Shown here: one piece after another, positions 1 to 64,000 of the stretch
How positions within the stretch are numbered: the stretch's first letter is position 1
Layout: every line of letters starts with the position of its first letter
Assembly (NCBI GenBank): GCA_022385805.1
Contig: MU277746.1
Span: 62,001-126,000, forward strand
From: Pilatotrama ljubarskyi
Taxonomy: Eukaryota; Basidiomycota; Agaricomycetes; Polyporales; Polyporaceae
Reading direction: 5' to 3'
DNA length: 64,000 bases
Notes under the pieces: model-generated
What the model was told of the DNA's origin: nothing
Seen by the model: the letters and a program-made list of their open reading frames with translations, nothing else
Databases searched by the model: none
Made by a program: the position numbers and the translations under genes

Positions 1-479
1 CGAAGGCAGAAGCTGTAGGGCGAGGGGCAGCGCTTCTCCGCGTGTTGAGATTCTGCAGCCGCGGGCCTTTTGAACAACCTGCTGCCGATGAAGCGTCCGA
101 CCGCTCGCGCACTGTACAAAGCGAACAGTGAGCTCATCGCAGACATTGTGGGAGGGGCAGAAGGACGTACCAACGAAGACTGGTGCAGCCTTGGGCCGGG
201 CAAACATCATAGCGAGCGAGCATCTTGCGGTACAGATGGCAGGCGACGCTCGTACTGCGGAGTTTGGTTAGAATGGCCAGGGCGCGATATGGAAGGGTTG
301 CTGCGTACTCGACGACGACTGGTATTCGGGCGAAGTCACATGTCAGTATCAGTACAACAGTACCCAAGTGCCTAGGGCGCTCACACTTCACGTAGGACGT
401 AGCCTGGGTTGCGGTGATTATGGGACCACATGCCATCCTACAGAATTGCGTTCTATCTGTACTCACGAAGTTCGAGAAA

Positions 480-1600
480 GCTATGCACAACGATGAGCTG
501 TGAGAACAACCGGAATTGCAGTATATTGCTCACCTGAAGAATCATGATTTACGAAGCTGACGACCTGCACGCAACAAGTCAATCCGCGGCCACCCTTCAC
601 CTTGCTTGTACGTACCGCTGCCAGTGTCGACGTAACCCAAATGGTCCCGAACTCGACAACGTCTTCCCTCCGCATCACAGCGGCGCACGGGCGAATCTTG
701 AATCCATGTTCTTGCCTACACAGGTAGAGCACCTGTACTAGGCTCGATGCGAAAGCAAAGGTTGACACGATGAGGGCTACTGAAGTGTCAGACGGCGACG
801 ACTCGTCTGAGAGGCGGGTACGCACTGTAAATCGCCTCGGCAACCTGTGAACCAAGGTGGTTCTGCAGTATATTCGGAAGCTGGCTAGTGGCTAGCACAC
901 GCGACGATGAACGAAATGTACGACCACTATAGGGCGGGGACTCGTACCGTTCCAAATGATTATCCACAGTACAAGCTTCAGGATGTCGAGGATTGTACCG
1001 AGCCAGGTTTTCTTGAACATGAAGGCTCTGCACGGAGATGCGGTGAGCGGGACGAGCGGGATGTTGCTAGAGGTACTGACATGCGAACGAGGAAGATGGT
1101 ATACGCCAGACCGATAGAAATTCCAGCGGTAACCTGAAGCATCGGCACTAAGTACAGGTGAACTCACGGATGTCGAAGACTCTAGCGAAGCACTGACCTG
1201 GGAGAGGTACCTCAAGGGCTGCATAGCGACCAGTCGCTCGTTAGGGACATTTCTTCAGGTCGCGAGCAGGGAGAATACGCACGTCAATGAGGGCAACTGG
1301 GAAGGCGTCGAGATACACAATAGTCGAGATGACAGACATGAAGCTCATGTAACGGCAGCCGAAATACACCAAGAACGCGCCAGGTCTGCAGCCAATCTTG
1401 CCTGTGGCGAGCGCCCAGTCGCAGGAGAGCGTGGAAAGAAACGTCATACTAGGGACGCGTTAGAGACACAGCGCACGAGACCAATAGCAGGAGAACGTAC
1501 CATGAATATCCAGTGAGCAGTTGCGTGATGATCATCGCGACAGTCAGCTCTAGGAAAGGGTAAGCTCGCGTTCAGGTCCCAGTTCGCGTCCAGATCATGC
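480..1600 (-). CDS. Multi-pass membrane protein, basidiomycete 7TM-like (5' end unresolved)
   Basis: Minus-strand exons join in frame through several typical short introns. One exon (about 1570-1510) encodes a hydrophobic stretch around LTVAMIITQLLTG. The next (about 1445-1275) holds a cysteine-bearing segment with CDWALATGKIGC and CRYMSFMSVIS. Then come PLRYLSQVSASLES (about 1205-1155) and a helix GISIGLAYTIFLVRIAF followed by LKLVLWIIIW (about 1135-950). A further hydrophobic piece (ALIVSTFAFASSLVQVLY) lies near 760-710. The alternation of hydrophobic helices with short loops is that of an expanded family of agaricomycete multi-pass proteins of unknown function. No good initiator exon was found upstream of 1570, and the 3' end below 700 is uncertain, so this may be an intact gene with a missed first exon or a decaying copy. 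Confidence 0.45.
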
Positions 1601-3781
1601 GGAAGCACGTACTGGAGGACACGATCGATCCTCCGTCCTGGAAAGGGTCATCCTGCGTTTGCATCAGGGGAGAGTGGTCGCCAGAAGAAGGCCGCCAGCT
1701 TGGTCTTGCGTCAGAGGCTGAAACAGAGGAGATATTTGAACGAGCGAAAGAGAGGCCGTGCACCAGTGTCAGAGACCAGAGATGAGGGGGGAAGAAAGGA
1801 ACATGTGGGGAGATTTGTGACGGAGCCGTGCCTGCGTCTAAAAAGGCTGCAGCTGCGTGCGGTGATGACGGCGGAGTGCGCTGGTGCAGAGACGAAAGTG
1901 CTTCAGGGCGAGCGTCGCCGCGCGCGACTTGGCCTCTTCGCTCAGACGGGGACGTAACCGAGCAACCGAGCCAGATCGGGTTACGTACTTGATGCGCAGG
2001 TTAAGCACAAACTCAGCCGGAGCGCCCGCCCGGTCGCGTCTCGGTTCGAGTGACCACTGTTTTCAGTCAGAGCCAGGAACGGCGACCGACACCGACGGCG
2101 GGAGGCCATCGGCAGGGGCGCATCGAGCGCTGCCCGACAAACGGCGACGTCGCTGACTCACCGTCACTTCCCTCAGTCGCAGGGTTGCCCCGACGAAAGC
2201 GGGGCGAAGGACTTGGACTGAGGCTCGCAGCCGCAACGCTTCCTTCGATGCATGCCACGTGCGGCCAACCGTCGTCCGGGAGACTCGCGGAGCGCGAAAT
2301 GGTCAATTCTACGCGAAGGGGCCTCTTACGCAGTCGAGACTTCTTTGTCTGGTGCTAATAATCAGTGATCAGTATTATAGTAGGCACTCACCACCCCCAT
2401 CGGAAGCGGACGGACTGCGAGTCGGCGGATTTGTGCCTGCTCCGGTGAGATGCTGTATAGCATATCTGTCATCTCATAGCCTACGAAATCTGACAGCATC
2501 TAGAGCCGAGGCCAGCAACCGGGGCGGCGGGGCATGCAATGCTATCTGACAGTCGAAATTAGTCAGAAGCTGGAGGCTAGACCCGCTGAGTAATAGCACG
2601 CTGAGGTTTGCATGCGACCTGGTCTCATACAGTAGTAGCTTGACAACACAGGCCGGACAAAACACTCGCCGCAGCGGAAGGGAACATGCATGCCGTCAAG
2701 TGACGCCAGTGCAACTTCCTGGTAAAGCTCCCGCGTTTGGCGGGCGCGATCCTGAGCTTCCTGTGTTCGGTAAGGGAGAACGTGGGCGGGCCTCGAGGTT
2801 ACGTACCGCCGATGGCCGAACAGGATGAGACAGAAATATCGCCTGCGGTGAAAATTGAACGGTGTATGGGCTCATTGTCTGGAAACTCGGCGTGCCGAAG
2901 AGCAATTGACACCCGGTCCCATTGCGTAGTCATCCAAGGAAACGAAGACTCGCGGCAACCTGTCAATGAGTCAATCACCAGCATTTCACGCCTATCGTAA
3001 ACGAGGGCTATGAACCTAGAGAGATGTGGAGAAAACATGAACAACTCAGCGGACTGCGGCAATGCTAAGCGCAGGATCGGCACTCCGACGAACCTGGATC
3101 ATTTCTATGGACGCTCGTTTTTGCCGCAGATTACGTCGACACGTAGGCAAACACTCGACGTGCACGCTAATGGTTAGCAGAAACTAAATCTTGCTTGGAT
3201 AGACACGCTGGTCGCTTGGACGGAGACGTCGTTAGCCCCGTCTGGTCTCAGTGCCACACGGAGGACCGTGACGCTGTGGCAAATCGTCTAATTGGTTCTG
3301 ATGCGATCCTTATTGGACATCCTACTACATATGCTATTGAGGATCACATAAGTGACCCGCCAACAATCCCGTGTATGAGAAGCTCACCACTGTCCGCTGA
3401 ACGAGCTCAGTCTCCGAGGAGACGAGGACGAAAGACAAGAAGGAAGGAATGCCGTAGGCGTAGTAGGACTGTACCAGATACAACGGAGTCCCGGACGCTT
3501 TTTTGGTCTTCGGGATGTTCGCACGCCACAATGCTCGGCCCGACTTCCGTTTGACTGGAAAGGGCAATCGACCGAAACTGCCAAAATCGAGTGAGATCTG
3601 TTGACTGTGGCACGGGTCATGGTACAGAAGTACATCACAGTAAGGACAGGAAGTGCTATGGACGATAGCATGTGCGAAGCGTGTGCACAAGAACATGAAC
3701 TGCAAGACCTATTACTGAACAGTTTCCGCACGGTGAGTCGCAACTCACACTACACCCGGGTTACAGACCCGCACCCAAGTT
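1601..3781. other. No supported gene
   Basis: Open frames here are short, lack matching splice signals and resemble no family I know. The 1,900-2,330 part is GC-rich with frames open on both strands, which is expected by chance at this composition. No repeat or RNA gene was recognised. Confidence 0.4.
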
Positions 3782-4825
3782 TCAGAGCACCAGGCGCGCA
3801 CCGAACGCCACTCCCGCGAGCGTAACACCCATGCCTAGCAATCCTGCCAAACCAGCATCATGGGCCAAACCCAAGGCCATCGCTGCGTTGGACGTTTGGC
3901 CTGCCGCAGCCGCAGAGCCCGTGCTGTTGCCTGAACTCGCAGGAGCGGGTGGTGCCGATGAGGGCCCCGAAGCCGCACCCGTGCTGCCCGCGTCAGACGG
4001 GTACGACGCGCCAGGCGGAGCAGAAGCCGCTGCGCTCGCGGGAACGGTCAAGGTCGAGGAGCCGGGCGCTGCGGCCGACGAGACTGCGGCGGACACGCTG
4101 ATTGAAGCCGAGCTCGCAGTCATAGTGGAGGTCGTGACATGTACGCTCCTCGAGGACGAAGAGCCGGAGGCCGACGCATGAGTCGAGTTTGACGCGGCGG
4201 TCGACATGTGGTTGGCAGTGTTGCTGCTCGCGGTGAACGAGATGGTGGCCGTCGGCGAAGCTGCGCGGGGATACGACGGTTAGTGCCATCTGCCAGATTA
4301 GACAGGAAGAGCAAGACGATCATCATCGGTGGCGAAGATGTCTGCCAAGCGGCCGTGTGGCGGGGAAGCAGCCGTCTTCCTGCCACCGCGACGTGATGAA
4401 GTCTGAACGGATGCACAGGCTCACCTGAGGCTACGACCCCGGCGCACTCCTCCTGGTACAGCTGCAGCGCGGCCGTGGCATCCCCGGCCTCGCATTTCTG
4501 CTGGACGCATGTGAAGGCAGCTTGGGCCAGCGAGATGCTGGTACAGACACAGCTCAAGTCCGTGCTGTCAAAATAGCTGTCAGTCGACTGGCGCATTCCA
4601 AATACATCGATAGCGATATGAAAACAAGAGGGCGCACATGGAGGAGCAGCCGTTATCCGAACTAGCCTGCGAGAGACATTGCACGGCGCACTGAGGAATG
4701 CTCGTCGGCACAGCAGACGGTGCGGTAGCCGCCGCGCTGTCCGATGGCGGGTCCGACGCGGACACGACGGCTAAGAAAGCGACGACGACGACCGATGTCG
4801 CGCGAATGAGGTGAGGGTTGAGCAT
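3782..4825 (-). CDS. CFEM-domain GPI-anchored surface protein
   Basis: Three minus-strand exons. Exon 1 starts at 4825 with a signal peptide (hydrophobic VVVVAFLAVVSAS) and enters the CFEM domain at PQCAVQCLSQ and NGCSS. An intron of about 60 bases follows (donor near 4634). Exon 2 continues with DLSCVCTS, FTCVQQKC and YQEECAG, giving the eight-cysteine CFEM pattern (CxxxC, C, CxC, C, C, C). After a second intron the last exon is a long Ser/Thr/Ala/Pro-rich stalk ending in a hydrophobic tail (LAGLLGMGVTLAGVAFG) with small residues just before it, as expected for GPI attachment. CFEM proteins sit on the fungal cell surface and act in haem/iron capture, adhesion or wall structure; which applies here cannot be told from sequence. 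Confidence 0.85.
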
Positions 4826-4936
4826 AGTGGTATGCCAGGCGGGCGTGTTGAAGGGTATGACAGTAGGGGGCGGAGAGCTCAGGCGGGAGGGTCGTAAACG
4901 GATGGACTCTTGAAGGGCCTATGCCTCGCCCAGACC

Positions 4937-4950
4937 ACAGTATTTATAAC
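4937..4950 (-). promoter_or_regulatory. TATA box of the CFEM gene
   Basis: On the minus strand this reads TTATAAATAC, about 115 bases upstream of the CFEM start codon. It is a good TATA match in the expected place for a basidiomycete gene. Confidence 0.5.
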
Positions 4951-5999
4951 GACTATATTGAGAGGTCATCAAGAAGGATGTTGGACGGCGGATGATGCGG
5001 AGATGAACTGTCAATAGCACGCAGCGAATCGCACATTGCACCTCCATTGCAGCCTCGAACACTGCCTGTCAGAGATGCGGTCAAGAAGCCCGGGATCGTG
5101 GCTGGCAGCAGTGAGTCGTGGCAAGTGACCGAAGAACAGGCTTACCGGAAAATGTCCTGTTCCCTTCTCTAGATCCAGTACTTACCAGCAAGGGCTACAT
5201 ATCATGAATGGCATCTGTCTACTGGCCCGCGCATTGCTGTGTCGCTTCTTGGGCTGGGTACTTCAGGACTAGTACTCTTGTTCATGTGATAATGGAACGA
5301 GCCTTCTGGTGGATGCATGGTGTGTGGCGTGCATCGACCTGATAAGGATAAAAGAATGCGGCGAGCAAGCTGTTTCGATATCGGCGTGTAGGCCACGTGC
5401 GACGCACTGCAGTTGCTGCTGCACTGGCAGTTGTCGGGTCCGCGGGGAGAATCTCGTTTGGCTGGGCTGCTGCGATGTCATGTCCGATGCTTGAAAGGTG
5501 CTGCAGCGACAGGACACGGCCGGGCCACTGCTCGTAGAACCTTGCACCCTGAGCTATCACAGGCGACGTCAGAACACAGCTCGGAGCCCTGATTCAACTG
5601 GGATCCTGCTCGTATAAGACGCGACGCTCCTCTGGATACAATGATGAGTAGTAGAGGCGAGACGGGAGTTCGTACGAACAGAGCGATGGGGGTTTGTAGG
5701 AACTGCTTGTGCACTGGACGCCTGGACGCCAGCCGGTGACAGCAGCATCTTGTCTTGATGCCGGAGATTGAACCAGTCATACGTTCACCTACTTGTAGTG
5801 GAGGGCATCCCGAATCCGTTGAATAGACGCGCTTCTGCACCGAGAAGGCGGGGTATCTACGATGAGCACATATCATACATGGTGGTCCGACGAGAAGGGC
5901 GTCCAGCCCTGATGTCCTACGAAGTAAGTAGCATAGATACTGTACAGTAGAAGATACGTACTCGTACACGAGACGCTGTCGAGATGAGGAGGGTCGCAA
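4951..5999. other. Intergenic, no supported gene
   Basis: This stretch lies between the CFEM promoter and the 3' end of the ankyrin-like gene. Frames on the minus strand (5,270-5,560, 5,480-5,999) are open by chance, show no splice-consistent continuation and resemble no family. No repeat was recognised. Confidence 0.4.
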
Positions 6000-7413
6000 T
6001 CAGCAAATGATGCACTCGGGGCCCGGCTGTATAAGCCTCGCTTCCAGTCGCGCGACGAGGGATCCGTCGCTCTCGACGTACGGACACCCCCTGCAAGCAG
6101 CACGTCAGACGGGGGATGCAGAATGGTGACGTATTGCCAAAGGTCAAAGACTCACTCGAACTGCAAACTATGCCCGAGCGCGTCCTCCTCGAGCGAGACC
6201 GCGATGACCGAGTGATTCGTGCACCGCGTCGAGCTTGGCGCAGTTAGCTGCTCTGAGCGCTTCAAGCGCAGCTGGATACTCGGTTTCGGCTTCGAGGAGC
6301 CCCTAGCTGACTCCTGGAGTTCGTCCTGCTGCGTCATCCCTTCCACTGCCTCCAGCAGAGACGATGGCGGCCCGGAGGGAAGTGGCTCCGGTGGGGGTTG
6401 CGTGCGCGCGCGAGGGTCCTCGATGACGAGGCGTGAGTCGATCGATGTTGGGGGACTGTGCGGTAAGAGGGAGAGCACGACGACCCAGCTGCCTGTGCGC
6501 TTGTGCTGGTAGCCGATGCGCCAGTCGGCATTCTGAGCGACGAGGAAGCGGAGCAGCCATAGTCGACCTGAGGACATGTCAGTAAAGGGTACATTATGCC
6601 CTAAGCGTGAGTCGGCGCACCTTTGGCGATGAACTCTAGGTTGATCTCCTGTGAGATCCGCATCCGTTTCTGGAACATTGGCATCCTGAACTTGGCGACG
6701 AAGCCAATCTCGTCTCCTGGTACGTCCTCCACCTCGACGTCGTCCACAGGTACATTGCTCCCTAGGATGATCTCGTCCGAACCGGATAACGGCGCGAACG
6801 CTGGCGAGCGCCGAAGACGCTGGAAGAGCCCGTGATCGGACGTGTGCAAGCACGCGAGGCGCACCTCGTCCACCGTCGCGTCCGACAGCGGCGCAGCATA
6901 GGAGAGGAGTGCTGTCACGATGTCGGGTTCGTCAGGCCGCGGCCCCCCTGCGGGGCGATTGATGATCGCCCAGTAGATGGGAGTGTGACCCTCAACGTTG
7001 CGCTCCTGCAGGAGGGCGGACAGGGAGACGTCGTACGACCGGCACGCGTCCGCGCAGCTCTCGAGCACCCCAAACGCACCCTGCGCGTCCGTCTGCTTCA
7101 CGAGGTCCCGGAGGAGTCCCTGGACCGTCGCGCGGACCTCCTTGCTCGCGCGCGCGCTGGGGCCGAAGCTGAACCAGGATGACGGCGACCGCTTGCCGCT
7201 GCCCTTCCCCGATGGGAGCGAGAGCGGGGAGGACTTGCCCGTGGGCGACGTCGGGGAGAGATATTGGGAGGATGCGGATGGAGGACCGCTCGAGGGCCCG
7301 GCCTTCTCGCTTCGGGGCAATGGCGGGGGAACGTTGTCTAGCGCATCGTAGGAAGGGGGTGCGTCTTGCAAGTCTACTTCGTCGCCGGGGAGCGGCGCTT
7401 TGTCGACGATCAT
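6000..7413 (-). CDS. Ankyrin-like conserved agaricomycete protein
   Basis: Exon 1 (7413 to about 6622) has a Pro/Ser-rich low-complexity N-terminus (to about residue 90) and a helical-repeat region with LLQERNVEGHTPIYWAIINR, which has the look of one ankyrin repeat, then a region ending in QEINLEFIAKG. A donor GTGCGC and an acceptor near 6571 join it to RLWLLRFLVAQ. The frame at LQFE meets TGAGTC at 6152. Treating GTGAGT there as a donor, with acceptor near 6084, adds a conserved-looking tail (YVESDGSLVARLEARLIQ) that stops at 6000. I prefer that model because the joined frame is clean and the tail has a protein-like composition. The product ends CIIC, so C-terminal lipidation is possible. 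No signal peptide or membrane span; probably cytosolic. Function unknown. Confidence 0.7.
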
Positions 7414-7857
7414 CGCTCCGTCTTATCAAAGGAAAGAAAGTTGCTACCGTGTTCGCCGTGAGCTTTCTCCGTAGGGGTTCTTCCAGGCAAGACTGCTCAC
7501 CTCAGCTGGCGGACAACAGCTGCAGAATGGATTCCTCCGGGCTCTGGCGATAATCTGGTAGAACTTCAAGCTTCAAAGGCGGTTCCGATGAGCTCTTGAA
7601 GTACAATGACTCGGCTGCGGCCGCAGACGCGTGCGCAAGAGATACGGCAGGGCGGAGAACGGTCAGACAGTCAGTGCGACATTTGCTGTACTCATTACTC
7701 TTATGACCAGGAACCACTTGTCTGCGGACTGCGGCGAGGCTCGACTCCAGTGGCTAATGGCTGTGCGATCTAATCTAATCGCTCTCCCTAGCTCCAGATG
7801 GGCGTCTATCTAGGGGGCCCCGCTGCTCCCTCTGTCCCTTCGAATTCATGCCCACGT
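7414..7857. other. Intergenic, no supported gene
   Basis: Holds the upstream region of the ankyrin-like gene and the left flank of the transposon. A 71-codon minus frame (7,502-7,717) has no supporting features. Confidence 0.4.
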
Positions 7858-7888
7858 ACGTACAGTGCCGGACAACCAAAGTCGACAA
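7858..7888 (+). repeat. Left terminal inverted repeat
   Basis: Starts ACGTACAGTGCCGGACAACC and is the exact reverse complement of 8540-8570. Confidence 0.9.
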
Positions 7889-7962
7889 GTGGGCTAGCGC
7901 TTGAACGGAATTTATTTTGGCAATTCTGACTTCGGAATCATGCTCAAGGAGATCGAAAACGT

Positions 7963-8019
7963 CCAAAAACACACCTCCGAGGTTTTTCCCACGCGTTTTT
8001 GGGGTTGGCCAATATTTTG
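7963..8019 (+). repeat. Internal direct repeat, copy 1
   Basis: A 57-base block from CCAAAAACACACC to GGCCAATATTTTG. It recurs 382 bases later with a few substitutions and the same length. Confidence 0.8.
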
Positions 8020-8344
8020 AGCCAAATTTGCGCGCTTATTTGGGGCGCTTAGGGCGATGGTGGGAGGCTGAGGACGTCTTGGACAGCCTGAGAACCTCAA
8101 CCATAGTTTGTGGGTCACTAGCTCTCATAGAAGGTCACCACATCTGAAGCGGGGGATGGCAAGAGTTTTCATCCGTTGTGCCTGCACAACAGTGCCCAGT
8201 CGAAGCGTGATCAATCCGGGCAGAAGCGCCGAAAGTGGTAGTGAGCTGGGCGGCAAAGCCAAACTTGGCAACCTTCCCCCGCCCGGTGGGATTTTTTTTC
8301 GGGGGAACTGATACAAGAATCATAATCAGAGAGGCAAAAGGAGC

Positions 8345-8401
8345 CCAAAAACACAACTCCGAAGTTTTTCCCACCACTTTTCGGGGTTGGCCAATATTTT
8401 G
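8345..8401 (+). repeat. Internal direct repeat, copy 2
   Basis: Second copy of the 57-base block at 7963-8019, also containing GGGGTTGGCCAATATTTTG. The two copies sit near the two ends of the element. Confidence 0.8.
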
Positions 8402-8539
8402 GGGGTCAAAACCTACTAAATCGGGAATTGCGGGAGAACCAGTCGGTGAATTTCGTTCGGACAAGGTGCAAACGAATCGCACACTCAATGCGCATCTATT
8501 CTGGTGGTTCGGGAGGCCGGCAAAAAATGTCGACCAAAA

Positions 8540-8570
8540 TTGTCGACTTTGGTTGTCCGGCACTGTACGT
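8540..8570 (-). repeat. Right terminal inverted repeat
   Basis: Ends GGTTGTCCGGCACTGTACGT, the exact reverse complement of the left end. Confidence 0.9.
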
Positions 8571-9435
8571 TACCGACCTCCACCTGCAGTAGCTTGTCAC
8601 CGTTGATGACTGAGAATTGCGCTCACTGCCAGTGAATATCCACGGTATTCTTATCCTGACTGCAATACTTTGCTCACGACCGACGAAGGCTTTTGAGTGG
8701 CGGAGGAAGTGATCTTCGGAAGGGACACCGGTGAGCTCACATATGTCGTGCATCCGTCTGGTTATGGACACGGCGTGGTCAATTCGCGTACCTCAACGTG
8801 CACTATTCTGAGCCAAGAATACCGTACGTGTACTGTTCTGCGATATAGGCGAAGCCGAAGTGGCCGAACGGGACGGGCGAAGTCGGGCAAACAGAAGTCC
8901 TGCTCAGGCCCTCGAAGCTTGCCGGGGTCGGACGATGCGGTTCCTCGAGAGCCTATCTACCATGGGCCTTTCCGCGACACGTAAAACAGAGTGGGCTGGT
9001 AGAGGCATTACCCGTCGGCGACCCACCCAGCCAGCGGTGAAAAGTCGGTCAATGCCGTTCATGTCGGCCTCGTACTTTGTGCCAAAATCGACTATATGCG
9101 CCCCTCGGCGAAACCGTGGTGCCCGTCTCTGCACCATCTCAGCAAGTGCAGAGGGACCGCGCACGTCTGCGACACAGGGGTGACGCAGAGGGGCCGTAAG
9201 GGGAATTGTCGGACGCCGGCTCTCGCGGTTCTGTTGATTCGCCAACGCTTCGACATGTTCCGCTCAACTTGGAAGTGCACGTAGTCGTACGCTAGAGCCA
9301 CAGCAGCCCTCGACGCGCGCTGAACTCTACGCTAGGGGCGCCCGGCCGTCACCCTGCGCGAGCTCTGGCGTGCGTCCTGCGCCGACATCGATATCAGTGG
9401 CGGACATATCTCGGTCTCCCCGCGGCCCGCCATCC
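8571..9435. other. Intergenic, no supported gene
   Basis: Between the transposon and the lactonase promoter. Frames at 8,697-9,245 on both strands have no splice support or recognisable motif. Confidence 0.4.
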
Positions 9436-9443
9436 GTATAAGA
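9436..9443 (+). promoter_or_regulatory. TATA-like box of the lactonase-fold gene
   Basis: GTATAAGA about 65 bases upstream of the ATG at 9505. Weak but well placed. Confidence 0.35.
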
Positions 9444-9504
9444 CGGCTGTCGAACGCCTTCTTGCACTGCGATAACGCTTTCTCTCAACCATACAGGTGA
9501 CAGA

Positions 9505-10682
9505 ATGGTCCATCGCATCCTGGTCGCGTCGTACACGAACGAAGTCTACACCATCGAGTTCGAGCCGGAAGCGCCGTCGCTCAAGCTCGTTTCGACAGTG
9601 ACGGTCGGACACCATCCATCCTGGATCACGTCACATCCGAAGAACAAGAGTATCGTACTCACCGGCGTAGAGCAGACGGACGGAAGGATTGCGGTGCTAA
9701 AGTACGATGAACATGGCCGCGGGGCTGTCATAGGGGAGATACCAAGCGGAGGCGCGGACCCTTGCTCTCTCCTGGCGGTAGGAGATGAGCTCCTTATTGG
9801 GAACGTGCGTTAGACTCCTCTTTCGTGCGTCTAGCAAGCTGCTGATAAGAGACAGTCGTTAGTATTCCTCGGGGATGTTCGTAGCGGTCCCTCTATCCGC
9901 TGAGCCTCCCCACCTGCTCGCGGACAAGGCGTCAGCCGTGCAATTCTCCGGTACGGGACCCAACAAGGAGAGGCAAGAGGGCTCGCATCCGCATCAGGTC
10001 ACTCGTCATCCTGCGCGAGATGAGGTCTTGGTCCCGGACCTAGGCTCGGACAAGACGCGTCGGCTCGTCCGCGAGGCAGATGGGAAGTGGGTCGAGAAGG
10101 GTGCTGTGGCTTACAAGGCTGGCTCCGGTCCTCGCCATGTCGCGTTCTATGGTGCGTGAATCATCACGGAGAATTCGTCCGCGGCTAGAAAATTGTCGGT
10201 CAGAGGATGTCTTGTATACTGTGCTGGAGTTGACCAGCGAAGTCTCCGCGCACCGCTTCCCTCCCCTCCCTTCTGAACCTACGCTCCTCGACACGGTCTC
10301 GACCATGCGCAACCCGCCTCCCCCGCCTGACTCCGCCTACATGCTTGCCGCCGAGATCCTCATCCCTCCGCCCAACGGCTCCTTCCCAACACCCTATATT
10401 TACGTCTCGAACCGCAACGACCCCTCGCCCGAGGGCGACACCATCGCGATCTTCTCACCTGTCAGCGGCGAGGCGCAGAAGATCGGGTACGTCGCGGAGG
10501 TGCGTTCAGGGCTGAAGCACCTGCGCGGGATGGAGTTTGGCGGGCCGGACGGGAAGTGGCTGGTCGCGGGCGGTGTGCACGGCGGTGGAGTGAAGGTGTT
10601 CGAGCGGGTCGATGAGGGGAAGGGCTTGAACGAGGTCGCGGCGCTCGAGCTCGCAGCGCCGACGGGCTTCTTGTGGTTGTGA
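9505..10682 (+). CDS. Lactonase, seven-bladed beta-propeller (6-phosphogluconolactonase-like)
   Basis: Three exons: 9505-9804, about 9861-10151 and about 10190-10682. The N-terminus (ILVASYTNEVYTIEFE, then HHPSWITSHPKNK) is the first blade of the lactonase family. Exon 2 carries the family signature regions EGSHPHQVTRHP, DLGSDK and GPRHVAFY. Exon 3 carries YIYVSNRND, LRGMEF and the C-terminal APTGFLW. Members hydrolyse 6-phosphogluconolactone or cyclic muconate-type lactones, or have unknown substrates; this fungal branch is not assigned. The frame stops at 10682 just after GFLWL, but the expected last strand WAPDGKFIIGVGAWER is present at 10687-10737 in another frame. The C-terminus is therefore broken by a small indel or a sequencing error. 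Confidence 0.8.
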
Positions 10683-10739
10683 GTAGTGGGCGCCGGATGG
10701 GAAGTTCATCATCGGTGTGGGTGCTTGGGAGCGGTGATA

Positions 10740-11526
10740 GGCGTGAATGTTGCTGGTAATCTTCTGCCCGTGCACCGCTCCGAACTACTGCTGACCTAGG
10801 CCTGAACAGATCTATACAAGCCTGTATATTTTATTCATGCGCACATGGCCATGTTCTGCAGTCCGCAAGAGCGTATGCTCGCAAACTTCCCCGTGATGTT
10901 CCACCCCACATGATCATCTGCCTAGACGCAATCCCGCTGAAAGAGCGTTGTCCCACAATCACCTTAGGTCGCTTTGAACACCTACGCGTGCTGCGAGCAC
11001 TCACCCATCCAAGGATCTTGCCGTGCTTGTGGCGTCTTCTCCAGGACGTTGTTTGCAGCTCATCGCATTATTCTGAGTGCATCACCACTGTCATTCAACA
11101 TTATGACAGATGGCGAGAGAGAGAGGCAGTGCAGAGCCTTTCCCCGGTACTTTATACTCAAACGGACGTCACTGCCTGCGCAAGCGAACGGGATAACCCA
11201 CGCCTCCCTCCGGAGCACAGCATAGACAGGTACATACATCCTCGCTCGAAAAGCGGACCGCGTGGTCGAGAAGCTCCTCCGGTGCTTCGCCCTCCGAGGC
11301 ACCATCGGATGCCCCGCCTGTCAATCTCACGATCCCAGTGCATCAGCTCCAACCTCTCGTTTTCCCCCGTCTGGCGCGATCATTGAGAATGGAATGCATT
11401 TTGTCTATGTTCTAGGAGCTGAGGGCCTCCTACACGACGCTGCATGTACGGAGGAATAATCTGAGTTTAGGTACGTACTCTCTCGAACCCTCAGGCCAAT
11501 CCAGATAACTGATTCAGAATTTGCAT
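10740..11526. other. Intergenic, no supported gene
   Basis: Downstream of the lactonase gene. Frames of 158 and 83 codons near 10,910-11,390 show no motif or splice context and overlap open frames on the other strand; I take them as chance. Confidence 0.4.
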
Positions 11527-11815
11527 GATATCCGCTCCCAATCGCAGATCTCGCCCTGGGGTTTGGCGCCCATGATCAGCTTCTCCGCACTTCTTGCGCA
11601 CAGCGCCCACCGGCGAGGGCGGACTCACGGGTGTAGGCGCCCAATCTCTGGCCTCGAGGTTGCCTATTCGCGGATGACCGGTTGACCATCTGCTCTCGAC
11701 GTTCCCGGGCGGGCCTTGGGCGCATAGCCTTGCTACTTCCTGGACACTTCTGTTCCCGGTTCCACGAGACAGCGGACGCTTGGGCGATCCGGCGCCGTTC
11801 GAGCGTCGATGGGCC

Positions 11816-11822
11816 TATATAG
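11816..11822 (+). promoter_or_regulatory. TATA box of gene A
   Basis: TATATAG about 110 bases before the ATG, matching the placement in genes B and C. Confidence 0.55.
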
Positions 11823-11927
11823 CGGGGCGTCAGCGGCTGGTAATAGCCTCGGCTTTCGCTCCTCCCTCGTCTTAGCAACTCGGGCGATACGCTACTGAAA
11901 GGAGCGCCTCCGCGACAGACCAGCAAC

Positions 11928-13860
11928 ATGTCGGATGACTCGGACTACGCGCAAGAGATCATCGGGGCGTATCCCAGGCTGTATGTTGACAGTCTCCCAA
12001 TGTCGTTCTGCTATACACATATAACGTATGCTCATTTACAGGCTGACTGAGAACTACTGTATCATAGCATCTTCAGGTACGCGACCCCTTCAAAGTTCCT
12101 TCATGTGAGTGTACTAATCAAGCTGTGGTATGGTAGCATTGCTGTGGTTCGACTTCGCTTTGACGCTCCCCGCTGAGTATCGGCGGATATGGCGCAGGAA
12201 GTTCACCGGCGCAACCGTAGTGTACCTCCTGACGCGGTACATCGCCGTGATCGAGAGAATATTCTTCGTGCTCGAAGTCTTGGTCTGGAACTCGAGCGAT
12301 CAGGTGAGGACCCCTCCGTTGAGGGCGCAGACGTGCCTTTACTCAGTTCTACAACTTTTTCTAGGAGTAAGATACATGGATCATCCCATGTGGAGCTCTA
12401 CTCATGCCCCCCTTCGCCCTCTAGTTGTGGAGGCATTACGCATACGGACGACGTACTGCTGTTCCTCAACTACCTCGCCTTCACTGGTCAGAGTTGTATT
12501 CCTCGCGGCGTGGGCGCCATCGCTGATAGGGCCTCGACTGTCGCTTAGCGTTTACCACATTGAGGGTCTACGGGGTCTGGGGCAGAGACTGGAAGCCTCT
12601 TCTCATCGTCCTTCCCCTGAGCTTGGTGAGACCTATCTTGTTGATGGTGAGTAACTCTGCATTCTCAAAATATCGAAACCGTAATTGATGGCATTCCAGT
12701 ACGAGAACACCAAATATGTTCCTGTGCAAGCTGGGCCTCCGTTCGGATGCGTGTACATATTCAGCCTTTCAGACAAGATCTTATCGAAGTACGTCCTCTC
12801 GTTATGCCGGTATTGTACACTGTCTCACGCATTGACGTATTCGCGGGACGCAGTAGTAAGTGCTTACACTCACATCGGGAGTTGACAAGCTGAGACCGAG
12901 CCATTACAGTCTCTATCACGACCAAGGCGACGACTCTAGCTGCAGATGCGATTCTCATCATCCTGACGTGGATCAAGACGTTCGGAATCAAAAAAGACTC
13001 CTTGCAGACGGGGATGCGCACTCCTCTTGCCACTTTGCTATTGCGCGATGGTAAGTATCATATTGTCCAGTGACAGGAACCTCCACTGAATGCGGAGCTC
13101 AATAGGGACGGCATACTTCCTGTATGTTCTTGGACTCTGGAGGATCCTAGAATTTATGCTGAGACGTGACTTCAAGTGTACTGCTCGTCCTCCAGCTTAT
13201 TACCATCATTTCGAACCAGGTCGGTGCTCTAGTCGTCGCCTCCTGAACGAGCTGACCGTTGTCATAGATTGGCCATGTGTGTATCCCTACGCGGCATAGC
13301 CCATAGCCCTTAGCTTACGCTCTCCCTCAGAAACTCACCATCTGGCTCGTCTGGCCGTATTTCGACCAAGTGTACGTCACCATTCGAGCGCCTCCTGGTC
13401 CTCGGCTAATTCTGACCACAATCCGTCCCTCAGAATCACTGTCATCTTCCTCTCGCGCTTCATGCTCGACCTCCGTGGACTCTATTTTGCCGAAAGTGGA
13501 GACAAGGACGCCACAACCTCCCTCCACCTCTCCGACGTGAAGTTCCAAGGCTTCACCTCAGACGTCGTCGGCAACTTCGGCGCGACGCTCAACACCACGC
13601 TCGACCTGTCCATGCACTCCAGCACCGACGACACTGCATCTCCCGCGACATCGTCCGACGCGCTCGATCGCGACTACCATTGGGACGACGACTTGCCCGA
13701 GTACTGCGTCAACCCGTTCAAGGCGGGCTTGAACGACCCGGAGAAGCCGCCGGCGCTCATCTCGGAGGTGGTCGAGATAGGGGATGTCGAAAAGCAGGAG
13801 CCTGTCACTGAGATACAGGTGAGTGTCGATCGTAATGGAGCGTGCGTGCTGGATGGCTGA
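11928..13860 (+). CDS. DUF6533-type seven-helix membrane protein A
   Basis: About ten short exons. It starts MSDDSDYAQEIIGAYPRL (11928-11980), then NYCIIASS and LLWFDFALTLPAEYRRIW, the DUF6533 signature of a first helix followed by a basic loop. Further helices: TRYIAVIERIFFVLEV, DDVLLFLNYLAF, LRVYGVWGRDWKPLLIVLP, a loop QAGPPFGCVY, ILIILTWIKT, and after the split GTAYFL exon LLVLQLITIISNQ. KLTIWLVWPYFDQ and ITVIFLSRFMLDLRGLYF lead into an acidic cytosolic-type tail of about 110 residues. All splice junctions I tested keep frame, so the gene looks intact. The family is large in mushroom fungi and of unknown function; receptor-like roles are only guesses. Gene C is its close duplicate. Confidence 0.8.
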
Positions 13861-14297
13861 TTCGGATGGACATCATGTACAGGAAGAGAGTCGAGAAGTG
13901 TCTCCGGTTCAAGCGCGGATTGTCATCTGAACAATGGTGACCTAGTACTGACTGCGTAATGTACAATACACCTGCGGTATGCCTTCTGCAGACAGTGCAG
14001 AGGGAGGCCGTCGACCTTAGTACCATCATGAGAAGAAGCAAGGCCGAATTGTTCAGCACGCCCTTGGCCATCATTGAAAACTAGACATATCATGGCGCTC
14101 GCTGGCTTTCGGGCGACTGGCGTGCGCAATGAGGCGCCGTGCTCTGATGTCCGGGGACACGGGATGTCGTCAGGCCGCGACGCCTGAGCATTGCCCCCGA
14201 GCACACAATAGGACGCCTCGGCGACGCGCCCGCCGGGGCATCAGGTCTGATATTGACTTGATGTTCTTGTGCGACCGGGCTTCTTTGCACGCCGCTC

Positions 14298-14304
14298 TAT
14301 ATAG
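14298..14304 (+). promoter_or_regulatory. TATA box of gene B
   Basis: TATATAG about 120 bases upstream of the ATG at 14423. Confidence 0.55.
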
Positions 14305-14422
14305 GGGATGCATCCGAGCCACAGGGTGCGGTGTGTCGCTGGAGCCCGTTCTTCTCTCCCTCCACAGACCGACTCTCTCACACGGCATCGATTCAACTGA
14401 CGACCTCAAGACCCCGCAGGAG

Positions 14423-16246
14423 ATGTCGGACAGCGCGTACGACCCAGAGGTTGTCGCGGAATACAGCGAAATGTAGGTGATTGCATGCCGTATATATGCT
14501 GCGAGGGTAGTTCACTGACTCACAGCTGCTGCTATCAGCCTCTTTGAGAACTACTGCCTCGTCGTATCATGCTGTGAGTATATGTCCCAGCTTCATACTA
14601 TCCGATCCAGGTTTGAACATTGCGACCCACAGGCCTGCTATGGTATGACGTGGTGATAACGTTCCCGCGCGAGGTCGACCTCATCTGGAAGAGGAAGTTC
14701 AACGCGGGGACCTACGTTTATCTAACGACACGCTACACGGCTGTGGTGGAGCGGGTCTTCTTCATGCTCAAAGTCATGGTAACCAACTCTAGTGACCAGG
14801 TAAGCCCAAGTTATGCCCATGCAAGGCGGTTGCTTAACCTCAATCAGGCGTGAGTAGGATTGGTATTGCTCGGCCGTGTCGCGTCAAGGTCGCCCATACT
14901 GACCCCGTGTGCGCCAGTTGCAGCGGCATGTCGCACACAGACGACGTCCTCACGATCCTGAACTACGTGTGCGCTTCAGGTGCGTCGTGCCGGGCATCCA
15001 TTCGACCTAGGGGTGCCACGATCCCACCGCGCGGGCCCTCCAGGTTTCATAACTTTGGCCATATACGGCATTTGGGGCAGGGATTGGAAGCCTCTAGCCC
15101 TCCTGGTGCCCCTCAGCTTGATGCGGCCTGCTTCTAATGTGGTGAGATTCGCCGTGTATTGTGTTACTCGGTACGCATTGATGAGCGACCGCCAACCTAC
15201 CCTCCGCGCAGATCGAAGCCCGAGGCTACACCGCCATGCAAGCCGGTCCGCCGTTCGGGTGCGTCTACAAGTGGCATTTACCAGAAGGCGCTATCAGTAA
15301 GTGAGTACCCACACCACATGTGCGTCCTCGCATGTGCTCGATCTGCGCGATACGCAGAAGTGAGGCTCCTGCTTAGCCCTATTTTGGGACCACCGTGTCC
15401 CACCAGCGGGCCCTCTGCTAACCTCCGTTCGGATGCTCCGCAGTCTCGTACATCTCCGAGAGCTCAACGATCCCGTCCTATGCTCTTCTGATCATCTTCA
15501 CTTGGATCAAGACCGTCAAGGTCAAGAGGGATGCGATAGAAGTCGGCATGAGGAGCCCTCTGTTGACTTTGCTCCTTCGTGAAGGTACGCTCTACCTTGA
15601 GACAGTCTTCAAGCTATTCTCTGAACATCTCGCAATGGCGCTTTCAGGAACAATATACATCCTGTGAGTGTCCACCATGGGGTTCTGCAGCTGCTTAGCT
15701 GACCCGGCCCATGCTTTCAGGATCCTGCTTGTTTTCGAGGTCGTCTCCCTGGTCTTAAATGAGGTTCGTTGCTCGTATCTGCAGCCACGTCCGCGTGTCA
15801 CGTTCGCACTAACAATTGCCTTCAGTCCAGTAACAACGTGCGTCGCTCTGCTCTGCCAATCCACGTACAACGTATGCACCGACTCGCCGTGCTACCCACA
15901 GCCTCTGGGAGTCTCGGCGGTCTGGCCGTATTTCCAACAAGTGTGAGTATCTCATGTCCTCCGCATTTGCTCCTTTTGACTCAGTCATGGTCGACATAGG
16001 ATCATCGTGATCATCCTCACGCGCTTCATGCTCGACCTCCGCGGGGTCGCCACGAACGCAGACGAGCCCGCGACGACTCTTCGTTGGTCCGAGCTCCGCT
16101 TCCGTACGATCACGGCAACCATCCTCGGAAACGTGCACGGCGACGCAGACGAGGACTTACTAAATGATACGGATGCGAGGAGCCTTGATGGGGGAGAAGA
16201 ACTGATCAATTTCGCGTCTTCGACTCATAATGCGTCTGCGGTATAG
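14423..16246 (+). CDS. DUF6533-type seven-helix membrane protein B
   Basis: Same exon pattern as gene A but clearly diverged. It begins MSDSAYDPEVVAEYSEM, then ENYCLVVSC and LLWYDVVITFPREVDLIW (DUF6533 signature), TRYTAVVERVFFMLKV, SCSGMSHTDDVLTILNY, LAIYGIWGRDWKPLALLVP, QAGPPFGCVYKW, ALLIIFTWIKT, GMRSPLLTLLLREGTIYIL and LLVFEVVSLVLNE. GVSAVWPYFQQ and IIVIILTRFMLDLRG lead into a shorter acidic tail ending at 16246. Frame is kept across junctions. A second copy of this gene once lay after gene C and has been almost entirely lost (19,300-19,950). Function unknown; membrane location is clear from the helices. Confidence 0.8.
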
Positions 16247-16586
16247 CGAGCGCCGCGGGGGCGTGCCGAGAATCTGCACGATTATCACTGTAGCATGTTC
16301 GTCGTCGTTCATGTTCTGCTTCGCATAAACTGTAGTCGAGCTATGCAATCACGACATACCCTCATGAAATTCCCGCATTGCACAAAGCCGGCACATGGTC
16401 AATGAAATGTACAGAGGGGGGATCGATCCGGGGACCCAACTGCCAAGACGCTGCTGTGCCGAACGCAGTAATTCGGGCGGCACAGGACGTCATCCGCTTG
16501 TGGCAGGTGGCACAGCAAGGGCTGTACCACTCCTTGCACTCGCACTCGGATCGAAGCAGTACTTGCCCTCGTACAAGACTAGCGGC

Positions 16587-16900
16587 CATAGCCCCTGTGC
16601 TGCATATCGGCGCAGTGTATAAGGCACGTCGACGTCACGGTCCTCGTCGCTCTCGTATATTCCTCCCTAACCTAAACACAATCACCCACCGTGAAATCAG
16701 AACGATCATGGTCGTACGGAGTGAGCACACAAGCAATTGCAGTGAGCGCGGGCCCGGATTGTCCCAGATTGTCAGGACGGATAAGCTAACCACAGATCAT
16801 CATAGCAACAGAGTTATGGCGGCGGCTACGGTCTTCCGAGCGGCGAACACGGTGGTAGCACGACGGGCATCCCGCAGACCTGAGACCAGAAACTGCGAGA
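16587..16900 (+). pseudogene. Truncated 5' copy of the penta-EF-hand gene with its promoter
   Basis: The segment repeats the promoter, leader and first exons of the gene at 21224: CATAGCCCCTGTG, a TATA-like GTGTATAAGG at 16615, the leader GTGAAATCAGAAC, and the start region. An extra G after the ATG (ATGGTCGTACGG against ATGTCGTACGG) shifts the frame. Intron 1 and part of the Gly/Tyr-rich exon (AGCAACAGAGTTATGG) follow and then degrade. No EF-hand coding sequence is present. It is the broken end of the segmental duplication. Confidence 0.8.
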
Positions 16901-17232
16901 AGTTGAGACAAGAGGATAACATCGCGCCGCTCCTTACCCTTTGAGCGCACTTCCCAACCACTTTCGTCTGGTCACCGCGGAACCGGACAAAAGTCCCCCT
17001 ATCGTTTCGACTTTTCGAACACTCCTGGACCGCGTGCAATCCCCAGTGGACGCCCGTCGTGTGGAGGAATATCCGTACCGGATCGCATATGCCCCCCATG
17101 ATTTGATTAGCTTTTCCGCACTTCCTGCGCACAGCGCCCTCCGGAGAGGGCGGACTGGTGGTTGAAGGCGCCCAATCGCAGGCCCATGTCCGGATGAGCA
17201 TCTGCCTACGACCTTCCCGGACGCGCCTATGG
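16901..17232. other. Duplication junction and upstream region of gene C
   Basis: From 17,068 on it matches the upstream region of gene A (from 11,527). The 170 bases before that match neither copy in anything I can see. No gene. Confidence 0.5.
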
Positions 17233-17240
17233 TATATAAT
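17233..17240 (+). promoter_or_regulatory. TATA box of gene C
   Basis: TATATAAT about 120 bases before the ATG at 17357. Confidence 0.55.
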
Positions 17241-17356
17241 TGGGCGCGGGCGGATGGCGGTGGCGTCGGCATTCGCTCCTCCTTCGCCCTTCCTTCGCCC
17301 TCAAAGCTCGGGCCGATAGTCTGCAGAAGCAAGCGCCACAGCGAGAGACGAGCAAC

Positions 17357-19289
17357 ATGTCGGATTCGGATTACGCGCAAGAGATCATCGGAGCGTACCC
17401 CAGGCTGTATGTTCACATGTTGTATTGTGCGGATATCGTCAACTCAATGTGCGCTCGTCGACAGGCTGGCTGAGAACTACTGCATCATAGCATCTTCGGG
17501 TACGTACTGTTGCTGAACACTCGTTGAAGTATGTATACTGATCAAGCTGTGCCACGGCAGTATGGCTGTGGTTCGACTTCACTTTAACATGTTCCGCCGA
17601 GTATCAACGGATATGGCGCAGAAAGTATACTGGCGCAACCGTAGTGTATCTGCTGACGCGATACATTGCCATGATTGAGAGGGTATTTTTCGTGCTCGAG
17701 GTGCTGATTTGGAACTCGAGCGACCAGGTGAGGACCCCTCCGTTGAGGGTGCAGACGTGCCTTTACTCCGTTCTACTACTTTTCCTAGGAGTAAGTTATA
17801 TGGACCATCCCATGTGGAGCTCTACTCATGCCCCCTTCGCCCTCTAGTTGTGGTGGCATTACGCATACGGACGACGTACTGCTGTTGCTCAACTACCTCG
17901 CCTTCACTGGTCAGAGTTGTATTCCTCGCGGCGTGGGCGCCATCGCTGATAGGGCCTCGACTGTCGCTTAGCGTTCACCACACTGAGGGTTTACGGCGTC
18001 TGGGGCAGAGACTGGAAGCCGCCCCTCATCGTCCTTCCCCTGAGCTTGGTGAGACCTATCTTGTTGATGGTGAGTAACTCTGTATTCTCCAGAAAACGGA
18101 AGAGTTATTGATGGCGCTCCAGTATGAGAACACTAATTATGTTCCTGTGCAAGCTGGGCCTCCGTTCGGATGCGTGTACATATTCAGCCTTTCAGACAAG
18201 ATCTTATCGAAGTACGTCCTCTCGTTATGCCGGTATTGTGCACCGTCTCACTCATTGACGTATTCGCGTAACGCAGTAGTAAGTGTTCACACTCACATCG
18301 GGAGTTGACAGGCTGAGACCGAGCCATTACAGTCTCTATCACGACCAAGGCGACGACTCTAGCTGCAGATGCGATTCTCGTCATCCTGACGTGGATCAAG
18401 ACATTCGGCATCGTGAGAGCGTCCTTGCAGACGGGGATGCGCACTCCTCTCGCCACTTTGCTCCTGCGCGATGGTAAGCACCAATTGCTCAGTGACAGGA
18501 AGCCTAGACTGAAAGCGGAACTAAACAGGGACGGCATACTTCCTGTAAAATCCTGAAGCGTCCAGGGCTCTAGCGCATTGCTGAAATTTTGTTTCAAGTG
18601 TTCTGCTCGTCATCCAGCTCATCACCATCGTCTCGAATGAGGTGGGTACATCAGTCGTCGCCCCTTGATCTGGTGAACGAGCTCACGCTTCTCTCATAGA
18701 TTGGCAAAGTATGCATGACCACGCGGCCGCATGCGCTATAGCTCACGCTTCCTCTCAGAAACTCACCATCTGGCTCGTCTGGCCGTATTTCGAACAAGCG
18801 TACGTCTCTCGGCCCCAACGATGCACCGAATCTCACCATATTCTGTCCCCTAGGATCATCGTGATCTTCCACTCGCGCTTCATGCTGGACCTTCGTGGAC
18901 TCTACTTCGCCGAAAGCGGGGACCGAGACACCACGACGTCCCTCCACTTCTCCGACGTGAAGTTCCAAGGCTTCACCTCGGACGTCGTCGGCAACTTCGG
19001 CGCGACGCTCAGCACGACGCTCGGCCTGCCCATGCGGTCCGGCACCGGCGACACCCCCTCTCCCGCGACATCGTCCGAAGCGTTCGATCGGGAATCCCGT
19101 GACGACTGGGACGACGACCTGTGCGAGTACTGCGTCGACCCGTTCAAGACGGGCTTGGACGCCAGTGACCCGGGAAAGCCGCCGGCGCTCGTCGGGGAGG
19201 TTGGAGAGGTGGAGGACGTCGAAGAGCAGCCTGTCACTGACCTATATGTCAGCGTCGATCATATGAGAGCGAGCGCGCTGGATGGCTGA
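17357..19289 (+). CDS. DUF6533-type seven-helix membrane protein C (duplicate of A)
   Basis: Exon by exon copy of gene A, including introns. It starts MSDSDYAQEIIGAYPRL, then NYCIIASS, WLWFDFTLTCSAEYQRIW and TRYIAMIERVFFVLEV, DDVLLLLNYLAF, LRVYGVWGRDWKPPLIVLP, QAGPPFGCVYIF, ILVILTWIKTFGI and LLVIQLITIVSNE. KLTIWLVWPYFEQA and IIVIFHSRFMLDLRGLYF precede an acidic tail of about 125 residues. Junctions keep frame and the gene looks functional. High identity with A, introns included, points to recent duplication or gene conversion. Function unknown. Confidence 0.8.
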
Positions 19290-19299
19290 TTCGGACGGA

Positions 19300-19950
19300 C
19301 GTCATACAGGAGGAGAGTCTGGAAGTCTGGGTGTTCCCGGTCTGACTGTCGTCTGGACGGTCTCGACCCAGCACTGACTACGTAGTGTACGATATACCGA
19401 GAACGTGCCTGTTGCAGAGGCAGGCCGTGGGCCAAAGCGTCCGGAAAGCAAAGCCTTCGCTCTCGCTGAAGTTGAGATAGTAGTACGCTGTGGGGTTCCC
19501 GGGCGCCCCCGCGTATACGGAAAAGATGCCTGAACCTGGTCCAGACAAGGCGCAAGGGAACACACAACAAGCTACACTATAAGACGCCTCGGCAACGCGG
19601 TCCGCTGGGGCACCAGACTTGGTCTTGAAAGATGCTCCACGTCGGGGCTTCGTGTGTGAGACTTGAACTGGGCCTGAGGGGCCCTCTATTGACTTTGCTC
19701 CTGCGTGACGGTACGCTTCGCCTTCATAAGGGACGTCCGATCATCGTCTGAACGGTTGAGAATGATGCCCGTAAGAAAGGGGTCCGGAGGGTGAATGTTT
19801 ATAAACAATGTGAGAATGTCCGCGGGGACTTTCTTACCGAACCAGGCTGACTCGGAGGGAGGCGAAGAGCTGACGGTTTTGGGCGCCTTCTCGACTGATG
19901 CTTCTACGTCGCAGTGCTGTACACACATGATAGCGAGCGCGCCCGGGGCG
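19300..19950 (+). pseudogene. Eroded copy of gene B
   Basis: Only shreds remain: the A-B spacer match (GCACTGACTACGTAGTGTAC at about 19,370), the B upstream block (AAGACGCCTCGGCAACGCGG at about 19,580), one exon piece (CCCTCTATTGACTTTGCTCC at about 19,682, matching the PLLTLLLR exon of B at about 15,555) and the post-stop block from about 19,930. All other exons of B are missing, so no product is expected. Confidence 0.75.
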
Positions 19951-20276
19951 TACAGTATGTACGAGAATCTGTGCGACTACTGTAGTACTGCCATTGTAGC
20001 ATATGGCAGCCAGTCCACGTTTCGCTTCTCACACACTGTAGTCTAGCACGAGATACCCCTGTAATGCATGGTCCAAATGCATTGTACAAACTGGGAATCG
20101 ATCCCAAGACCTGCTGTGCCGAACGCAGTAACTCCGGCGGCACAGGACGTCATCCGCTTGCGGCGGTGGCACAGCAAGGGCTGTACCACTCCTCGCACTC
20201 GCACTCGGATCCAAGCAGTGCCCCTCGTACAAGACTACGTGGGGTAAGAAAGGCGCTGCAGTCCCTGCACGCCCGC

Positions 20277-21107
20277 TGAGAATGATCCTTACGGTTGGGG
20301 TCAACAAGGGAGGACCGTGATGAGTAGTACACATGAACTGCTACGATAGTCTAGACGGCTGCACTCAGGCTCTAGGACCACACAATGTATAGCATACGCT
20401 ACGACCCTGATGCTGGCCCTCTTCATTGTCCCTCAAAGCGAGGTCTATGGGAGTATGCCGCTTACTGGCCGCCATGATCACGTCGCGATCCCGCACATCA
20501 CTGGAGCAATGGATGCGAACTTGAACTTGGTAGATTGGAATTTGGAATCTGGTAGACCTGGAGTCACCATTTGGAGCTGCGAGCATTTAAGGGATGGGTA
20601 TTGGTGCCATCCTTTCCTGATGGTTGCCACCTCTTGGTGATCATGGCCTGCCTTCTACACTTTCTTATTGCTCTTGAAGTGACTAGCATCATCGCGATAT
20701 TGTCAAGGACAGTGTGCAGCGGCCCAGCAACTTCTCATATCCACTATGCTGTCCATGTCACAGATATGACATTCAAGTTTAACATTACTATTGTCGAGCT
20801 GCATCAACAATGTGAACGAGCATTCCCCTTGACAACTACTGTATTATACAGTTGGACAAGATGCAATGCATGTGCTATGGCATTTGTACTTCCTTCGAGT
20901 CAGAGAGAGCAGGCTATATGTACTTTAGGGAGAGCCGACTTATTAAACCGCCGAGCCCTCCGCGCAGCCCAGACGCCGGGTTCAGCCACTGTTCCACGTG
21001 GCATGCTGCCATAAAAGGGCAATGCCATCAATCTGTCCAGTCTCCTATCCTGTGGCGGTGCGCGCGGTCGTGGGTTGATACGCCGAATGATCCAGGGATC
21101 ATTCTCA
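20277..21107. mobile_element. Possible insertion in duplication copy 2 with 12-base inverted ends
   Basis: Copy 1 runs directly from GTACAAGACTA to CATAGCCCCTGTG, but copy 2 has about 0.83 kb more between them. The extra DNA begins near TGAGAATGATCC (20277-20288) and ends with its exact reverse complement GGATCATTCTCA (21096-21107). A hairpin GAATGATCC/GGATCATTC sits at the right end. No clear target duplication. Inside are frames with a hydrophobic stretch near 20,645-20,720 but no recognisable enzyme. A deletion in copy 1 is the alternative. Confidence 0.35.
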
Positions 21108-21141
21108 ATAGTCATAGCCCCTGTGCAGCATATCGGCGCAG

Positions 21142-21149
21142 TATATAAG
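21142..21149 (+). promoter_or_regulatory. TATA box of the penta-EF-hand gene
   Basis: TATATAAG about 75 bases before the start codon at 21224. Confidence 0.6.
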
Positions 21150-21223
21150 GCATGTCGACGTCCTGGTCGCTCTCGCATATTCTCCGTTAACGCAAATAAC
21201 CCACAGCGAGTGAAATCAGAACC

Positions 21224-22366
21224 ATGTCGTACGGAGTGAGTCCTCACAGAACCGAGCGCGGGCTCGGATGGCCCGCGATCGTCAGAGTCGATTCGCTGAC
21301 TACAGAGCATATCAGCAACAGAGTTATGGTGGTGGCTACGGCGCCCCTCCGGGCGGCGGATACGGCGGTGGAGGATACGGGGCTCCTCCGGGATACGGCG
21401 GCGGAGGACCCGGGCCTGGTGGCTTCGCGCCTGTTTCATCTGGCCCTCCACCTGGCGCAGACCCTCAGTAAGACGCTCCTTTCGTGTCATACAGCGCATG
21501 CAGGCTGACTGCGAACTTACTGCACAGGTTGTGGAGTTGGTTTACTGCCGTCGATACGGACCGATCGGGCCACATCTCGGTGCACGAGCTACGTGAGTGC
21601 ACTACTCGATCGCATGGGTTTAGGAGCTTATGATCTGTCCGCAGAGAAGGCTCTCATCAATGGAGACTGGACTCGTGGGTGGTGCAGTGCGATTGCTGGA
21701 CATGGATGAGATACTGACATCTCCCTTGCAAAGCCTTTGACCTCGATACAGTGAAGCTTCTGATGTCGATCTTCGTCAGTGCTCTCATCGCAGATTCTGC
21801 CCTAACCCTATCCTGACGTGCCCATAGGACACTGACCGCAGCGGGACGATCGGCTTCAACGAGGTTTGTTCTAAACTCACGAACGCCACCCGTCGTACCA
21901 CGCTCAACGCTTCGGAATGCCCACAGTTCGCAGGCCTGTGGAAGTACATCAAGGACTGGCAGAACGTCTACCGCCACTTCGATCGCGACCAATCCGGGTC
22001 GATCGACCGGAACGAGCTCTCCGAGGCCCTGCGCCAGTTCGGGTACAACCTCTCGCCGCAGCTCCTCCAGCTCGTCGAGCGCAAGTATGGTGAGCCCCCA
22101 CCCGCCTCCGCGCTCTCCGTCCAGTCGTGGTGTCCGGGCAGATCGCTCACGAATCTCCCCGCGCCGGGGTAGATGTTTTGAAAGGCACTGGGCCGCCCGT
22201 CGGACCCGGCGCGGCGCAGCAGGGCATCACGTTCGACCGCTTCGTGCGCGCGTGCGTCGTGATCAAGCAGGTCACCGAGTCGTTCCAGCGCCTTGACACG
22301 GACCGCGACGGATGGGTGCAGATCAACTACGAGCAGTTTATGCACACCGTGCTCAGCTTGCCGTGA
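21224..22366 (+). CDS. Penta-EF-hand calcium-binding protein (peflin/ALG-2/sorcin family)
   Basis: About eight exons. A four-codon first exon (MSYG) is followed by a Gly/Tyr/Pro-rich N-terminus (YQQQSYGGGYGAPPGG repeats) typical of this family. The first EF-hand is DTDRSGHISVHEL, a helix pair follows (KALINGDW, FDLDTVKLLMSIF), then DTDRSGTIGFNE, DRDQSGSIDRNEL and DTDRDGWVQINYE. The last helices end at VLSLP. Family members bind Ca2+, dimerise through the fifth EF-hand and link calcium to membrane traffic and cell-death or adhesion pathways; fungi usually have one copy (Pef1 type). Its promoter and first exons are duplicated at 16,587-16,880. Converges with the gene on the minus strand at 22,651. 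Confidence 0.9.
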
Positions 22367-22650
22367 AGAGCGCAGGAGGGACGATGATACAGTCAGACGG
22401 GATTGGAGGGGGGTTCAAAGGAAGAGGCGTCCAAGCCGTGTCGAGGTGTAGGAGTACGAGAGTCTCAACGATACAAATCGTTCTTGTCTGCTGCGAGCGA
22501 AGGTTGTATTGAGCTTTGCCAACAAACAGTGGGCTACGTCCATAGGGCCCTTAGCCTCACAACGTCGAGCGTTCCGCAAGTGTTGACATCATCCAAGAAA
22601 GCATGGATATCATCGCGTCGTAAAGCCATCGCCTGGTACAACCACGAACA

Positions 22651-24627
22651 CTATATCTCCTTCGTAAATCGTTGCACATCAAGAAAAGAGGTTCCGACAC
22701 CGTCCAACATGTGCCCTTCCGACAGCGGTATCTCTGGGATGCCTGCGTCAGCATCTCCTCCAGGCGCGGAGACCTTCACCAAGTCAGGTGAACCGAACTC
22801 ACAGTCATCACCTTCTCCGTCGCCATCGATCTCTACGACGAACCGCGCGTTCGGCTCTGCGCCAGCCTGTCCCATCGTGTCCGTGCGGTTGCACACCGAG
22901 CGGTACACCTGCCCTTCGTCCTCGTCCTCGACGAGCAACACCAGCCTTGCGCTACACATCAACGCTCGTCAGCAAGTTTCCTACGCCACCACGCTGCAGA
23001 AAGATGGGGAAGCGCACTCACCTGTTGTAGTGCTCGGCGAGCCCGAACGTGCGGCACGCCTGCATGAGCACCTTGCTCACCGTGTGCCGCGCGCGCGTTT
23101 TGAACAGCGAGCGGCTCTCCGGATCGTCATTGTACTCGATCATGATCACGAAGCTCTCGTCCGCCTTCGCCGGTGCGCTGTTCTCACTGCCGCCTTGCGA
23201 CTGGCTTGCGGCGGCCGTGTCTGCAACTCGCGCAGGGCAGTTAGTCAGAGGAACGTGCGCTAGGAAACCGAACCTCGAGGCGCTCACCTTGGGACTGCGA
23301 GGCCGGGACTGGCGTGGACTTCGCAGGCTGGGCCTTCTCGAGCTTGATCTTGGGCGACGGCGCGCGCTCGCGCTCAGCCTTGACGGCGCGGACCTCGGGC
23401 ATCGCGTCGAGCTGCACGAGCGAACCGTTCCCATGCCCGCTCCCATTCCCGCCTCGAGAACCTGACGCCGGCTTCACAGCTGACGCCGCGCGGCCTTGCG
23501 AAGACGAGGGCGCAGGCTTCGCCTGTGGGGGCGGCGCGGCGCTGATAAACTCGGTGTCCTCGAGCTCGTCGTACTCCTCGTCGACGCTCACGTCCTCCGA
23601 ATTCGACGCCTCGCCAGCGCCGGGCTTGTGGCCGTGCTCCTCGGCGGGTTCACGCTGAGGCTCGACGCCGTAGTCGGACAGGATGCGAGGGCGGGCTACG
23701 CGCTTCTTGGTCGGGGAGACGATGCGGATCTCCTCTTCGGCTTCGTCTTCCTCTTCGCTCTCTTCAGGTGTTTCAGGGGGAGCTGGTGTCTTCCCAGGAG
23801 CGGAAGCGGCGGAGGTCGCGCCTGCTTTCGAGGTCGGCGCCGCTTGTGGCTTCTTGCTACTGCTACTGCCGGCGCTAGCGGTGGACGTGTCCGTGCGGTT
23901 ACCCGCGAGCACGAGTGGGGCTTTCTTCGGGCTTGCAGTTTGCTGCCCTCTGGCCGGAGAACGTGATGCTGCTACGCTCGGGAGCCGGATAGGTACCGCG
24001 CTGGGACCTGCAACCGCTTTCCTCTGCGAGGAAAGGCGGCGAGCGGAGCTGCTGGGTGCCTCAGAACGTCTCGGCAGCGCTGTCGGACCATGTAGAGACT
24101 TGACCAGCACGGTATGGAGGATCGAGCTGACGCCTTCCCAGGCCGTGCTGTGAATACGGACGCTTGTGTCTGCTGACCCAAACAGGTCGGTAGTCTCGAA
24201 GGCGATGTCGCCTGTAAGGCCAAACACGTCTCTAGCAGTGTTTTGCGCGTCCTGCGACGCGCCGTTAGTACAAATCTGCAATAAGGAGGGTTCGTTGTAC
24301 CTCGAAAGTCTTGGGAAGCGGGACTAGGACGCGTCCTTGCTCGTGGCACAGGACAATGAGCTCTTGGGTGGACTTGACGTCCGGGTTCAGACGCGATTGG
24401 AACAGCATCGCTGTGGTGCAGCTCTGTCTCCCTCTCGACCAATCCAGGCCCCCCAGTATGCAAAAGTGAAGTGTATCTGCCACCAAGTCAGTAGCAAAGC
24501 GCGAGGGAGGACGGTTCGGGGCGAGTGTGGTACATTGGCACCGGGCCAAACAGACGACAACAACGCGTGGCTTGGGCGCGTCTGTGGCTGTCAGCTCTGT
24601 CACGCTAAGTACCGCTTCTCCCGCCAT
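22651..24627 (-). CDS. Acidic low-complexity protein with possible ubiquitin-like C-terminal domain
   Basis: Minus-strand exons: from about 24627 to 24302, ending CHEQGRVLVPLPKTFE; an intron with branch site CTAAC and acceptor near 24255; a long exon starting DAQNTARDVFGLTGDIAFE; then two C-terminal exons. Residues after about 150 are Ser/Ala/Pro-rich with a very acidic block (EESEEEDEAEEEIRI) and basic clusters (SPTKKRVARPR), suggesting a nuclear protein. The C-terminus (ESFVIMIEYNDDPESRSLF, KVLMQACRTFGL, ARLVLLVEDEDEGQVY, RFVVEID) has the strand-strand-helix-strand order of a ubiquitin-like fold. That is my inference; I do not recognise the gene. The start is uncertain (24675 is the alternative). 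Confidence 0.55.
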
Positions 24628-24679
24628 CCATAATCTAGAGCGCAGGATTTTGAGCGCACTTTCATGTCCGACCACGATG

Positions 24680-25940
24680 TCTAGGAGTCACTGTCTTCCC
24701 CCAGCACCTCCGTTGACCAAGCCTTGCGCCCCGATGAGTACCCCCCGCTCGCCGTTGTCGAGCTCAAGTCGACCCCGCCTGGATCGCACACGGTCATGTA
24801 TGGCATAGTCGCCCGCGCGCCAAGACCGCTACGCGTCGGCCTCTTCGTGCGTCTGTACCTCGCTAATACACACCGACATGGCGGAGGCCAACTTCAGAGC
24901 AATACCACCGTGACCCCTCTGCCGATCGCCGGGCGGATCGTTGGACTGAGGGCGGTCAAAGACCGGGAGGTAGAGTACGTCGTCAGAAACGAGGTGCAAG
25001 GCAGAGTTGGAGTCCGCCGCGTGCACTTGCATGCTCAGAGAACGCGGACACTGCGACTTTCCCCGTCTCCGCGCGAGAACTGCGAGTGTGCCTCGCGAGA
25101 GCTTCGCAGGGTCCGCACAGCCTGGCGGTATTGAGGAGGAGCACTCAGAGGTAGGAGGGAGCGAGACGCGCGCCCCAACGCTGGCTGTCCATGGAGAACC
25201 AAACCTCCTCAGGTGGCCCTTCTTGCGGCTCGCTGCAGCGGCGGATCGCTCGAACCCATTCATTCTCTGTATCCTCTACGTACGTGGATCGCGTACCCAG
25301 GCCCAAGAGAACGAGGCGGAGCGTCACTGGGCTCGGACGCCCCCGAACAGCTTCACGCCGCACCTGGCCGCAGCGCGCCCGCGCAAAACGGTCCGTCCAT
25401 CGTCTTCGTATACGTAGACGTCGCCAACCCGTCCAGCTTCTACCACGATCGGCGCGCCGCGACCGCCAACGTCGACGCAGGCCGATCGACGGCCGTCACG
25501 ATGGGGACGGCGGTGGTCCACTGCTCTCCCGGCGACGCTGCGGGACGCGGCGGATGGCAGGGTCGCGCGCGCCGGGCGGAACATCGAGCGAGAAGGGAAT
25601 TCCTGGAAATACGAGAGGTTGTAGACGTGCGCAGCCACCCCACTCCATTCTAACGAGAGCTGTCGCGGAGCTGTCAACGGTGTGGGAACCGTGAAGAGGT
25701 AAGTTGAGCATTTGGCGCATGTCCCAAGAGCCCGATCACTCACGGTAGCTCACGTAAAACCCGACGGCAGCGAGGCATTCAGCGAGCAGAAAGCAGAAGC
25801 AGGCGAGATTGCTGAAAAACCCGCATCCGTCATCGAATCGGCGGTTCAGCAACGGGAGTCAAAATAATGATACAGACAGCCGATCCACACATAGACATGT
25901 CCCAGGAACTATACAACATACGCCAATTCCAAGCCTGGAT
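24680..25940. other. Unresolved coding-like region
   Basis: High GC, with frames open on both strands (minus 25,744-25,324, 25,363-25,145 and 25,263-24,829; plus 25,213-25,653). A minus-strand gene with several exons is likely from composition and from pieces such as VGDVYVYEDDGRTVL and EEVWFSMDSQRWG. I could not find a start and splice chain that holds frame and recognise no domain, so no gene is called. Confidence 0.35.
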
Positions 25941-28900
25941 CTACGCACTCGCCATCACCACAGGCGGAAACGCGTCCGACGCGACCTTCGCCTTCTTCTT
26001 GCTCGGCGAGCTCGAGCCGCTGCCCTTGCCCTTCTTCCCCACGTCGCCGCTGCTGCTCGAAGAGGCCATCAGAGGCGGCGCGCCGGAGAAGTCGGTCTTC
26101 GTCTCGCCCATGTCTGACGAGCCTCGCAGGCCGCCGGCGGCTGGAGGCGGCGGAGGCGCGGGCCCTGAACCGGGGGCAGGCGCCGGTGGCTTTGCCTTGC
26201 CCTTCTTCTTGGCCGCGCTCGCAGCTGGGGTCGCCTTGTTGACGGTCCCGAGCGGCCCGATCTTGGCGTGGGAGGGGCTCGGGGGGTCGTCTGGCAAGAC
26301 GATGGGCGGGGCGTCCCCTGGGGGTACAGGCGCAGCGGGACCCGACGCGGGGCCTGGAGGAGCCCCACCGAGGCTGGGCTGCGGTAGACCTGCTGGAGGG
26401 GCGGCGGGAGGCGGCATGGCGAGGGATGCGGCCATCTCGGATATACGCGACTGGTAGAAGGGCTTGAGGAGGCCGATCTGGTTGTCGACCATGGTCGAGT
26501 CGAGGGGTATAAATGGTGGCGGCGGCGGGAAGGGCGGTGGAGGCTCTGTAGGCTTCGCTCTGCAGGGGAATGATCAGTAGCGCACGTAGCTCGGGGCTTG
26601 TAGCGACATACGCAGGTCCATCCTTGAGAGCCCCTTTGCCCTTGCCCTTGAGCAGCCGCTTGGGTATCGAGAGACTCGCAAGGCCGAACTCGTCGGCAAT
26701 GCCGAGCTCTTTGAGTCCGAGGAAGTCTTCGCCGAACGATTCTGCGAAGTTGCCCCTGCAAGAGCATTAGCACGATAGCGCCTACACGACAACGTGGGAA
26801 CATACATGACGAATTCGCCGTCCTCTTCCTCACCTTCCATGCGGAAGAGTGCATCATCGTCCCAGGCTTCCTCGGTAGTCTACGCCCACGATGAGGACGA
26901 GGATGTGGCTTGAAAGTGCGCGATAGCTACTCACCGCTTCTCGATAAGCGTTGGCAAGCTTCTTCTCGAGGTCTGAGAGCCGACCGCCGTATCGAACCAC
27001 GTCATCCTTGATGTAACGTTCGAGGTCGCCGATACGCGTGATACCGCTCTCGAAAAGGGTATGCAGGATGATTTCCTGCCAGATCGGGGCGTGAGTAGTC
27101 AGAAGTGGGACTGGCACATTCGCAACTCACCTCAGCGGTCATCTTGTTCCCATACTTATCACACAGAAAGCGAATAGTTCTGCCGACGTTAAACATGTAC
27201 TCAGCGGTCACGCTTGCAAGGACGTCCAACGCCAACTTCGACGCCCCTGTTGAAGACATCAGCGAGGCGCTCGATAAACAACGCAGTTTACCGGTTTACC
27301 TTGGAAGCCCGCATGTTCCAGAACCTTGCCCCCCATCCAATGAAGACAGTCGTCCGCATTCTCTGCGCCCAAATCCAGACCCGCCCCAGGCGGCTTCCAC
27401 GGGCGCTCGTCGACAACGTCGTCCAACTCCTCCGCGATATCCTGGACTGGCGGTTGTGCGAACCCACCGTTGTCCTCTGCGCTCTGGATGAGGGCAGAGT
27501 ACTTCGCATGCGTCGTGCGCACTCTCCTAAGCGTCCGGATGTTGTTGTTCATATGGAAGAGCAGCGTGTTCGGCGAGCCCGCTTGCTTCTTCTTCTTCCG
27601 GCGCCGTGTACTTGACCGCGGAGGGTCGGTAATGACAGTGGGTGGGGCGGGCGAGGGTATCTCTGAAGAGGCATGCACGAGCGTCGGAAGGCCGTTGCCG
27701 AGCATCTCGTCGGAGCGCATAGCGTCCCACCAGAGCTCGACGACCTCCCGGTCTACTGGACTCTGCGTCCGCGCACGCTTACGCGGTCGATTCTCGGGGA
27801 AGCCGTTACTGCTGATATGTGAGCCTTAGTCCAAGAGCACTTCGCTTGTCCACGTACAGTTTCCGCTTGGCACCGATGTCACCATCGACAGTGCTGAGGT
27901 TAGAGCTCCCGGCTATAGACGACGCATCCATGTCGTCGTCGACTACTACAGCATATCGGAGCAATCGTTCCTTGAGTTCAGTTGCAGAAGGCTGTCGTCC
28001 TCTAGAGTCTGGCTGGCCAGACAAGAACGCATCGACGTCCCGGTCCAGCTCTAGAAACGTGGACATACCAGCCTGCGAGCGGACGATCGCGGAAGACTCG
28101 GGGAATGTGGTATCTCGCTGGATCTTCCTGGTCTGTCCAGGCAGGGGTGCGGATTGCTTTGTCGGGCTTGGCGACCGGAAAGACAACCCGGGTGGCAGAC
28201 GGCCGTTCCCGTTCAGGGACGTACCGTTGACCCTGGGGGTAATGCCACGAACAGGCACTTCACCTGGGATGACAGGATCGGCACGTTCCTTCAGGTCCGT
28301 GATGTTCTGCAGCAATCTCTCCGCTTTGACTTTGAGCCTGGATGCGCATTGCCGGAGAGGATGATCCTGGTGAACGATGAGTATACTGTCTCAGCGCGAC
28401 AAAGCAATGGTAGGCTTAAGGCAGCCTGGAGCCCGCGCGGACGGATCGCGATCATAGTAGGAGCTTGCCTGCGCACACTGTAAAGCCCTTGGACCTTTCT
28501 CCTTTGCGAGCGATGGGGTCGAGAGCCCGCGCCGCGAGACGCAGGCTTATTGTCCATGGGCGTATGGTCCTCAGACAGGCTACTCACCTCTGTCGCATTA
28601 TAGGTGAAGCAATTGGACCATATAAGGTCGAGATCGTCCTTGAATTCCTTCTTGGACTTATACTGCCGCTGCTTCACCTTCCTAAGCATCGTCTGAAGGT
28701 CCATTGGGTTGGAGATAACTGCCATGCCATGAAGTCAGCTGTAGTCGTCATTAGAACGTGGCGACGCACTGTCATAGTAGTCGGGGACCTCTGTCTTCGA
28801 CACTGGCTTCAAGAATGCTTCCGCGTCGCGGTTATCCTGAGAGCGCGAGTCAGTGCACGTGCGGGCGCGCGGTGGCTGAGGTCGCACCATTGTAACCGTG

Positions 28901-29255
28901 CGGAGGTCGATGAGGAGACCCTCCAAGGAGTCATAGAACGCGTCTGCAAGCTTCCCCGCATCGCTGGTCGCTCTCTGCGAAAGCCTCAGCGCACGTCGGC
29001 GGCTCTCCCATGGGATATACTGACCCGGGTTTCCTTGACGGCGCTTAAGAGTAACTTGAGCTCGGATTCCGGGAGCGAGGACTTGACCTGGCTCGCGGTG
29101 AGAGTCCTGAGCAGATTCTGACCGTCTGCGACGTTAGCGAGCGAATTTGAGGCTGGATGGCTGGAGGACGTACGTTCATAGTCGGTCCATCCGGTGGCGG
29201 GCGGTGGGCCGGTGGATGTTGCGGAACAAGGTGGGGTATTGAAACTCCGACGCAT
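25941..29255 (-). CDS. SPT7: SAGA complex subunit Spt7 (bromodomain and histone fold)
   Basis: Multi-exon minus-strand gene. The N-terminus has [23 protein letters not shown] bromodomain follows across two exons (about 28,830-28,590): [18 protein letters not shown] joined to [14 protein letters not shown] and [13 protein letters not shown], with the acetyl-lysine-binding Asn in YNA, then [20 protein letters not shown] linker with RRRKKKKQ leads to [15 protein letters not shown]. The histone-fold (bromo-associated) domain is [19 protein letters not shown] and [18 protein letters not shown] (about 27,240-26,960), then [19 protein letters not shown] and a Pro/Ala/Lys-rich tail ending at 25941. 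Spt7 scaffolds SAGA and pairs with Taf10/Ada1-type histone folds in the nucleus. Start 29255 is chosen; 29318 is possible. Divergent from CDH1. Confidence 0.85.
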
Positions 29256-29469
29256 GCAAACAATTGCTCCTTCCCCGCACCGCTTTTCGGAGTCAGAAAC
29301 GCGGGGTCGGCGCGCCAAACGCGCGACGCGACTCCGGATTGTCAGCAGCCGCCACTGCTTTAACTTGTACCTCGACCACCACCTCGCTCATGCTAGCTTT
29401 CGACTGATTTCTTCAATCTGCTCGACGCTTTCACCATCTTTCCTTCTGAACAGTCCACCCGCCGCCGCA
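29256..29469. promoter_or_regulatory. Divergent SPT7-CDH1 promoter region
   Basis: About 215 bases separate the two start codons, so both genes must share upstream sequence and part of their leaders. No clear TATA box was seen. Confidence 0.5.
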
Positions 29470-31684
29470 ATGTCTGGCTTGAAGAACTCGCCGTTTGGCA
29501 AACGCCTCCGGGGCACGGACGAAGACAGCCCGCGCAAGGGCCGTGGGCGGTTCACGCCTGCCTTCGGTGTCGCGCCAGCGTCCACGCCATCGCTCGATTC
29601 GCGTCCAACGACGAGCGAGGCCGCGACACCGGAGTCTCCGGAACGCGGAGCGCACAGAGACTATGGAGACCGGTTCGTCCCTACGCGCGACGCCGGCGAC
29701 ATGCGCACAACCTACCATCTCATGGACGGTGCCACTCCGTCTACGCCGAAGAAGAATCGGATGATTCCTACGGAGTCGGACGCGCTCAAAGAGCAGGCCA
29801 ACGCGATCTTCAACTCGATCCTCCATACAGAAGTCACTCCTTCGTCCCCGCAACGTTCTGGGTCACCGGTACGCCAACCTTCAGCATCCACGTCGACCCT
29901 TCCGACCACCCCGACGCGTCGTCGACTCTTCGCATTCAACTCTCCATCGCGCTCGAACCCCGCCACTCCCTCGCGGCGCCTAGATTTGCCCAACGACGAA
30001 GCGTATTCGTTGAGCCCCGTACGAGCGGAAAGTCGTTATCTACTGGAGAGCCCCAGGCGACAATTGCGAAGCGTGTGCAAGACCCCATATCGCGTGCTGG
30101 ACGCTCCGGAACTCGCTGACGACTTCTACCTGAACCTGGTGGACTGGTCGAGTACAAACGTGCTTGGGGTTGGCCTTGGCGCCTGCGTATACCTCTGGAC
30201 TGCTCATACTGCCCAAGTGTCGAAGCTATGTGACCTAAACAGCGTCCATGACACCATCAGCTCCGTCTCTTGGGTGCAGAAGGTAGGCCCGTTCTCTTGT
30301 CTACCCCGCGCTCGAGATCTTGGGAGGTCTTCGACTGTTCGATGTGGCTACGCGTTCCGAGAGCAATGGATCGATTGCCAGTTGTCAATCCAAGGACTGT
30401 TCGATTGTAACATGCTGGTGCGCCGACCGCAAGAGGCAAGCAGTATCAGACCCAAGCACGATCGTCTACGTCGACAGCATGTTGCATACGATGGTACCGA
30501 AGAGACAAGCGATTGACACACGACAAACGAGATCTATTGCTCTCGGGAACACTACTGAGCGGCAGCCCCTCGGGGCGAGCTGCAGTTTAGCCACAATAGA
30601 CGCCCAATACCCGGTTTCTATTGTTCCAAAAGCGATCAATGCGAAGTCGGGCGGGAATGTCGCGGCGGCCACAGGCCCCACCATTTCTGAGATCACCTTT
30701 CCTGATCATACCTTATGTTGCAGAGATGCTAATTTCCTTCCTTAGGGTACATCGCTAGCAGTAGGCACGCTGTCCGGCCGCTTGCACATCTACGACGCGA
30801 GCACCCTTCAACTTACGAGGACGTACGAACGCGCACACACCCAGCGCATAGGCGCGCTCTCCTGGAACTCGCATATCCTCTCCTCAGGGTCGCGTGACCG
30901 GATGGTACACCACCGGGACGTACGGGAGCCCGGTACTCGACCGTTCAAAAAGTGCCAGGGACACAAGCAGGAGGTTTGCGGTTTGCGATGGAGTGGTGAT
31001 GGCGGGCCGCAGGCAGCGACGCTGGCAAGTGGTGGCAACGACAACAAGGTCTGCATCTGGGACCTCCGAGGATCGAAGCGGCCGGGCGGGCTCGGGACTC
31101 CCGCGCGCACAGGGAATGTGCCCGGGAGCTCTAGCGCGGCCGGTACGAGCAACGGAGACGACGGTGATACACCGCTGTGGAAGTTCCACGAGCATACCGC
31201 CGCCGTCAAGGCGCTCGCATGGGACCCGCATGTGTCGGGCATCTTGGCCACTGGTGGTGGTACGGCAGACAAGCACATACGCTTCTGGAACGTCCAGAAT
31301 GGTACCATGCTGAATGAGCTGGACACAGGCAGTCAGGTGCGTAGTGATTCTCTCTACTTAAGAGTACGAGACTGACGATGTTGATGTGTAGGTGTGTAAC
31401 CTCACTTGGTCCCTTACGTCGCACGAGATAGTGTCGACGCACGGTTTCTCCTCCACGACCGCTCAGAACCAGATATGCATCTGGAAGTACCCTTCGCTGG
31501 ACATGGTCGCATCCCTGACAGGTCATACGCATCGGGTGCTCTACCTCGCCATGAGTCCCGATGGGGAGACGATCGTTACCGGCGCGGGCGATGAGACGCT
31601 GCGGTTCTGGAACGCTTTCCCGAAGAAGGAGAACCACGAGGCTCATCGGGAAAGCAAGCTCGACTACGCCAAACTCATCCGCTG
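29470..31684 (+). CDS. CDH1: APC/C activator Cdh1 (Fizzy-related, WD40)
   Basis: Three exons: 29470-30281, about 30746-31335 and about 31392-31684. The N-terminus has GRFTPAFG and the C-box-like DRFVPTRD, then a Ser/Pro-rich region with many SP/TP sites as expected for CDK control. The Cdh1-specific stretch [28 protein letters not shown] and [11 protein letters not shown] opens the seven-bladed WD40 propeller. Later blades: [74 protein letters not shown] and [12 protein letters not shown]. It ends in the IR dipeptide (KLIR) that docks on the APC/C. Cdh1 recruits substrates for ubiquitination in late mitosis and G1. The first intron, 464 bases, is far longer than others here. Confidence 0.93.
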
Positions 31685-33558
31685 ACCGACTTCTGCGGCC
31701 CCCTATCCTTATTGCGTTATTGTCTAACGCTACGCCCGCCTCGACGCCTGTCCCCTTCAACATTGGTCTGCCGGCTGCGCCGTCTCACGTCCAACGCCCT
31801 CGCCATCTGTTGCTTTGCTCTCCCTTGCCATTGTACTGCTGCGCGCGCGACAGATGGACTGTCGACCGACATACTGTATCATCTTGTAGTGCTTTTGGCT
31901 TCCGCCGCCACCGGTCTTTTCCCTTCGCTGATCGTGTTAAGTAGACTACGCTGCCATCTATTTGCTCATGGACGCTCTGCACATCACTCCCATCCCCGTT
32001 TTTCCATCCCGTCCGCTTGCCATGGCGCTCAAACATCGTCACACCCTACAGTCCGCGGCCAAACCGTAATCATGATCTCATTGCTCTGTCCACCATGTAT
32101 CGGAACTGTCCATTGCCACTGTTACGTTCATCGTCATTGTCCATCGTCTCTCATCTCTCACTACCCATCTCATCATCCCATACGTTGCCGCCCCATATCC
32201 ACTTCTTGCTATGTCATATTATCGAATGGGTGTTGTCTCTGTATACGTTTCCACCGTTCCCCTTTCTCTCCTGTAGGGCTATCATGACTCGACTCGTCAT
32301 CCACCGTTGCTTCTCCCCCCGCATGTCCAGCTCCAGATTTGTCCCTCCCATTGGTTCTGCCTATATATGCTCCCAACAAGCGCATACGTACTCATCGTAC
32401 CCGTCGCACATATCCATTGCTTCTCACATATGTTGCAGAATGTACAGTTTCGGCTGTAATCTACCGCCGCTGGCCAGGCTGAAGATCATCGTACCAGGTG
32501 TGTCCAGCTACTTCAGGACCATGGAATGACAGTTGATCGTACTCAGCATTATAGGATCTGAGTATCATCAGCGCATGGCATTCATGCCACAGTTCATCTC
32601 AGTTCGACCGGTGCTATTGCTGCGCGCAGCATGCGAGCCGGCATATTGAATGCATGAACGCTCGAACGCTCCGCCCATCCCATCCTCATGCTGCGGACGC
32701 GTGGTGGCTTCATCTCACGGTGTGGCTTCTTCCAGCATAGCGTCTTGACGACCCTGCATCCTGCGGAAAATCAACCGGAAGTCGGGCCAGATGTTGTATC
32801 ATCTCATGCACGCGAGAAGTCCCCCCACTCCTCAGGGGAACGACTCGGGCTACTCGTGTACGGTATGCTGTCCTGGCTTTGGCGCCATGCAGAGGAAGGC
32901 CTGTGTGCCCCTTTTCTGGTCAGATTACACATATGATCGGCGAGCTTGTGGGCGATGCAGCTTGGGAATGCTCGAGAGGCATGCCGGTAGAACATCGGAC
33001 GAACAGGCGATGCGCAGGATCCGAGGCGGTCTATCGTCTGGCTGTGAGCGAGGCCTGGTATTCGCCCGTCCACTGGGCCCGAGAGCCATGAACCATAGGA
33101 TGCTGTAGCTCCGTGCAGCTCCGTCATGAGCGACAGCAGCAAGAGAAGACCAGGCCGAATGCCCTAGAGGATGGGGGAGCTGGCAGCTGGTGGCTTGCCG
33201 CTCATATGCCATGCATTCCGCCTCTTAGCAACTTAGTCGTATTCAGGCAAATAGAGACGGGCAGACAGAAGGACTTGCATCTCAGCTTCACATGGCATTG
33301 CTCGGATTGCCCAACTCAAATTGTGAGTGTCGCTTCGCAGCATCGCGATACTTTAATCAGGATTTGCATCATACATACCGGGATATAGATACAGCCTAGC
33401 ATGTGGACGCATTAGGACCTCGAGTTAGCTAACATATTGGGAGCAGAAACGGTACCGTCAAGAGCCAACAGTAGTCCTATAGTGTATCACAGAAGTAAGT
33501 CAGTACAACGCGGCTAACGAACACGGCACGACTGACAGTGACCGAGGAGGTCGCCGGG
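31685..33558. other. Long 3' region between CDH1 and the kinase array
   Basis: 31,690-32,420 is pyrimidine-rich, probably the CDH1 3' UTR and beyond; the long frames in it are composition artefacts. 32,420-33,350 has no supported gene. 33,350-33,558 is the 3' flank of K1; a short tract GGATATAGATACAGC recurs in the 3' flank of K2 (about 37,380). Confidence 0.45.
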
Positions 33559-34888
33559 CTACCTGACGAATTTCTTCAAGTGAGTGAACCCTTCCCATGC
33601 TACCGCGACGGTGTCGTTCAACACTCGACCGATGGCCGGCTCTGACCTAGGAGCTAGACGCCACCGATACACATGCTTTCCAAGAGAGTCGCGAGTTTCT
33701 TCCCAGTGCGCTAGGGCGTCGTCAGCAGTTGGCCTAAGTTCCGGTTGCACCTGCGTCATTCGTTCGACCAAGGGTTTCAGGAAATGCATGTTGTTGTACT
33801 TCTACGAGGGACGTTCAGCGAGAGCCCTTACTAGTTTGCTAACTTGTACTGACCTCTTCAAATTCCTGCGCATACAGATTTCCTAACGCGAAGATGTCCA
33901 CCTTGTAAGCGTCGTACGGAATATCAGAAGACAGCTCCGGCACATCGGTGTCGCGACCGACGTCTCCGACAACGTAAGAGGAGACGCCTGGAGGGAAATA
34001 GCAGGCAAGTCCAAAGTCGATGTAGTAGTATTGCATCTTCCTGTTGGTCCGCGGTAGTGCAGTGATTGGATGGATGGCATCCGGCGTATGATCTAGTCGA
34101 ACTGGATGGTGGCCATCCGGGTATAGAGCCTTCGCGTCCATCATGATATTCTCGACTGCGATATCACTATGGGCCGATGAGTGGTTGATCTACGTGTAGT
34201 ACTTGATGGACCTACCGATGCACGATGTTATGCCTGTGCATGAAGGCCAAGCCCTACGCCCCCGGGACGTGTCATGCGAGTGCGGTACCCACTCCGGGTG
34301 ATTGACGTACCTCGAGGGTTTGCGTGATGAAGTCGATAGCTTCCCCGACCGTGCCAAACCCCGGGTCATTGCAGGGCCGCAGGTAGGGCATGACCATCAA
34401 TGACAGCATAGGGTCGAACGGGTCGTCGAGTATACGAAGCACAGGGACGCTATGGTTCTGAGGATCCTGAGTGGACGACAGGAATTGGGCAATCTGCAAC
34501 TCCTGACTGTCTTTGCGGAACTTCTTTATGGCGACGAGCTCGTTTGTATCGCTCTGTTTTGCGTCCATGACTTGATGGTCCTGTGAGAGGACACTGAGTT
34601 GAAACGCTCGTTCCGGAAGCGTAAAGACTCAAAACGTACCATTTGCACGATAGAGTCCTCGCAATAAATGGGATCCAGTCGCGTACCGACCCACGAAGGC
34701 TCCCAGTTCGGCCAATATCGAGGTCGTAATACGAGACCATTGTCAAGTAAGTACTTATGGCGGTCTTTCCAGAAGATCTCGGATGGTATGAGGCCATAGT
34801 TGCCCTTGAGGGTCGAGCATCTATAACGCTCCGCTTGTTCCTCGCTCACGAAGACATAGTGGGGTAGCCGTTTGCCCTGCTTAGACAT
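33559..34888 (-). CDS. Protein kinase-like K1 (array pair 1)
   Basis: Five exons: 34888-34640, 34580-34311, 34253-34216, 34166-33854 and 33801-33559. They sum to 371 codons in frame. The N-terminus (KRLPHYVF, STLKGNYGLIPSEIFW) and a family block RPRYWPNWEPSW plus YCEDSI replace a glycine loop. The kinase core is then clear: ELVAIKKF with the beta-3 Lys, LMVMPYLRPCND at the hinge, GLAFMHRH, the catalytic HRD split by an intron (VHR then DIAVENIMMD), YIDFGLA (metal-binding DFG), VPELSSDIPYDAYKVDIFALG in place of the APE region, and ELRPTADDAL. The tail WRLAPRSEPAIGR and DTVAVAWEG is shared by all copies. Catalytic residues are present, so an active kinase is plausible. Head to head with T1. Confidence 0.85.
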
Positions 34889-34977
34889 GCGTGGAGGACG
34901 AGCAAGTCGAAGATGGGGTTATTGAGGGCATCGGGTATTGGACGATTGGACCTCCACTCAGGAGTCTCTGGAACGTG

Positions 34978-35015
34978 GACGAAACGTGTTTTCCAAAGCA
35001 GGTCAGTATGTTCGC
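34978..35015 (+). promoter_or_regulatory. Array intergenic motif, pair 1
   Basis: ACGTGGACGAAACGTG is followed by GGTCAGTATGTTCGCA. This is the pair 1 version of a motif found 99-124 bases upstream of six K starts. It may be a promoter element or, as GTCAGT is donor-like, a 5' UTR splice site for T1. Confidence 0.5.
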
Positions 35016-35369
35016 ACCTCCCGGAACGCTCGGTCCTAGGACTCGTCCACACAGCCTCGTACTCGCAGAATTCTCGGTGCGCGCCCACACTGAGTCAGGC
35101 GACTGCTTGTGAGTAACTCGTGAGATGGGGCTTGAATCTGACCCGTAATCGTACCGATACACGTTTCGTACACGTTCCCGAGGCTTTGCGCATAGACGCC
35201 ACTGCTGTGGCTTAAATGGCTTGCCCGCGTTATCGCTGAACCGCGCCGACTCCAATCAGGCCGCCTTAGAGCGGCGAACGCACCTCCTGTTCCCGTGGTT
35301 TGTAGCCAACCCACGCGATTCCGGACCTGCTGGCATCGCTGCCGCGGCCAAGCGACTGCTCGCATCGAC

Positions 35370-36669
35370 ATGTCACAGGTTGGCTACAACATCTGGGGAG
35401 TCGTTGCCGGTGCTATCGGGACGTTCACGATCCTACCCACCATCGCTCTCTGGATCCTCGGTAGCCGTCCGACTTCGAAGCTGAAAGTCCTGGAGGCTCT
35501 TCTGGACGAGACGGAGAAAATGTTCCAGCAGAGCATCGAGGAAGGCCTCATCCATGACGAGGACGAGCTTGCACGGCTCCATGCGTGGTTATGGATGTAT
35601 GTGCCGTGTACCTTCGTTCAGACTTAGTAACCATCGCTCATGCTCTGGTCCAGGATCAAAGTTCGCGTTGACGATATGCGGTTGCATGTGTACCAGATCC
35701 ATACATGGAAGGATGAGCTGGCGGGCTGGTGGAATGGTTTGTCAGGCAAGATCGACATCATCTACCAGAGTACCTCCAAACTTCGTACCAAGATTACGGT
35801 GAGCTTCTCGTTTCTTCCTTCGCTACAGATAGTCGCTTATGTTAGCCATGTCGGTAGAAAACCAGCGTTAGAGAGCGACGCGCACTAGCAGCTGCGGGTC
35901 ATACCTCAAAGCTGGCCTCTTTATCGGCCATACGAGGTGCGCTTGTCGTAACGCAAGCCAGTATGCTTTCGTGGTGGACTCACATTGCATCCTCACAGGG
36001 CGCGCTGTGCATTCTCCTCCGCCCTATTCGCTCGGATCACTTCAGCTGGAACCGTTGGGACTTGGTGCACAACCTCTCGCGAGCCTTGTCCCGCCCTTCT
36101 CATCCGAGCGGGGCTTCCCCTCTGCAGCTCAGGCGCCCGCCGCCCTGGAGAGCACGGAGTTGGGCGCAGATTTGCCTTGTCGGCCAAGCCCCAACCAGAA
36201 CTTGCCTCTTACTCCTTCATCGATGCCCCGCGAGATGTCCGGCGTGCCGGATGAGTGCGAACACGCACATGCGACGGAAGTGGATCCTCCGTGTCATGTC
36301 TTGTCCGATGCAGACCTCAAGGATCTGCTGTCCCTCGCCCTAGCGGAGTCTAGGGCTTGTGCTCGTGCGGACGACGTTGAACGTCGTCGCCGACGTGCGA
36401 CCCGGCAAGACCTCCTGCAGAAGTTCGGCCGAGAACTGTTTGCTCCGGGCTCCTCGTCCGGCTCCGGCCGCGAGAGTGTGCTTCCCAAGCGCACTGCCGG
36501 AGGTGGTCGTTTCAAGGCGTTCTCCCGTGTCTTGAGCCGCACGTACGGTGTACCCGCACGAGGTAGTCCCAGTGGTGCCCGGTGCACTGATCTGGACCCG
36601 CAGTTGCCCGAGCCCCAGCTTGCTGGGGATGACGCCTGTGACGGTGATGAACCATGGCTCGACGTGTGA
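35370..36669 (+). CDS. Membrane-anchored helical protein T1 (array pair 1)
   Basis: Four exons, 35370-35596, 35654-35798, 35858-35936 and 35999-36669, sum to 374 codons in frame. The N-terminus MSQVGYNIWGVVAGAIGTF continues as a single glycine-rich hydrophobic helix, followed by charged helices (LDETEKMFQQSIEEGLIHDE, VRVDDMRLHVYQIHTW, WWNGLSGKI). Exon 3 encodes RERRALAAAGHTSKLA. After a Pro/Ser linker the conserved C-terminal module reads LSDADLKDLLSLALAES, RRRATRQDLLQKFGRELF and RFKAFSRVLSR, ending DGDEPWLDV. No signal peptidase site is evident, so a membrane-anchored or membrane-inserting protein with a cytosolic body is likely. I do not recognise a described family. Confidence 0.75.
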
Positions 36670-37564
36670 AGGCAGAACCCTACCTTATAGTCTAATGATC
36701 GCCATCTGATCCAGCCTGGGTGCTGGATCACTCCTCTCCCGATGGTCTGCTCACTGTCGGCTGTGTCGCAGTGATCAGCCCTCGTCCTCTCTCCTTTACG
36801 ATCATGCTATGTAGCCTGAAACCTCCTATGCACAGCCCATCATCCTATGCTCTACACCAAACCACTGCATTCATCATATCCGACATCGTGTGCGGACGTC
36901 GATGCCTCTGCAGAATGCACCCGTTTGCACACGCGCATCTTATACTGCTCTGTAACGTCACGCGAACGCCGCGGCAGAGAATATAGTTGATCCACAACTC
37001 GCTCCTCGTGTCAAAGAATACCTGCACCAACCGCACAAAGCCCTAGGGGCGTCGGAGTAGTCACAAAAGCAGACGTATCCCACCTTGCACCGAAAGCTGG
37101 AGACGGTCCCGCTTGTGGGTTCCAAGCTTGCTCTAGGAACTGCACCCGGCTATCACACCGACGCGTCATCACGTACCGGACTTCGCAATAGCACTACACC
37201 GAGGGTGTGAGCCAGATTGACTAGTTATTGGATTGGGGAGGGCCCGGCGTTCTGCCTGTCTTGCATGACCTGAGCGTAGGGGTATTGTATACCATGCATT
37301 AGCGTCACGATACGCTAGCCCTAGAACGAAGGCTGACCGAGTCTGAAGGTGTTCGGACGAAGCCGCAGTAGCCGTCGTCGGGATATAGATACAGCGCCAT
37401 AACGCATACAAAGCGACACGCGGAGCGTCAAGTTAGCCAGAGCAACGAGAAGCAAAATAGATACCATGCAAAGCAAACAATGGTACTACAAGGTAAAGCT
37501 GGGATGTGCTTCAGAACTGCAGCTAATTCGAGCAGCCAGGGTACTGACCGGCAACGCGACCAAA
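36670..37564. other. Spacer between pairs 1 and 2
   Basis: Convergent 3' flanks of T1 and K2. No gene. Near 37,380 it shares GGATATAGATACAGC with the 3' flank of K1. Confidence 0.5.
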
Positions 37565-38901
37565 TTAGGTGACATATTTCTTCAAGTGACTGATACCCTC
37601 CCATGCGACCGCGACGGTGTCGTTCAGCATCCTACCAATAGCAGGTTCTGAGCGAGGAGCTAGGCGCCAGCGATACACGTTTCTGCCCAGAGAATCGCGG
37701 ATGTTGTGCCATTGCACTAGAAGATCGTCGGGAGGTGGTCTGAGTTCTGGTTGCCGCTGCTTCATGCGCTCGATCAATGGGGCGAGAAAATGGACGTTGC
37801 TGTACTTCTACAAGGCAGGATTAATGAGGGACGTCGACTTGGCTGCGTTGTCACGCACCTCGTCGAACTCCTTCGCGTAGAGGTTCCCCAGGGCGAAGAT
37901 GTCGACTTTGAAGGCATCGTACGGGACACAGGAGGAGAGCTCTGGGACTTCTGTATCGCGGCCCACGTCTCCGACGACGTAAGGAGACGCTCCTGGCGGG
38001 AAATGGCAAGCGAGCCCAAAGTCGATGTAGTAGTAGTGCATCTCGTGGTCGGATCGTGGAAGAGCCTTTACAGGGTAGATGGCGTCCGGTGAATGATCGA
38101 GACGAACTGGGTGGTGACCGCCCGGGTATAGAGCTGTGCCGTCCATCATGATGTTTTCCACGGCAATGTCTCTACGTCCGTCAGTTTGCTCGACTGCACA
38201 GGAGGCGACGACATCATACCGATGCGCTATCCGATGCCTGTGCATGAACGCGAGACCCTGCAGAGAGGACAGTTGGACAATGTCAAGTGCCGGGCTGTAT
38301 TTATCTGGGATTCTAACGCACCTCCAACGTCTGATTCACGAATTCGATGACATCCCCGACCGTACCAAAGTCAGGATCGTTGCATGGACGGAGATACGGC
38401 ATAACCATGAGGCACAGAGTTGGGTCAAAGGGGTCGTCCAGAATGCGAAGGATCGGAACAGTGCGGTTCTGAGGGTCACTGAGAGACGAGAGATACTCCG
38501 AGATCTGTAGCTCTTGAGTATCTCTGCTAAAGGTCTTTATAGCGACGATCTCCTTGTTGTCGCTCCGCGTCGCGTCCATTACCTGATGGTCCTGCATTGA
38601 CTCCCGTTGATTGTCAGTACGGCCAGAGTGACAGAAAATCACCGACCACGAGGACTATGGAATCTTCGCAGTATATGGGATGTAGATTGGTCCCCAGCCA
38701 TGATGGTCTCCATTTGGGCCAATACCGAGGTCGGAGGATGTATCCGTGGTCATGTAGATATCGTTGACGTTCCCTCCAGAAGATCTCCGAGGGTAAGAGG
38801 TCGTAGTTGCCGTTGAGTGTGGAACGTGTATATTGCTCTGCGCGCTGGTCGTTCGTGAAGACATAGTTGGGTAAGCGCTTCTGCTTTCCCGGCGCAGACA
38901 T
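37565..38901 (-). CDS. Protein kinase-like K2 (array pair 2)
   Basis: Same five-exon plan as K1. N-terminus MSAPGKQKRLPNYVF, then RPRYWPKWRPSW and YCEDSIVLV. The first intron donor reads GTCGGT, weaker than in other copies. The core has EIVAIKTF, LMVMPYLRPCND, GLAFMHRHRIAHR joined to DIAVENIMMD, YIDFGLA, VPELSSCVPYDAFKVDIFALG and ELRPPPDDL, with the tail WRLAPRSEPAIGR and a stop at 37565. All catalytic residues are kept. It groups with K1 and K7. Confidence 0.85.
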
Positions 38902-38983
38902 GTGCTGAGGTCAAGTAAGGCGGAGGACGCAAGCGGAGTGCATTCCGTACGAGATGCTGCACCTAGCAGCGTCCAGCGACGTA

Positions 38984-39022
38984 GACGAGACGCCCTTCCC
39001 GAAAAGGCAAGTAGGTTCGCAT
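38984..39022 (+). promoter_or_regulatory. Array intergenic motif, pair 2
   Basis: AGACGAGACGCCC is followed by GGCAAGTAGGTTCGCA, about 107 bases upstream of the K2 start. Confidence 0.5.
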
Positions 39023-39345
39023 AATCCGGACTGGTGTTCGAAGTCTCCGACCTGCACACCGCCATCTCCGTCATTCACCAGCAGCTGAAAGACTCCGACA
39101 CAGATTACATCTTATACTGGTGCTCACATCGATGCACGCATCTTCCACGTTTCCGGACAGTAGCATGTGCACGCCCCGGGGGGCCTTCGCGCACCCCCTC
39201 ATAAATGACCTCCCAGCGCACTCTGCACGGTATTGCTTCTCCGATCTTCTTTCCCCTCAAGAAACAGTGGGTGGAGCCTGCACAATCGCTCTCGAAGCCG
39301 CATACCTTCTGCCTTCTGCTGGTATCCGGCTACGTGACCATCGCG

Positions 39346-40573
39346 ATGTCGGACTTCGGGTATAATCTATGGGGCGTTATCGCAGGGGCTCTTGGCACCC
39401 TTGGTCTCATTCCTGCTCTCGCGTTCTACTTCCTCGGTCGTTTTCCCACAGGAAAATTAGCCACTTCGGAAGACTTGCTCAAGGAGACCGAGAAGATGTT
39501 CCAGGAGGCGGTCAGAGACGGCCTCATCTATCGCGAAGACGATCTACAGCGCTTCCACGCATCGTTCTGGAGGTATGTGGCGTACCCATGTTTTTGACCA
39601 TCTAGTACCCTGTTCAATCGGGCCCGTAGCATTAAGGTGCATCTTGACGACGTCCGCCTCGAAGTGTACGCAATTCGTACATGGAGAGACGAGATCGCAA
39701 GTTGGTTGGGTGGCTTGTCTGGCAGAATCCACATCGTCTACAAGGACACATATATACTGCGGACAAAGCTTGCGGTGAGCGGATCCTCTGTCTTCGATGG
39801 GCCGTAACATTGACCGGCTACTACGCAGAGGACAAGCTCAAGACAGCGACGGGCCCTCGCCGCAGCAGGTCACACCTCGAAGCTCGCGTTGTTGTCCAGC
39901 ATGCGAGGTGAGTAGAGTTTGTAAACGCAGTACCTACATGGAAGTGAATTAGTTCTGTTCAGGTCGCGCATCACACAACACCCCATACCTGATGTCGCAC
40001 GTTTTACCTTCGCGCACGCCCTCCATGACGAGACTGCATGACGCGAATCTCCAAGCTTCGACCCCTGCGTCCTCTAGTGGTGGACCGCTCTCTGCTTCCG
40101 CCCCTCGATATGCTACAAGAGAGGATCTCCATGCATCTTCGGACGAGGCTCCTGTCGCGGACAAGGACGGGAACTCGCTTCCATGCGACGATACGGTGCC
40201 TTCCGCGGACCCGCCGCCTCATCTCATCTCGGATGAGACTCTGAAGCAGCTCCTATCTCTTGCACTGGCGAATTCCACTGCTTGCCGTCATGAGGATTAT
40301 CGGCAACGTCGTCCTTATGCCACGGCCCGACGGCAGCTCCTGCTCCGCTTCGGTACGCAGCTCTTCGGCCCTGAGACTGCTCCTATGCACATCGAAGTCC
40401 TCCTTCCGACACGTAGCCCCAAACGTTCCCGTTTGAAGGCTCTTGGTCGCCTTTTCAGACGCGAGCGCTCTGAGCGCCCTCAGGATATCTACAATACTGC
40501 ACAAGGTGCAGCTCATTCGGACGTATCGCCTCAGCTCGTCGGGGACGAGGGGGATGAATGGCACGACGTCTAA
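39346..40573 (+). CDS. Membrane-anchored helical protein T2 (array pair 2)
   Basis: Begins MSDFGYNLWGVIAGALGTL. Exon 1 ends FHASFW with donor GTATGT; exon 2 (39630-39774, 145 bases as in other T genes) encodes VHLDDVRLEVYAIRTWRDE; exon 3 encodes RRALAAAGHTSKLA. The last exon carries LISDETLKQLLSLALANS, ATARRQLLLRFGTQLF, RLKALGRLFRR and the end GDEWHDV at 40573. Same topology as T1: one N-terminal hydrophobic helix and a helical, partly disordered body. The gene appears intact. Confidence 0.75.
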
Positions 40574-40820
40574 CGGTGCCTCGACTGGTCCTAAATCGTC
40601 CCGCTATGACACGGCCGTCGGCGTATGTCCCCAGTTCCCCTGTCATCGACTGGACGCACCATGTGGTATTCCGCAGTAATCTCGCTTTCTGATCCCATTC
40701 TGTATGTTCTCGATCTCTCGTACTGCTATTCTCTGCCGCTCTCATTTACTATTCAATCATCTTCACGTCCTTTTCTGTTCGTCCTGTATGTGCCCATGTC
40801 TTCGGACTTGTACCTATATC
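40574..40820. other. Spacer between T2 and the K3 remnant
   Basis: Short convergent 3' region without features. Confidence 0.4.
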
Positions 40821-42060
40821 TCATCCCCCGCGATAGGACAATGGTGATCTACACTCACGGCACCGGGACAACATCGCCATTGCTGCGGCCGGAACAAGGA
40901 GCTCATATGCTGTAGGCCACAGGTCTGGCTGGTGCTGCTTCATCCCTTTGATGAGCGCTCTCAGGAACTTCCATGGTCCAACCGCGTTACTTCTGTCCTG
41001 ACCATTCCGTTCGCGTACCCTCCTCTGTGGCATTGAAGCACTCACCTGTTCGAACCCCTTCGCATGTAGTTCTCTAGCGAAAAGGTCAATGTTGAAGGTG
41101 TCGTGCGATACGGTAGAGGAAAGCTCGGAGAGCTCAGTAGAGTCACGACCACATTGCAGCCGACGAGATGAGAGAACCGTGTGGGAACCAGCACGACAGC
41201 CAAAGTGAATGCAGATGTACCGTGCACCGCGGCCCGATCTAGGCAGAAGAGTGCCGGGGTCGATGTCATTGGGTTTATGATCCAGTTGGGCAGGGTGATG
41301 TCCGCCTGGATAGAGTGATGTGGCGTCCATTTATGAGTTTTGGCACCTCCGGATATGCGGAAATGCCTACAGAAGATGTAAGCAAAGCAACGTGGGCTGG
41401 ATAGGTGCGAGCTGACGGGCGACTTTATGCTTATGCATGAATGCCAACCCTATGTAGTTCCGAACTCAGCCTGTAAGGAACGCTAGTAAGGGGTGCGAGA
41501 GCTGTGGGGCACCTCCAGTGTCTCGTTCACGATCCACAAACTCACTACATAACCTCTCCAACAACTTTGCCGAGCTCAGAATAAGTAGCTGCATGGGCGA
41601 AGGTAAGGCATTACCATGAATGCAAATTTGTGTCGAACGGGCCCAGTCTTCCAACGCTTGCAGTATAGTACGTCCACTGTGGTTGTGGGGATGCCGGGTT
41701 GACGAACGAAGCTGAGTGCATCTTCTAGTTGTCCTTTGCGAACGTCTCATGGCAACGATACCCTTGTCGCTGCTGCGTCTAGCGTCCATGAATTGGTAAC
41801 TTGACAAACCGGGGTCAGTCAACCGGAAAGTGATCGCCAGCGCGAGTTCCGTACCGCTTGCAATGTTTGTGAGTCCTGGCAGCGAATGGGGTGCAAGTTT
41901 GTGCTCAACCCTGATTGTTTTCGGTTTTGACCGTAGTGCGGTCGAAGGACATTACCGGCGTTGAGTAGGAAGCGTTTCCGCTCTCTCGCGCCCGCAGGCC
42001 CCGGTTGGTATACCTCTCAACGTGGATCTGGTATCAGAATATTCAGTGTTCGCCTCATCC
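40821..42060 (-). pseudogene. Kinase pseudogene K3 (array pair 3)
   Basis: A decayed copy that can be followed across most of the gene. From about 42,035 on the minus strand there is STLRGIP, then RERKRFLLNAGNVLRPHYG and STNLHPIRCQDS, matching the N-terminal block of intact copies, but no usable start. The beta-3 motif is changed to GIVAMRR, so the usual AIK context is lost. The HRD exon is not recognisable. In the next block MDATSLYPGGHHPAQLD is retained, but the DFG region has become IHFGCRAG. The last part reads ALIKGMKQHQPDLWPTAYELL and the WRL-SEPA tail is absent. Frame is interrupted several times. Its partner T3 also carries a lesion. Confidence 0.8.
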
Positions 42061-42530
42061 ATGCAGGAGGCGTACTGGCGCAATCATTTTTGGGTAACTG
42101 GTACTGACACCATAGCTTGAAGATCAGGGCGCAGAGTGCGTCCAAAACAATAAGCCGATGCTACTTATGAGCGCTCGTCAGCGTGGGAATAAGGTGGTTT
42201 CCGGGATAGGCGATACCTGGTCCGGCCGTACACCGTCGACCTGGAATTACTCCTCGCCATAAAAGGACATTCAACCATTCCACGCCCCGCATGCCGAGTC
42301 TTATCGCTTCTTCCGCTGCCCATGGGGAATCGATTGATGCTTTACCCAGATTCCTAGTATCTCCACGCCACCTCGTCCTGTACAGGCGGTCGCAAGCTAT
42401 ATACGCCTGCGCGTGTTTGTGGGATGCCCTTTGTTTCTCCTCAGGCTCTCGTTCTACTCATCCATCGCAGCATACTGTGAAACAAGAGGCGCAGCTTCAT
42501 CATCATTCAGTGGTCCCTATAACACCCAGC
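42061..42530. other. Intergenic region of decayed pair 3
   Basis: Position corresponds to the shared K-T promoter of other pairs. I do not find the GTAAGTAGGTTCG motif here, in keeping with decay of K3. Confidence 0.45.
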
Positions 42531-43811
42531 ATGTCCGACGAGGGGTACAACCTCTTTGGTGCGATTGCAGGCGGTATCGGCATCGTAACTGTATTCCCCC
42601 TCCTTGCGTGCTGGTTACTGAGCCAACTTCCTACGGCGAAAATGCGCGAGCTCGACCAAATGCTATCGGACACTGAATCACTCCTTGATTCCTCTGTTCG
42701 GGAGGGCCTTCTCCACGGAGGCAATGATTTCCAACCATTCCGCGTCAGATTGTGGGCGTAAGTCATGACCGCGATACTGTACATGCCCCACAGCCTTCTC
42801 ACGCCAGCGTAACAGAGTACAGCTTCGCGCCGATGACTGCGGGGTAAACTGTACGATGTCGATACGTGGAAAGAAGAATGGGACTCTTGGTGGAAGGGTT
42901 CGTCCGGCGCCATTAGACTCCTCCGAACGGAGCTCAGCAAGCTGCGAGTTGCGCTGGTGGTAAGTTTCGATGTGTTTCTCTTCTCCTCTCACTAATTCGA
43001 CTCCTTTGCAGAAACACAGCTCCACACAACGCCGGAAGCTCTCTTCCACGGGGCACTTGAACAACATCACATATTTTGCCGGTATTCGAGGTCTGTATCC
43101 GTCTACATCATGTTAGCACTATTCACTGAAGCGCTTCAAGGCTGGATATTTGGACCATTCTTGAGCTCTGATCAGCCAAGTGCGCCATCTCGTTGGCAGC
43201 ATCCGACTCCTCAACCGATGGCGACCGATTGTGACATACACGCCCGCTCCGAATCGCAGGATTACTTCCCGATGCCCGCTTCTGCCAGCATATATGGTAC
43301 AGCACATCCCGGACATACCTCGAGATGTGGCCTGCATTGCCGTCCTAGTGCCATGTCCCCTTCGCCGCTCGCCACTCCTTCCTGCGCGACTCCGGACGGA
43401 TCCACCATATGTGGCTCTTGCACAGGCGGGAGCGACTCAGGTGCAGAGCATCACATCGTCTCTGCAAAGGACCTGCAGGAAGTTCTGTCGCTTGTCATAA
43501 AGCATCAAGTCCGACGACGGGGGAGTGTAAGCAAGCGTCAACGTGCTGTACAGCAGGCGCTCCTTCTCCGCTTTGGCCGGCGGCTGTTTGGTTCCGGCGC
43601 CGCCAACGGGTGCCCGGAGGGCCTGGCGCAGATGGGGCACACCCAAAACAATCGCATCAAAGCCATCCGACGATTCATACAACGCACGACCGAGGTGCAC
43701 GCACATGGTTTCGCGGCCTACAGCAATGAAGATGGTCGCCGATGGGAGCCCCTGACCACTGAGCTTGTCTCCGACGATGAATGCGACGGCGAAGAGTGGC
43801 ACGACGTCTGA
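42531..43811 (+). pseudogene. T3, array pair 3, with a one-base deletion in exon 2
   Basis: Exon 1 (42531-42757) is intact and begins MSDEGYNLFGAIAGGIGIV. Exon 2 spans 42816-42959, 144 bases, where T1, T2, T5 and T7 all have 145. It starts AVQLRADDCG, then loses frame near 42,840 at TGCGGGGTAAAC; the expected continuation KLYDVDTWKEEWDSWWKG is present one frame over. Exon 3 and the last exon (ISA-type HHIVSAKDLQEVLSLVI, RAVQQALLLRFGRRLF, EEWHDV) are still open. Unless the missing base is a sequencing error or rescued, the product would stop early after the N-terminal helix. Confidence 0.75.
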
Positions 43812-44921
43812 AAGCATTGTCTTCTCAGACGTTGTACCGTCGAAGTTCTTGACCCTGGTATGCCTTCCTGGTCTTCGTGTGATTCTACTGATGATCGCGC
43901 TCGCGCGGCTAATCTACATCCATGCCTGATGTTTCTTCGCTATGCATATGCTCACGATGCTTCTTCATGCTATCTCTACCGCTATCTCACAGTGCAGTAT
44001 GATATGTTCTCAGGCATCGCGCCGACTCTGTCTTTGTAGTTTCTAGCTATCTCTACTTATCCCCTGTGTTACTGTACGGTCCGTACCGGCACTCCCAGCG
44101 CATGGCCCAGTCATTCTGTGCGAGCTCCGAACGAGAAATGGGCACTTCGAGTCGAACGGCTCCGGAGTACGCATTACCTCAGTCTGTAGCATACATGCCC
44201 GCTACCTGGTATACGTTGACTTACTGAGAATCGCTTTGTATCGCCAATGCGTGCTTCCAGGAGACCGACATCACTCCCATCATGTCGTGTTGCTAGATCA
44301 AACGAAGCATTGCTCCCCAGCTGAAGGAACCAGACGAAAGGTGCTTGTCGGACGTCAGTTGGGTCGCGTGCTGTGGGGCACTAGCCGGCATCGTGAGCAC
44401 ATTGACCAATATAATAGATATGATGGCAAAAGTTGCAAACTGCTGCACGAGCCGCCGACCAGATGCTACAACAGCTGAAATATAGGCATGCGTCCTCCCT
44501 TCCGCAACGTCCACAATGAGAGATTGCGCGCGAGAAGTCACAGAATATGTGAGCTGTGCAACGGCCCACTTTCATGCTACACTCACCAGAAGGGATTGCA
44601 TACCAGTCGTTACATGGCCATACACGAAGAATGTACCGCCGGGTATCCTCTGAGACGAAGTTGGTTCTCGTTCAGGCTAGGCCACTGTACGTCGTTTGGT
44701 GCATAAGAGTGCCGCATAGTAGGGAGGATGCTCACCGATTTCAGAGATCGCACGGCGAGAATAGACTATAACCCAGAGATAAATAGATCCCGATAGACTA
44801 CAGCGTACGATAGGACGAACGATGACAAGGAACAGAGGGGACCCAGGCGCAGACCTGGCTTCTTGTAAGTAGCGTGTCCGTACCCGCTATGTCTGAAACG
44901 CCCTACCGTCCAATATCAGAG
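43812..44921. other. Spacer between pairs 3 and 4
   Basis: No supported gene. A minus-strand frame at 44,541-44,293 has a hydrophobic stretch (FATFAIISIILVNVLT) after an acceptor-like TATTTCAG near 44,478, perhaps the trace of a lost membrane-protein gene, but nothing else supports it. Confidence 0.35.
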
Positions 44922-46262
44922 CTATCCGACAAGCTTCCTGAGACGATATACTCCCTCCCACGCGACGGCGACGGTGTCGTTGAACATGCGCTCGATAGCC
45001 GGCTCGGATTTCGGGCCCAGTCGCCATCGGAAGAGCGACTCATCGAGGTCCGCGCGAATACTCTCCCATTCCCGGAGGACTTCCTCGGCGGTAGGCCTCT
45101 CCTCTGGCCGACGCCGCTTCATCTTGTCGATCAGCGGCACCAAGAAATCCATGCTGTTGTAACGCTGTACGTGGGTCAGGCATCGCGTGGACGCGACGTT
45201 GCAGGCTTCTCACTTGTTCAAACTGCTTGGAGAATAGGTTTCCTAGCGCGAAGATGTCTACCTTGAACGCGTCGTACGGGACGTCGTGAGATAGCTCTGG
45301 CACGTCTGTGTCTCGTCCGACGTCCCCGACGACGTAGGGAGAGCCGCCTCTGGGGATATGAACGGCCAGTCCGAAGTCGATGTAGTAGTATTTTATCGAG
45401 CGACCGATCCGAGGCGAAGGGGTTACTTCACGAAGCGCGTCCGGGCTGTAATCGAGACGCACTGGGTGGTATCCATCTGGATAGAGAGGTCTCGCGTCCA
45501 TCATGATGTTCGCAACTGCGATGTCGCTAGATGAGACATCAGAAACAACATTCAACATGGTGTAGTCTTCAATGGCCCACCGATGCGCAATCCTCAGTCT
45601 ATGTAGAAATGCGAGACCCTGCAAGGGATTCAGTATGTTCTGGAACGAGCGTGGACGGACCCTTGACTCACCTCGATCATCTGGTTGATGAACTCGACAA
45701 CATCTCCTACCGTGGAGAATTCTGGGTCGTTGCAAGGCCGCAGAAAAGGCATGACCATAAGGGAGATGTTGGAGTCGAAGGGATCTGGTAGGATGTCATA
45801 GACATGTACAGCATGGTTGGCAGGATCTTTGATAGAGGAGAGAAATTGCGCAATCTTGAGCTCTTGACTGTCGTTCCGACACTTCTTTATAGCAACGAGT
45901 TCGTTGTTGACCTGACGTCTAGCATCAATCACCTGGTGATCCTACATGCGCGATAGAAGAGGCGTCAGTACGCACGTACAGCGACGACGTTTCGGCGAGG
46001 CGCCTACAACGAGCATTATTGAGTCCTCGCAATATGTGGGGTCCAAGTTGGTGCCAATCCAGGATGGCTTCCATTTCGGTGCATAACGCGGTCGGAGGAG
46101 GAGTCCAGAATCTTTCAAGTATTGGTGACGTTCTCGCCAGAAGACCTCGTACGGTAGTAGATCATAATGGCCCAGTCGAGTGGACTTTGCGTACTGTTCT
46201 ACGCTCTCAGGATCGAGGATGGCGTAGCGAGGCACCTTCTTATGTTTGTCCTGTGCTGGCAT
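44922..46262 (-). CDS. Protein kinase-like K4 (array pair 4)
   Basis: N-terminus MPAQDKHKKVPRYAILD, then RPRYAPKWKPSW, TYCEDSIMLV, ELVAIKKC with the beta-3 Lys, LMVMPFLRPCND, GLAFLHRLRIAHR joined across an intron to DIAVANIMMD, YIDFGLAVHIPRGG, VPELSHDVPYDAFKVDIFALG and ERPTAEEVL. The tail is WRLGPKSEPAIER and stops at 44922. The intron between the HRD halves (about 45,590-45,530) includes an extra in-frame stretch and is longer than in other copies. In the catalytic loop the Glu before Asn is Ala (VAN, not VEN). DFG and the HRD Asp are kept. Head to head with T4. Confidence 0.83.
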
Positions 46263-46343
46263 AGGCTGGCGTACAATGCAGAGGCAGTGGCAGACCGTGG
46301 ATCACAAACAACTCGTGGGGCAGATGAGAGATCTCGGCGCGGG

Positions 46344-46399
46344 CGAAACGTGGTTGGCCCGATCGCGACTTGTGGCCCGAAACGGTAAGTAGGTTCGAA
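46344..46399 (+). promoter_or_regulatory. Array intergenic motif, pair 4
   Basis: GCGAAACGTGG, then GGTAAGTAGGTTCGAA at 46384-46399, about 124 bases upstream of K4. Confidence 0.5.
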
Positions 46400-46764
46400 T
46401 GATGCGGAGCGCCCAACGGCACTCAATCAGCCCACCACCATGACTCTGAGCAGAAGCAGCGCCCGTGTAAATGGGTCCGACTCCCAAGGTGGCGTAGTCT
46501 CGCGGTATGTTCTACGCACGCCTTCTCCAGGATACTCGTTTCGGACCTTGATGCGTTGGATCTCAGATGACTTCATGCATGCGCTTGCCGCATGCCGCTG
46601 GCAGTACCTGCCAGGCGGCGTCCCGCCGGCTTGGGCACCTCGCTCACCCACCCATATATCAGGAGTTCTCCCCCCGCAGTGCTCGCGCCACTGTCGCTTT
46701 ACTTTTTATACGGTCTTGGAGCGCTCCCTGCCCTCTCGTTGCACGCAACCTCTGCCCCAGTACT

Positions 46765-48034
46765 ATGTCTGACACGGGCTATAACATCTGGGGAGTTGTC
46801 GCCGGAGCGATCGGCACTCTTGGTTTGCTTCCGCTGCTGTTCGCCTGGCTGCCCTCCCAGATGCCGTCTGCGAAGTTGCGGGTGCTCTTAGAAATCATGG
46901 GCGAGACAGACGCGCTCTTTCGGAAGGCACTCGAAGACGGCATCCTCACGAGTGAGGACGACCTACATAAGTTCTACTCCGGTATCTGGGCGTGAGTATC
47001 TTGAACTTGCTTTTCTCCATTCTCTGGACGTTTTCTTTGTCAACTATGTCCCCACTGACGTTCCCTTCCCGATATAGACTCAATGTGCGCGTCGACGACG
47101 TGCGGGTCAAAGTCTACGGTCTCGACACGTGGCAAGACGAGTTCGGTGCTTGGTGGCGGGGGTTGTCCCGAAAGATCACGCTTTTGTGCCGAGACGTAAA
47201 CAAGATCCGCACTAAGCTTGCTGTAAGTATCGCGCGTACTTATGGCATGAGGCAAGAGTTTCAATGGCTTCGATTGATCAATGCTCCATCCTCAGGAGAG
47301 CAGTTTCCGAGATCGGAAGCGCCTGACCGCTGAGGGCTTCACTGCCAGCCTCGCTAGGTTCGCAGGTGCGCTAGGTCGAGGTTCGTTATGACCATCTTAA
47401 CTTCCCGAGTCGCTCTGGCTAACACACGATAATAACTACAGAGCGCCTGTCCAGCGTGACATCGTTTGGAGACGCAGACGGGCTAACTGCGACCGTCGAC
47501 GCGTCTCAGCCTGCGTCTCCTACAGGAGAAAGTGCGACCGGCGGAATTCAGACTCCTTGGGGCTCGAAACTCTCCACTCTCCTGCCCGGCACCACACCCC
47601 CTCAGACAGCTCAGCCTCCTGTGTCCATCGTTGCCCTACCTGCCGATATGAGCGAGCCGGGCATCCTATCGGGCGCAGATACGCTAGAGGATATGCCGCG
47701 CTTTGTGAAGGATTCGACGCAATCTGGAGACAAGCGGCGGAAACACCGCTCGACACGTCAGGACGTCCTGCGTCGCTTCGGTGAACAGCTCTGTGTACCA
47801 GGCCTCCTCCCTCTACGGAACAATCGCGAACTGTCTCAAAGGCGACAGAACTACGGTCGTGGACGCCTCAAAGCTTTCGCTGGGCTCTTACGGGGTGATG
47901 GTCGAGCCGGGCTCGCACACACTCTTCGCCGTGCAACGCAGCTCATCGAGAGGGACTTGGCGTCTCCCGCGCGTGAGCTTTACTACCACGAGGAGTACGA
48001 TGGAGATGACGAAAGCGATGACTCCATGGTCTGA
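46765..48034 (+). CDS. Membrane-anchored helical protein T4 (array pair 4, divergent C-terminus)
   Basis: Begins MSDTGYNIWGVVAGAIGTL followed by a hydrophobic helix and ETDALFRKALEDGILTSEDD. Exon 2 encodes LNVRVDDVRVKVYGLDTWQDE and WWRGLSRKI; exon 3 ESSFRDRKRLTAEGFTASLA. The last exon has RSTRQDVLRRFGEQL and RLKAFAGLLR, but the LISDADL helix is weak (LSGADTLEDMPRF) and the acidic end reads ESDDSMV, not the DEWxDV tail of its relatives. Frame is intact to 48034. Confidence 0.72.
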
Positions 48035-49635
48035 TCTTACGGCTACTCGGTTCCGATCTATGAGCATGGCAAGCTCTCCTTCTAAACGACCTTTTGCATG
48101 CTTCGGATATTTACGTCGGACCAATTCCCTTGTTTTTCGTGGCTCGTCTCGCTTCACAGCAAATCATGCTATCGCTTTGTTGTTCTTTCTCGTCGCTATG
48201 CATTCCGCTGTGCTATCCCACGCTATATACGTTGTATTCAAGTTTGCAGGCCGGACGCTCTTTGTACTCGTAAATGTAGATCATTATCCCGATGCGCTGT
48301 GCGTCGCGAACCAGGGTACCTCGTAGGCAGGGGAGACGGTGCGTGCGTGTGGTTGATACGAGGGAATGAGACCCGACGTCTCTGCGAAAGGCAGGCAGAG
48401 AGGCGGATTCGGAAACGGTATGAGCGAACGTTCACGACGCCACCATCTTCAATTCCAAATGGTCGCCTTCTGGCCGTTCCATCCGGGAGTCGGACTGCCA
48501 AGTGTGACTCGAGAGTTGCTACGCTCTGCTTCCTGTCGGATGCCGCTCGCACTCGCACGAACCTGTGCGGCACATGGTCGGTAAGCCTGCCTGTATACGC
48601 GCGGCTAAGACAATCCGCACGACTTCGAGCACGATACTCGCTGACACCAGCGGCAGCTGACGCGTCCTGCAAACTTGACGAAGCGCGGCGGCTAACCCCG
48701 GTGGAAGTAGTGCTGCAGGTACGCCCCGCCCCGTAGGCTTCTCATGATGCGCCCATGCTAGTACATGAGACTTGCTGCTCTTCCAAGTGCCTTTCAGAAG
48801 CATCTGATTTCGCCGCTACTTCTGGCCGCGCGGGAAGACGATCTGATAATGGGGAAAGAAGCCTTCACGCGAGCGACCTCGACGCAACAAGCTGAGATGC
48901 GATTCGTCTGGCGATTGTGTATGCTGAGTCATCGCACCTCCGTGTGTTCTTTTCCTTCTCGCCTGTCATCCACGCGTGCCATCCTAGAAAAGCTGGCGTG
49001 TGGCATTCAACCGGCATAACATAGAGCAGTGCGTGTCGTTGGCAGAGATTGCGAGAAGTGAGCATCCCGGCACCTGAACGTCCGGTCTGTGCGACACAAC
49101 CGCCTTGCTGACACGGAGCGCGTAGTCGGCATGACTGTCGCAAACGTGAGCGGTGCTTCGTTGTCGCATAGGCCTGCGCAACCTCGCACGCACCATCTCG
49201 CTATACACTACACCATACTCGCCCATGACGACATGGTTCCGTGCACCACACGCTGCAGCCGCGGCCGCGTCCACTGCGAGGGGTCGCGATTTCGCAACAC
49301 AGCAGTACGATCTGAATGCCAGTATGATCACGAGATGACCTCGTGTCCACGGTCGGTGCTAGGTGTACATCCCGCGACGCCTAGGTGAGTACGTCGATGT
49401 CCGTGTGTGCCATGGCGCGCTTACCGGTCTATAGCCCGTACTTGGGGGTCCCATACAAGCGCAGTATAAAATGATGCGGAAGTACGATCGAAAGCATGAG
49501 TGACTCAGCGGAGCGACGTGTCGATAGCAGGGCGCATGATCTATAGAGAAGAAACAGTGTAGGACACCTGGTGCTGAGAGCGTCGTCAGCTTCCGGGAGC
49601 AACAGGCTAAAAGCCTTGAGAAAGCAACGGACGTA
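48035..49635. other. Spacer between pairs 4 and 5
   Basis: Holds a block at about 48,430-48,860 that recurs after T5 and T6, and a second stretch (49,190-49,630) that recurs before K6. No supported gene. Confidence 0.5.
48430..48860 (+). repeat. Array spacer repeat, copy 1
   Basis: Aligns with 53,120-53,470 and 58,035-58,470. Conserved runs include GGTGGAAGTAGT, CTTCTCATGATGCGCCCATG and GCTGACACCAG/GGCGGACACCAG. On the minus strand all copies can be read around WAHHEK, but frames break elsewhere. Confidence 0.7.
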
Positions 49636-50969
49636 TCATCCAACGAGCTTCTTCAAGCGGTATACGCCCTCCCAAGCAACTGCAACCGTGTCGTTCATCA
49701 CCCTTTCGAATGCAGGCTCGGACTTGGGCCCAAGGCGCCAGCGATAGAGTGTCTCGCTGAGCTTAGCTCGGGTCTTCACCCACTCCTGTAGGGCTTGCTC
49801 CGCGGTGGGCCGTGCCTCGGGCTGCCGTGCCGTCATTGGCTCGATCAACGAGAGCAGGAAGTCCATACTGTTGTATCTCTGCGCAAATGTCAGTGAATAT
49901 CAGGCGCCCCGGGTGGACGTCGGCGCTCACCTGCTTGAACTCTTTCGAGTACAGGTTTCCTAGTGCGAAGATGTCGACCTTGAAGGCGTCGTATGGGACG
50001 TCATCGGATAGCTCTGGGACATCCGCGTCTCTCCCTACGTCTCCGACGACGTATGGTGAAGTTCCCGGCGGGAAGTGCGACGCAAGCCCGAAGTCGATGT
50101 AGAAGTAGCGCACTTTACGACCGGCGCGGGGTAGGGCCGATACGGGGTATAGGCCGTCTTCGCTATAATCTAAACGTATGGGATGGTGTCCGTTTGGGTA
50201 GAGCGCTTTGGCATCCATCATGATGTTCTCGACCGCTATGTCGCTAAGATGATCATTCTTCTGCTGGCTGTCCGATGTACTCAAGAGAAGGCTTACCGAT
50301 GAGCTACGTGGTGCTTGTGTATGAAGACAAGACCCTGTGGACCTCTTGAGGGAGACGCAGACTGGCGGAAGCTCGTAGACTAACCTCGAGTGTTTGGTCA
50401 ACAAAGTCAATGATGTCTCCTATTGTAGAGAAATCTGGGTTGTTGCAGGGTCGGAGGTAAGGCATGACCATCAATGCGAATCCGGGGTCGTGCGGGTCGG
50501 CGATAATCTGGTGGACGGGGACACAATGGTTTCGTGGGTCCTCGATGGAAGCAAAGAACTGTGCAATTTGAAGCTCCTGTCCATCCTTGAGGAACGACTT
50601 AATAGCGACCCGTTCTCGGTTCGAGATTCGGGTTGCGTCCATGACCTGATAATCCTATGAACGGCGTCAGCGGCCTACATGGTTTTCCATCGAGACCACT
50701 GTCGATGGACGTACGATCAACAATATCGAGTCCTCACAAGAGTTTGGATCGAGGTCGGTTCCCGACCAAGATGGTCTCCAGTCTGGCGAATATCTCGGTC
50801 TCAAGAGGTAACCGTGATCGAGCAAGTAGCGATACCGGGCTTGCCAGAACCGTTCTTTCGGCACAAGATCATAGAAGCCCTCGAGCGTGAGCTGCTTATG
50901 GCGTGCCACGGAGTCCTTGTCTAGAAAGGCATGGTTTGGCAACCGCTTCTGCTTGACCTGTGCAGACAT
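49636..50969 (-). CDS. Protein kinase-like K5 (array pair 5)
   Basis: Start placed at 50969 (MSAQVKQKRLPNHAFLD) because it aligns with the other copies; the frame is open 45 codons further upstream. Then RPRYSPDWRPSW, NSCEDSILLI, RVAIKSFLKDGQEL, LMVMPYLRPCNN, the short HRD exon, DIAVENIMMD, FYIDFGLASHFPPG, VPELSDDVPYDAFKVDIFALG and EARPTAEQAL. The tail is WRLGPKSEPAFER with a stop at 49636. Catalytic residues kept. Closest to K6. Confidence 0.84.
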
Positions 50970-51038
50970 AGGGCGAGTACGGACAGATGTAAGCACATTG
51001 GGCGCGTGCTCCGCTGCAACTCCGCTGCTTGCAGAGCC

Positions 51039-51082
51039 AACGTGGGGAAAACGCGGTGCCCAGAATGGTAACTGAGTTCGAG
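51039..51082 (+). promoter_or_regulatory. Array intergenic motif, pair 5
   Basis: CAACGTGGGGAAAACGCG, then GGTAACTGAGTTCGAG, about 99 bases upstream of K5. The most diverged copy. Confidence 0.45.
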
Positions 51083-51442
51083 TCATTGGGAGCGCCCTCG
51101 ACACAGCGTCTGGCCATGCAAGGACCCCCAGAATCCGAGATGCGACTTTAAGCAGGTCGTCGGATACACGCCACGGCTTTCCAGCACCCCGAACCCCTCG
51201 TCGTCATCTTCGGTCTCTATACATGTGTTTGGTATAGGAATCTTCTGTGGGCGATGATATTGATACACGCGGTTCCCCACGTTCCAGCCGTGCTAGCAGC
51301 ATTCTGGTCCTGCCTCACACTGGTTGTCAAACGGTCGCATTCAAATATCACGAAGACTCCTTCCCCACAGCTGCGCCTTGCTAGGCTCCGTCGCCCTCAC
51401 TGTCTTTGACTACTTCATCATCTCTGCTCTACCCCTACAGCA

Positions 51443-52717
51443 ATGTCTGACCTAGGTTGGAATGTCTGGGGCGCCATCGCGAGCGTACTCGGCACGCTCG
51501 GCCTCCTCCCGCTCCTCCTTGCCTGGTTTCTCTCCCGCTTACCATCAGCGAGATTACCAGCTTTGCTGGACCTCATGAAAGAAACCCAGGACCTGTTCTC
51601 AGCCGCTCTCCGCGAAGGCCTCATCACTGATGAGAGCGACTTACACCAATTTAACGTCAACATCTGGGCGTAAGAGCCTTTCAGGCGTTCCAATGTGTGG
51701 CGTCAGCTAACTGATCATACTTCCTGTCGCTTTTTCTCGTCAGTGCCATGATCCGTGTCGACGAAGTCCGTGAGCTGGTTTACGCCACCAACTCCTGGCA
51801 AGAAGACGTGGCGCACTGGTGGCGAGGCTGGTCTGGGAAAATGGCGATCATCGCCAACGACCTCAACAGCATCAGAGTGAAGCTAGCTGTGAGTACGATG
51901 CGAAAGTCTACTATAGCGTACTCGTACTCACGCATCGCTTGTTTGTGTAGAAGAGGCACTCGAAGGAGCGGAAGAGACTGGCGGCGGCATGCTCCCCATC
52001 CGGCCTGCCGTTGCCAGAAAACAGCAAAACCGGTCAGTCCATCCTGTTTTGGCTCGGTCGCCATTGTGTAACCAGAACCATGCAGAGACATCACCTTCCC
52101 TCAAGCCTACGTCGCATGGCGCGAGTCCTTGTCTTGTACTCCCTCAGGAGAAGCTATTCCTAGACGGCTCTGGTCGAGCACAGGACTCCTCGCGAGCTTC
52201 TCATCCGATGGTACGGGACGTCGTGGACACTCCTGGCGCTGGGCGGTCTCGTGCCTGTGAGCCCGCCACCGTTGACTACGGCGACACTTGCGATCCCCGA
52301 GCCATTTCACCCCGCTGCGCGACTCATGCACCCAGCATCGAGGTTGCGTCGCACCATCTGATCTCCGACGCGGATTTGAAGAGTCTCCTGGGTCTCGCCT
52401 TGTCGCACTCCCTCACGCACATGGAGAGAGGCGCACGAAAGAAGAGAGCGATGCGACAAGACTTGCTCCTGCGCTTCGGCAGGCAGCTCTATGGAGGAGG
52501 ACACGTTCCGGCCTGGCCGGGCACTGGTGCGATGCATCCGAAGCCGGCTCATCCGCAGAGCAGCCGTCTCAAGTCGCTCTCGCGCCTCTTGCGGCGTACC
52601 TGGGATGGCTATCCAGGAGATGGGATGGGGTGGAATGCTCGTACTGTTCTCGAAGGATCAGTGCTTCTAGTCGCTCCTGAGGGAGGTGGCGATAGCGACG
52701 AGTGGGTCGATGTGTGA
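51443..52717 (+). CDS. Membrane-anchored helical protein T5 (array pair 5)
   Basis: Begins MSDLGWNVWGAIASVLGTL, hydrophobic through LLPLLLAWFL, then LMKETQDLFSAALREGLITD. Exon 2 is 51744-51888 (145 bases): MIRVDEVRELVYATNSWQED, WWRGWSGKM. Exon 3 encodes KRHSKERKRLAAA. The last exon carries LISDADLKSLLGLALSHS, RAMRQDLLLRFGRQLYGGG, RLKSLSRLLRRTW and ends DSDEWVDV at 52717. Intact and closest to T6. Confidence 0.76.
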
Positions 52718-54474
52718 TGGAGGTGTCCTCATCCTCCGTTGCGACTCGTCCAGCTACCTACTTCTCTTGTCTGATGGCCGAGCCCGCCACAGAACCGCCG
52801 TCCGAACAAGGATATGTACACATCGATCCGTCTACTCCCATTGTTCTCCGATCCGTATCAAGCATGCATGCCTTTTACACGTTTAGCGGATGGTTGCACC
52901 GTTGTACTAGCCATCGCGTCCCGACCTATTTATTCACAACGCGTCTTTCGTCATGGAATGGAGCGGTATGCGGTGTACAAGCGGTGGCGCTGGCAGCTTC
53001 ATCGGTGACCGAGCGTAAGCGCCCCAATCCACAGCCAGCAAGACCAGGCAGGGCCGCGACAAGCCTCTACCTAGCGACCGTGCAGTGTGGCGGAGCACTA
53101 AACGGTACCACGATGGACTGCACATGCTCTGTTTCGTGTACCATCCGATGCTGGCCGCATGAATCTGTGCAGCACTGGCAGGAACATGGGGCATGCCTGT
53201 ATACGCCTTAAGCGAGCCTGACCGCGAGCACAACGCGGCCATGCCGATCCTGGCGGACACCAGCCGCAGCTGACGCGTCCCACAAACGTGACGCAATCAA
53301 CCGCTTGCCACGGTGGAAGTAGTTCTAAAGGTACACACTGCCCCGCAAGCTTCTCATGATGCGCCCATGTTACATGAGGCTTGCTTCTATTCGAAGTGCC
53401 CCTCAGAAGCATCTGATTTCGCTCACTCCTGTCCACGCGTGAACACGACCTCGAGGATAGGGAAAAGGCCCGGGAACCTTCGCACCAGCGGCCAACGCTA
53501 CCATGACGGACGCGCGAGCCATGGGGCGGTACCACCAGGACCATCGTTGGCATGTCGGCTTCACGCTCACCCATTTCATGTCTGCCAGGAACATCCGCGA
53601 TTTGTGAACCCCAACACGACGCATCTCTTTCAGAGGCCTAGTAACACATGGGCCATCAGCGTATCTGAGAGGACATCTCAGTGCGGCATTCTGCTCGTTC
53701 CCGCGCATCTGACCCCCGATGCCGTGGGACTATAAGTCAGTATGTACAGACTACACGTGCAATGTCGCGTACTGACCTGTATGGGCAAAGGAATCGCAGG
53801 CCAGTCCGCGTCGAGATGCTTGGGGGACGGGTTACATGGCAGCGGATGTTGCCGGGGCGACAGCCTGTATACAGTCATCAACCCGTCGTTACAGCGTACA
53901 ATAGGACTAGGGGCCGCGTGAACTCACCATGATTGGATGCGTCTCCTTGAACGCAGTGCATTCATGCACGTTCGAGCAGTATTGCCGATACCCCCTTGTC
54001 GAGCGTACTCACCTAAGCGAACGTAGACCATGTCGCTCTCTCACCGTCGGAGCGGTCGCCCAGCACGACGCGCTTTCGGAAATACGTTGCTGCTATCGCG
54101 ACCACATACAGTACCGGATGTCTTCAAGATTCTATGATACAGCAGTATGCCTTGAGTGCTGGTGTGGCCAGAACATGACCTCTCGTGCATGATCGGTGAT
54201 AGATATACATTCCTATGATGCCTGCGTAAGTTCGGTGCAATGACCATTTCATGAGCCCCTACCGGTCTCTAGCCCGTGTGCGAGGGATCCCACAACGAGT
54301 ACACAATACTATAGATGCGGACGAACGAGGCTGAAGGTATGCGCGACTGAGCGAGGTAGCGTGACGATAGCAAGGAGGTGTGAGCGACAGTGGCAGACGG
54401 AGCACGGATTTCGGAAGCGATGTGAGCTTCAGGTGGCAGCGCGAGCAGCATACGAAGACCAACCGAGTAACGTG
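52718..54474. other. Spacer between pairs 5 and 6
   Basis: Holds the second copy of the spacer repeat and, from about 54,020, a stretch matching 49,190-49,630. No supported gene. Confidence 0.5.
53120..53470 (+). repeat. Array spacer repeat, copy 2
   Basis: See copy 1. Shows GGCGGACACCAGCCGCAGCT, GGTGGAAGTAGTTC and CTTCTCATGATGCGCCCATG. Confidence 0.7.
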
Positions 54475-55808
54475 TCACTTTACAAACTTCTTCAAGCGGT
54501 ATACGCCCTCCCAAGCGACTGCGACAGTGTCGTTGACAACTCGATCGAAGGCTGGTTCCGCTTTTGGCGCTAGTCGCCAGCGGAAGAGGGACTCCTTGAT
54601 CGTCGCCCGTGTCTTCTCCCATTCTCGGAGGATTTCTTGCGCAGTTGGTCGTAATTCCGGCCGTCGCTGTGTCATAGGTTCGATTATGGAAGGCAGGAAA
54701 TCCATGTTGTTATACTTCTACGCTTAGAGTCAGACACGGACTCTACATCTCTCGGTGCCAGAGACTTACCATTTCGAACTCCTTGGAGTATAGATTTCCA
54801 AGAGCGAAGATATCGACCTTGAAGGCATCGTATGGGACGTCGTCGGATAGCTCCGGAACATCTGAGTTCCTGCCGAAATCCCCGACCACGTATGAAGAGG
54901 ATGACTCAGCGAAGTGGGAGGAAAGCCCAAAGTCGATGTAGAAGTAGCGAACACCTCGACCAGCTCGGGGTAATGCCGTAACCGGATACAGCGCGTCTGG
55001 AGTGTAGCCCATACGTATTGGATGGTGTCCCGACGGATAGAGCGGCTTAGCGTCCATCATGATGTTTGCGAATGCTATATCGCTACATTGATCATTGTCC
55101 AGGTGACTGTACGATCGCCTAGTGTGAGCCTTACCGATGAGCTACACGATGTTTGTGCATGAAGACGAGACCCTGCAGAAGAGTTATCCATAATATTCTG
55201 TTAAACCACACATTTCGACTGACCTCAATCGTCTGGTCAACAAAATCGATGATGTCGCCTATGGTAGCGAAGTCCGGATTGTTGCAGGGTCTGAGGTAGG
55301 GCATGACCATCAATGCTAGTTGTGAATCGTGTGGATCCGGGAGGATTTCGTGTATTGGAACGCAGTGATTCTGAGGGTCGCGAATAGAGGCGAAGAACTG
55401 CGCAATGTGCAACTCCTCTCCGTCTTTCAGGAAGGCTTTGATAGCCACCAGTTCGCGATTCGAGATCCTGGTCGCATCTATGACTTGATACTTCTATATG
55501 GTAGTGCGCGGCGTCAGCGAACGAATGCCGAGTACGGTAGGGATACCACTCACGACCAGCATGATGGAATCTTCGCAGAACGTAGGATCAAGGTTCGTGC
55601 CTATCCAGGAAGGCTTCCAGCCAGGTGTATACCTCGGCCTCAGCTGGTAGCCGTGGTCCTTCAGGTAATTGTAATGCGCTTCCCAGAACAGCTCTTTCGG
55701 CATGAGATTGAAGAGGCCCTCGCGCGTGAGCTTCGCGTAGCGTTCCACAGAGTCGTCATCCAGAACAGCATGGTTAGGGAGCCGCTTCTGCCTGACTGGC
55801 GCGGACAT
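54475..55808 (-). CDS. Protein kinase-like K6 (array pair 6)
   Basis: Starts MSAPVRQKRLPNHAVLD, then GLFNLMPKELFWEAHYNYL, RPRYTPGWKPSW and TFCEDSIMLV with a clean GTGAGT donor. Next are VAIKAFLKDGEEL, LMVMPYLRPCNN, GLVFMHKHRVAHR, the catalytic exon with ANIMMD, FYIDFGLSSHFAES, VPELSDDVPYDAFKVDIFALG and ELRPTAQEIL. The tail is WRLAPKAEPAFDR, stop at 54475. The residue before the catalytic-loop Asn is Ala as in K4 (AFANIMMD on the exon start). DFG and the beta-3 Lys are kept. Confidence 0.84.
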
Positions 55809-55881
55809 AGACCTCGGGTGAGTGGTGGAAAGCGCATCACTACAAGCGCGTGTGGCAGTCCTCGTTGCCGCCCGGAAACCT

Positions 55882-55925
55882 GCGTGGGCAAAACGTGTTG
55901 CCGTATGCGGTAAGTAGGTTCATAT
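55882..55925 (+). promoter_or_regulatory. Array intergenic motif, pair 6
   Basis: GGGCAAAACGTGTTGCC, then CGGTAAGTAGGTTCATA, about 103 bases upstream of K6. Confidence 0.5.
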
Positions 55926-56231
55926 CGCCCGGGTCCGCCGACGACTCGCACCCCCTCCGTTGTTCCTCGCACGATCGTTACAAAAGATATCTCAGGCGGT
56001 TGCTACTTCGCCACTACTGCATCTCAGATTCTACAACACGCTAAACCTGTGTTGTCAGTGTTCTCTCCGACAGACGAATGCACGCGTCAGGCACGTTGAC
56101 CCCCCGTGCCAGGGCGACTCAAATACGGGAGAGCTATGCTTGCCACCCTCTCTCGCTCTTTACGCGCACACTGCTCCTCGTCCATCCTCCTCCCTCGCAT
56201 ATAACCCTTCGACTCTAGTCTCATATCTAGG

Positions 56232-57526
56232 ATGTCTGATTTGGCTTGGAACGTCTGGGGTGCCGTCGCAGGTGTCATCGGGATCATCATGGTGGTCCCG
56301 GTCCTCTTCACTTGGTTCCTTTCCCGGATGCCTTCTGCAAAGCTACCCCCTCTGCTCGAGCTGATGAAAGAGACGCAAGATCTCTTTGCCGTTGCCCTCC
56401 GAGAAGGCTGCATCACTGATGGGGACGAATCCTACCAATACAGCCTCAACATCTACGCGTGAGTGTCCCACTCGACTGCCTCCGTTATTTGGCGTCAAAC
56501 GTCTCATAACGTGTGCGCCTCTCTTATCCCTTTATTAATACCCCATAGAGCGGCCATACAAGTTGACGAGGTGCGCATGAAGGTGTACGCCGCCAAGACG
56601 CTGCCGGAAAACATCTCAAACTGGTGGCACGGGCTCTCCGGTCGGATCAATGCTCTTCAGGAGGAGCTGAGCGGTATCAGAGTGGAGCTCATCGTGAGTC
56701 GCTCACTGGCGTAAAATCGATTGTATGTTATCTCACGCCACCTCGCGTTCGCATAGGAAAAGCACTCTAGGGAACGGAAAAAGCGAGCGTCTCAGGCCAA
56801 CTTCTCGTCCTTCTCGTCGGACAGCAAAGGTCTGCTCTCCTCTGATGTATCCGTAATGCGCCCCTCATACGGCAATATACAGGACCGGGACAAATCGTCC
56901 TTGCTCCCACTGGCCTAGGGCAGAGCCCCCTATGCTCATCGCATCTCGGCCATGATGCACCGGTCACCCACTTCATGCACGACGTGCCTCGGCCCGATCC
57001 AAACCCTCCTGTACCGCCCGCCACAATGGATAGGACGTGTTTTTGCACAGCAAGCAGTCCCGGTGGGCCACTCGTGCCTGCAGAAAATCTTGCCTGCCGC
57101 TCGGCGTGTCCCCCGGGCGTGAATCCTGCGGCAACAACTCGTCCCACCCATCACCTCATCGCCGACGCCGACCTGCAAGGCCTACTTTCCCTCGCGTTGG
57201 CTCATCCTGCCCTTCCAACCGGTGGCGGCAAACGTCAGCGAGCCGCCAGGCACGAACTCCTCCTGCGGTTTGGGAGGCAATTGTGGGGAGGCGACCATCT
57301 TTCTGTTGCAGGACACGACGCGCCGACATACCACAAACGGCATCCAAAATGCGCCCGCATCAAGGCTTTCTCGCGTCTCATGCGGGGTGCGTATGCCTCC
57401 AGCAAGGACTCTCCATTTGGCACGCTTTCTGAGAACGCTTGCCATCACTGCCCTGATGCAGACTCGCGGATGGACTCGCGCTGCTCGCACACAGACTGCG
57501 ATGGTGACGGGTGGGAGGACGTCTGA
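56232..57526 (+). CDS. Membrane-anchored helical protein T6 (array pair 6)
   Basis: Begins MSDLAWNVWGAVAGVIGII, hydrophobic through VVPVLFTWFL, then LMKETQDLFAVALREGCITD. Exon 2 encodes IQVDEVRMKVYAAKTLPEN and WWHGLSGRI; exon 3 EKHSRERKKRASQANFSS. The last exon carries LIADADLQGLLSLALAHP, RAARHELLLRFGRQLWGGD, RIKAFSRLMRGAY and ends DGDGWEDV at 57526. Intact by reading; pairs with K6. Confidence 0.75.
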
Positions 57527-59339
57527 GAGATCCGCGCACCCTTGTTCTATCCCCATCCTGCCTCTCCTAGCCCTATGCGTGCGCTATTGGCCATTGTGAT
57601 GTCGGCGTCGGCGTCATACCGGCTCTTCGCCACCCTCGCCACACTACTACTGCTGGAGATCCAACGGCCCGTCCTTCCTCTCTTCTTACGCTCTTCTCAC
57701 TTCCGTGTGTTCCTGCTCTTAGTTTTGTCGCATGTCCCAGCTCCGAAGTGCTTCCCCACTGTGATACGTTATCTCAGGGTGTGCATGTACGAGTGCTGTG
57801 ATCCCGCTGAGTATCTGATAATCTATATCTCGGAGCACAGCGTGAGAAAACGAGGTACGCTCAGTCGGAGGCCCTCCTCTGACCTTTGCCAATGCCAGGA
57901 AGTTATAACCAAATTTCCAGGCCGGATGCTCTAACTCTTTGCACTCTGCGTCACGAAGCAGGCAAGGTCTCGTATGCGAGGGGATGGGATCTGCCTCGAT
58001 CCGTGTGAGGTTTCTGCAAGAGACAGCATAGACGAACATTCACATGACGCCACCATTTCGGGGTCGCCTTCTGGCCGTCCCCTACTGTGAGTCTGACATT
58101 CTCCCGAGTGCGACTCATGCGAGAGCTCCTCCGCTCTGCATCCTGTCCGATGCCGCTCGCATGAATCTGTGCGGCACACAGCCGGGGTGCCTGCCTGTAC
58201 ACGCGCCAAGCCTGCCTGACAGCTAGGACGATCCGCGCGACTATGGGGCCGATGCTGGCGGACACCAGCAGCAGCGGACGCGTCCTACAAACATGACTCG
58301 GAGCAACCGCACCGCTCATCACGGTGGAAGTACTGCTGCAGGTACGCACCGCCCCTCAAGCTTCTCGTGATGCGCCCATGCTACATGAGGCTCGCTTCTG
58401 TTCCAAGTCCTAGGTGCTTTTTGGAAGCATATGGTTTCATTCATGTCCCCGCGGGAGGACAAGCGCAAGGATGAGGAGATTCGCCATGGTGCCCGCGGCC
58501 TCCACGTTGCAAGCTGAACGCGAGTCATCGGGCGGTCGTGGAGGTATACTGATCGTGCCAGTGTCTGCGCGTGTCCTTCGGCTGCTATCCCTACATCCCT
58601 CCTAGGAATGGCAGCCTTTCTCGTTGCGGAACAAGGTAGAGCGTATGGGTGATCAACAGGTGTCCGTGGCAATCGTTGCCCTGCGATTGCATCAGTATAT
58701 GCCGGACGCGCCTTGCGACGTACTGACCTCAAAGTAGGCGCTCTCAATGGTTGAGCAGCGCAGATAAAGGCGCAGCAGCATCCGACGCAGCGTGGTGCAT
58801 GCGCACTGCTCGGGCGTTGTCCGGGACACCAGGCCTGCCCCAGGCCATGGTGTAGCAATCGGCCCGTCGAAGCAGCAGAAGGGGACGTGGGGATTGAATA
58901 ATTGAACGACGGACCTGACATTGCCAGCAGTGCTTAGATGGGTCTAGCACGTATGATGTGGTGTTGCGACTGCCGCTGCGACATCCTCCGAGAATGCAGA
59001 CTGCCGCGTCGCTCGCCTCGGGAGCGTGGACATCGTAGGCGTTGGGAGATAGGACTGCCCATACACAGTGGTAGGGTCGGCTTTCCGGCTTCAATGAAGT
59101 AGTGCACTAGAATCCACTTGAAGCGGTGAGTAATCTGGTCGCTGTGGCTGTGGGCGTCGTACTGCCAATGGACTTACCAGATCGATACGGGTCACTTCAA
59201 TGCTACTCGAGTACTGGTGCGGCGATCTGTAGACCAATGTCACACAGCTTGCAAAACAGACATGCAGGATAGCAGAAGTGTGGCACACCATGTAACGATT
59301 GAAAAGCGGGCTTGATATTCGGGTCTAAATGTTGATGGT
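57527..59339. other. Spacer after pair 6
   Basis: The longest spacer of the array. Holds the third spacer repeat copy (58,035-58,470). 58,500-59,339 has no supported gene. Confidence 0.45.
58035..58470 (+). repeat. Array spacer repeat, copy 3
   Basis: See copy 1. Shows GGCGGACACCAGCAGCAGC, GGTGGAAGTACTGC and CTTCTCGTGATGCGCCCATG. Confidence 0.7.
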
Positions 59340-59770
59340 AGAGCACTCGTTCAGGTCCACGCGTAGATACTCCCAATTCAAGTTCCGGAGTAGTTGAGAT
59401 GCCGTCGGACGCAGTTCTAGACGTCGTTTTAGCATCGGTTTGATCAAACGAGGCAGGAACTGCACGGTATTGTACTCCTGCTGATTCGTTAGCTACGTGT
59501 GGTCCACGACAGTCAACATGAAGAGTCACCCACCCGTTCGAGTATGGATTACTGGCGTAGACATTGTCCTCGAAACAAGGGTAGGAAACACGTGTCGAGG
59601 ACTGCAGCACTCCTTTGCCTCGTCCAGCACGAAAGAGTCCGCAGGAGTCAGCACAGTTCCCCAGGCATTAGTGTGCGTCATGGCGGATCGGTAAGACAGG
59701 ATCACCGAGTCACTATCGTCGGACGCGGGACGGTAATAATACAGGATCATGTACATCCGACCCATACAAC
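59340..59770 (-). pseudogene. Remnant of an eighth array kinase
   Basis: On the minus strand 59,475-59,320 reads EYNTVQFLPRLIKPMLKRR and LELRPTASQLLRN and then stops, a clear match to the start of the last K exon (KYNNMHFLKPLVERM, ELRPTADDAL). The preceding DNA keeps a trace of the previous exon (YASNPYSNG against FALGNLYSKEF). All N-terminal and catalytic exons and the WRL-SEPA tail are gone. No matching T gene remains. Confidence 0.7.
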
Positions 59771-59925
59771 GTCAAACCGAACGTCGCCCAGGTAGGCGGG
59801 GGAGCAAGAGCCACAGATGCTGTCGAGAGCGAAGAGCAGCAGTACTATATCCAGGATATGCTTGGATACCCATCAGATAGTGACAGTAGGTAGGGGAAGA
59901 AACACCCACAGATCTTGCAAAGGGG

Positions 59926-61265
59926 CTACCTGACGAACTTTGTCAGGTGACTAATTCCCTCCCACGCGACAGCGACGGTCTCGTTGAACATTCTCCCTAT
60001 CCCAGGTTCCGACTTCGGCCCAAGGCGCCAGCGGTCCATAGACTTGTTAAGAGAGTCGCGGATGTTAATCCACTGAGTGAGAAGCTCGTCGGCCGTAGGT
60101 CGCGCCTCTGGCCGCGACTGCTTCATCCGCTCAATAAGCGGTAGCAGGAACTGCATGCTGTTATATTTCTGCGCTATGCGGTGAACGAGAATGTCCACTA
60201 TGCCGCCTGCCGGACGTACCTCTTCGAATTCCTTTGAATATAGGTTCCCTAAGGCGAAAATGTCGACCTTGAACGCGTCGTACGGGATATCTGAGGACAC
60301 CTCCGGGACCTCGGTGTCGCGCCCGACATCGCCGACGACGTAATGGGAAGAGCCCTCGGGGAATAGGCACGCGAGACCGAAATCGATGTAGTAATAGTGC
60401 ACTCTGTGCTCCGCTCGAGACAAGGGCGTCACTTTGTGGATAGCGTCAGGTGCATACCCTAGTCGTACGGGATGGTGGCCGTCCGGGTACAGCGCCTTGG
60501 CATCCATCATGATGTTCTCCACCGCGATGTCGCTGTAAAGAGTCTTAGCGAGCGAGAAAAGGAGAATATAAGGTAGTTTGAGTGCACCGATGAGCGATAT
60601 TCTGACTATGCATGAAAGCGAGACCCTGGCTCAGGATGAGAGAGAGGTCTTTCAGTAGCCACGATCATGGACGTACCTCGAGGGTCTCGTTCACAAATAA
60701 GATGACATCTCCGACCGTCGTAAACTCTGGATTGTTACACGGGCGGAGATACGGCATAACCATCAGGGAAAGGCCCGGTTCAAACGGGTCGTCTAGGATT
60801 TCGAGAATGGGAACAGTGTGGTTGCGTGGATGTTTCAGTGAGGAGAGTAGCCGTGCAATTTGCAGCTCCTGGCTGTCTCTTCGGAATGTCTTGATAGCGA
60901 CCATGTCCTTCTCCTTAGACCGTCTGGCATCCATCACTTGGTAGTCCTGAGCGTAAGGCGAAGCTTGAGCTGAGGCGTAGTGCTATCGGTCATCCCAATG
61001 GGTAACTTACGACGTGGACTATGGAATCTTCACAGAACGCCGGCCGCAAGTTTGTCCCTAGCCAAGAGGGCTTCCAATTAGGCCAGTAACGAGGTCTCAA
61101 GACGTAGCCATGATCCAGTAGGTATCGCTGACGCTCTCTCCAGAATATCTCAGAAGGGAGGAGATCGTAATTGCCTTTGAGCGTCGAACGCGCATAATGC
61201 TCTGCCGTTTGGTCGTTCAAGAAGACATATCGGGGTAGCCGTGTCTGCTCGCCCGGTGTAAACAT
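59926..61265 (-). CDS. Protein kinase-like K7 (array pair 7)
   Basis: Start at 61265 (MFTPGEQTRLPRYVFLN), chosen by alignment; the frame is open 39 codons further. Then STLKGNYDLLPSEIFWRERQ, RPRYWPNWKPSW, AFCEDSIVHV with donor GTAAGT, MVAIKTFRRDSQELQ, LMVMPYLRPCNN, GLAFMHSQNIAHR, DIAVENIMMD, YIDFGLACLFPEG, VPEVSSDIPYDAFKVDIFALG and EARPTADELL. The tail is WRLGPKSEPGIGR, stop at 59926. The 51-base last intron has no stop and is a multiple of three, so retention would add 17 residues. Groups with K1 and K2. Confidence 0.85.
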
Positions 61266-61348
61266 AGGCTTAGAACGAGTACGGAGAAGGGCACAGATTC
61301 CAGTTGCATCAATTCCGCCATGATGCTGCAGCAGTAGCGAGGTCCGCC

Positions 61349-61395
61349 AACGTGGAGAAAACGTGTTCGCCAAAACAGGCAAGAAGGTTCAAACG
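61349..61395 (+). promoter_or_regulatory. Array intergenic motif, pair 7
   Basis: CAACGTGGAGAAAACGTG, then GGCAAGAAGGTTCAAA, about 115 bases upstream of K7. Confidence 0.5.
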
Positions 61396-61759
61396 TTATG
61401 GGTCGTCCCCTCACCCGCACCGCACTCTTCCATGAACCTCTCAGGCTGCAACCCTCCGGCCCCGCGCGGCCACCTCCGAAATCCACTAGCTTGAGATGGA
61501 TGCTGATGCACTGGAAGCCTTCAGCCTCCGTGGGCACATGCCGCATCTCGAATCTCTCGCTGGTCACCGCCATGCAACCTCCACGTTCCTGACACCGCGC
61601 CCGTTCTCACTGGCATACTAAATGGCCTTTCACTCACGTCTTGTGGACGATTTTCGCCCTAAGTCGTGCCTCCCGCAAGTCTCGCTGTAGAACCCAAGCC
61701 CCGTTGCGCCACACTTCTTCATCTGCCCTTACATCTCTTCGCTGCCGCACCGTGCTCAG

Positions 61760-62986
61760 ACGTCGGAGGCCGGCTATAACGTATGGGGCACGATCGCAGG
61801 CGTCATCGGCACTGTGGCCATTGTCCCCGCGCTCATCTATTGGTTTCTGGGTCGCATGCCGACATGCCAGCTACGCTATCTGGAGCAGTACCTCGCAGAT
61901 ACGGAGCGGCTGTTCAAGAACGGACTTGAACAAGGTGTCTTCCACCAAGAAGACGAGCTTCATCGGTTCCATGCCTGGTTGTGGATGTAGGCGACAATTG
62001 CATCAGTCGGCATGGTTTGCTGATATAAGTGTCATTCGTCAGGCTCAATGTCCGCGTGGACGACATGCGGGTTGAGGTCTACGAGATTCGAACCTGGAGA
62101 GATGAGCTGAAAGGCTGGGTAGACGGCCTATGTGGCGACATGTCTCTCATACAGGAAGAGCTGAACGCGTTTCGTGCAAAGCTAGCAGTACATACTGCTT
62201 CTCACGGAATGAGACGTGGCGGTAAACTAGTCTACATAAGAGTAGCTGCAGGGAAAGCAGAGCGTTGGCGGCGGCTGGATACACCAACAGGCTCCCCTCT
62301 TGGTCTAGAGTACGAGGTAAGCAGGATGCCTCAGGTGGCGGTCTATGCTAAGCCTCGCGTTTTCAGTTGAGTGGCTCAGTCAAGGGGCAACCGCTACCCC
62401 GCCTGCGACCCCAGCGCCGTCCGGGTGCACAAAAAACGCAGAAAACATGGCATCCTCAGAATACGACAAGAAGGCGCCCGTTGCCCGTGCCGCAAGTAGC
62501 GGAGAGCCTGCGAAATGCGTATATGGCGCAACAGGGCGACCTTCCTCCGCCCACAGCCTCGCGAAAGGCGATCCACGGCCCGTCATCCCGCACGCTCCCC
62601 CGTTTAACAACGCCAGTCCCGCGCCGATCCAGTACCTCCTATCGGACGCAGATCTGCAGAATTTGCTCGCGCGCGCGGCTCGCGTCCCTCCGTCCTCAGC
62701 CGACAACCGAAGACAGCGGCGGGCGAAGGAGCAAGACCTTCTGCTGCAGTACGGAAGGTTGTTTCATGGAACGCACCCGCCTACCCTTCGTTATGACGCT
62801 ACGTCTTCGAGGCTACACGCCAAGCGCAATCGCTTCAAAGCGTTCTTGCGCGCTCTACGGCGTTCGTACGGAGGACATCAGGACAGGTCCGATGCTGCTT
62901 GGAACAGTCGACTTGACAAGACGTCGCGGACTTTTCAGGTAATCGGGACCGAACTTTGCGACGAAGGAGGATGGTATGACGTTTGA
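61760..62986 (+). CDS. Membrane-anchored helical protein T7 with ACG at the start position
   Basis: Exons 61760-61986, 62043-62187, 62241-62316 and 62367-62986 sum to 356 codons with exon 1 (227 bases) and exon 2 (145 bases) of exactly the family length. The codon aligned with every other T start is ACG (ACGTCGGAGGCCGGC), giving TSEAGYNVWGTIAGVIGTV. No in-frame ATG lies upstream before a stop, and the next in-frame ATG (about 61857) would remove the hydrophobic helix. The rest is intact: LADTERLFKNGLEQGVFHQED, VRVDDMRVEVYEIRTWRDE, LLSDADLQNLLARAARV, RAKEQDLLLQYGRLF, RFKAFLRALRR and the end EGGWYDV. Either non-AUG initiation, a missed 5' exon, or a start-loss allele. Confidence 0.7.
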
Positions 62987-64000
62987 AGACGCCGTCGGTG
63001 ACTCCAGTACCCAGCGCAGCCATAGCGTCTGGCCTCAGGCACGAATTTCCAGAGGAGTGTGCAATCGGCTCTGGACTCGTCTTCTATGCTTCCACGCTAT
63101 CCTCCCTTTGCGCTCCGCCACCTATGCCGTTTCCTGACGCTCTCATTCCTATGCGTAATGTTATATTTTCTGATATGGGATACTTTGTGTGTGTTTGCCA
63201 AAGACGTCGCACATCCGGCTTGCTTGTACTCACCTCCCGCTTGCTCCGGAATGCGAGCTCCGTGACGCTCAGCGGGTTCGCTGTGCACCGGAGACACGGG
63301 GCAGCATGTTTCGGCATGCACGGACGATGAAGGGTTGGCCGGATCCGATACACGAGGGTGCATCCAGGAAGGACGCCGTGGCCGCGTGCTTCAGCACTAA
63401 GATTGACCCAGCTCAAATGCGACCACATCATGTGACCAGTAGATGTCACGCATGCGAGGCGACGGTGGCGGCAATAGTATCGAAAACTCATAGCTAAGCT
63501 TGGGGCTCAATACGCAAGAAACGGGAAGTGTCAGTCTGTTGCGAAGTACCCTCTCTGCAACTTGACAGTGGCCGTTTGTCCATAAGATTGCTCCTGATAG
63601 AGTAGATACATGTACAGAGGGCGGGCGGCTAGGGAGGAATAGCAGTTACATTATCGGGACAAATTGGCAAAGATATGATTCACCGTTGCTGTGGGCGGTC
63701 GCGACATGGTAATGACGCGTTTCCCGTCCATCAGTCTGCACGCCCATGCCCTAGAGAGGCAGAAGAGCCCAGATTGGGTTTGAGAACCTCCCAAATTCCA
63801 CTGTGAGCTGAACTGCATCGAACAGTGTTGGGGGCACGCAAAGCGGTTCTATCGACAGCTTCCGGCATCATCCGCAGAGGCCGATCTCGAGTGTATTGTT
63901 TTTGCAGCGCTCGACTCTGTCCCACTGGTGCCTATCTGCCGCTCCTACACTCGGTCGCATGGCTTCATGGACGCCTACCGGTGTGGACTCAATGGTAAGC
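62987..64000. other. 3' flank of the array, no supported gene
   Basis: Open frames (62,983-63,330, 63,084-63,491) overlap one another on both strands and show no motif. No further K or T sequence was recognised up to the window edge. Confidence 0.4.

Follow-up and report, generated by a model that had tools for sequence, protein, structure and literature searches.

Layout of the array

The window, a stretch of 64,000 nucleotides on the contig here called C77, carries at 33559-62986 seven head-to-head gene pairs and one kinase fragment. In each pair a protein kinase gene (K) on the minus strand faces a gene for a predicted single-helix membrane protein (T) on the plus strand. This arrangement, described in the initial annotation, is present in all seven pairs, but complete kinase genes are found in only six, pair 3 having decayed. 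No copy of either protein was found by tblastn in positions 1-33500 of the window.

By splice-aware models, the six complete pairs are K1 (33559-34888, with VAIK, HRD and DFG motifs) and T1 (35370-36669, exons of 227, 145, 79 and 671 bases), K2 (37565-38901) and T2 (39346-40573), K4 (44922-46262) and T4 (46765-48034), K5 (49636-50969) and T5 (51443-52717), K6 (54475-55808) and T6 (56232-57526), and K7 (59926-61265) and T7 (61760-62986). The complete K genes (n=6) encode 368-372 amino acids in five exons, the first of 253-262 and the second of 254-270 bases, followed in all six by exons of 38, 313 and 240 bases (the last without the stop codon). The T genes (n=6) encode 344-373 amino acids in four exons, with exon 1 of 227 and exon 2 of 145 bases in all six; the 145-base exon had previously been named for four copies (T1, T2, T5 and T7). 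The common exon plans proposed for both genes were thus borne out, as were the start gaps of 420-500 bases, for which the models give 423, 444, 473, 481, 494 and 502 bases. The 494-base gap belongs to pair 7 and is counted to an ACG, which in T7 occupies the position of the ATG start of its paralogues, so that the start of T7 is uncertain. The region between the start codons of pair 5 (50970-51442) is an example of these intergenic regions. A common promoter motif was not apparent, since k-mers in 14 intergenic regions did not exceed block-shuffled controls.

K3 (40893-42004, minus strand, its extent given by tblastn matches) is an eroded pseudogene with 27-34 % identity, stop codons and a broken exon plan. 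In its partner T3 (42531-43811, plus strand) the frame of exon 2 is shifted by one base, and the tail still ends in WHDV. The additional kinase remnant (59343-59483, minus strand, 43-49 % identity in tblastn) corresponds to the last-exon region and has no adjoining T. A third gene in the duplicated unit was considered and rejected, as the 3' repeats that separate some units gave alignments in numerous reading frames of either strand and thus look noncoding.

The two predicted proteins

K5, the copy scanned against Pfam, matched the protein kinase profile PF00069 with 46.9 bits (gathering score 31.7, E 3.1e-12). The β3 lysine, the HRD motif with the catalytic-loop asparagine and the DFG motif were present in all 17 K models. 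The Gly-rich loop pattern GxGxxG was found in none of the 17 within the region scanned (residues 61-110), and kinase activity is therefore not certain. Deviations in this loop occur in active kinases. The FunK1 profile, which we take to be PF17667, did not match K5; scanning Pfam to E 10 gave PF00069 and PF07714 only. The six window K proteins have no hydrophobic stretch (19-residue means at most 1.14), and K is best read as a soluble protein kinase.

The T proteins consist of an N-terminal hydrophobic helix, a conserved core and a fast-evolving tail. All 16 T cores examined have one strong hydrophobic stretch (19-residue means 1.9-2.5). In six of the seven window copies the tail has an acidic W-x-D-V end, T4 being the exception. 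Of 10 full-T tail regions, 4 contain a strict acidic-Trp pattern, which was missing from T106a-c, T122c, T122d and the tail at C122:24.5k. The net charge before the helix is 0 to −2 in 15 of 16 T proteins, and that of the 20 residues after it only −1 to +2; this weak charge pattern suggests a membrane-anchored protein with core and tail in the cytosol.

It is conceivable that T is a HeLo/MLKL-type bundle whose N-terminal helix attacks membranes once K phosphorylates T, as in RIPK3/MLKL, and that the array is an allorecognition or immunity locus. Such a role would be in line with the kinase adjoining T, the fast tail, and the turnover and whole-pair difference described below. A low-confidence fold model of T, with helices at residues 4-32, 36-57, 64-79, 89-107 and 113-142, would likewise suit a hydrophobic N-terminal helix followed by further helices, but it is too poor for comparison with known folds (pLDDT 49.6, pTM 0.25), and 19 of its 143 residues were intron-coded. 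The NLR proteins of basidiomycetes frequently carry HeLo/MLKL-like domains (PMC9815663), and there are HeLo-like domains fused to a kinase or pseudokinase domain (PMC12881547), which also counts in favour of this role. Against it, five T proteins scanned against Pfam to E ≤ 1 matched neither HeLo nor any other family convincingly, and among PDB sequences there was no relative and no HeLo, HeLo-like or MLKL match. In addition, the helix of T looks like a constant anchor, whereas HeLo/MLKL proteins are soluble until triggered, and the T core is under purifying selection (see below). An MLKL/HeLo-like role for T is thus unsupported, and we regard a membrane-attacking T as quite improbable. The likeness to RIPK3-MLKL and to fungal HeLo/HeLo-like cell death lies in the combination of a kinase with a membrane-acting protein having an N-terminal helical region; the differences are that the Pfam and PDB searches gave no sequence match and that the Pfam scan found no kinase-like domain in T.

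Linkage, divergence and loss of the pairs

The array continues past the window on C77, and relatives occur on two other contigs, C122 and C106, of the same genome assembly, whose coordinates are used for all three. Outside the window there are K8/T8 past its end, four pairs on C106 in mirrored orientation and five on C122. The 38- and 313-base K exons were seen again in 10 of 11 outside K models, and T exon 2 had 145 bases in eight outside T genes at first fit (T122a, T122c, T122d, T122e, T122f, the T3 copy, T106a and T106d) and also in T106b and T106c once these were refitted with a query truncated at exon 2. The start gaps are wider here, up to 867 bases. Of the 19 K loci on the three contigs, with broken copies such as K3 included, 17 have a divergent T beside them, and of the 18 full-type T loci 17 have a K, so that orientation and linkage are those of a co-inherited divergent pair among old paralogues on C77, C122 and C106.

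Genome-wide searches with T gave matches on these three contigs only (32 of 32 rows, and 29 of 29 in a second search). Six other kinases were inspected, and upstream of them no T match reached E ≤ 0.1, the lowest value being 0.36. In a tree calculated with K122b left out and with 91 comparable sites for C27a, they formed a branch apart from 16 K models with a support of 0.93. They are 35-55 % identical to the paired K, a range overlapping slightly with the 50-60 % by which the K of C106 match those of the window. The tree supports the paired K being a group apart from these six kinases.

Pairs with about 50 % identity in K and 25-28 % in the T core are still divergent, which gives the claim that the two genes were kept together through repeated duplication firmer support than the initial annotation could offer. 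Further backing for this claim comes from the whole-pair difference at a collinear site (below) and from the constraint on both genes: dN/dS is 0.05-0.25 for K and 0.13-0.28 for T exons 1-2, the T core being under purifying, not diversifying, selection. The dS between window paralogues is at least 1.8 or saturated. K and T distances were correlated over 16 pairs (r = 0.87, 0 of 5000 permutations as high) and among the closer pairs only (r = 0.75, n=7, 8 of 5040 permutations). As linked genes have a common history, matched distances mainly show that the pairs were not reshuffled.

Linkage alone would produce such matched distances, and it is possible that the tandem duplication unit merely happens to include both genes, their functions being independent. 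Neighbours are indeed copied by tandem duplication, noncoding 3' sequence is common to some units, and only one partner was lost in some copies. However, the pairs are old by their dS and K and T nevertheless retain open frames and a constant exon plan in six of the seven window pairs (the start of T7 apart), the pairs are found again on other contigs, the separate-branch kinases lack T, and T homologues are not scattered across the genome. Passive hitch-hiking is therefore disfavoured, because independent genes would be expected to separate more often, and we consider it unlikely.

Unpaired copies occur on both sides. A T is missing beside K122b and the window kinase remnant, and a K is missing beside the C122 copy of T3 and beside two short T-like reading frames (C77:128606-129052 and C106:76212-76658). 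Breakage of one partner was also seen. T122f has two stops next to an intact K, K122a has one stop next to a T without stops in its modelled exons, and the fits give T8 an in-frame stop late in exon 2, where the contig ends. Strict co-loss is ruled out by K122a and by K122f/T122f, and the earlier suggestion that the two products must be balanced is not supported. The same copies bear on a guard or antidote system in which T is harmful alone and K restrains it, making joint inheritance necessary. Linked divergent pairs would be expected of such a system, but the T-family frames without K, the K copies without T, and T122f broken beside an intact K make it very improbable.

C77:104.2-119.6k has a collinear counterpart in C122 (89-97 % identity), and C106:75904-78610 aligns inverted to C77:129360-126654 at 94 %. 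Towards either outer side, one stretch proved to be single-copy. The collinearity, the inverted match and the single-copy outer stretches would suit C122 and C106 being alleles of C77. In opposition to this, Homeobox_KN gave one match over cut-off in the genome, on C103 and not at the K/T loci, and two sampled mid-size contigs are single-copy, as would be expected if the assembly represents one nucleus, or is collapsed, and contains segmental duplications. At the K4/T4 site the whole unit differs from K122d/T122d between flanks that are 88-98 % identical: on the K side identity drops from 93-98 % to 59 % some 160 bases away from the stop codon of K4, and on the T side it is back to 88-98 % at roughly 1.2 kb beyond the stop codon of T4.

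The turnover of K and T appears by analogy to resemble that of recognition loci more than that of housekeeping genes. The array could be a highly polymorphic recognition locus of a mushroom-forming fungus, made of interchangeable pairs, with C77 and C122/C106 representing two haplotypes that differ by entire pairs. At the membrane, every K would then fit the T of its own pair, and a mismatch or trigger would set off a reaction, for example rejection of a foreign nucleus or a defence response. We think this rather improbable.

A candidate two-gene module

We consider it probable that each pair is a two-gene signalling module that is copied, diverges and is lost or swapped for the most part as one unit. 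That the K and T products work together is a reasonable inference. T would sit in the membrane with core and tail facing the cytosol, and the divergent arrangement would allow joint expression of K and T. T may dock its own K at the membrane, as an anchor and/or as a substrate, and each pair might then be a separate channel with its own input. Among the papers listed in literature searches, none describes such a kinase/membrane-protein pair system in its title or abstract. A soluble kinase together with the membrane-anchored T of its own pair may represent an undescribed module, its spread and novelty being provisional.

Several known systems share some of these features. In the mushroom matA locus, HD1-HD2 pairs are typically divergent and their products interact. 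Like the K/T array, matA has several diverged paralogous two-gene pairs of common origin at one locus, with three HD1-HD2 pairs in Coprinopsis (PMC12387193). Its products are homeodomain transcription factors without homology to K, a kinase, or to T, which has no convincing Pfam match. Paired plant NLR receptors are encoded by two co-acting head-to-head genes that stay paired through duplication. The retention of a divergent two-gene pair is alike, but the plant receptors belong to one family, whereas here two unrelated proteins and no NLR are involved. The FslK kinases are a large, fungi-specific family, expanded in the mushroom-forming Agaricomycetes, with the catalytic residues kept and mostly without extra domains; in contrast to K, no membrane partner or divergent pairing is mentioned in the account of FslK drawn on here (PMC3937382).

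Mushroom-forming fungi carry expanded kinase families (PMC3937382). The present array ties a group of kinases, one pair at a time, to a family of membrane proteins that is undescribed, and it would thus provide a concrete candidate partner for such kinases. To our knowledge, the roles of the expanded kinase families are largely unknown, and we know of few basidiomycete recognition genes outside mating that have been identified. Should the pairs also vary from one haplotype to another, this would make the locus a candidate for a part in basidiomycete self/non-self recognition or defence.

The kinase and membrane-protein array

Gene models were obtained with a splice-aware alignment script and bore out the head-to-head pattern of kinase (K, minus strand) and single-helix membrane protein genes (T, plus strand) described in the initial annotation. 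Six pairs at 33559-62986 contain a complete K and an open T, and they are accompanied by one decayed pair and one kinase fragment (the remnant). Each of the six complete K genes consists of five exons (38, 313 and 240 bases for exons 3, 4 and 5, the last without the stop codon), and each of the six T genes of four (227 and 145 bases for exons 1 and 2). The introns in these models are GT-AG and 48-90 bases long, and 423-502 bases separate the K and T start codons of the window pairs. Both halves of pair 3 are decayed, K3 being eroded and T3 carrying a frameshift, and T7 has ACG at the place of the ATG of the other T genes. No K or T copy was found by tblastn at 1-33500.

Repeats of ~230-360 bp, 75-79 % identical and apparently noncoding, lie downstream of T4, T5 and T6 (48461-48857, 53144-53465 and 58062-58411, respectively) and mark a duplication unit. 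Left of the array there is a 2.1 kb direct duplication (11879-13972 and 17307-19398, 83 % identical), and a plus-strand frame ~3 kb left of K1 (29185-30513) gives a partial match to CDC20/Fizzy WD40 (E 2.7e-20, with 73 bits where the cut-off is 200). A CFEM match was seen at 4120-4767 and a lactonase match at 10047-10679.

Pairs and unpaired genes in the rest of the genome

Searches of the assembly (33.1 Mb, 173 contigs) revealed more pairs, K5 giving 119 rows and T2 giving 32. The window corresponds to C77:62001-126000, and its contig, C77, has an eighth pair, K8/T8, at C77:130.5-132.9k, where the contig ends; its T8 has an in-frame stop in the fits. Contig C106 carries four pairs that are mirrored (K plus, T minus) and still head-to-head. 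On contig C122, K122a, c, d, e and f each have a divergent T, and no T was detected beside K122b. Exons of 38 and 313 bases occur in 10 of the 11 K models outside the window, K122b being the one that departs. T exon 2 was 145 bases in eight outside T genes at first fit and in T106b and T106c only on refitting with a query truncated at this exon; the fits gave no clear value for T8. Outside the window, start gaps of up to 867 bases were seen.

T is present beside 17 of the 19 K loci on the three contigs (17 models, K3 and the remnant), and K beside 17 of the 18 T loci, only the T3 copy on C122 lacking one. These T loci are strong matches (E <= 2.4e-25) to a T exon-1 profile; in this count the window T3 has the decayed K3 as its partner. 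The T genes themselves served to build the profile, whose informative matches are those elsewhere, not those to members. Two short T-like frames that lack a K (C77:128606-129052 and C106:76212-76658) also match it, at E 7.4e-11, as do two marginal ones (E 0.13-0.16). The surrounding stretches, C77:126956-129052 just past the window end and C106:76212-78357, are inverted relative to each other and 94 % identical. They hold two tandem short T-like frames (a hydrophobic helix and core-like sequence) with no adjoining kinase, the second matching the profile at E 7.4e-11 and the first marginally, at E 0.13.

For six further kinases (two each on C116 and C27, one each on C112 and C95), ~1.6 kb or more of upstream DNA was scanned, and no T scored E <= 0.1, the best value being 0.36. 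In an unrooted tree with 16 paired or partly broken K models, K122b being left out, these six branch apart with support of 0.93. The identity gap is small, since the T-less kinases are 0.35-0.55 identical to paired K, compared to 0.50-0.60 between C106 and window K. Genome-wide searches, at the sensitivity of single-protein queries, found no T for the kinase matches on C135, C37, C160 and the rest of C95. A 2.8 kb sequence with a more distant kinase is identical at C95:72001-74800 and C160:6703-9502, and is either assembly redundancy or a very recent duplicate.

Age, selection and turnover

Over 16 pairs, identity ranges from 0.47 to 0.96 for K and from 0.19 to 0.89 for the T core (exons 1-2). 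K and T-core distances are correlated over the 16 pairs (r = 0.87, 0 of 5000 permutations as high) and over the seven closer pairs (r = 0.75, 8 of 5040 permutations). The match indicates that pairs were not reshuffled and is no proof of interaction, because linkage alone would give such a correlation. The dN/dS ratios (NG86) were 0.05-0.25 for K and 0.13-0.28 for T exons 1-2; for T exons 3-4, the tail, the two recent comparisons gave 0.64 and the old ones, in which dS was near saturation, 0.18-0.44. Saturated dS left 5 of the 21 comparisons without a ratio. Based on these values, selection maintains K and the T core, and the tail of T evolves rapidly.

C122 is collinear with C77:104.2-119.6k at 89-97 % identity. 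At the K4/T4 block, identity drops from 93-98 % to 59 % at ~160 bases beyond the K4 stop codon, and values of 88-98 % resume ~1.2 kb after the T4 stop. The difference extends over the entire unit, with 66 % identity between K4 and K122d and 43 % between T4 and T122d. A ~8 kb insertion (C122:26354-34425) splits the T3 copy on C122; it is bounded by short inverted sequences, contains an open frame of 499 codons and is probably a DNA transposon. C122 and C106 may be either the other haplotype or segmental duplicates. A number of copies are broken, and the two members of a pair do not decay jointly in every case: K122a has a stop and the modelled exons of T122a none, and T122f has two stops beside a K122f without any. 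Such single-partner loss does not support the earlier claim that K and T must be balanced.

Protein features and a possible mode of action

K5 matches Pfam PF00069 (E 3.1e-12). The beta3 Lys, the HRD with Asn and the DFG are present in all 17 K models from three contigs, and the GxGxxG loop in none (residues 61-110 scanned). A hydrophobic stretch is absent from the six window K (top 19-residue mean 1.14) and present once in each of the 16 T cores, inside residues 7-30 (19-residue means 1.9-2.5). Net charge ahead of this helix is 0 to -2 in 15 of 16 T (+1 in T122a) and -1 to +2 in the 20 residues past it, a difference weakly suggesting an N-outside topology with core and tail cytosolic. No convincing Pfam match was obtained for five T proteins at E <= 1, where the best stray match had 0.037, and no PDB relatives were found beyond noise.

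Two stretches of the T tail are conserved. Six of the seven window copies terminate in acidic residues and then W-x-D-V (e.g. at window 52688-52714), T4 being different, and a like motif is found near the end of frames downstream of two older relatives, T106d (DSDEEWEDL) and T122a (ESDDEWEDL). Of the 10 full-T tail regions searched, 4 contained the strict acidic-Trp pattern, which occurred 27 times in 281712 six-frame codons, overlapping matches and T's own included. The acidic-Trp motif of the T tails (DSDEWVDV, DSDEEWEDL) resembles the W-acidic cargo motifs to which kinesin light chains bind, and it is possible that it acts as a transport or docking signal.

The arrangement and its conservation, the intact catalytic residues, the single hydrophobic helix, the constrained core and the fast tail characterize the module, which most likely works through T as anchor and recruiter of a cognate K. 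T would be a membrane anchor with core and tail in the cytosol, recruiting its own K, for which it would serve as docking partner and/or substrate, and the divergent layout would favour joint expression of the two. An MLKL-like executioner role for T is attractive from the layout only; basidiomycete NLR proteins frequently carry HeLo/MLKL-like domains (PMC9815663), whose link to MLKL has been reviewed (PMC10197012, PMC12881547). The fold model of T was poor in a single attempt, partly because only contiguous window translations were used, with 19 intron-coded residues interrupting helix 3.

Kinase family expansion is known in Agaricomycetes (PMC3937382). The nearest architecture to that of the K/T pairs is the mushroom matA locus with its paralogous HD1-HD2 pairs (PMC12387193), with which they share no homology. 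Among the open-access papers listed in literature searches, none describes arrays of kinase/membrane-protein pairs by title or abstract, which is weak evidence with most subscription papers outside this set, and the novelty of the system is provisional. The co-duplicated two-gene module is real and old, its regularity is unusual and its partner protein is undescribed, and the two products plausibly act jointly, as the initial annotation proposed.
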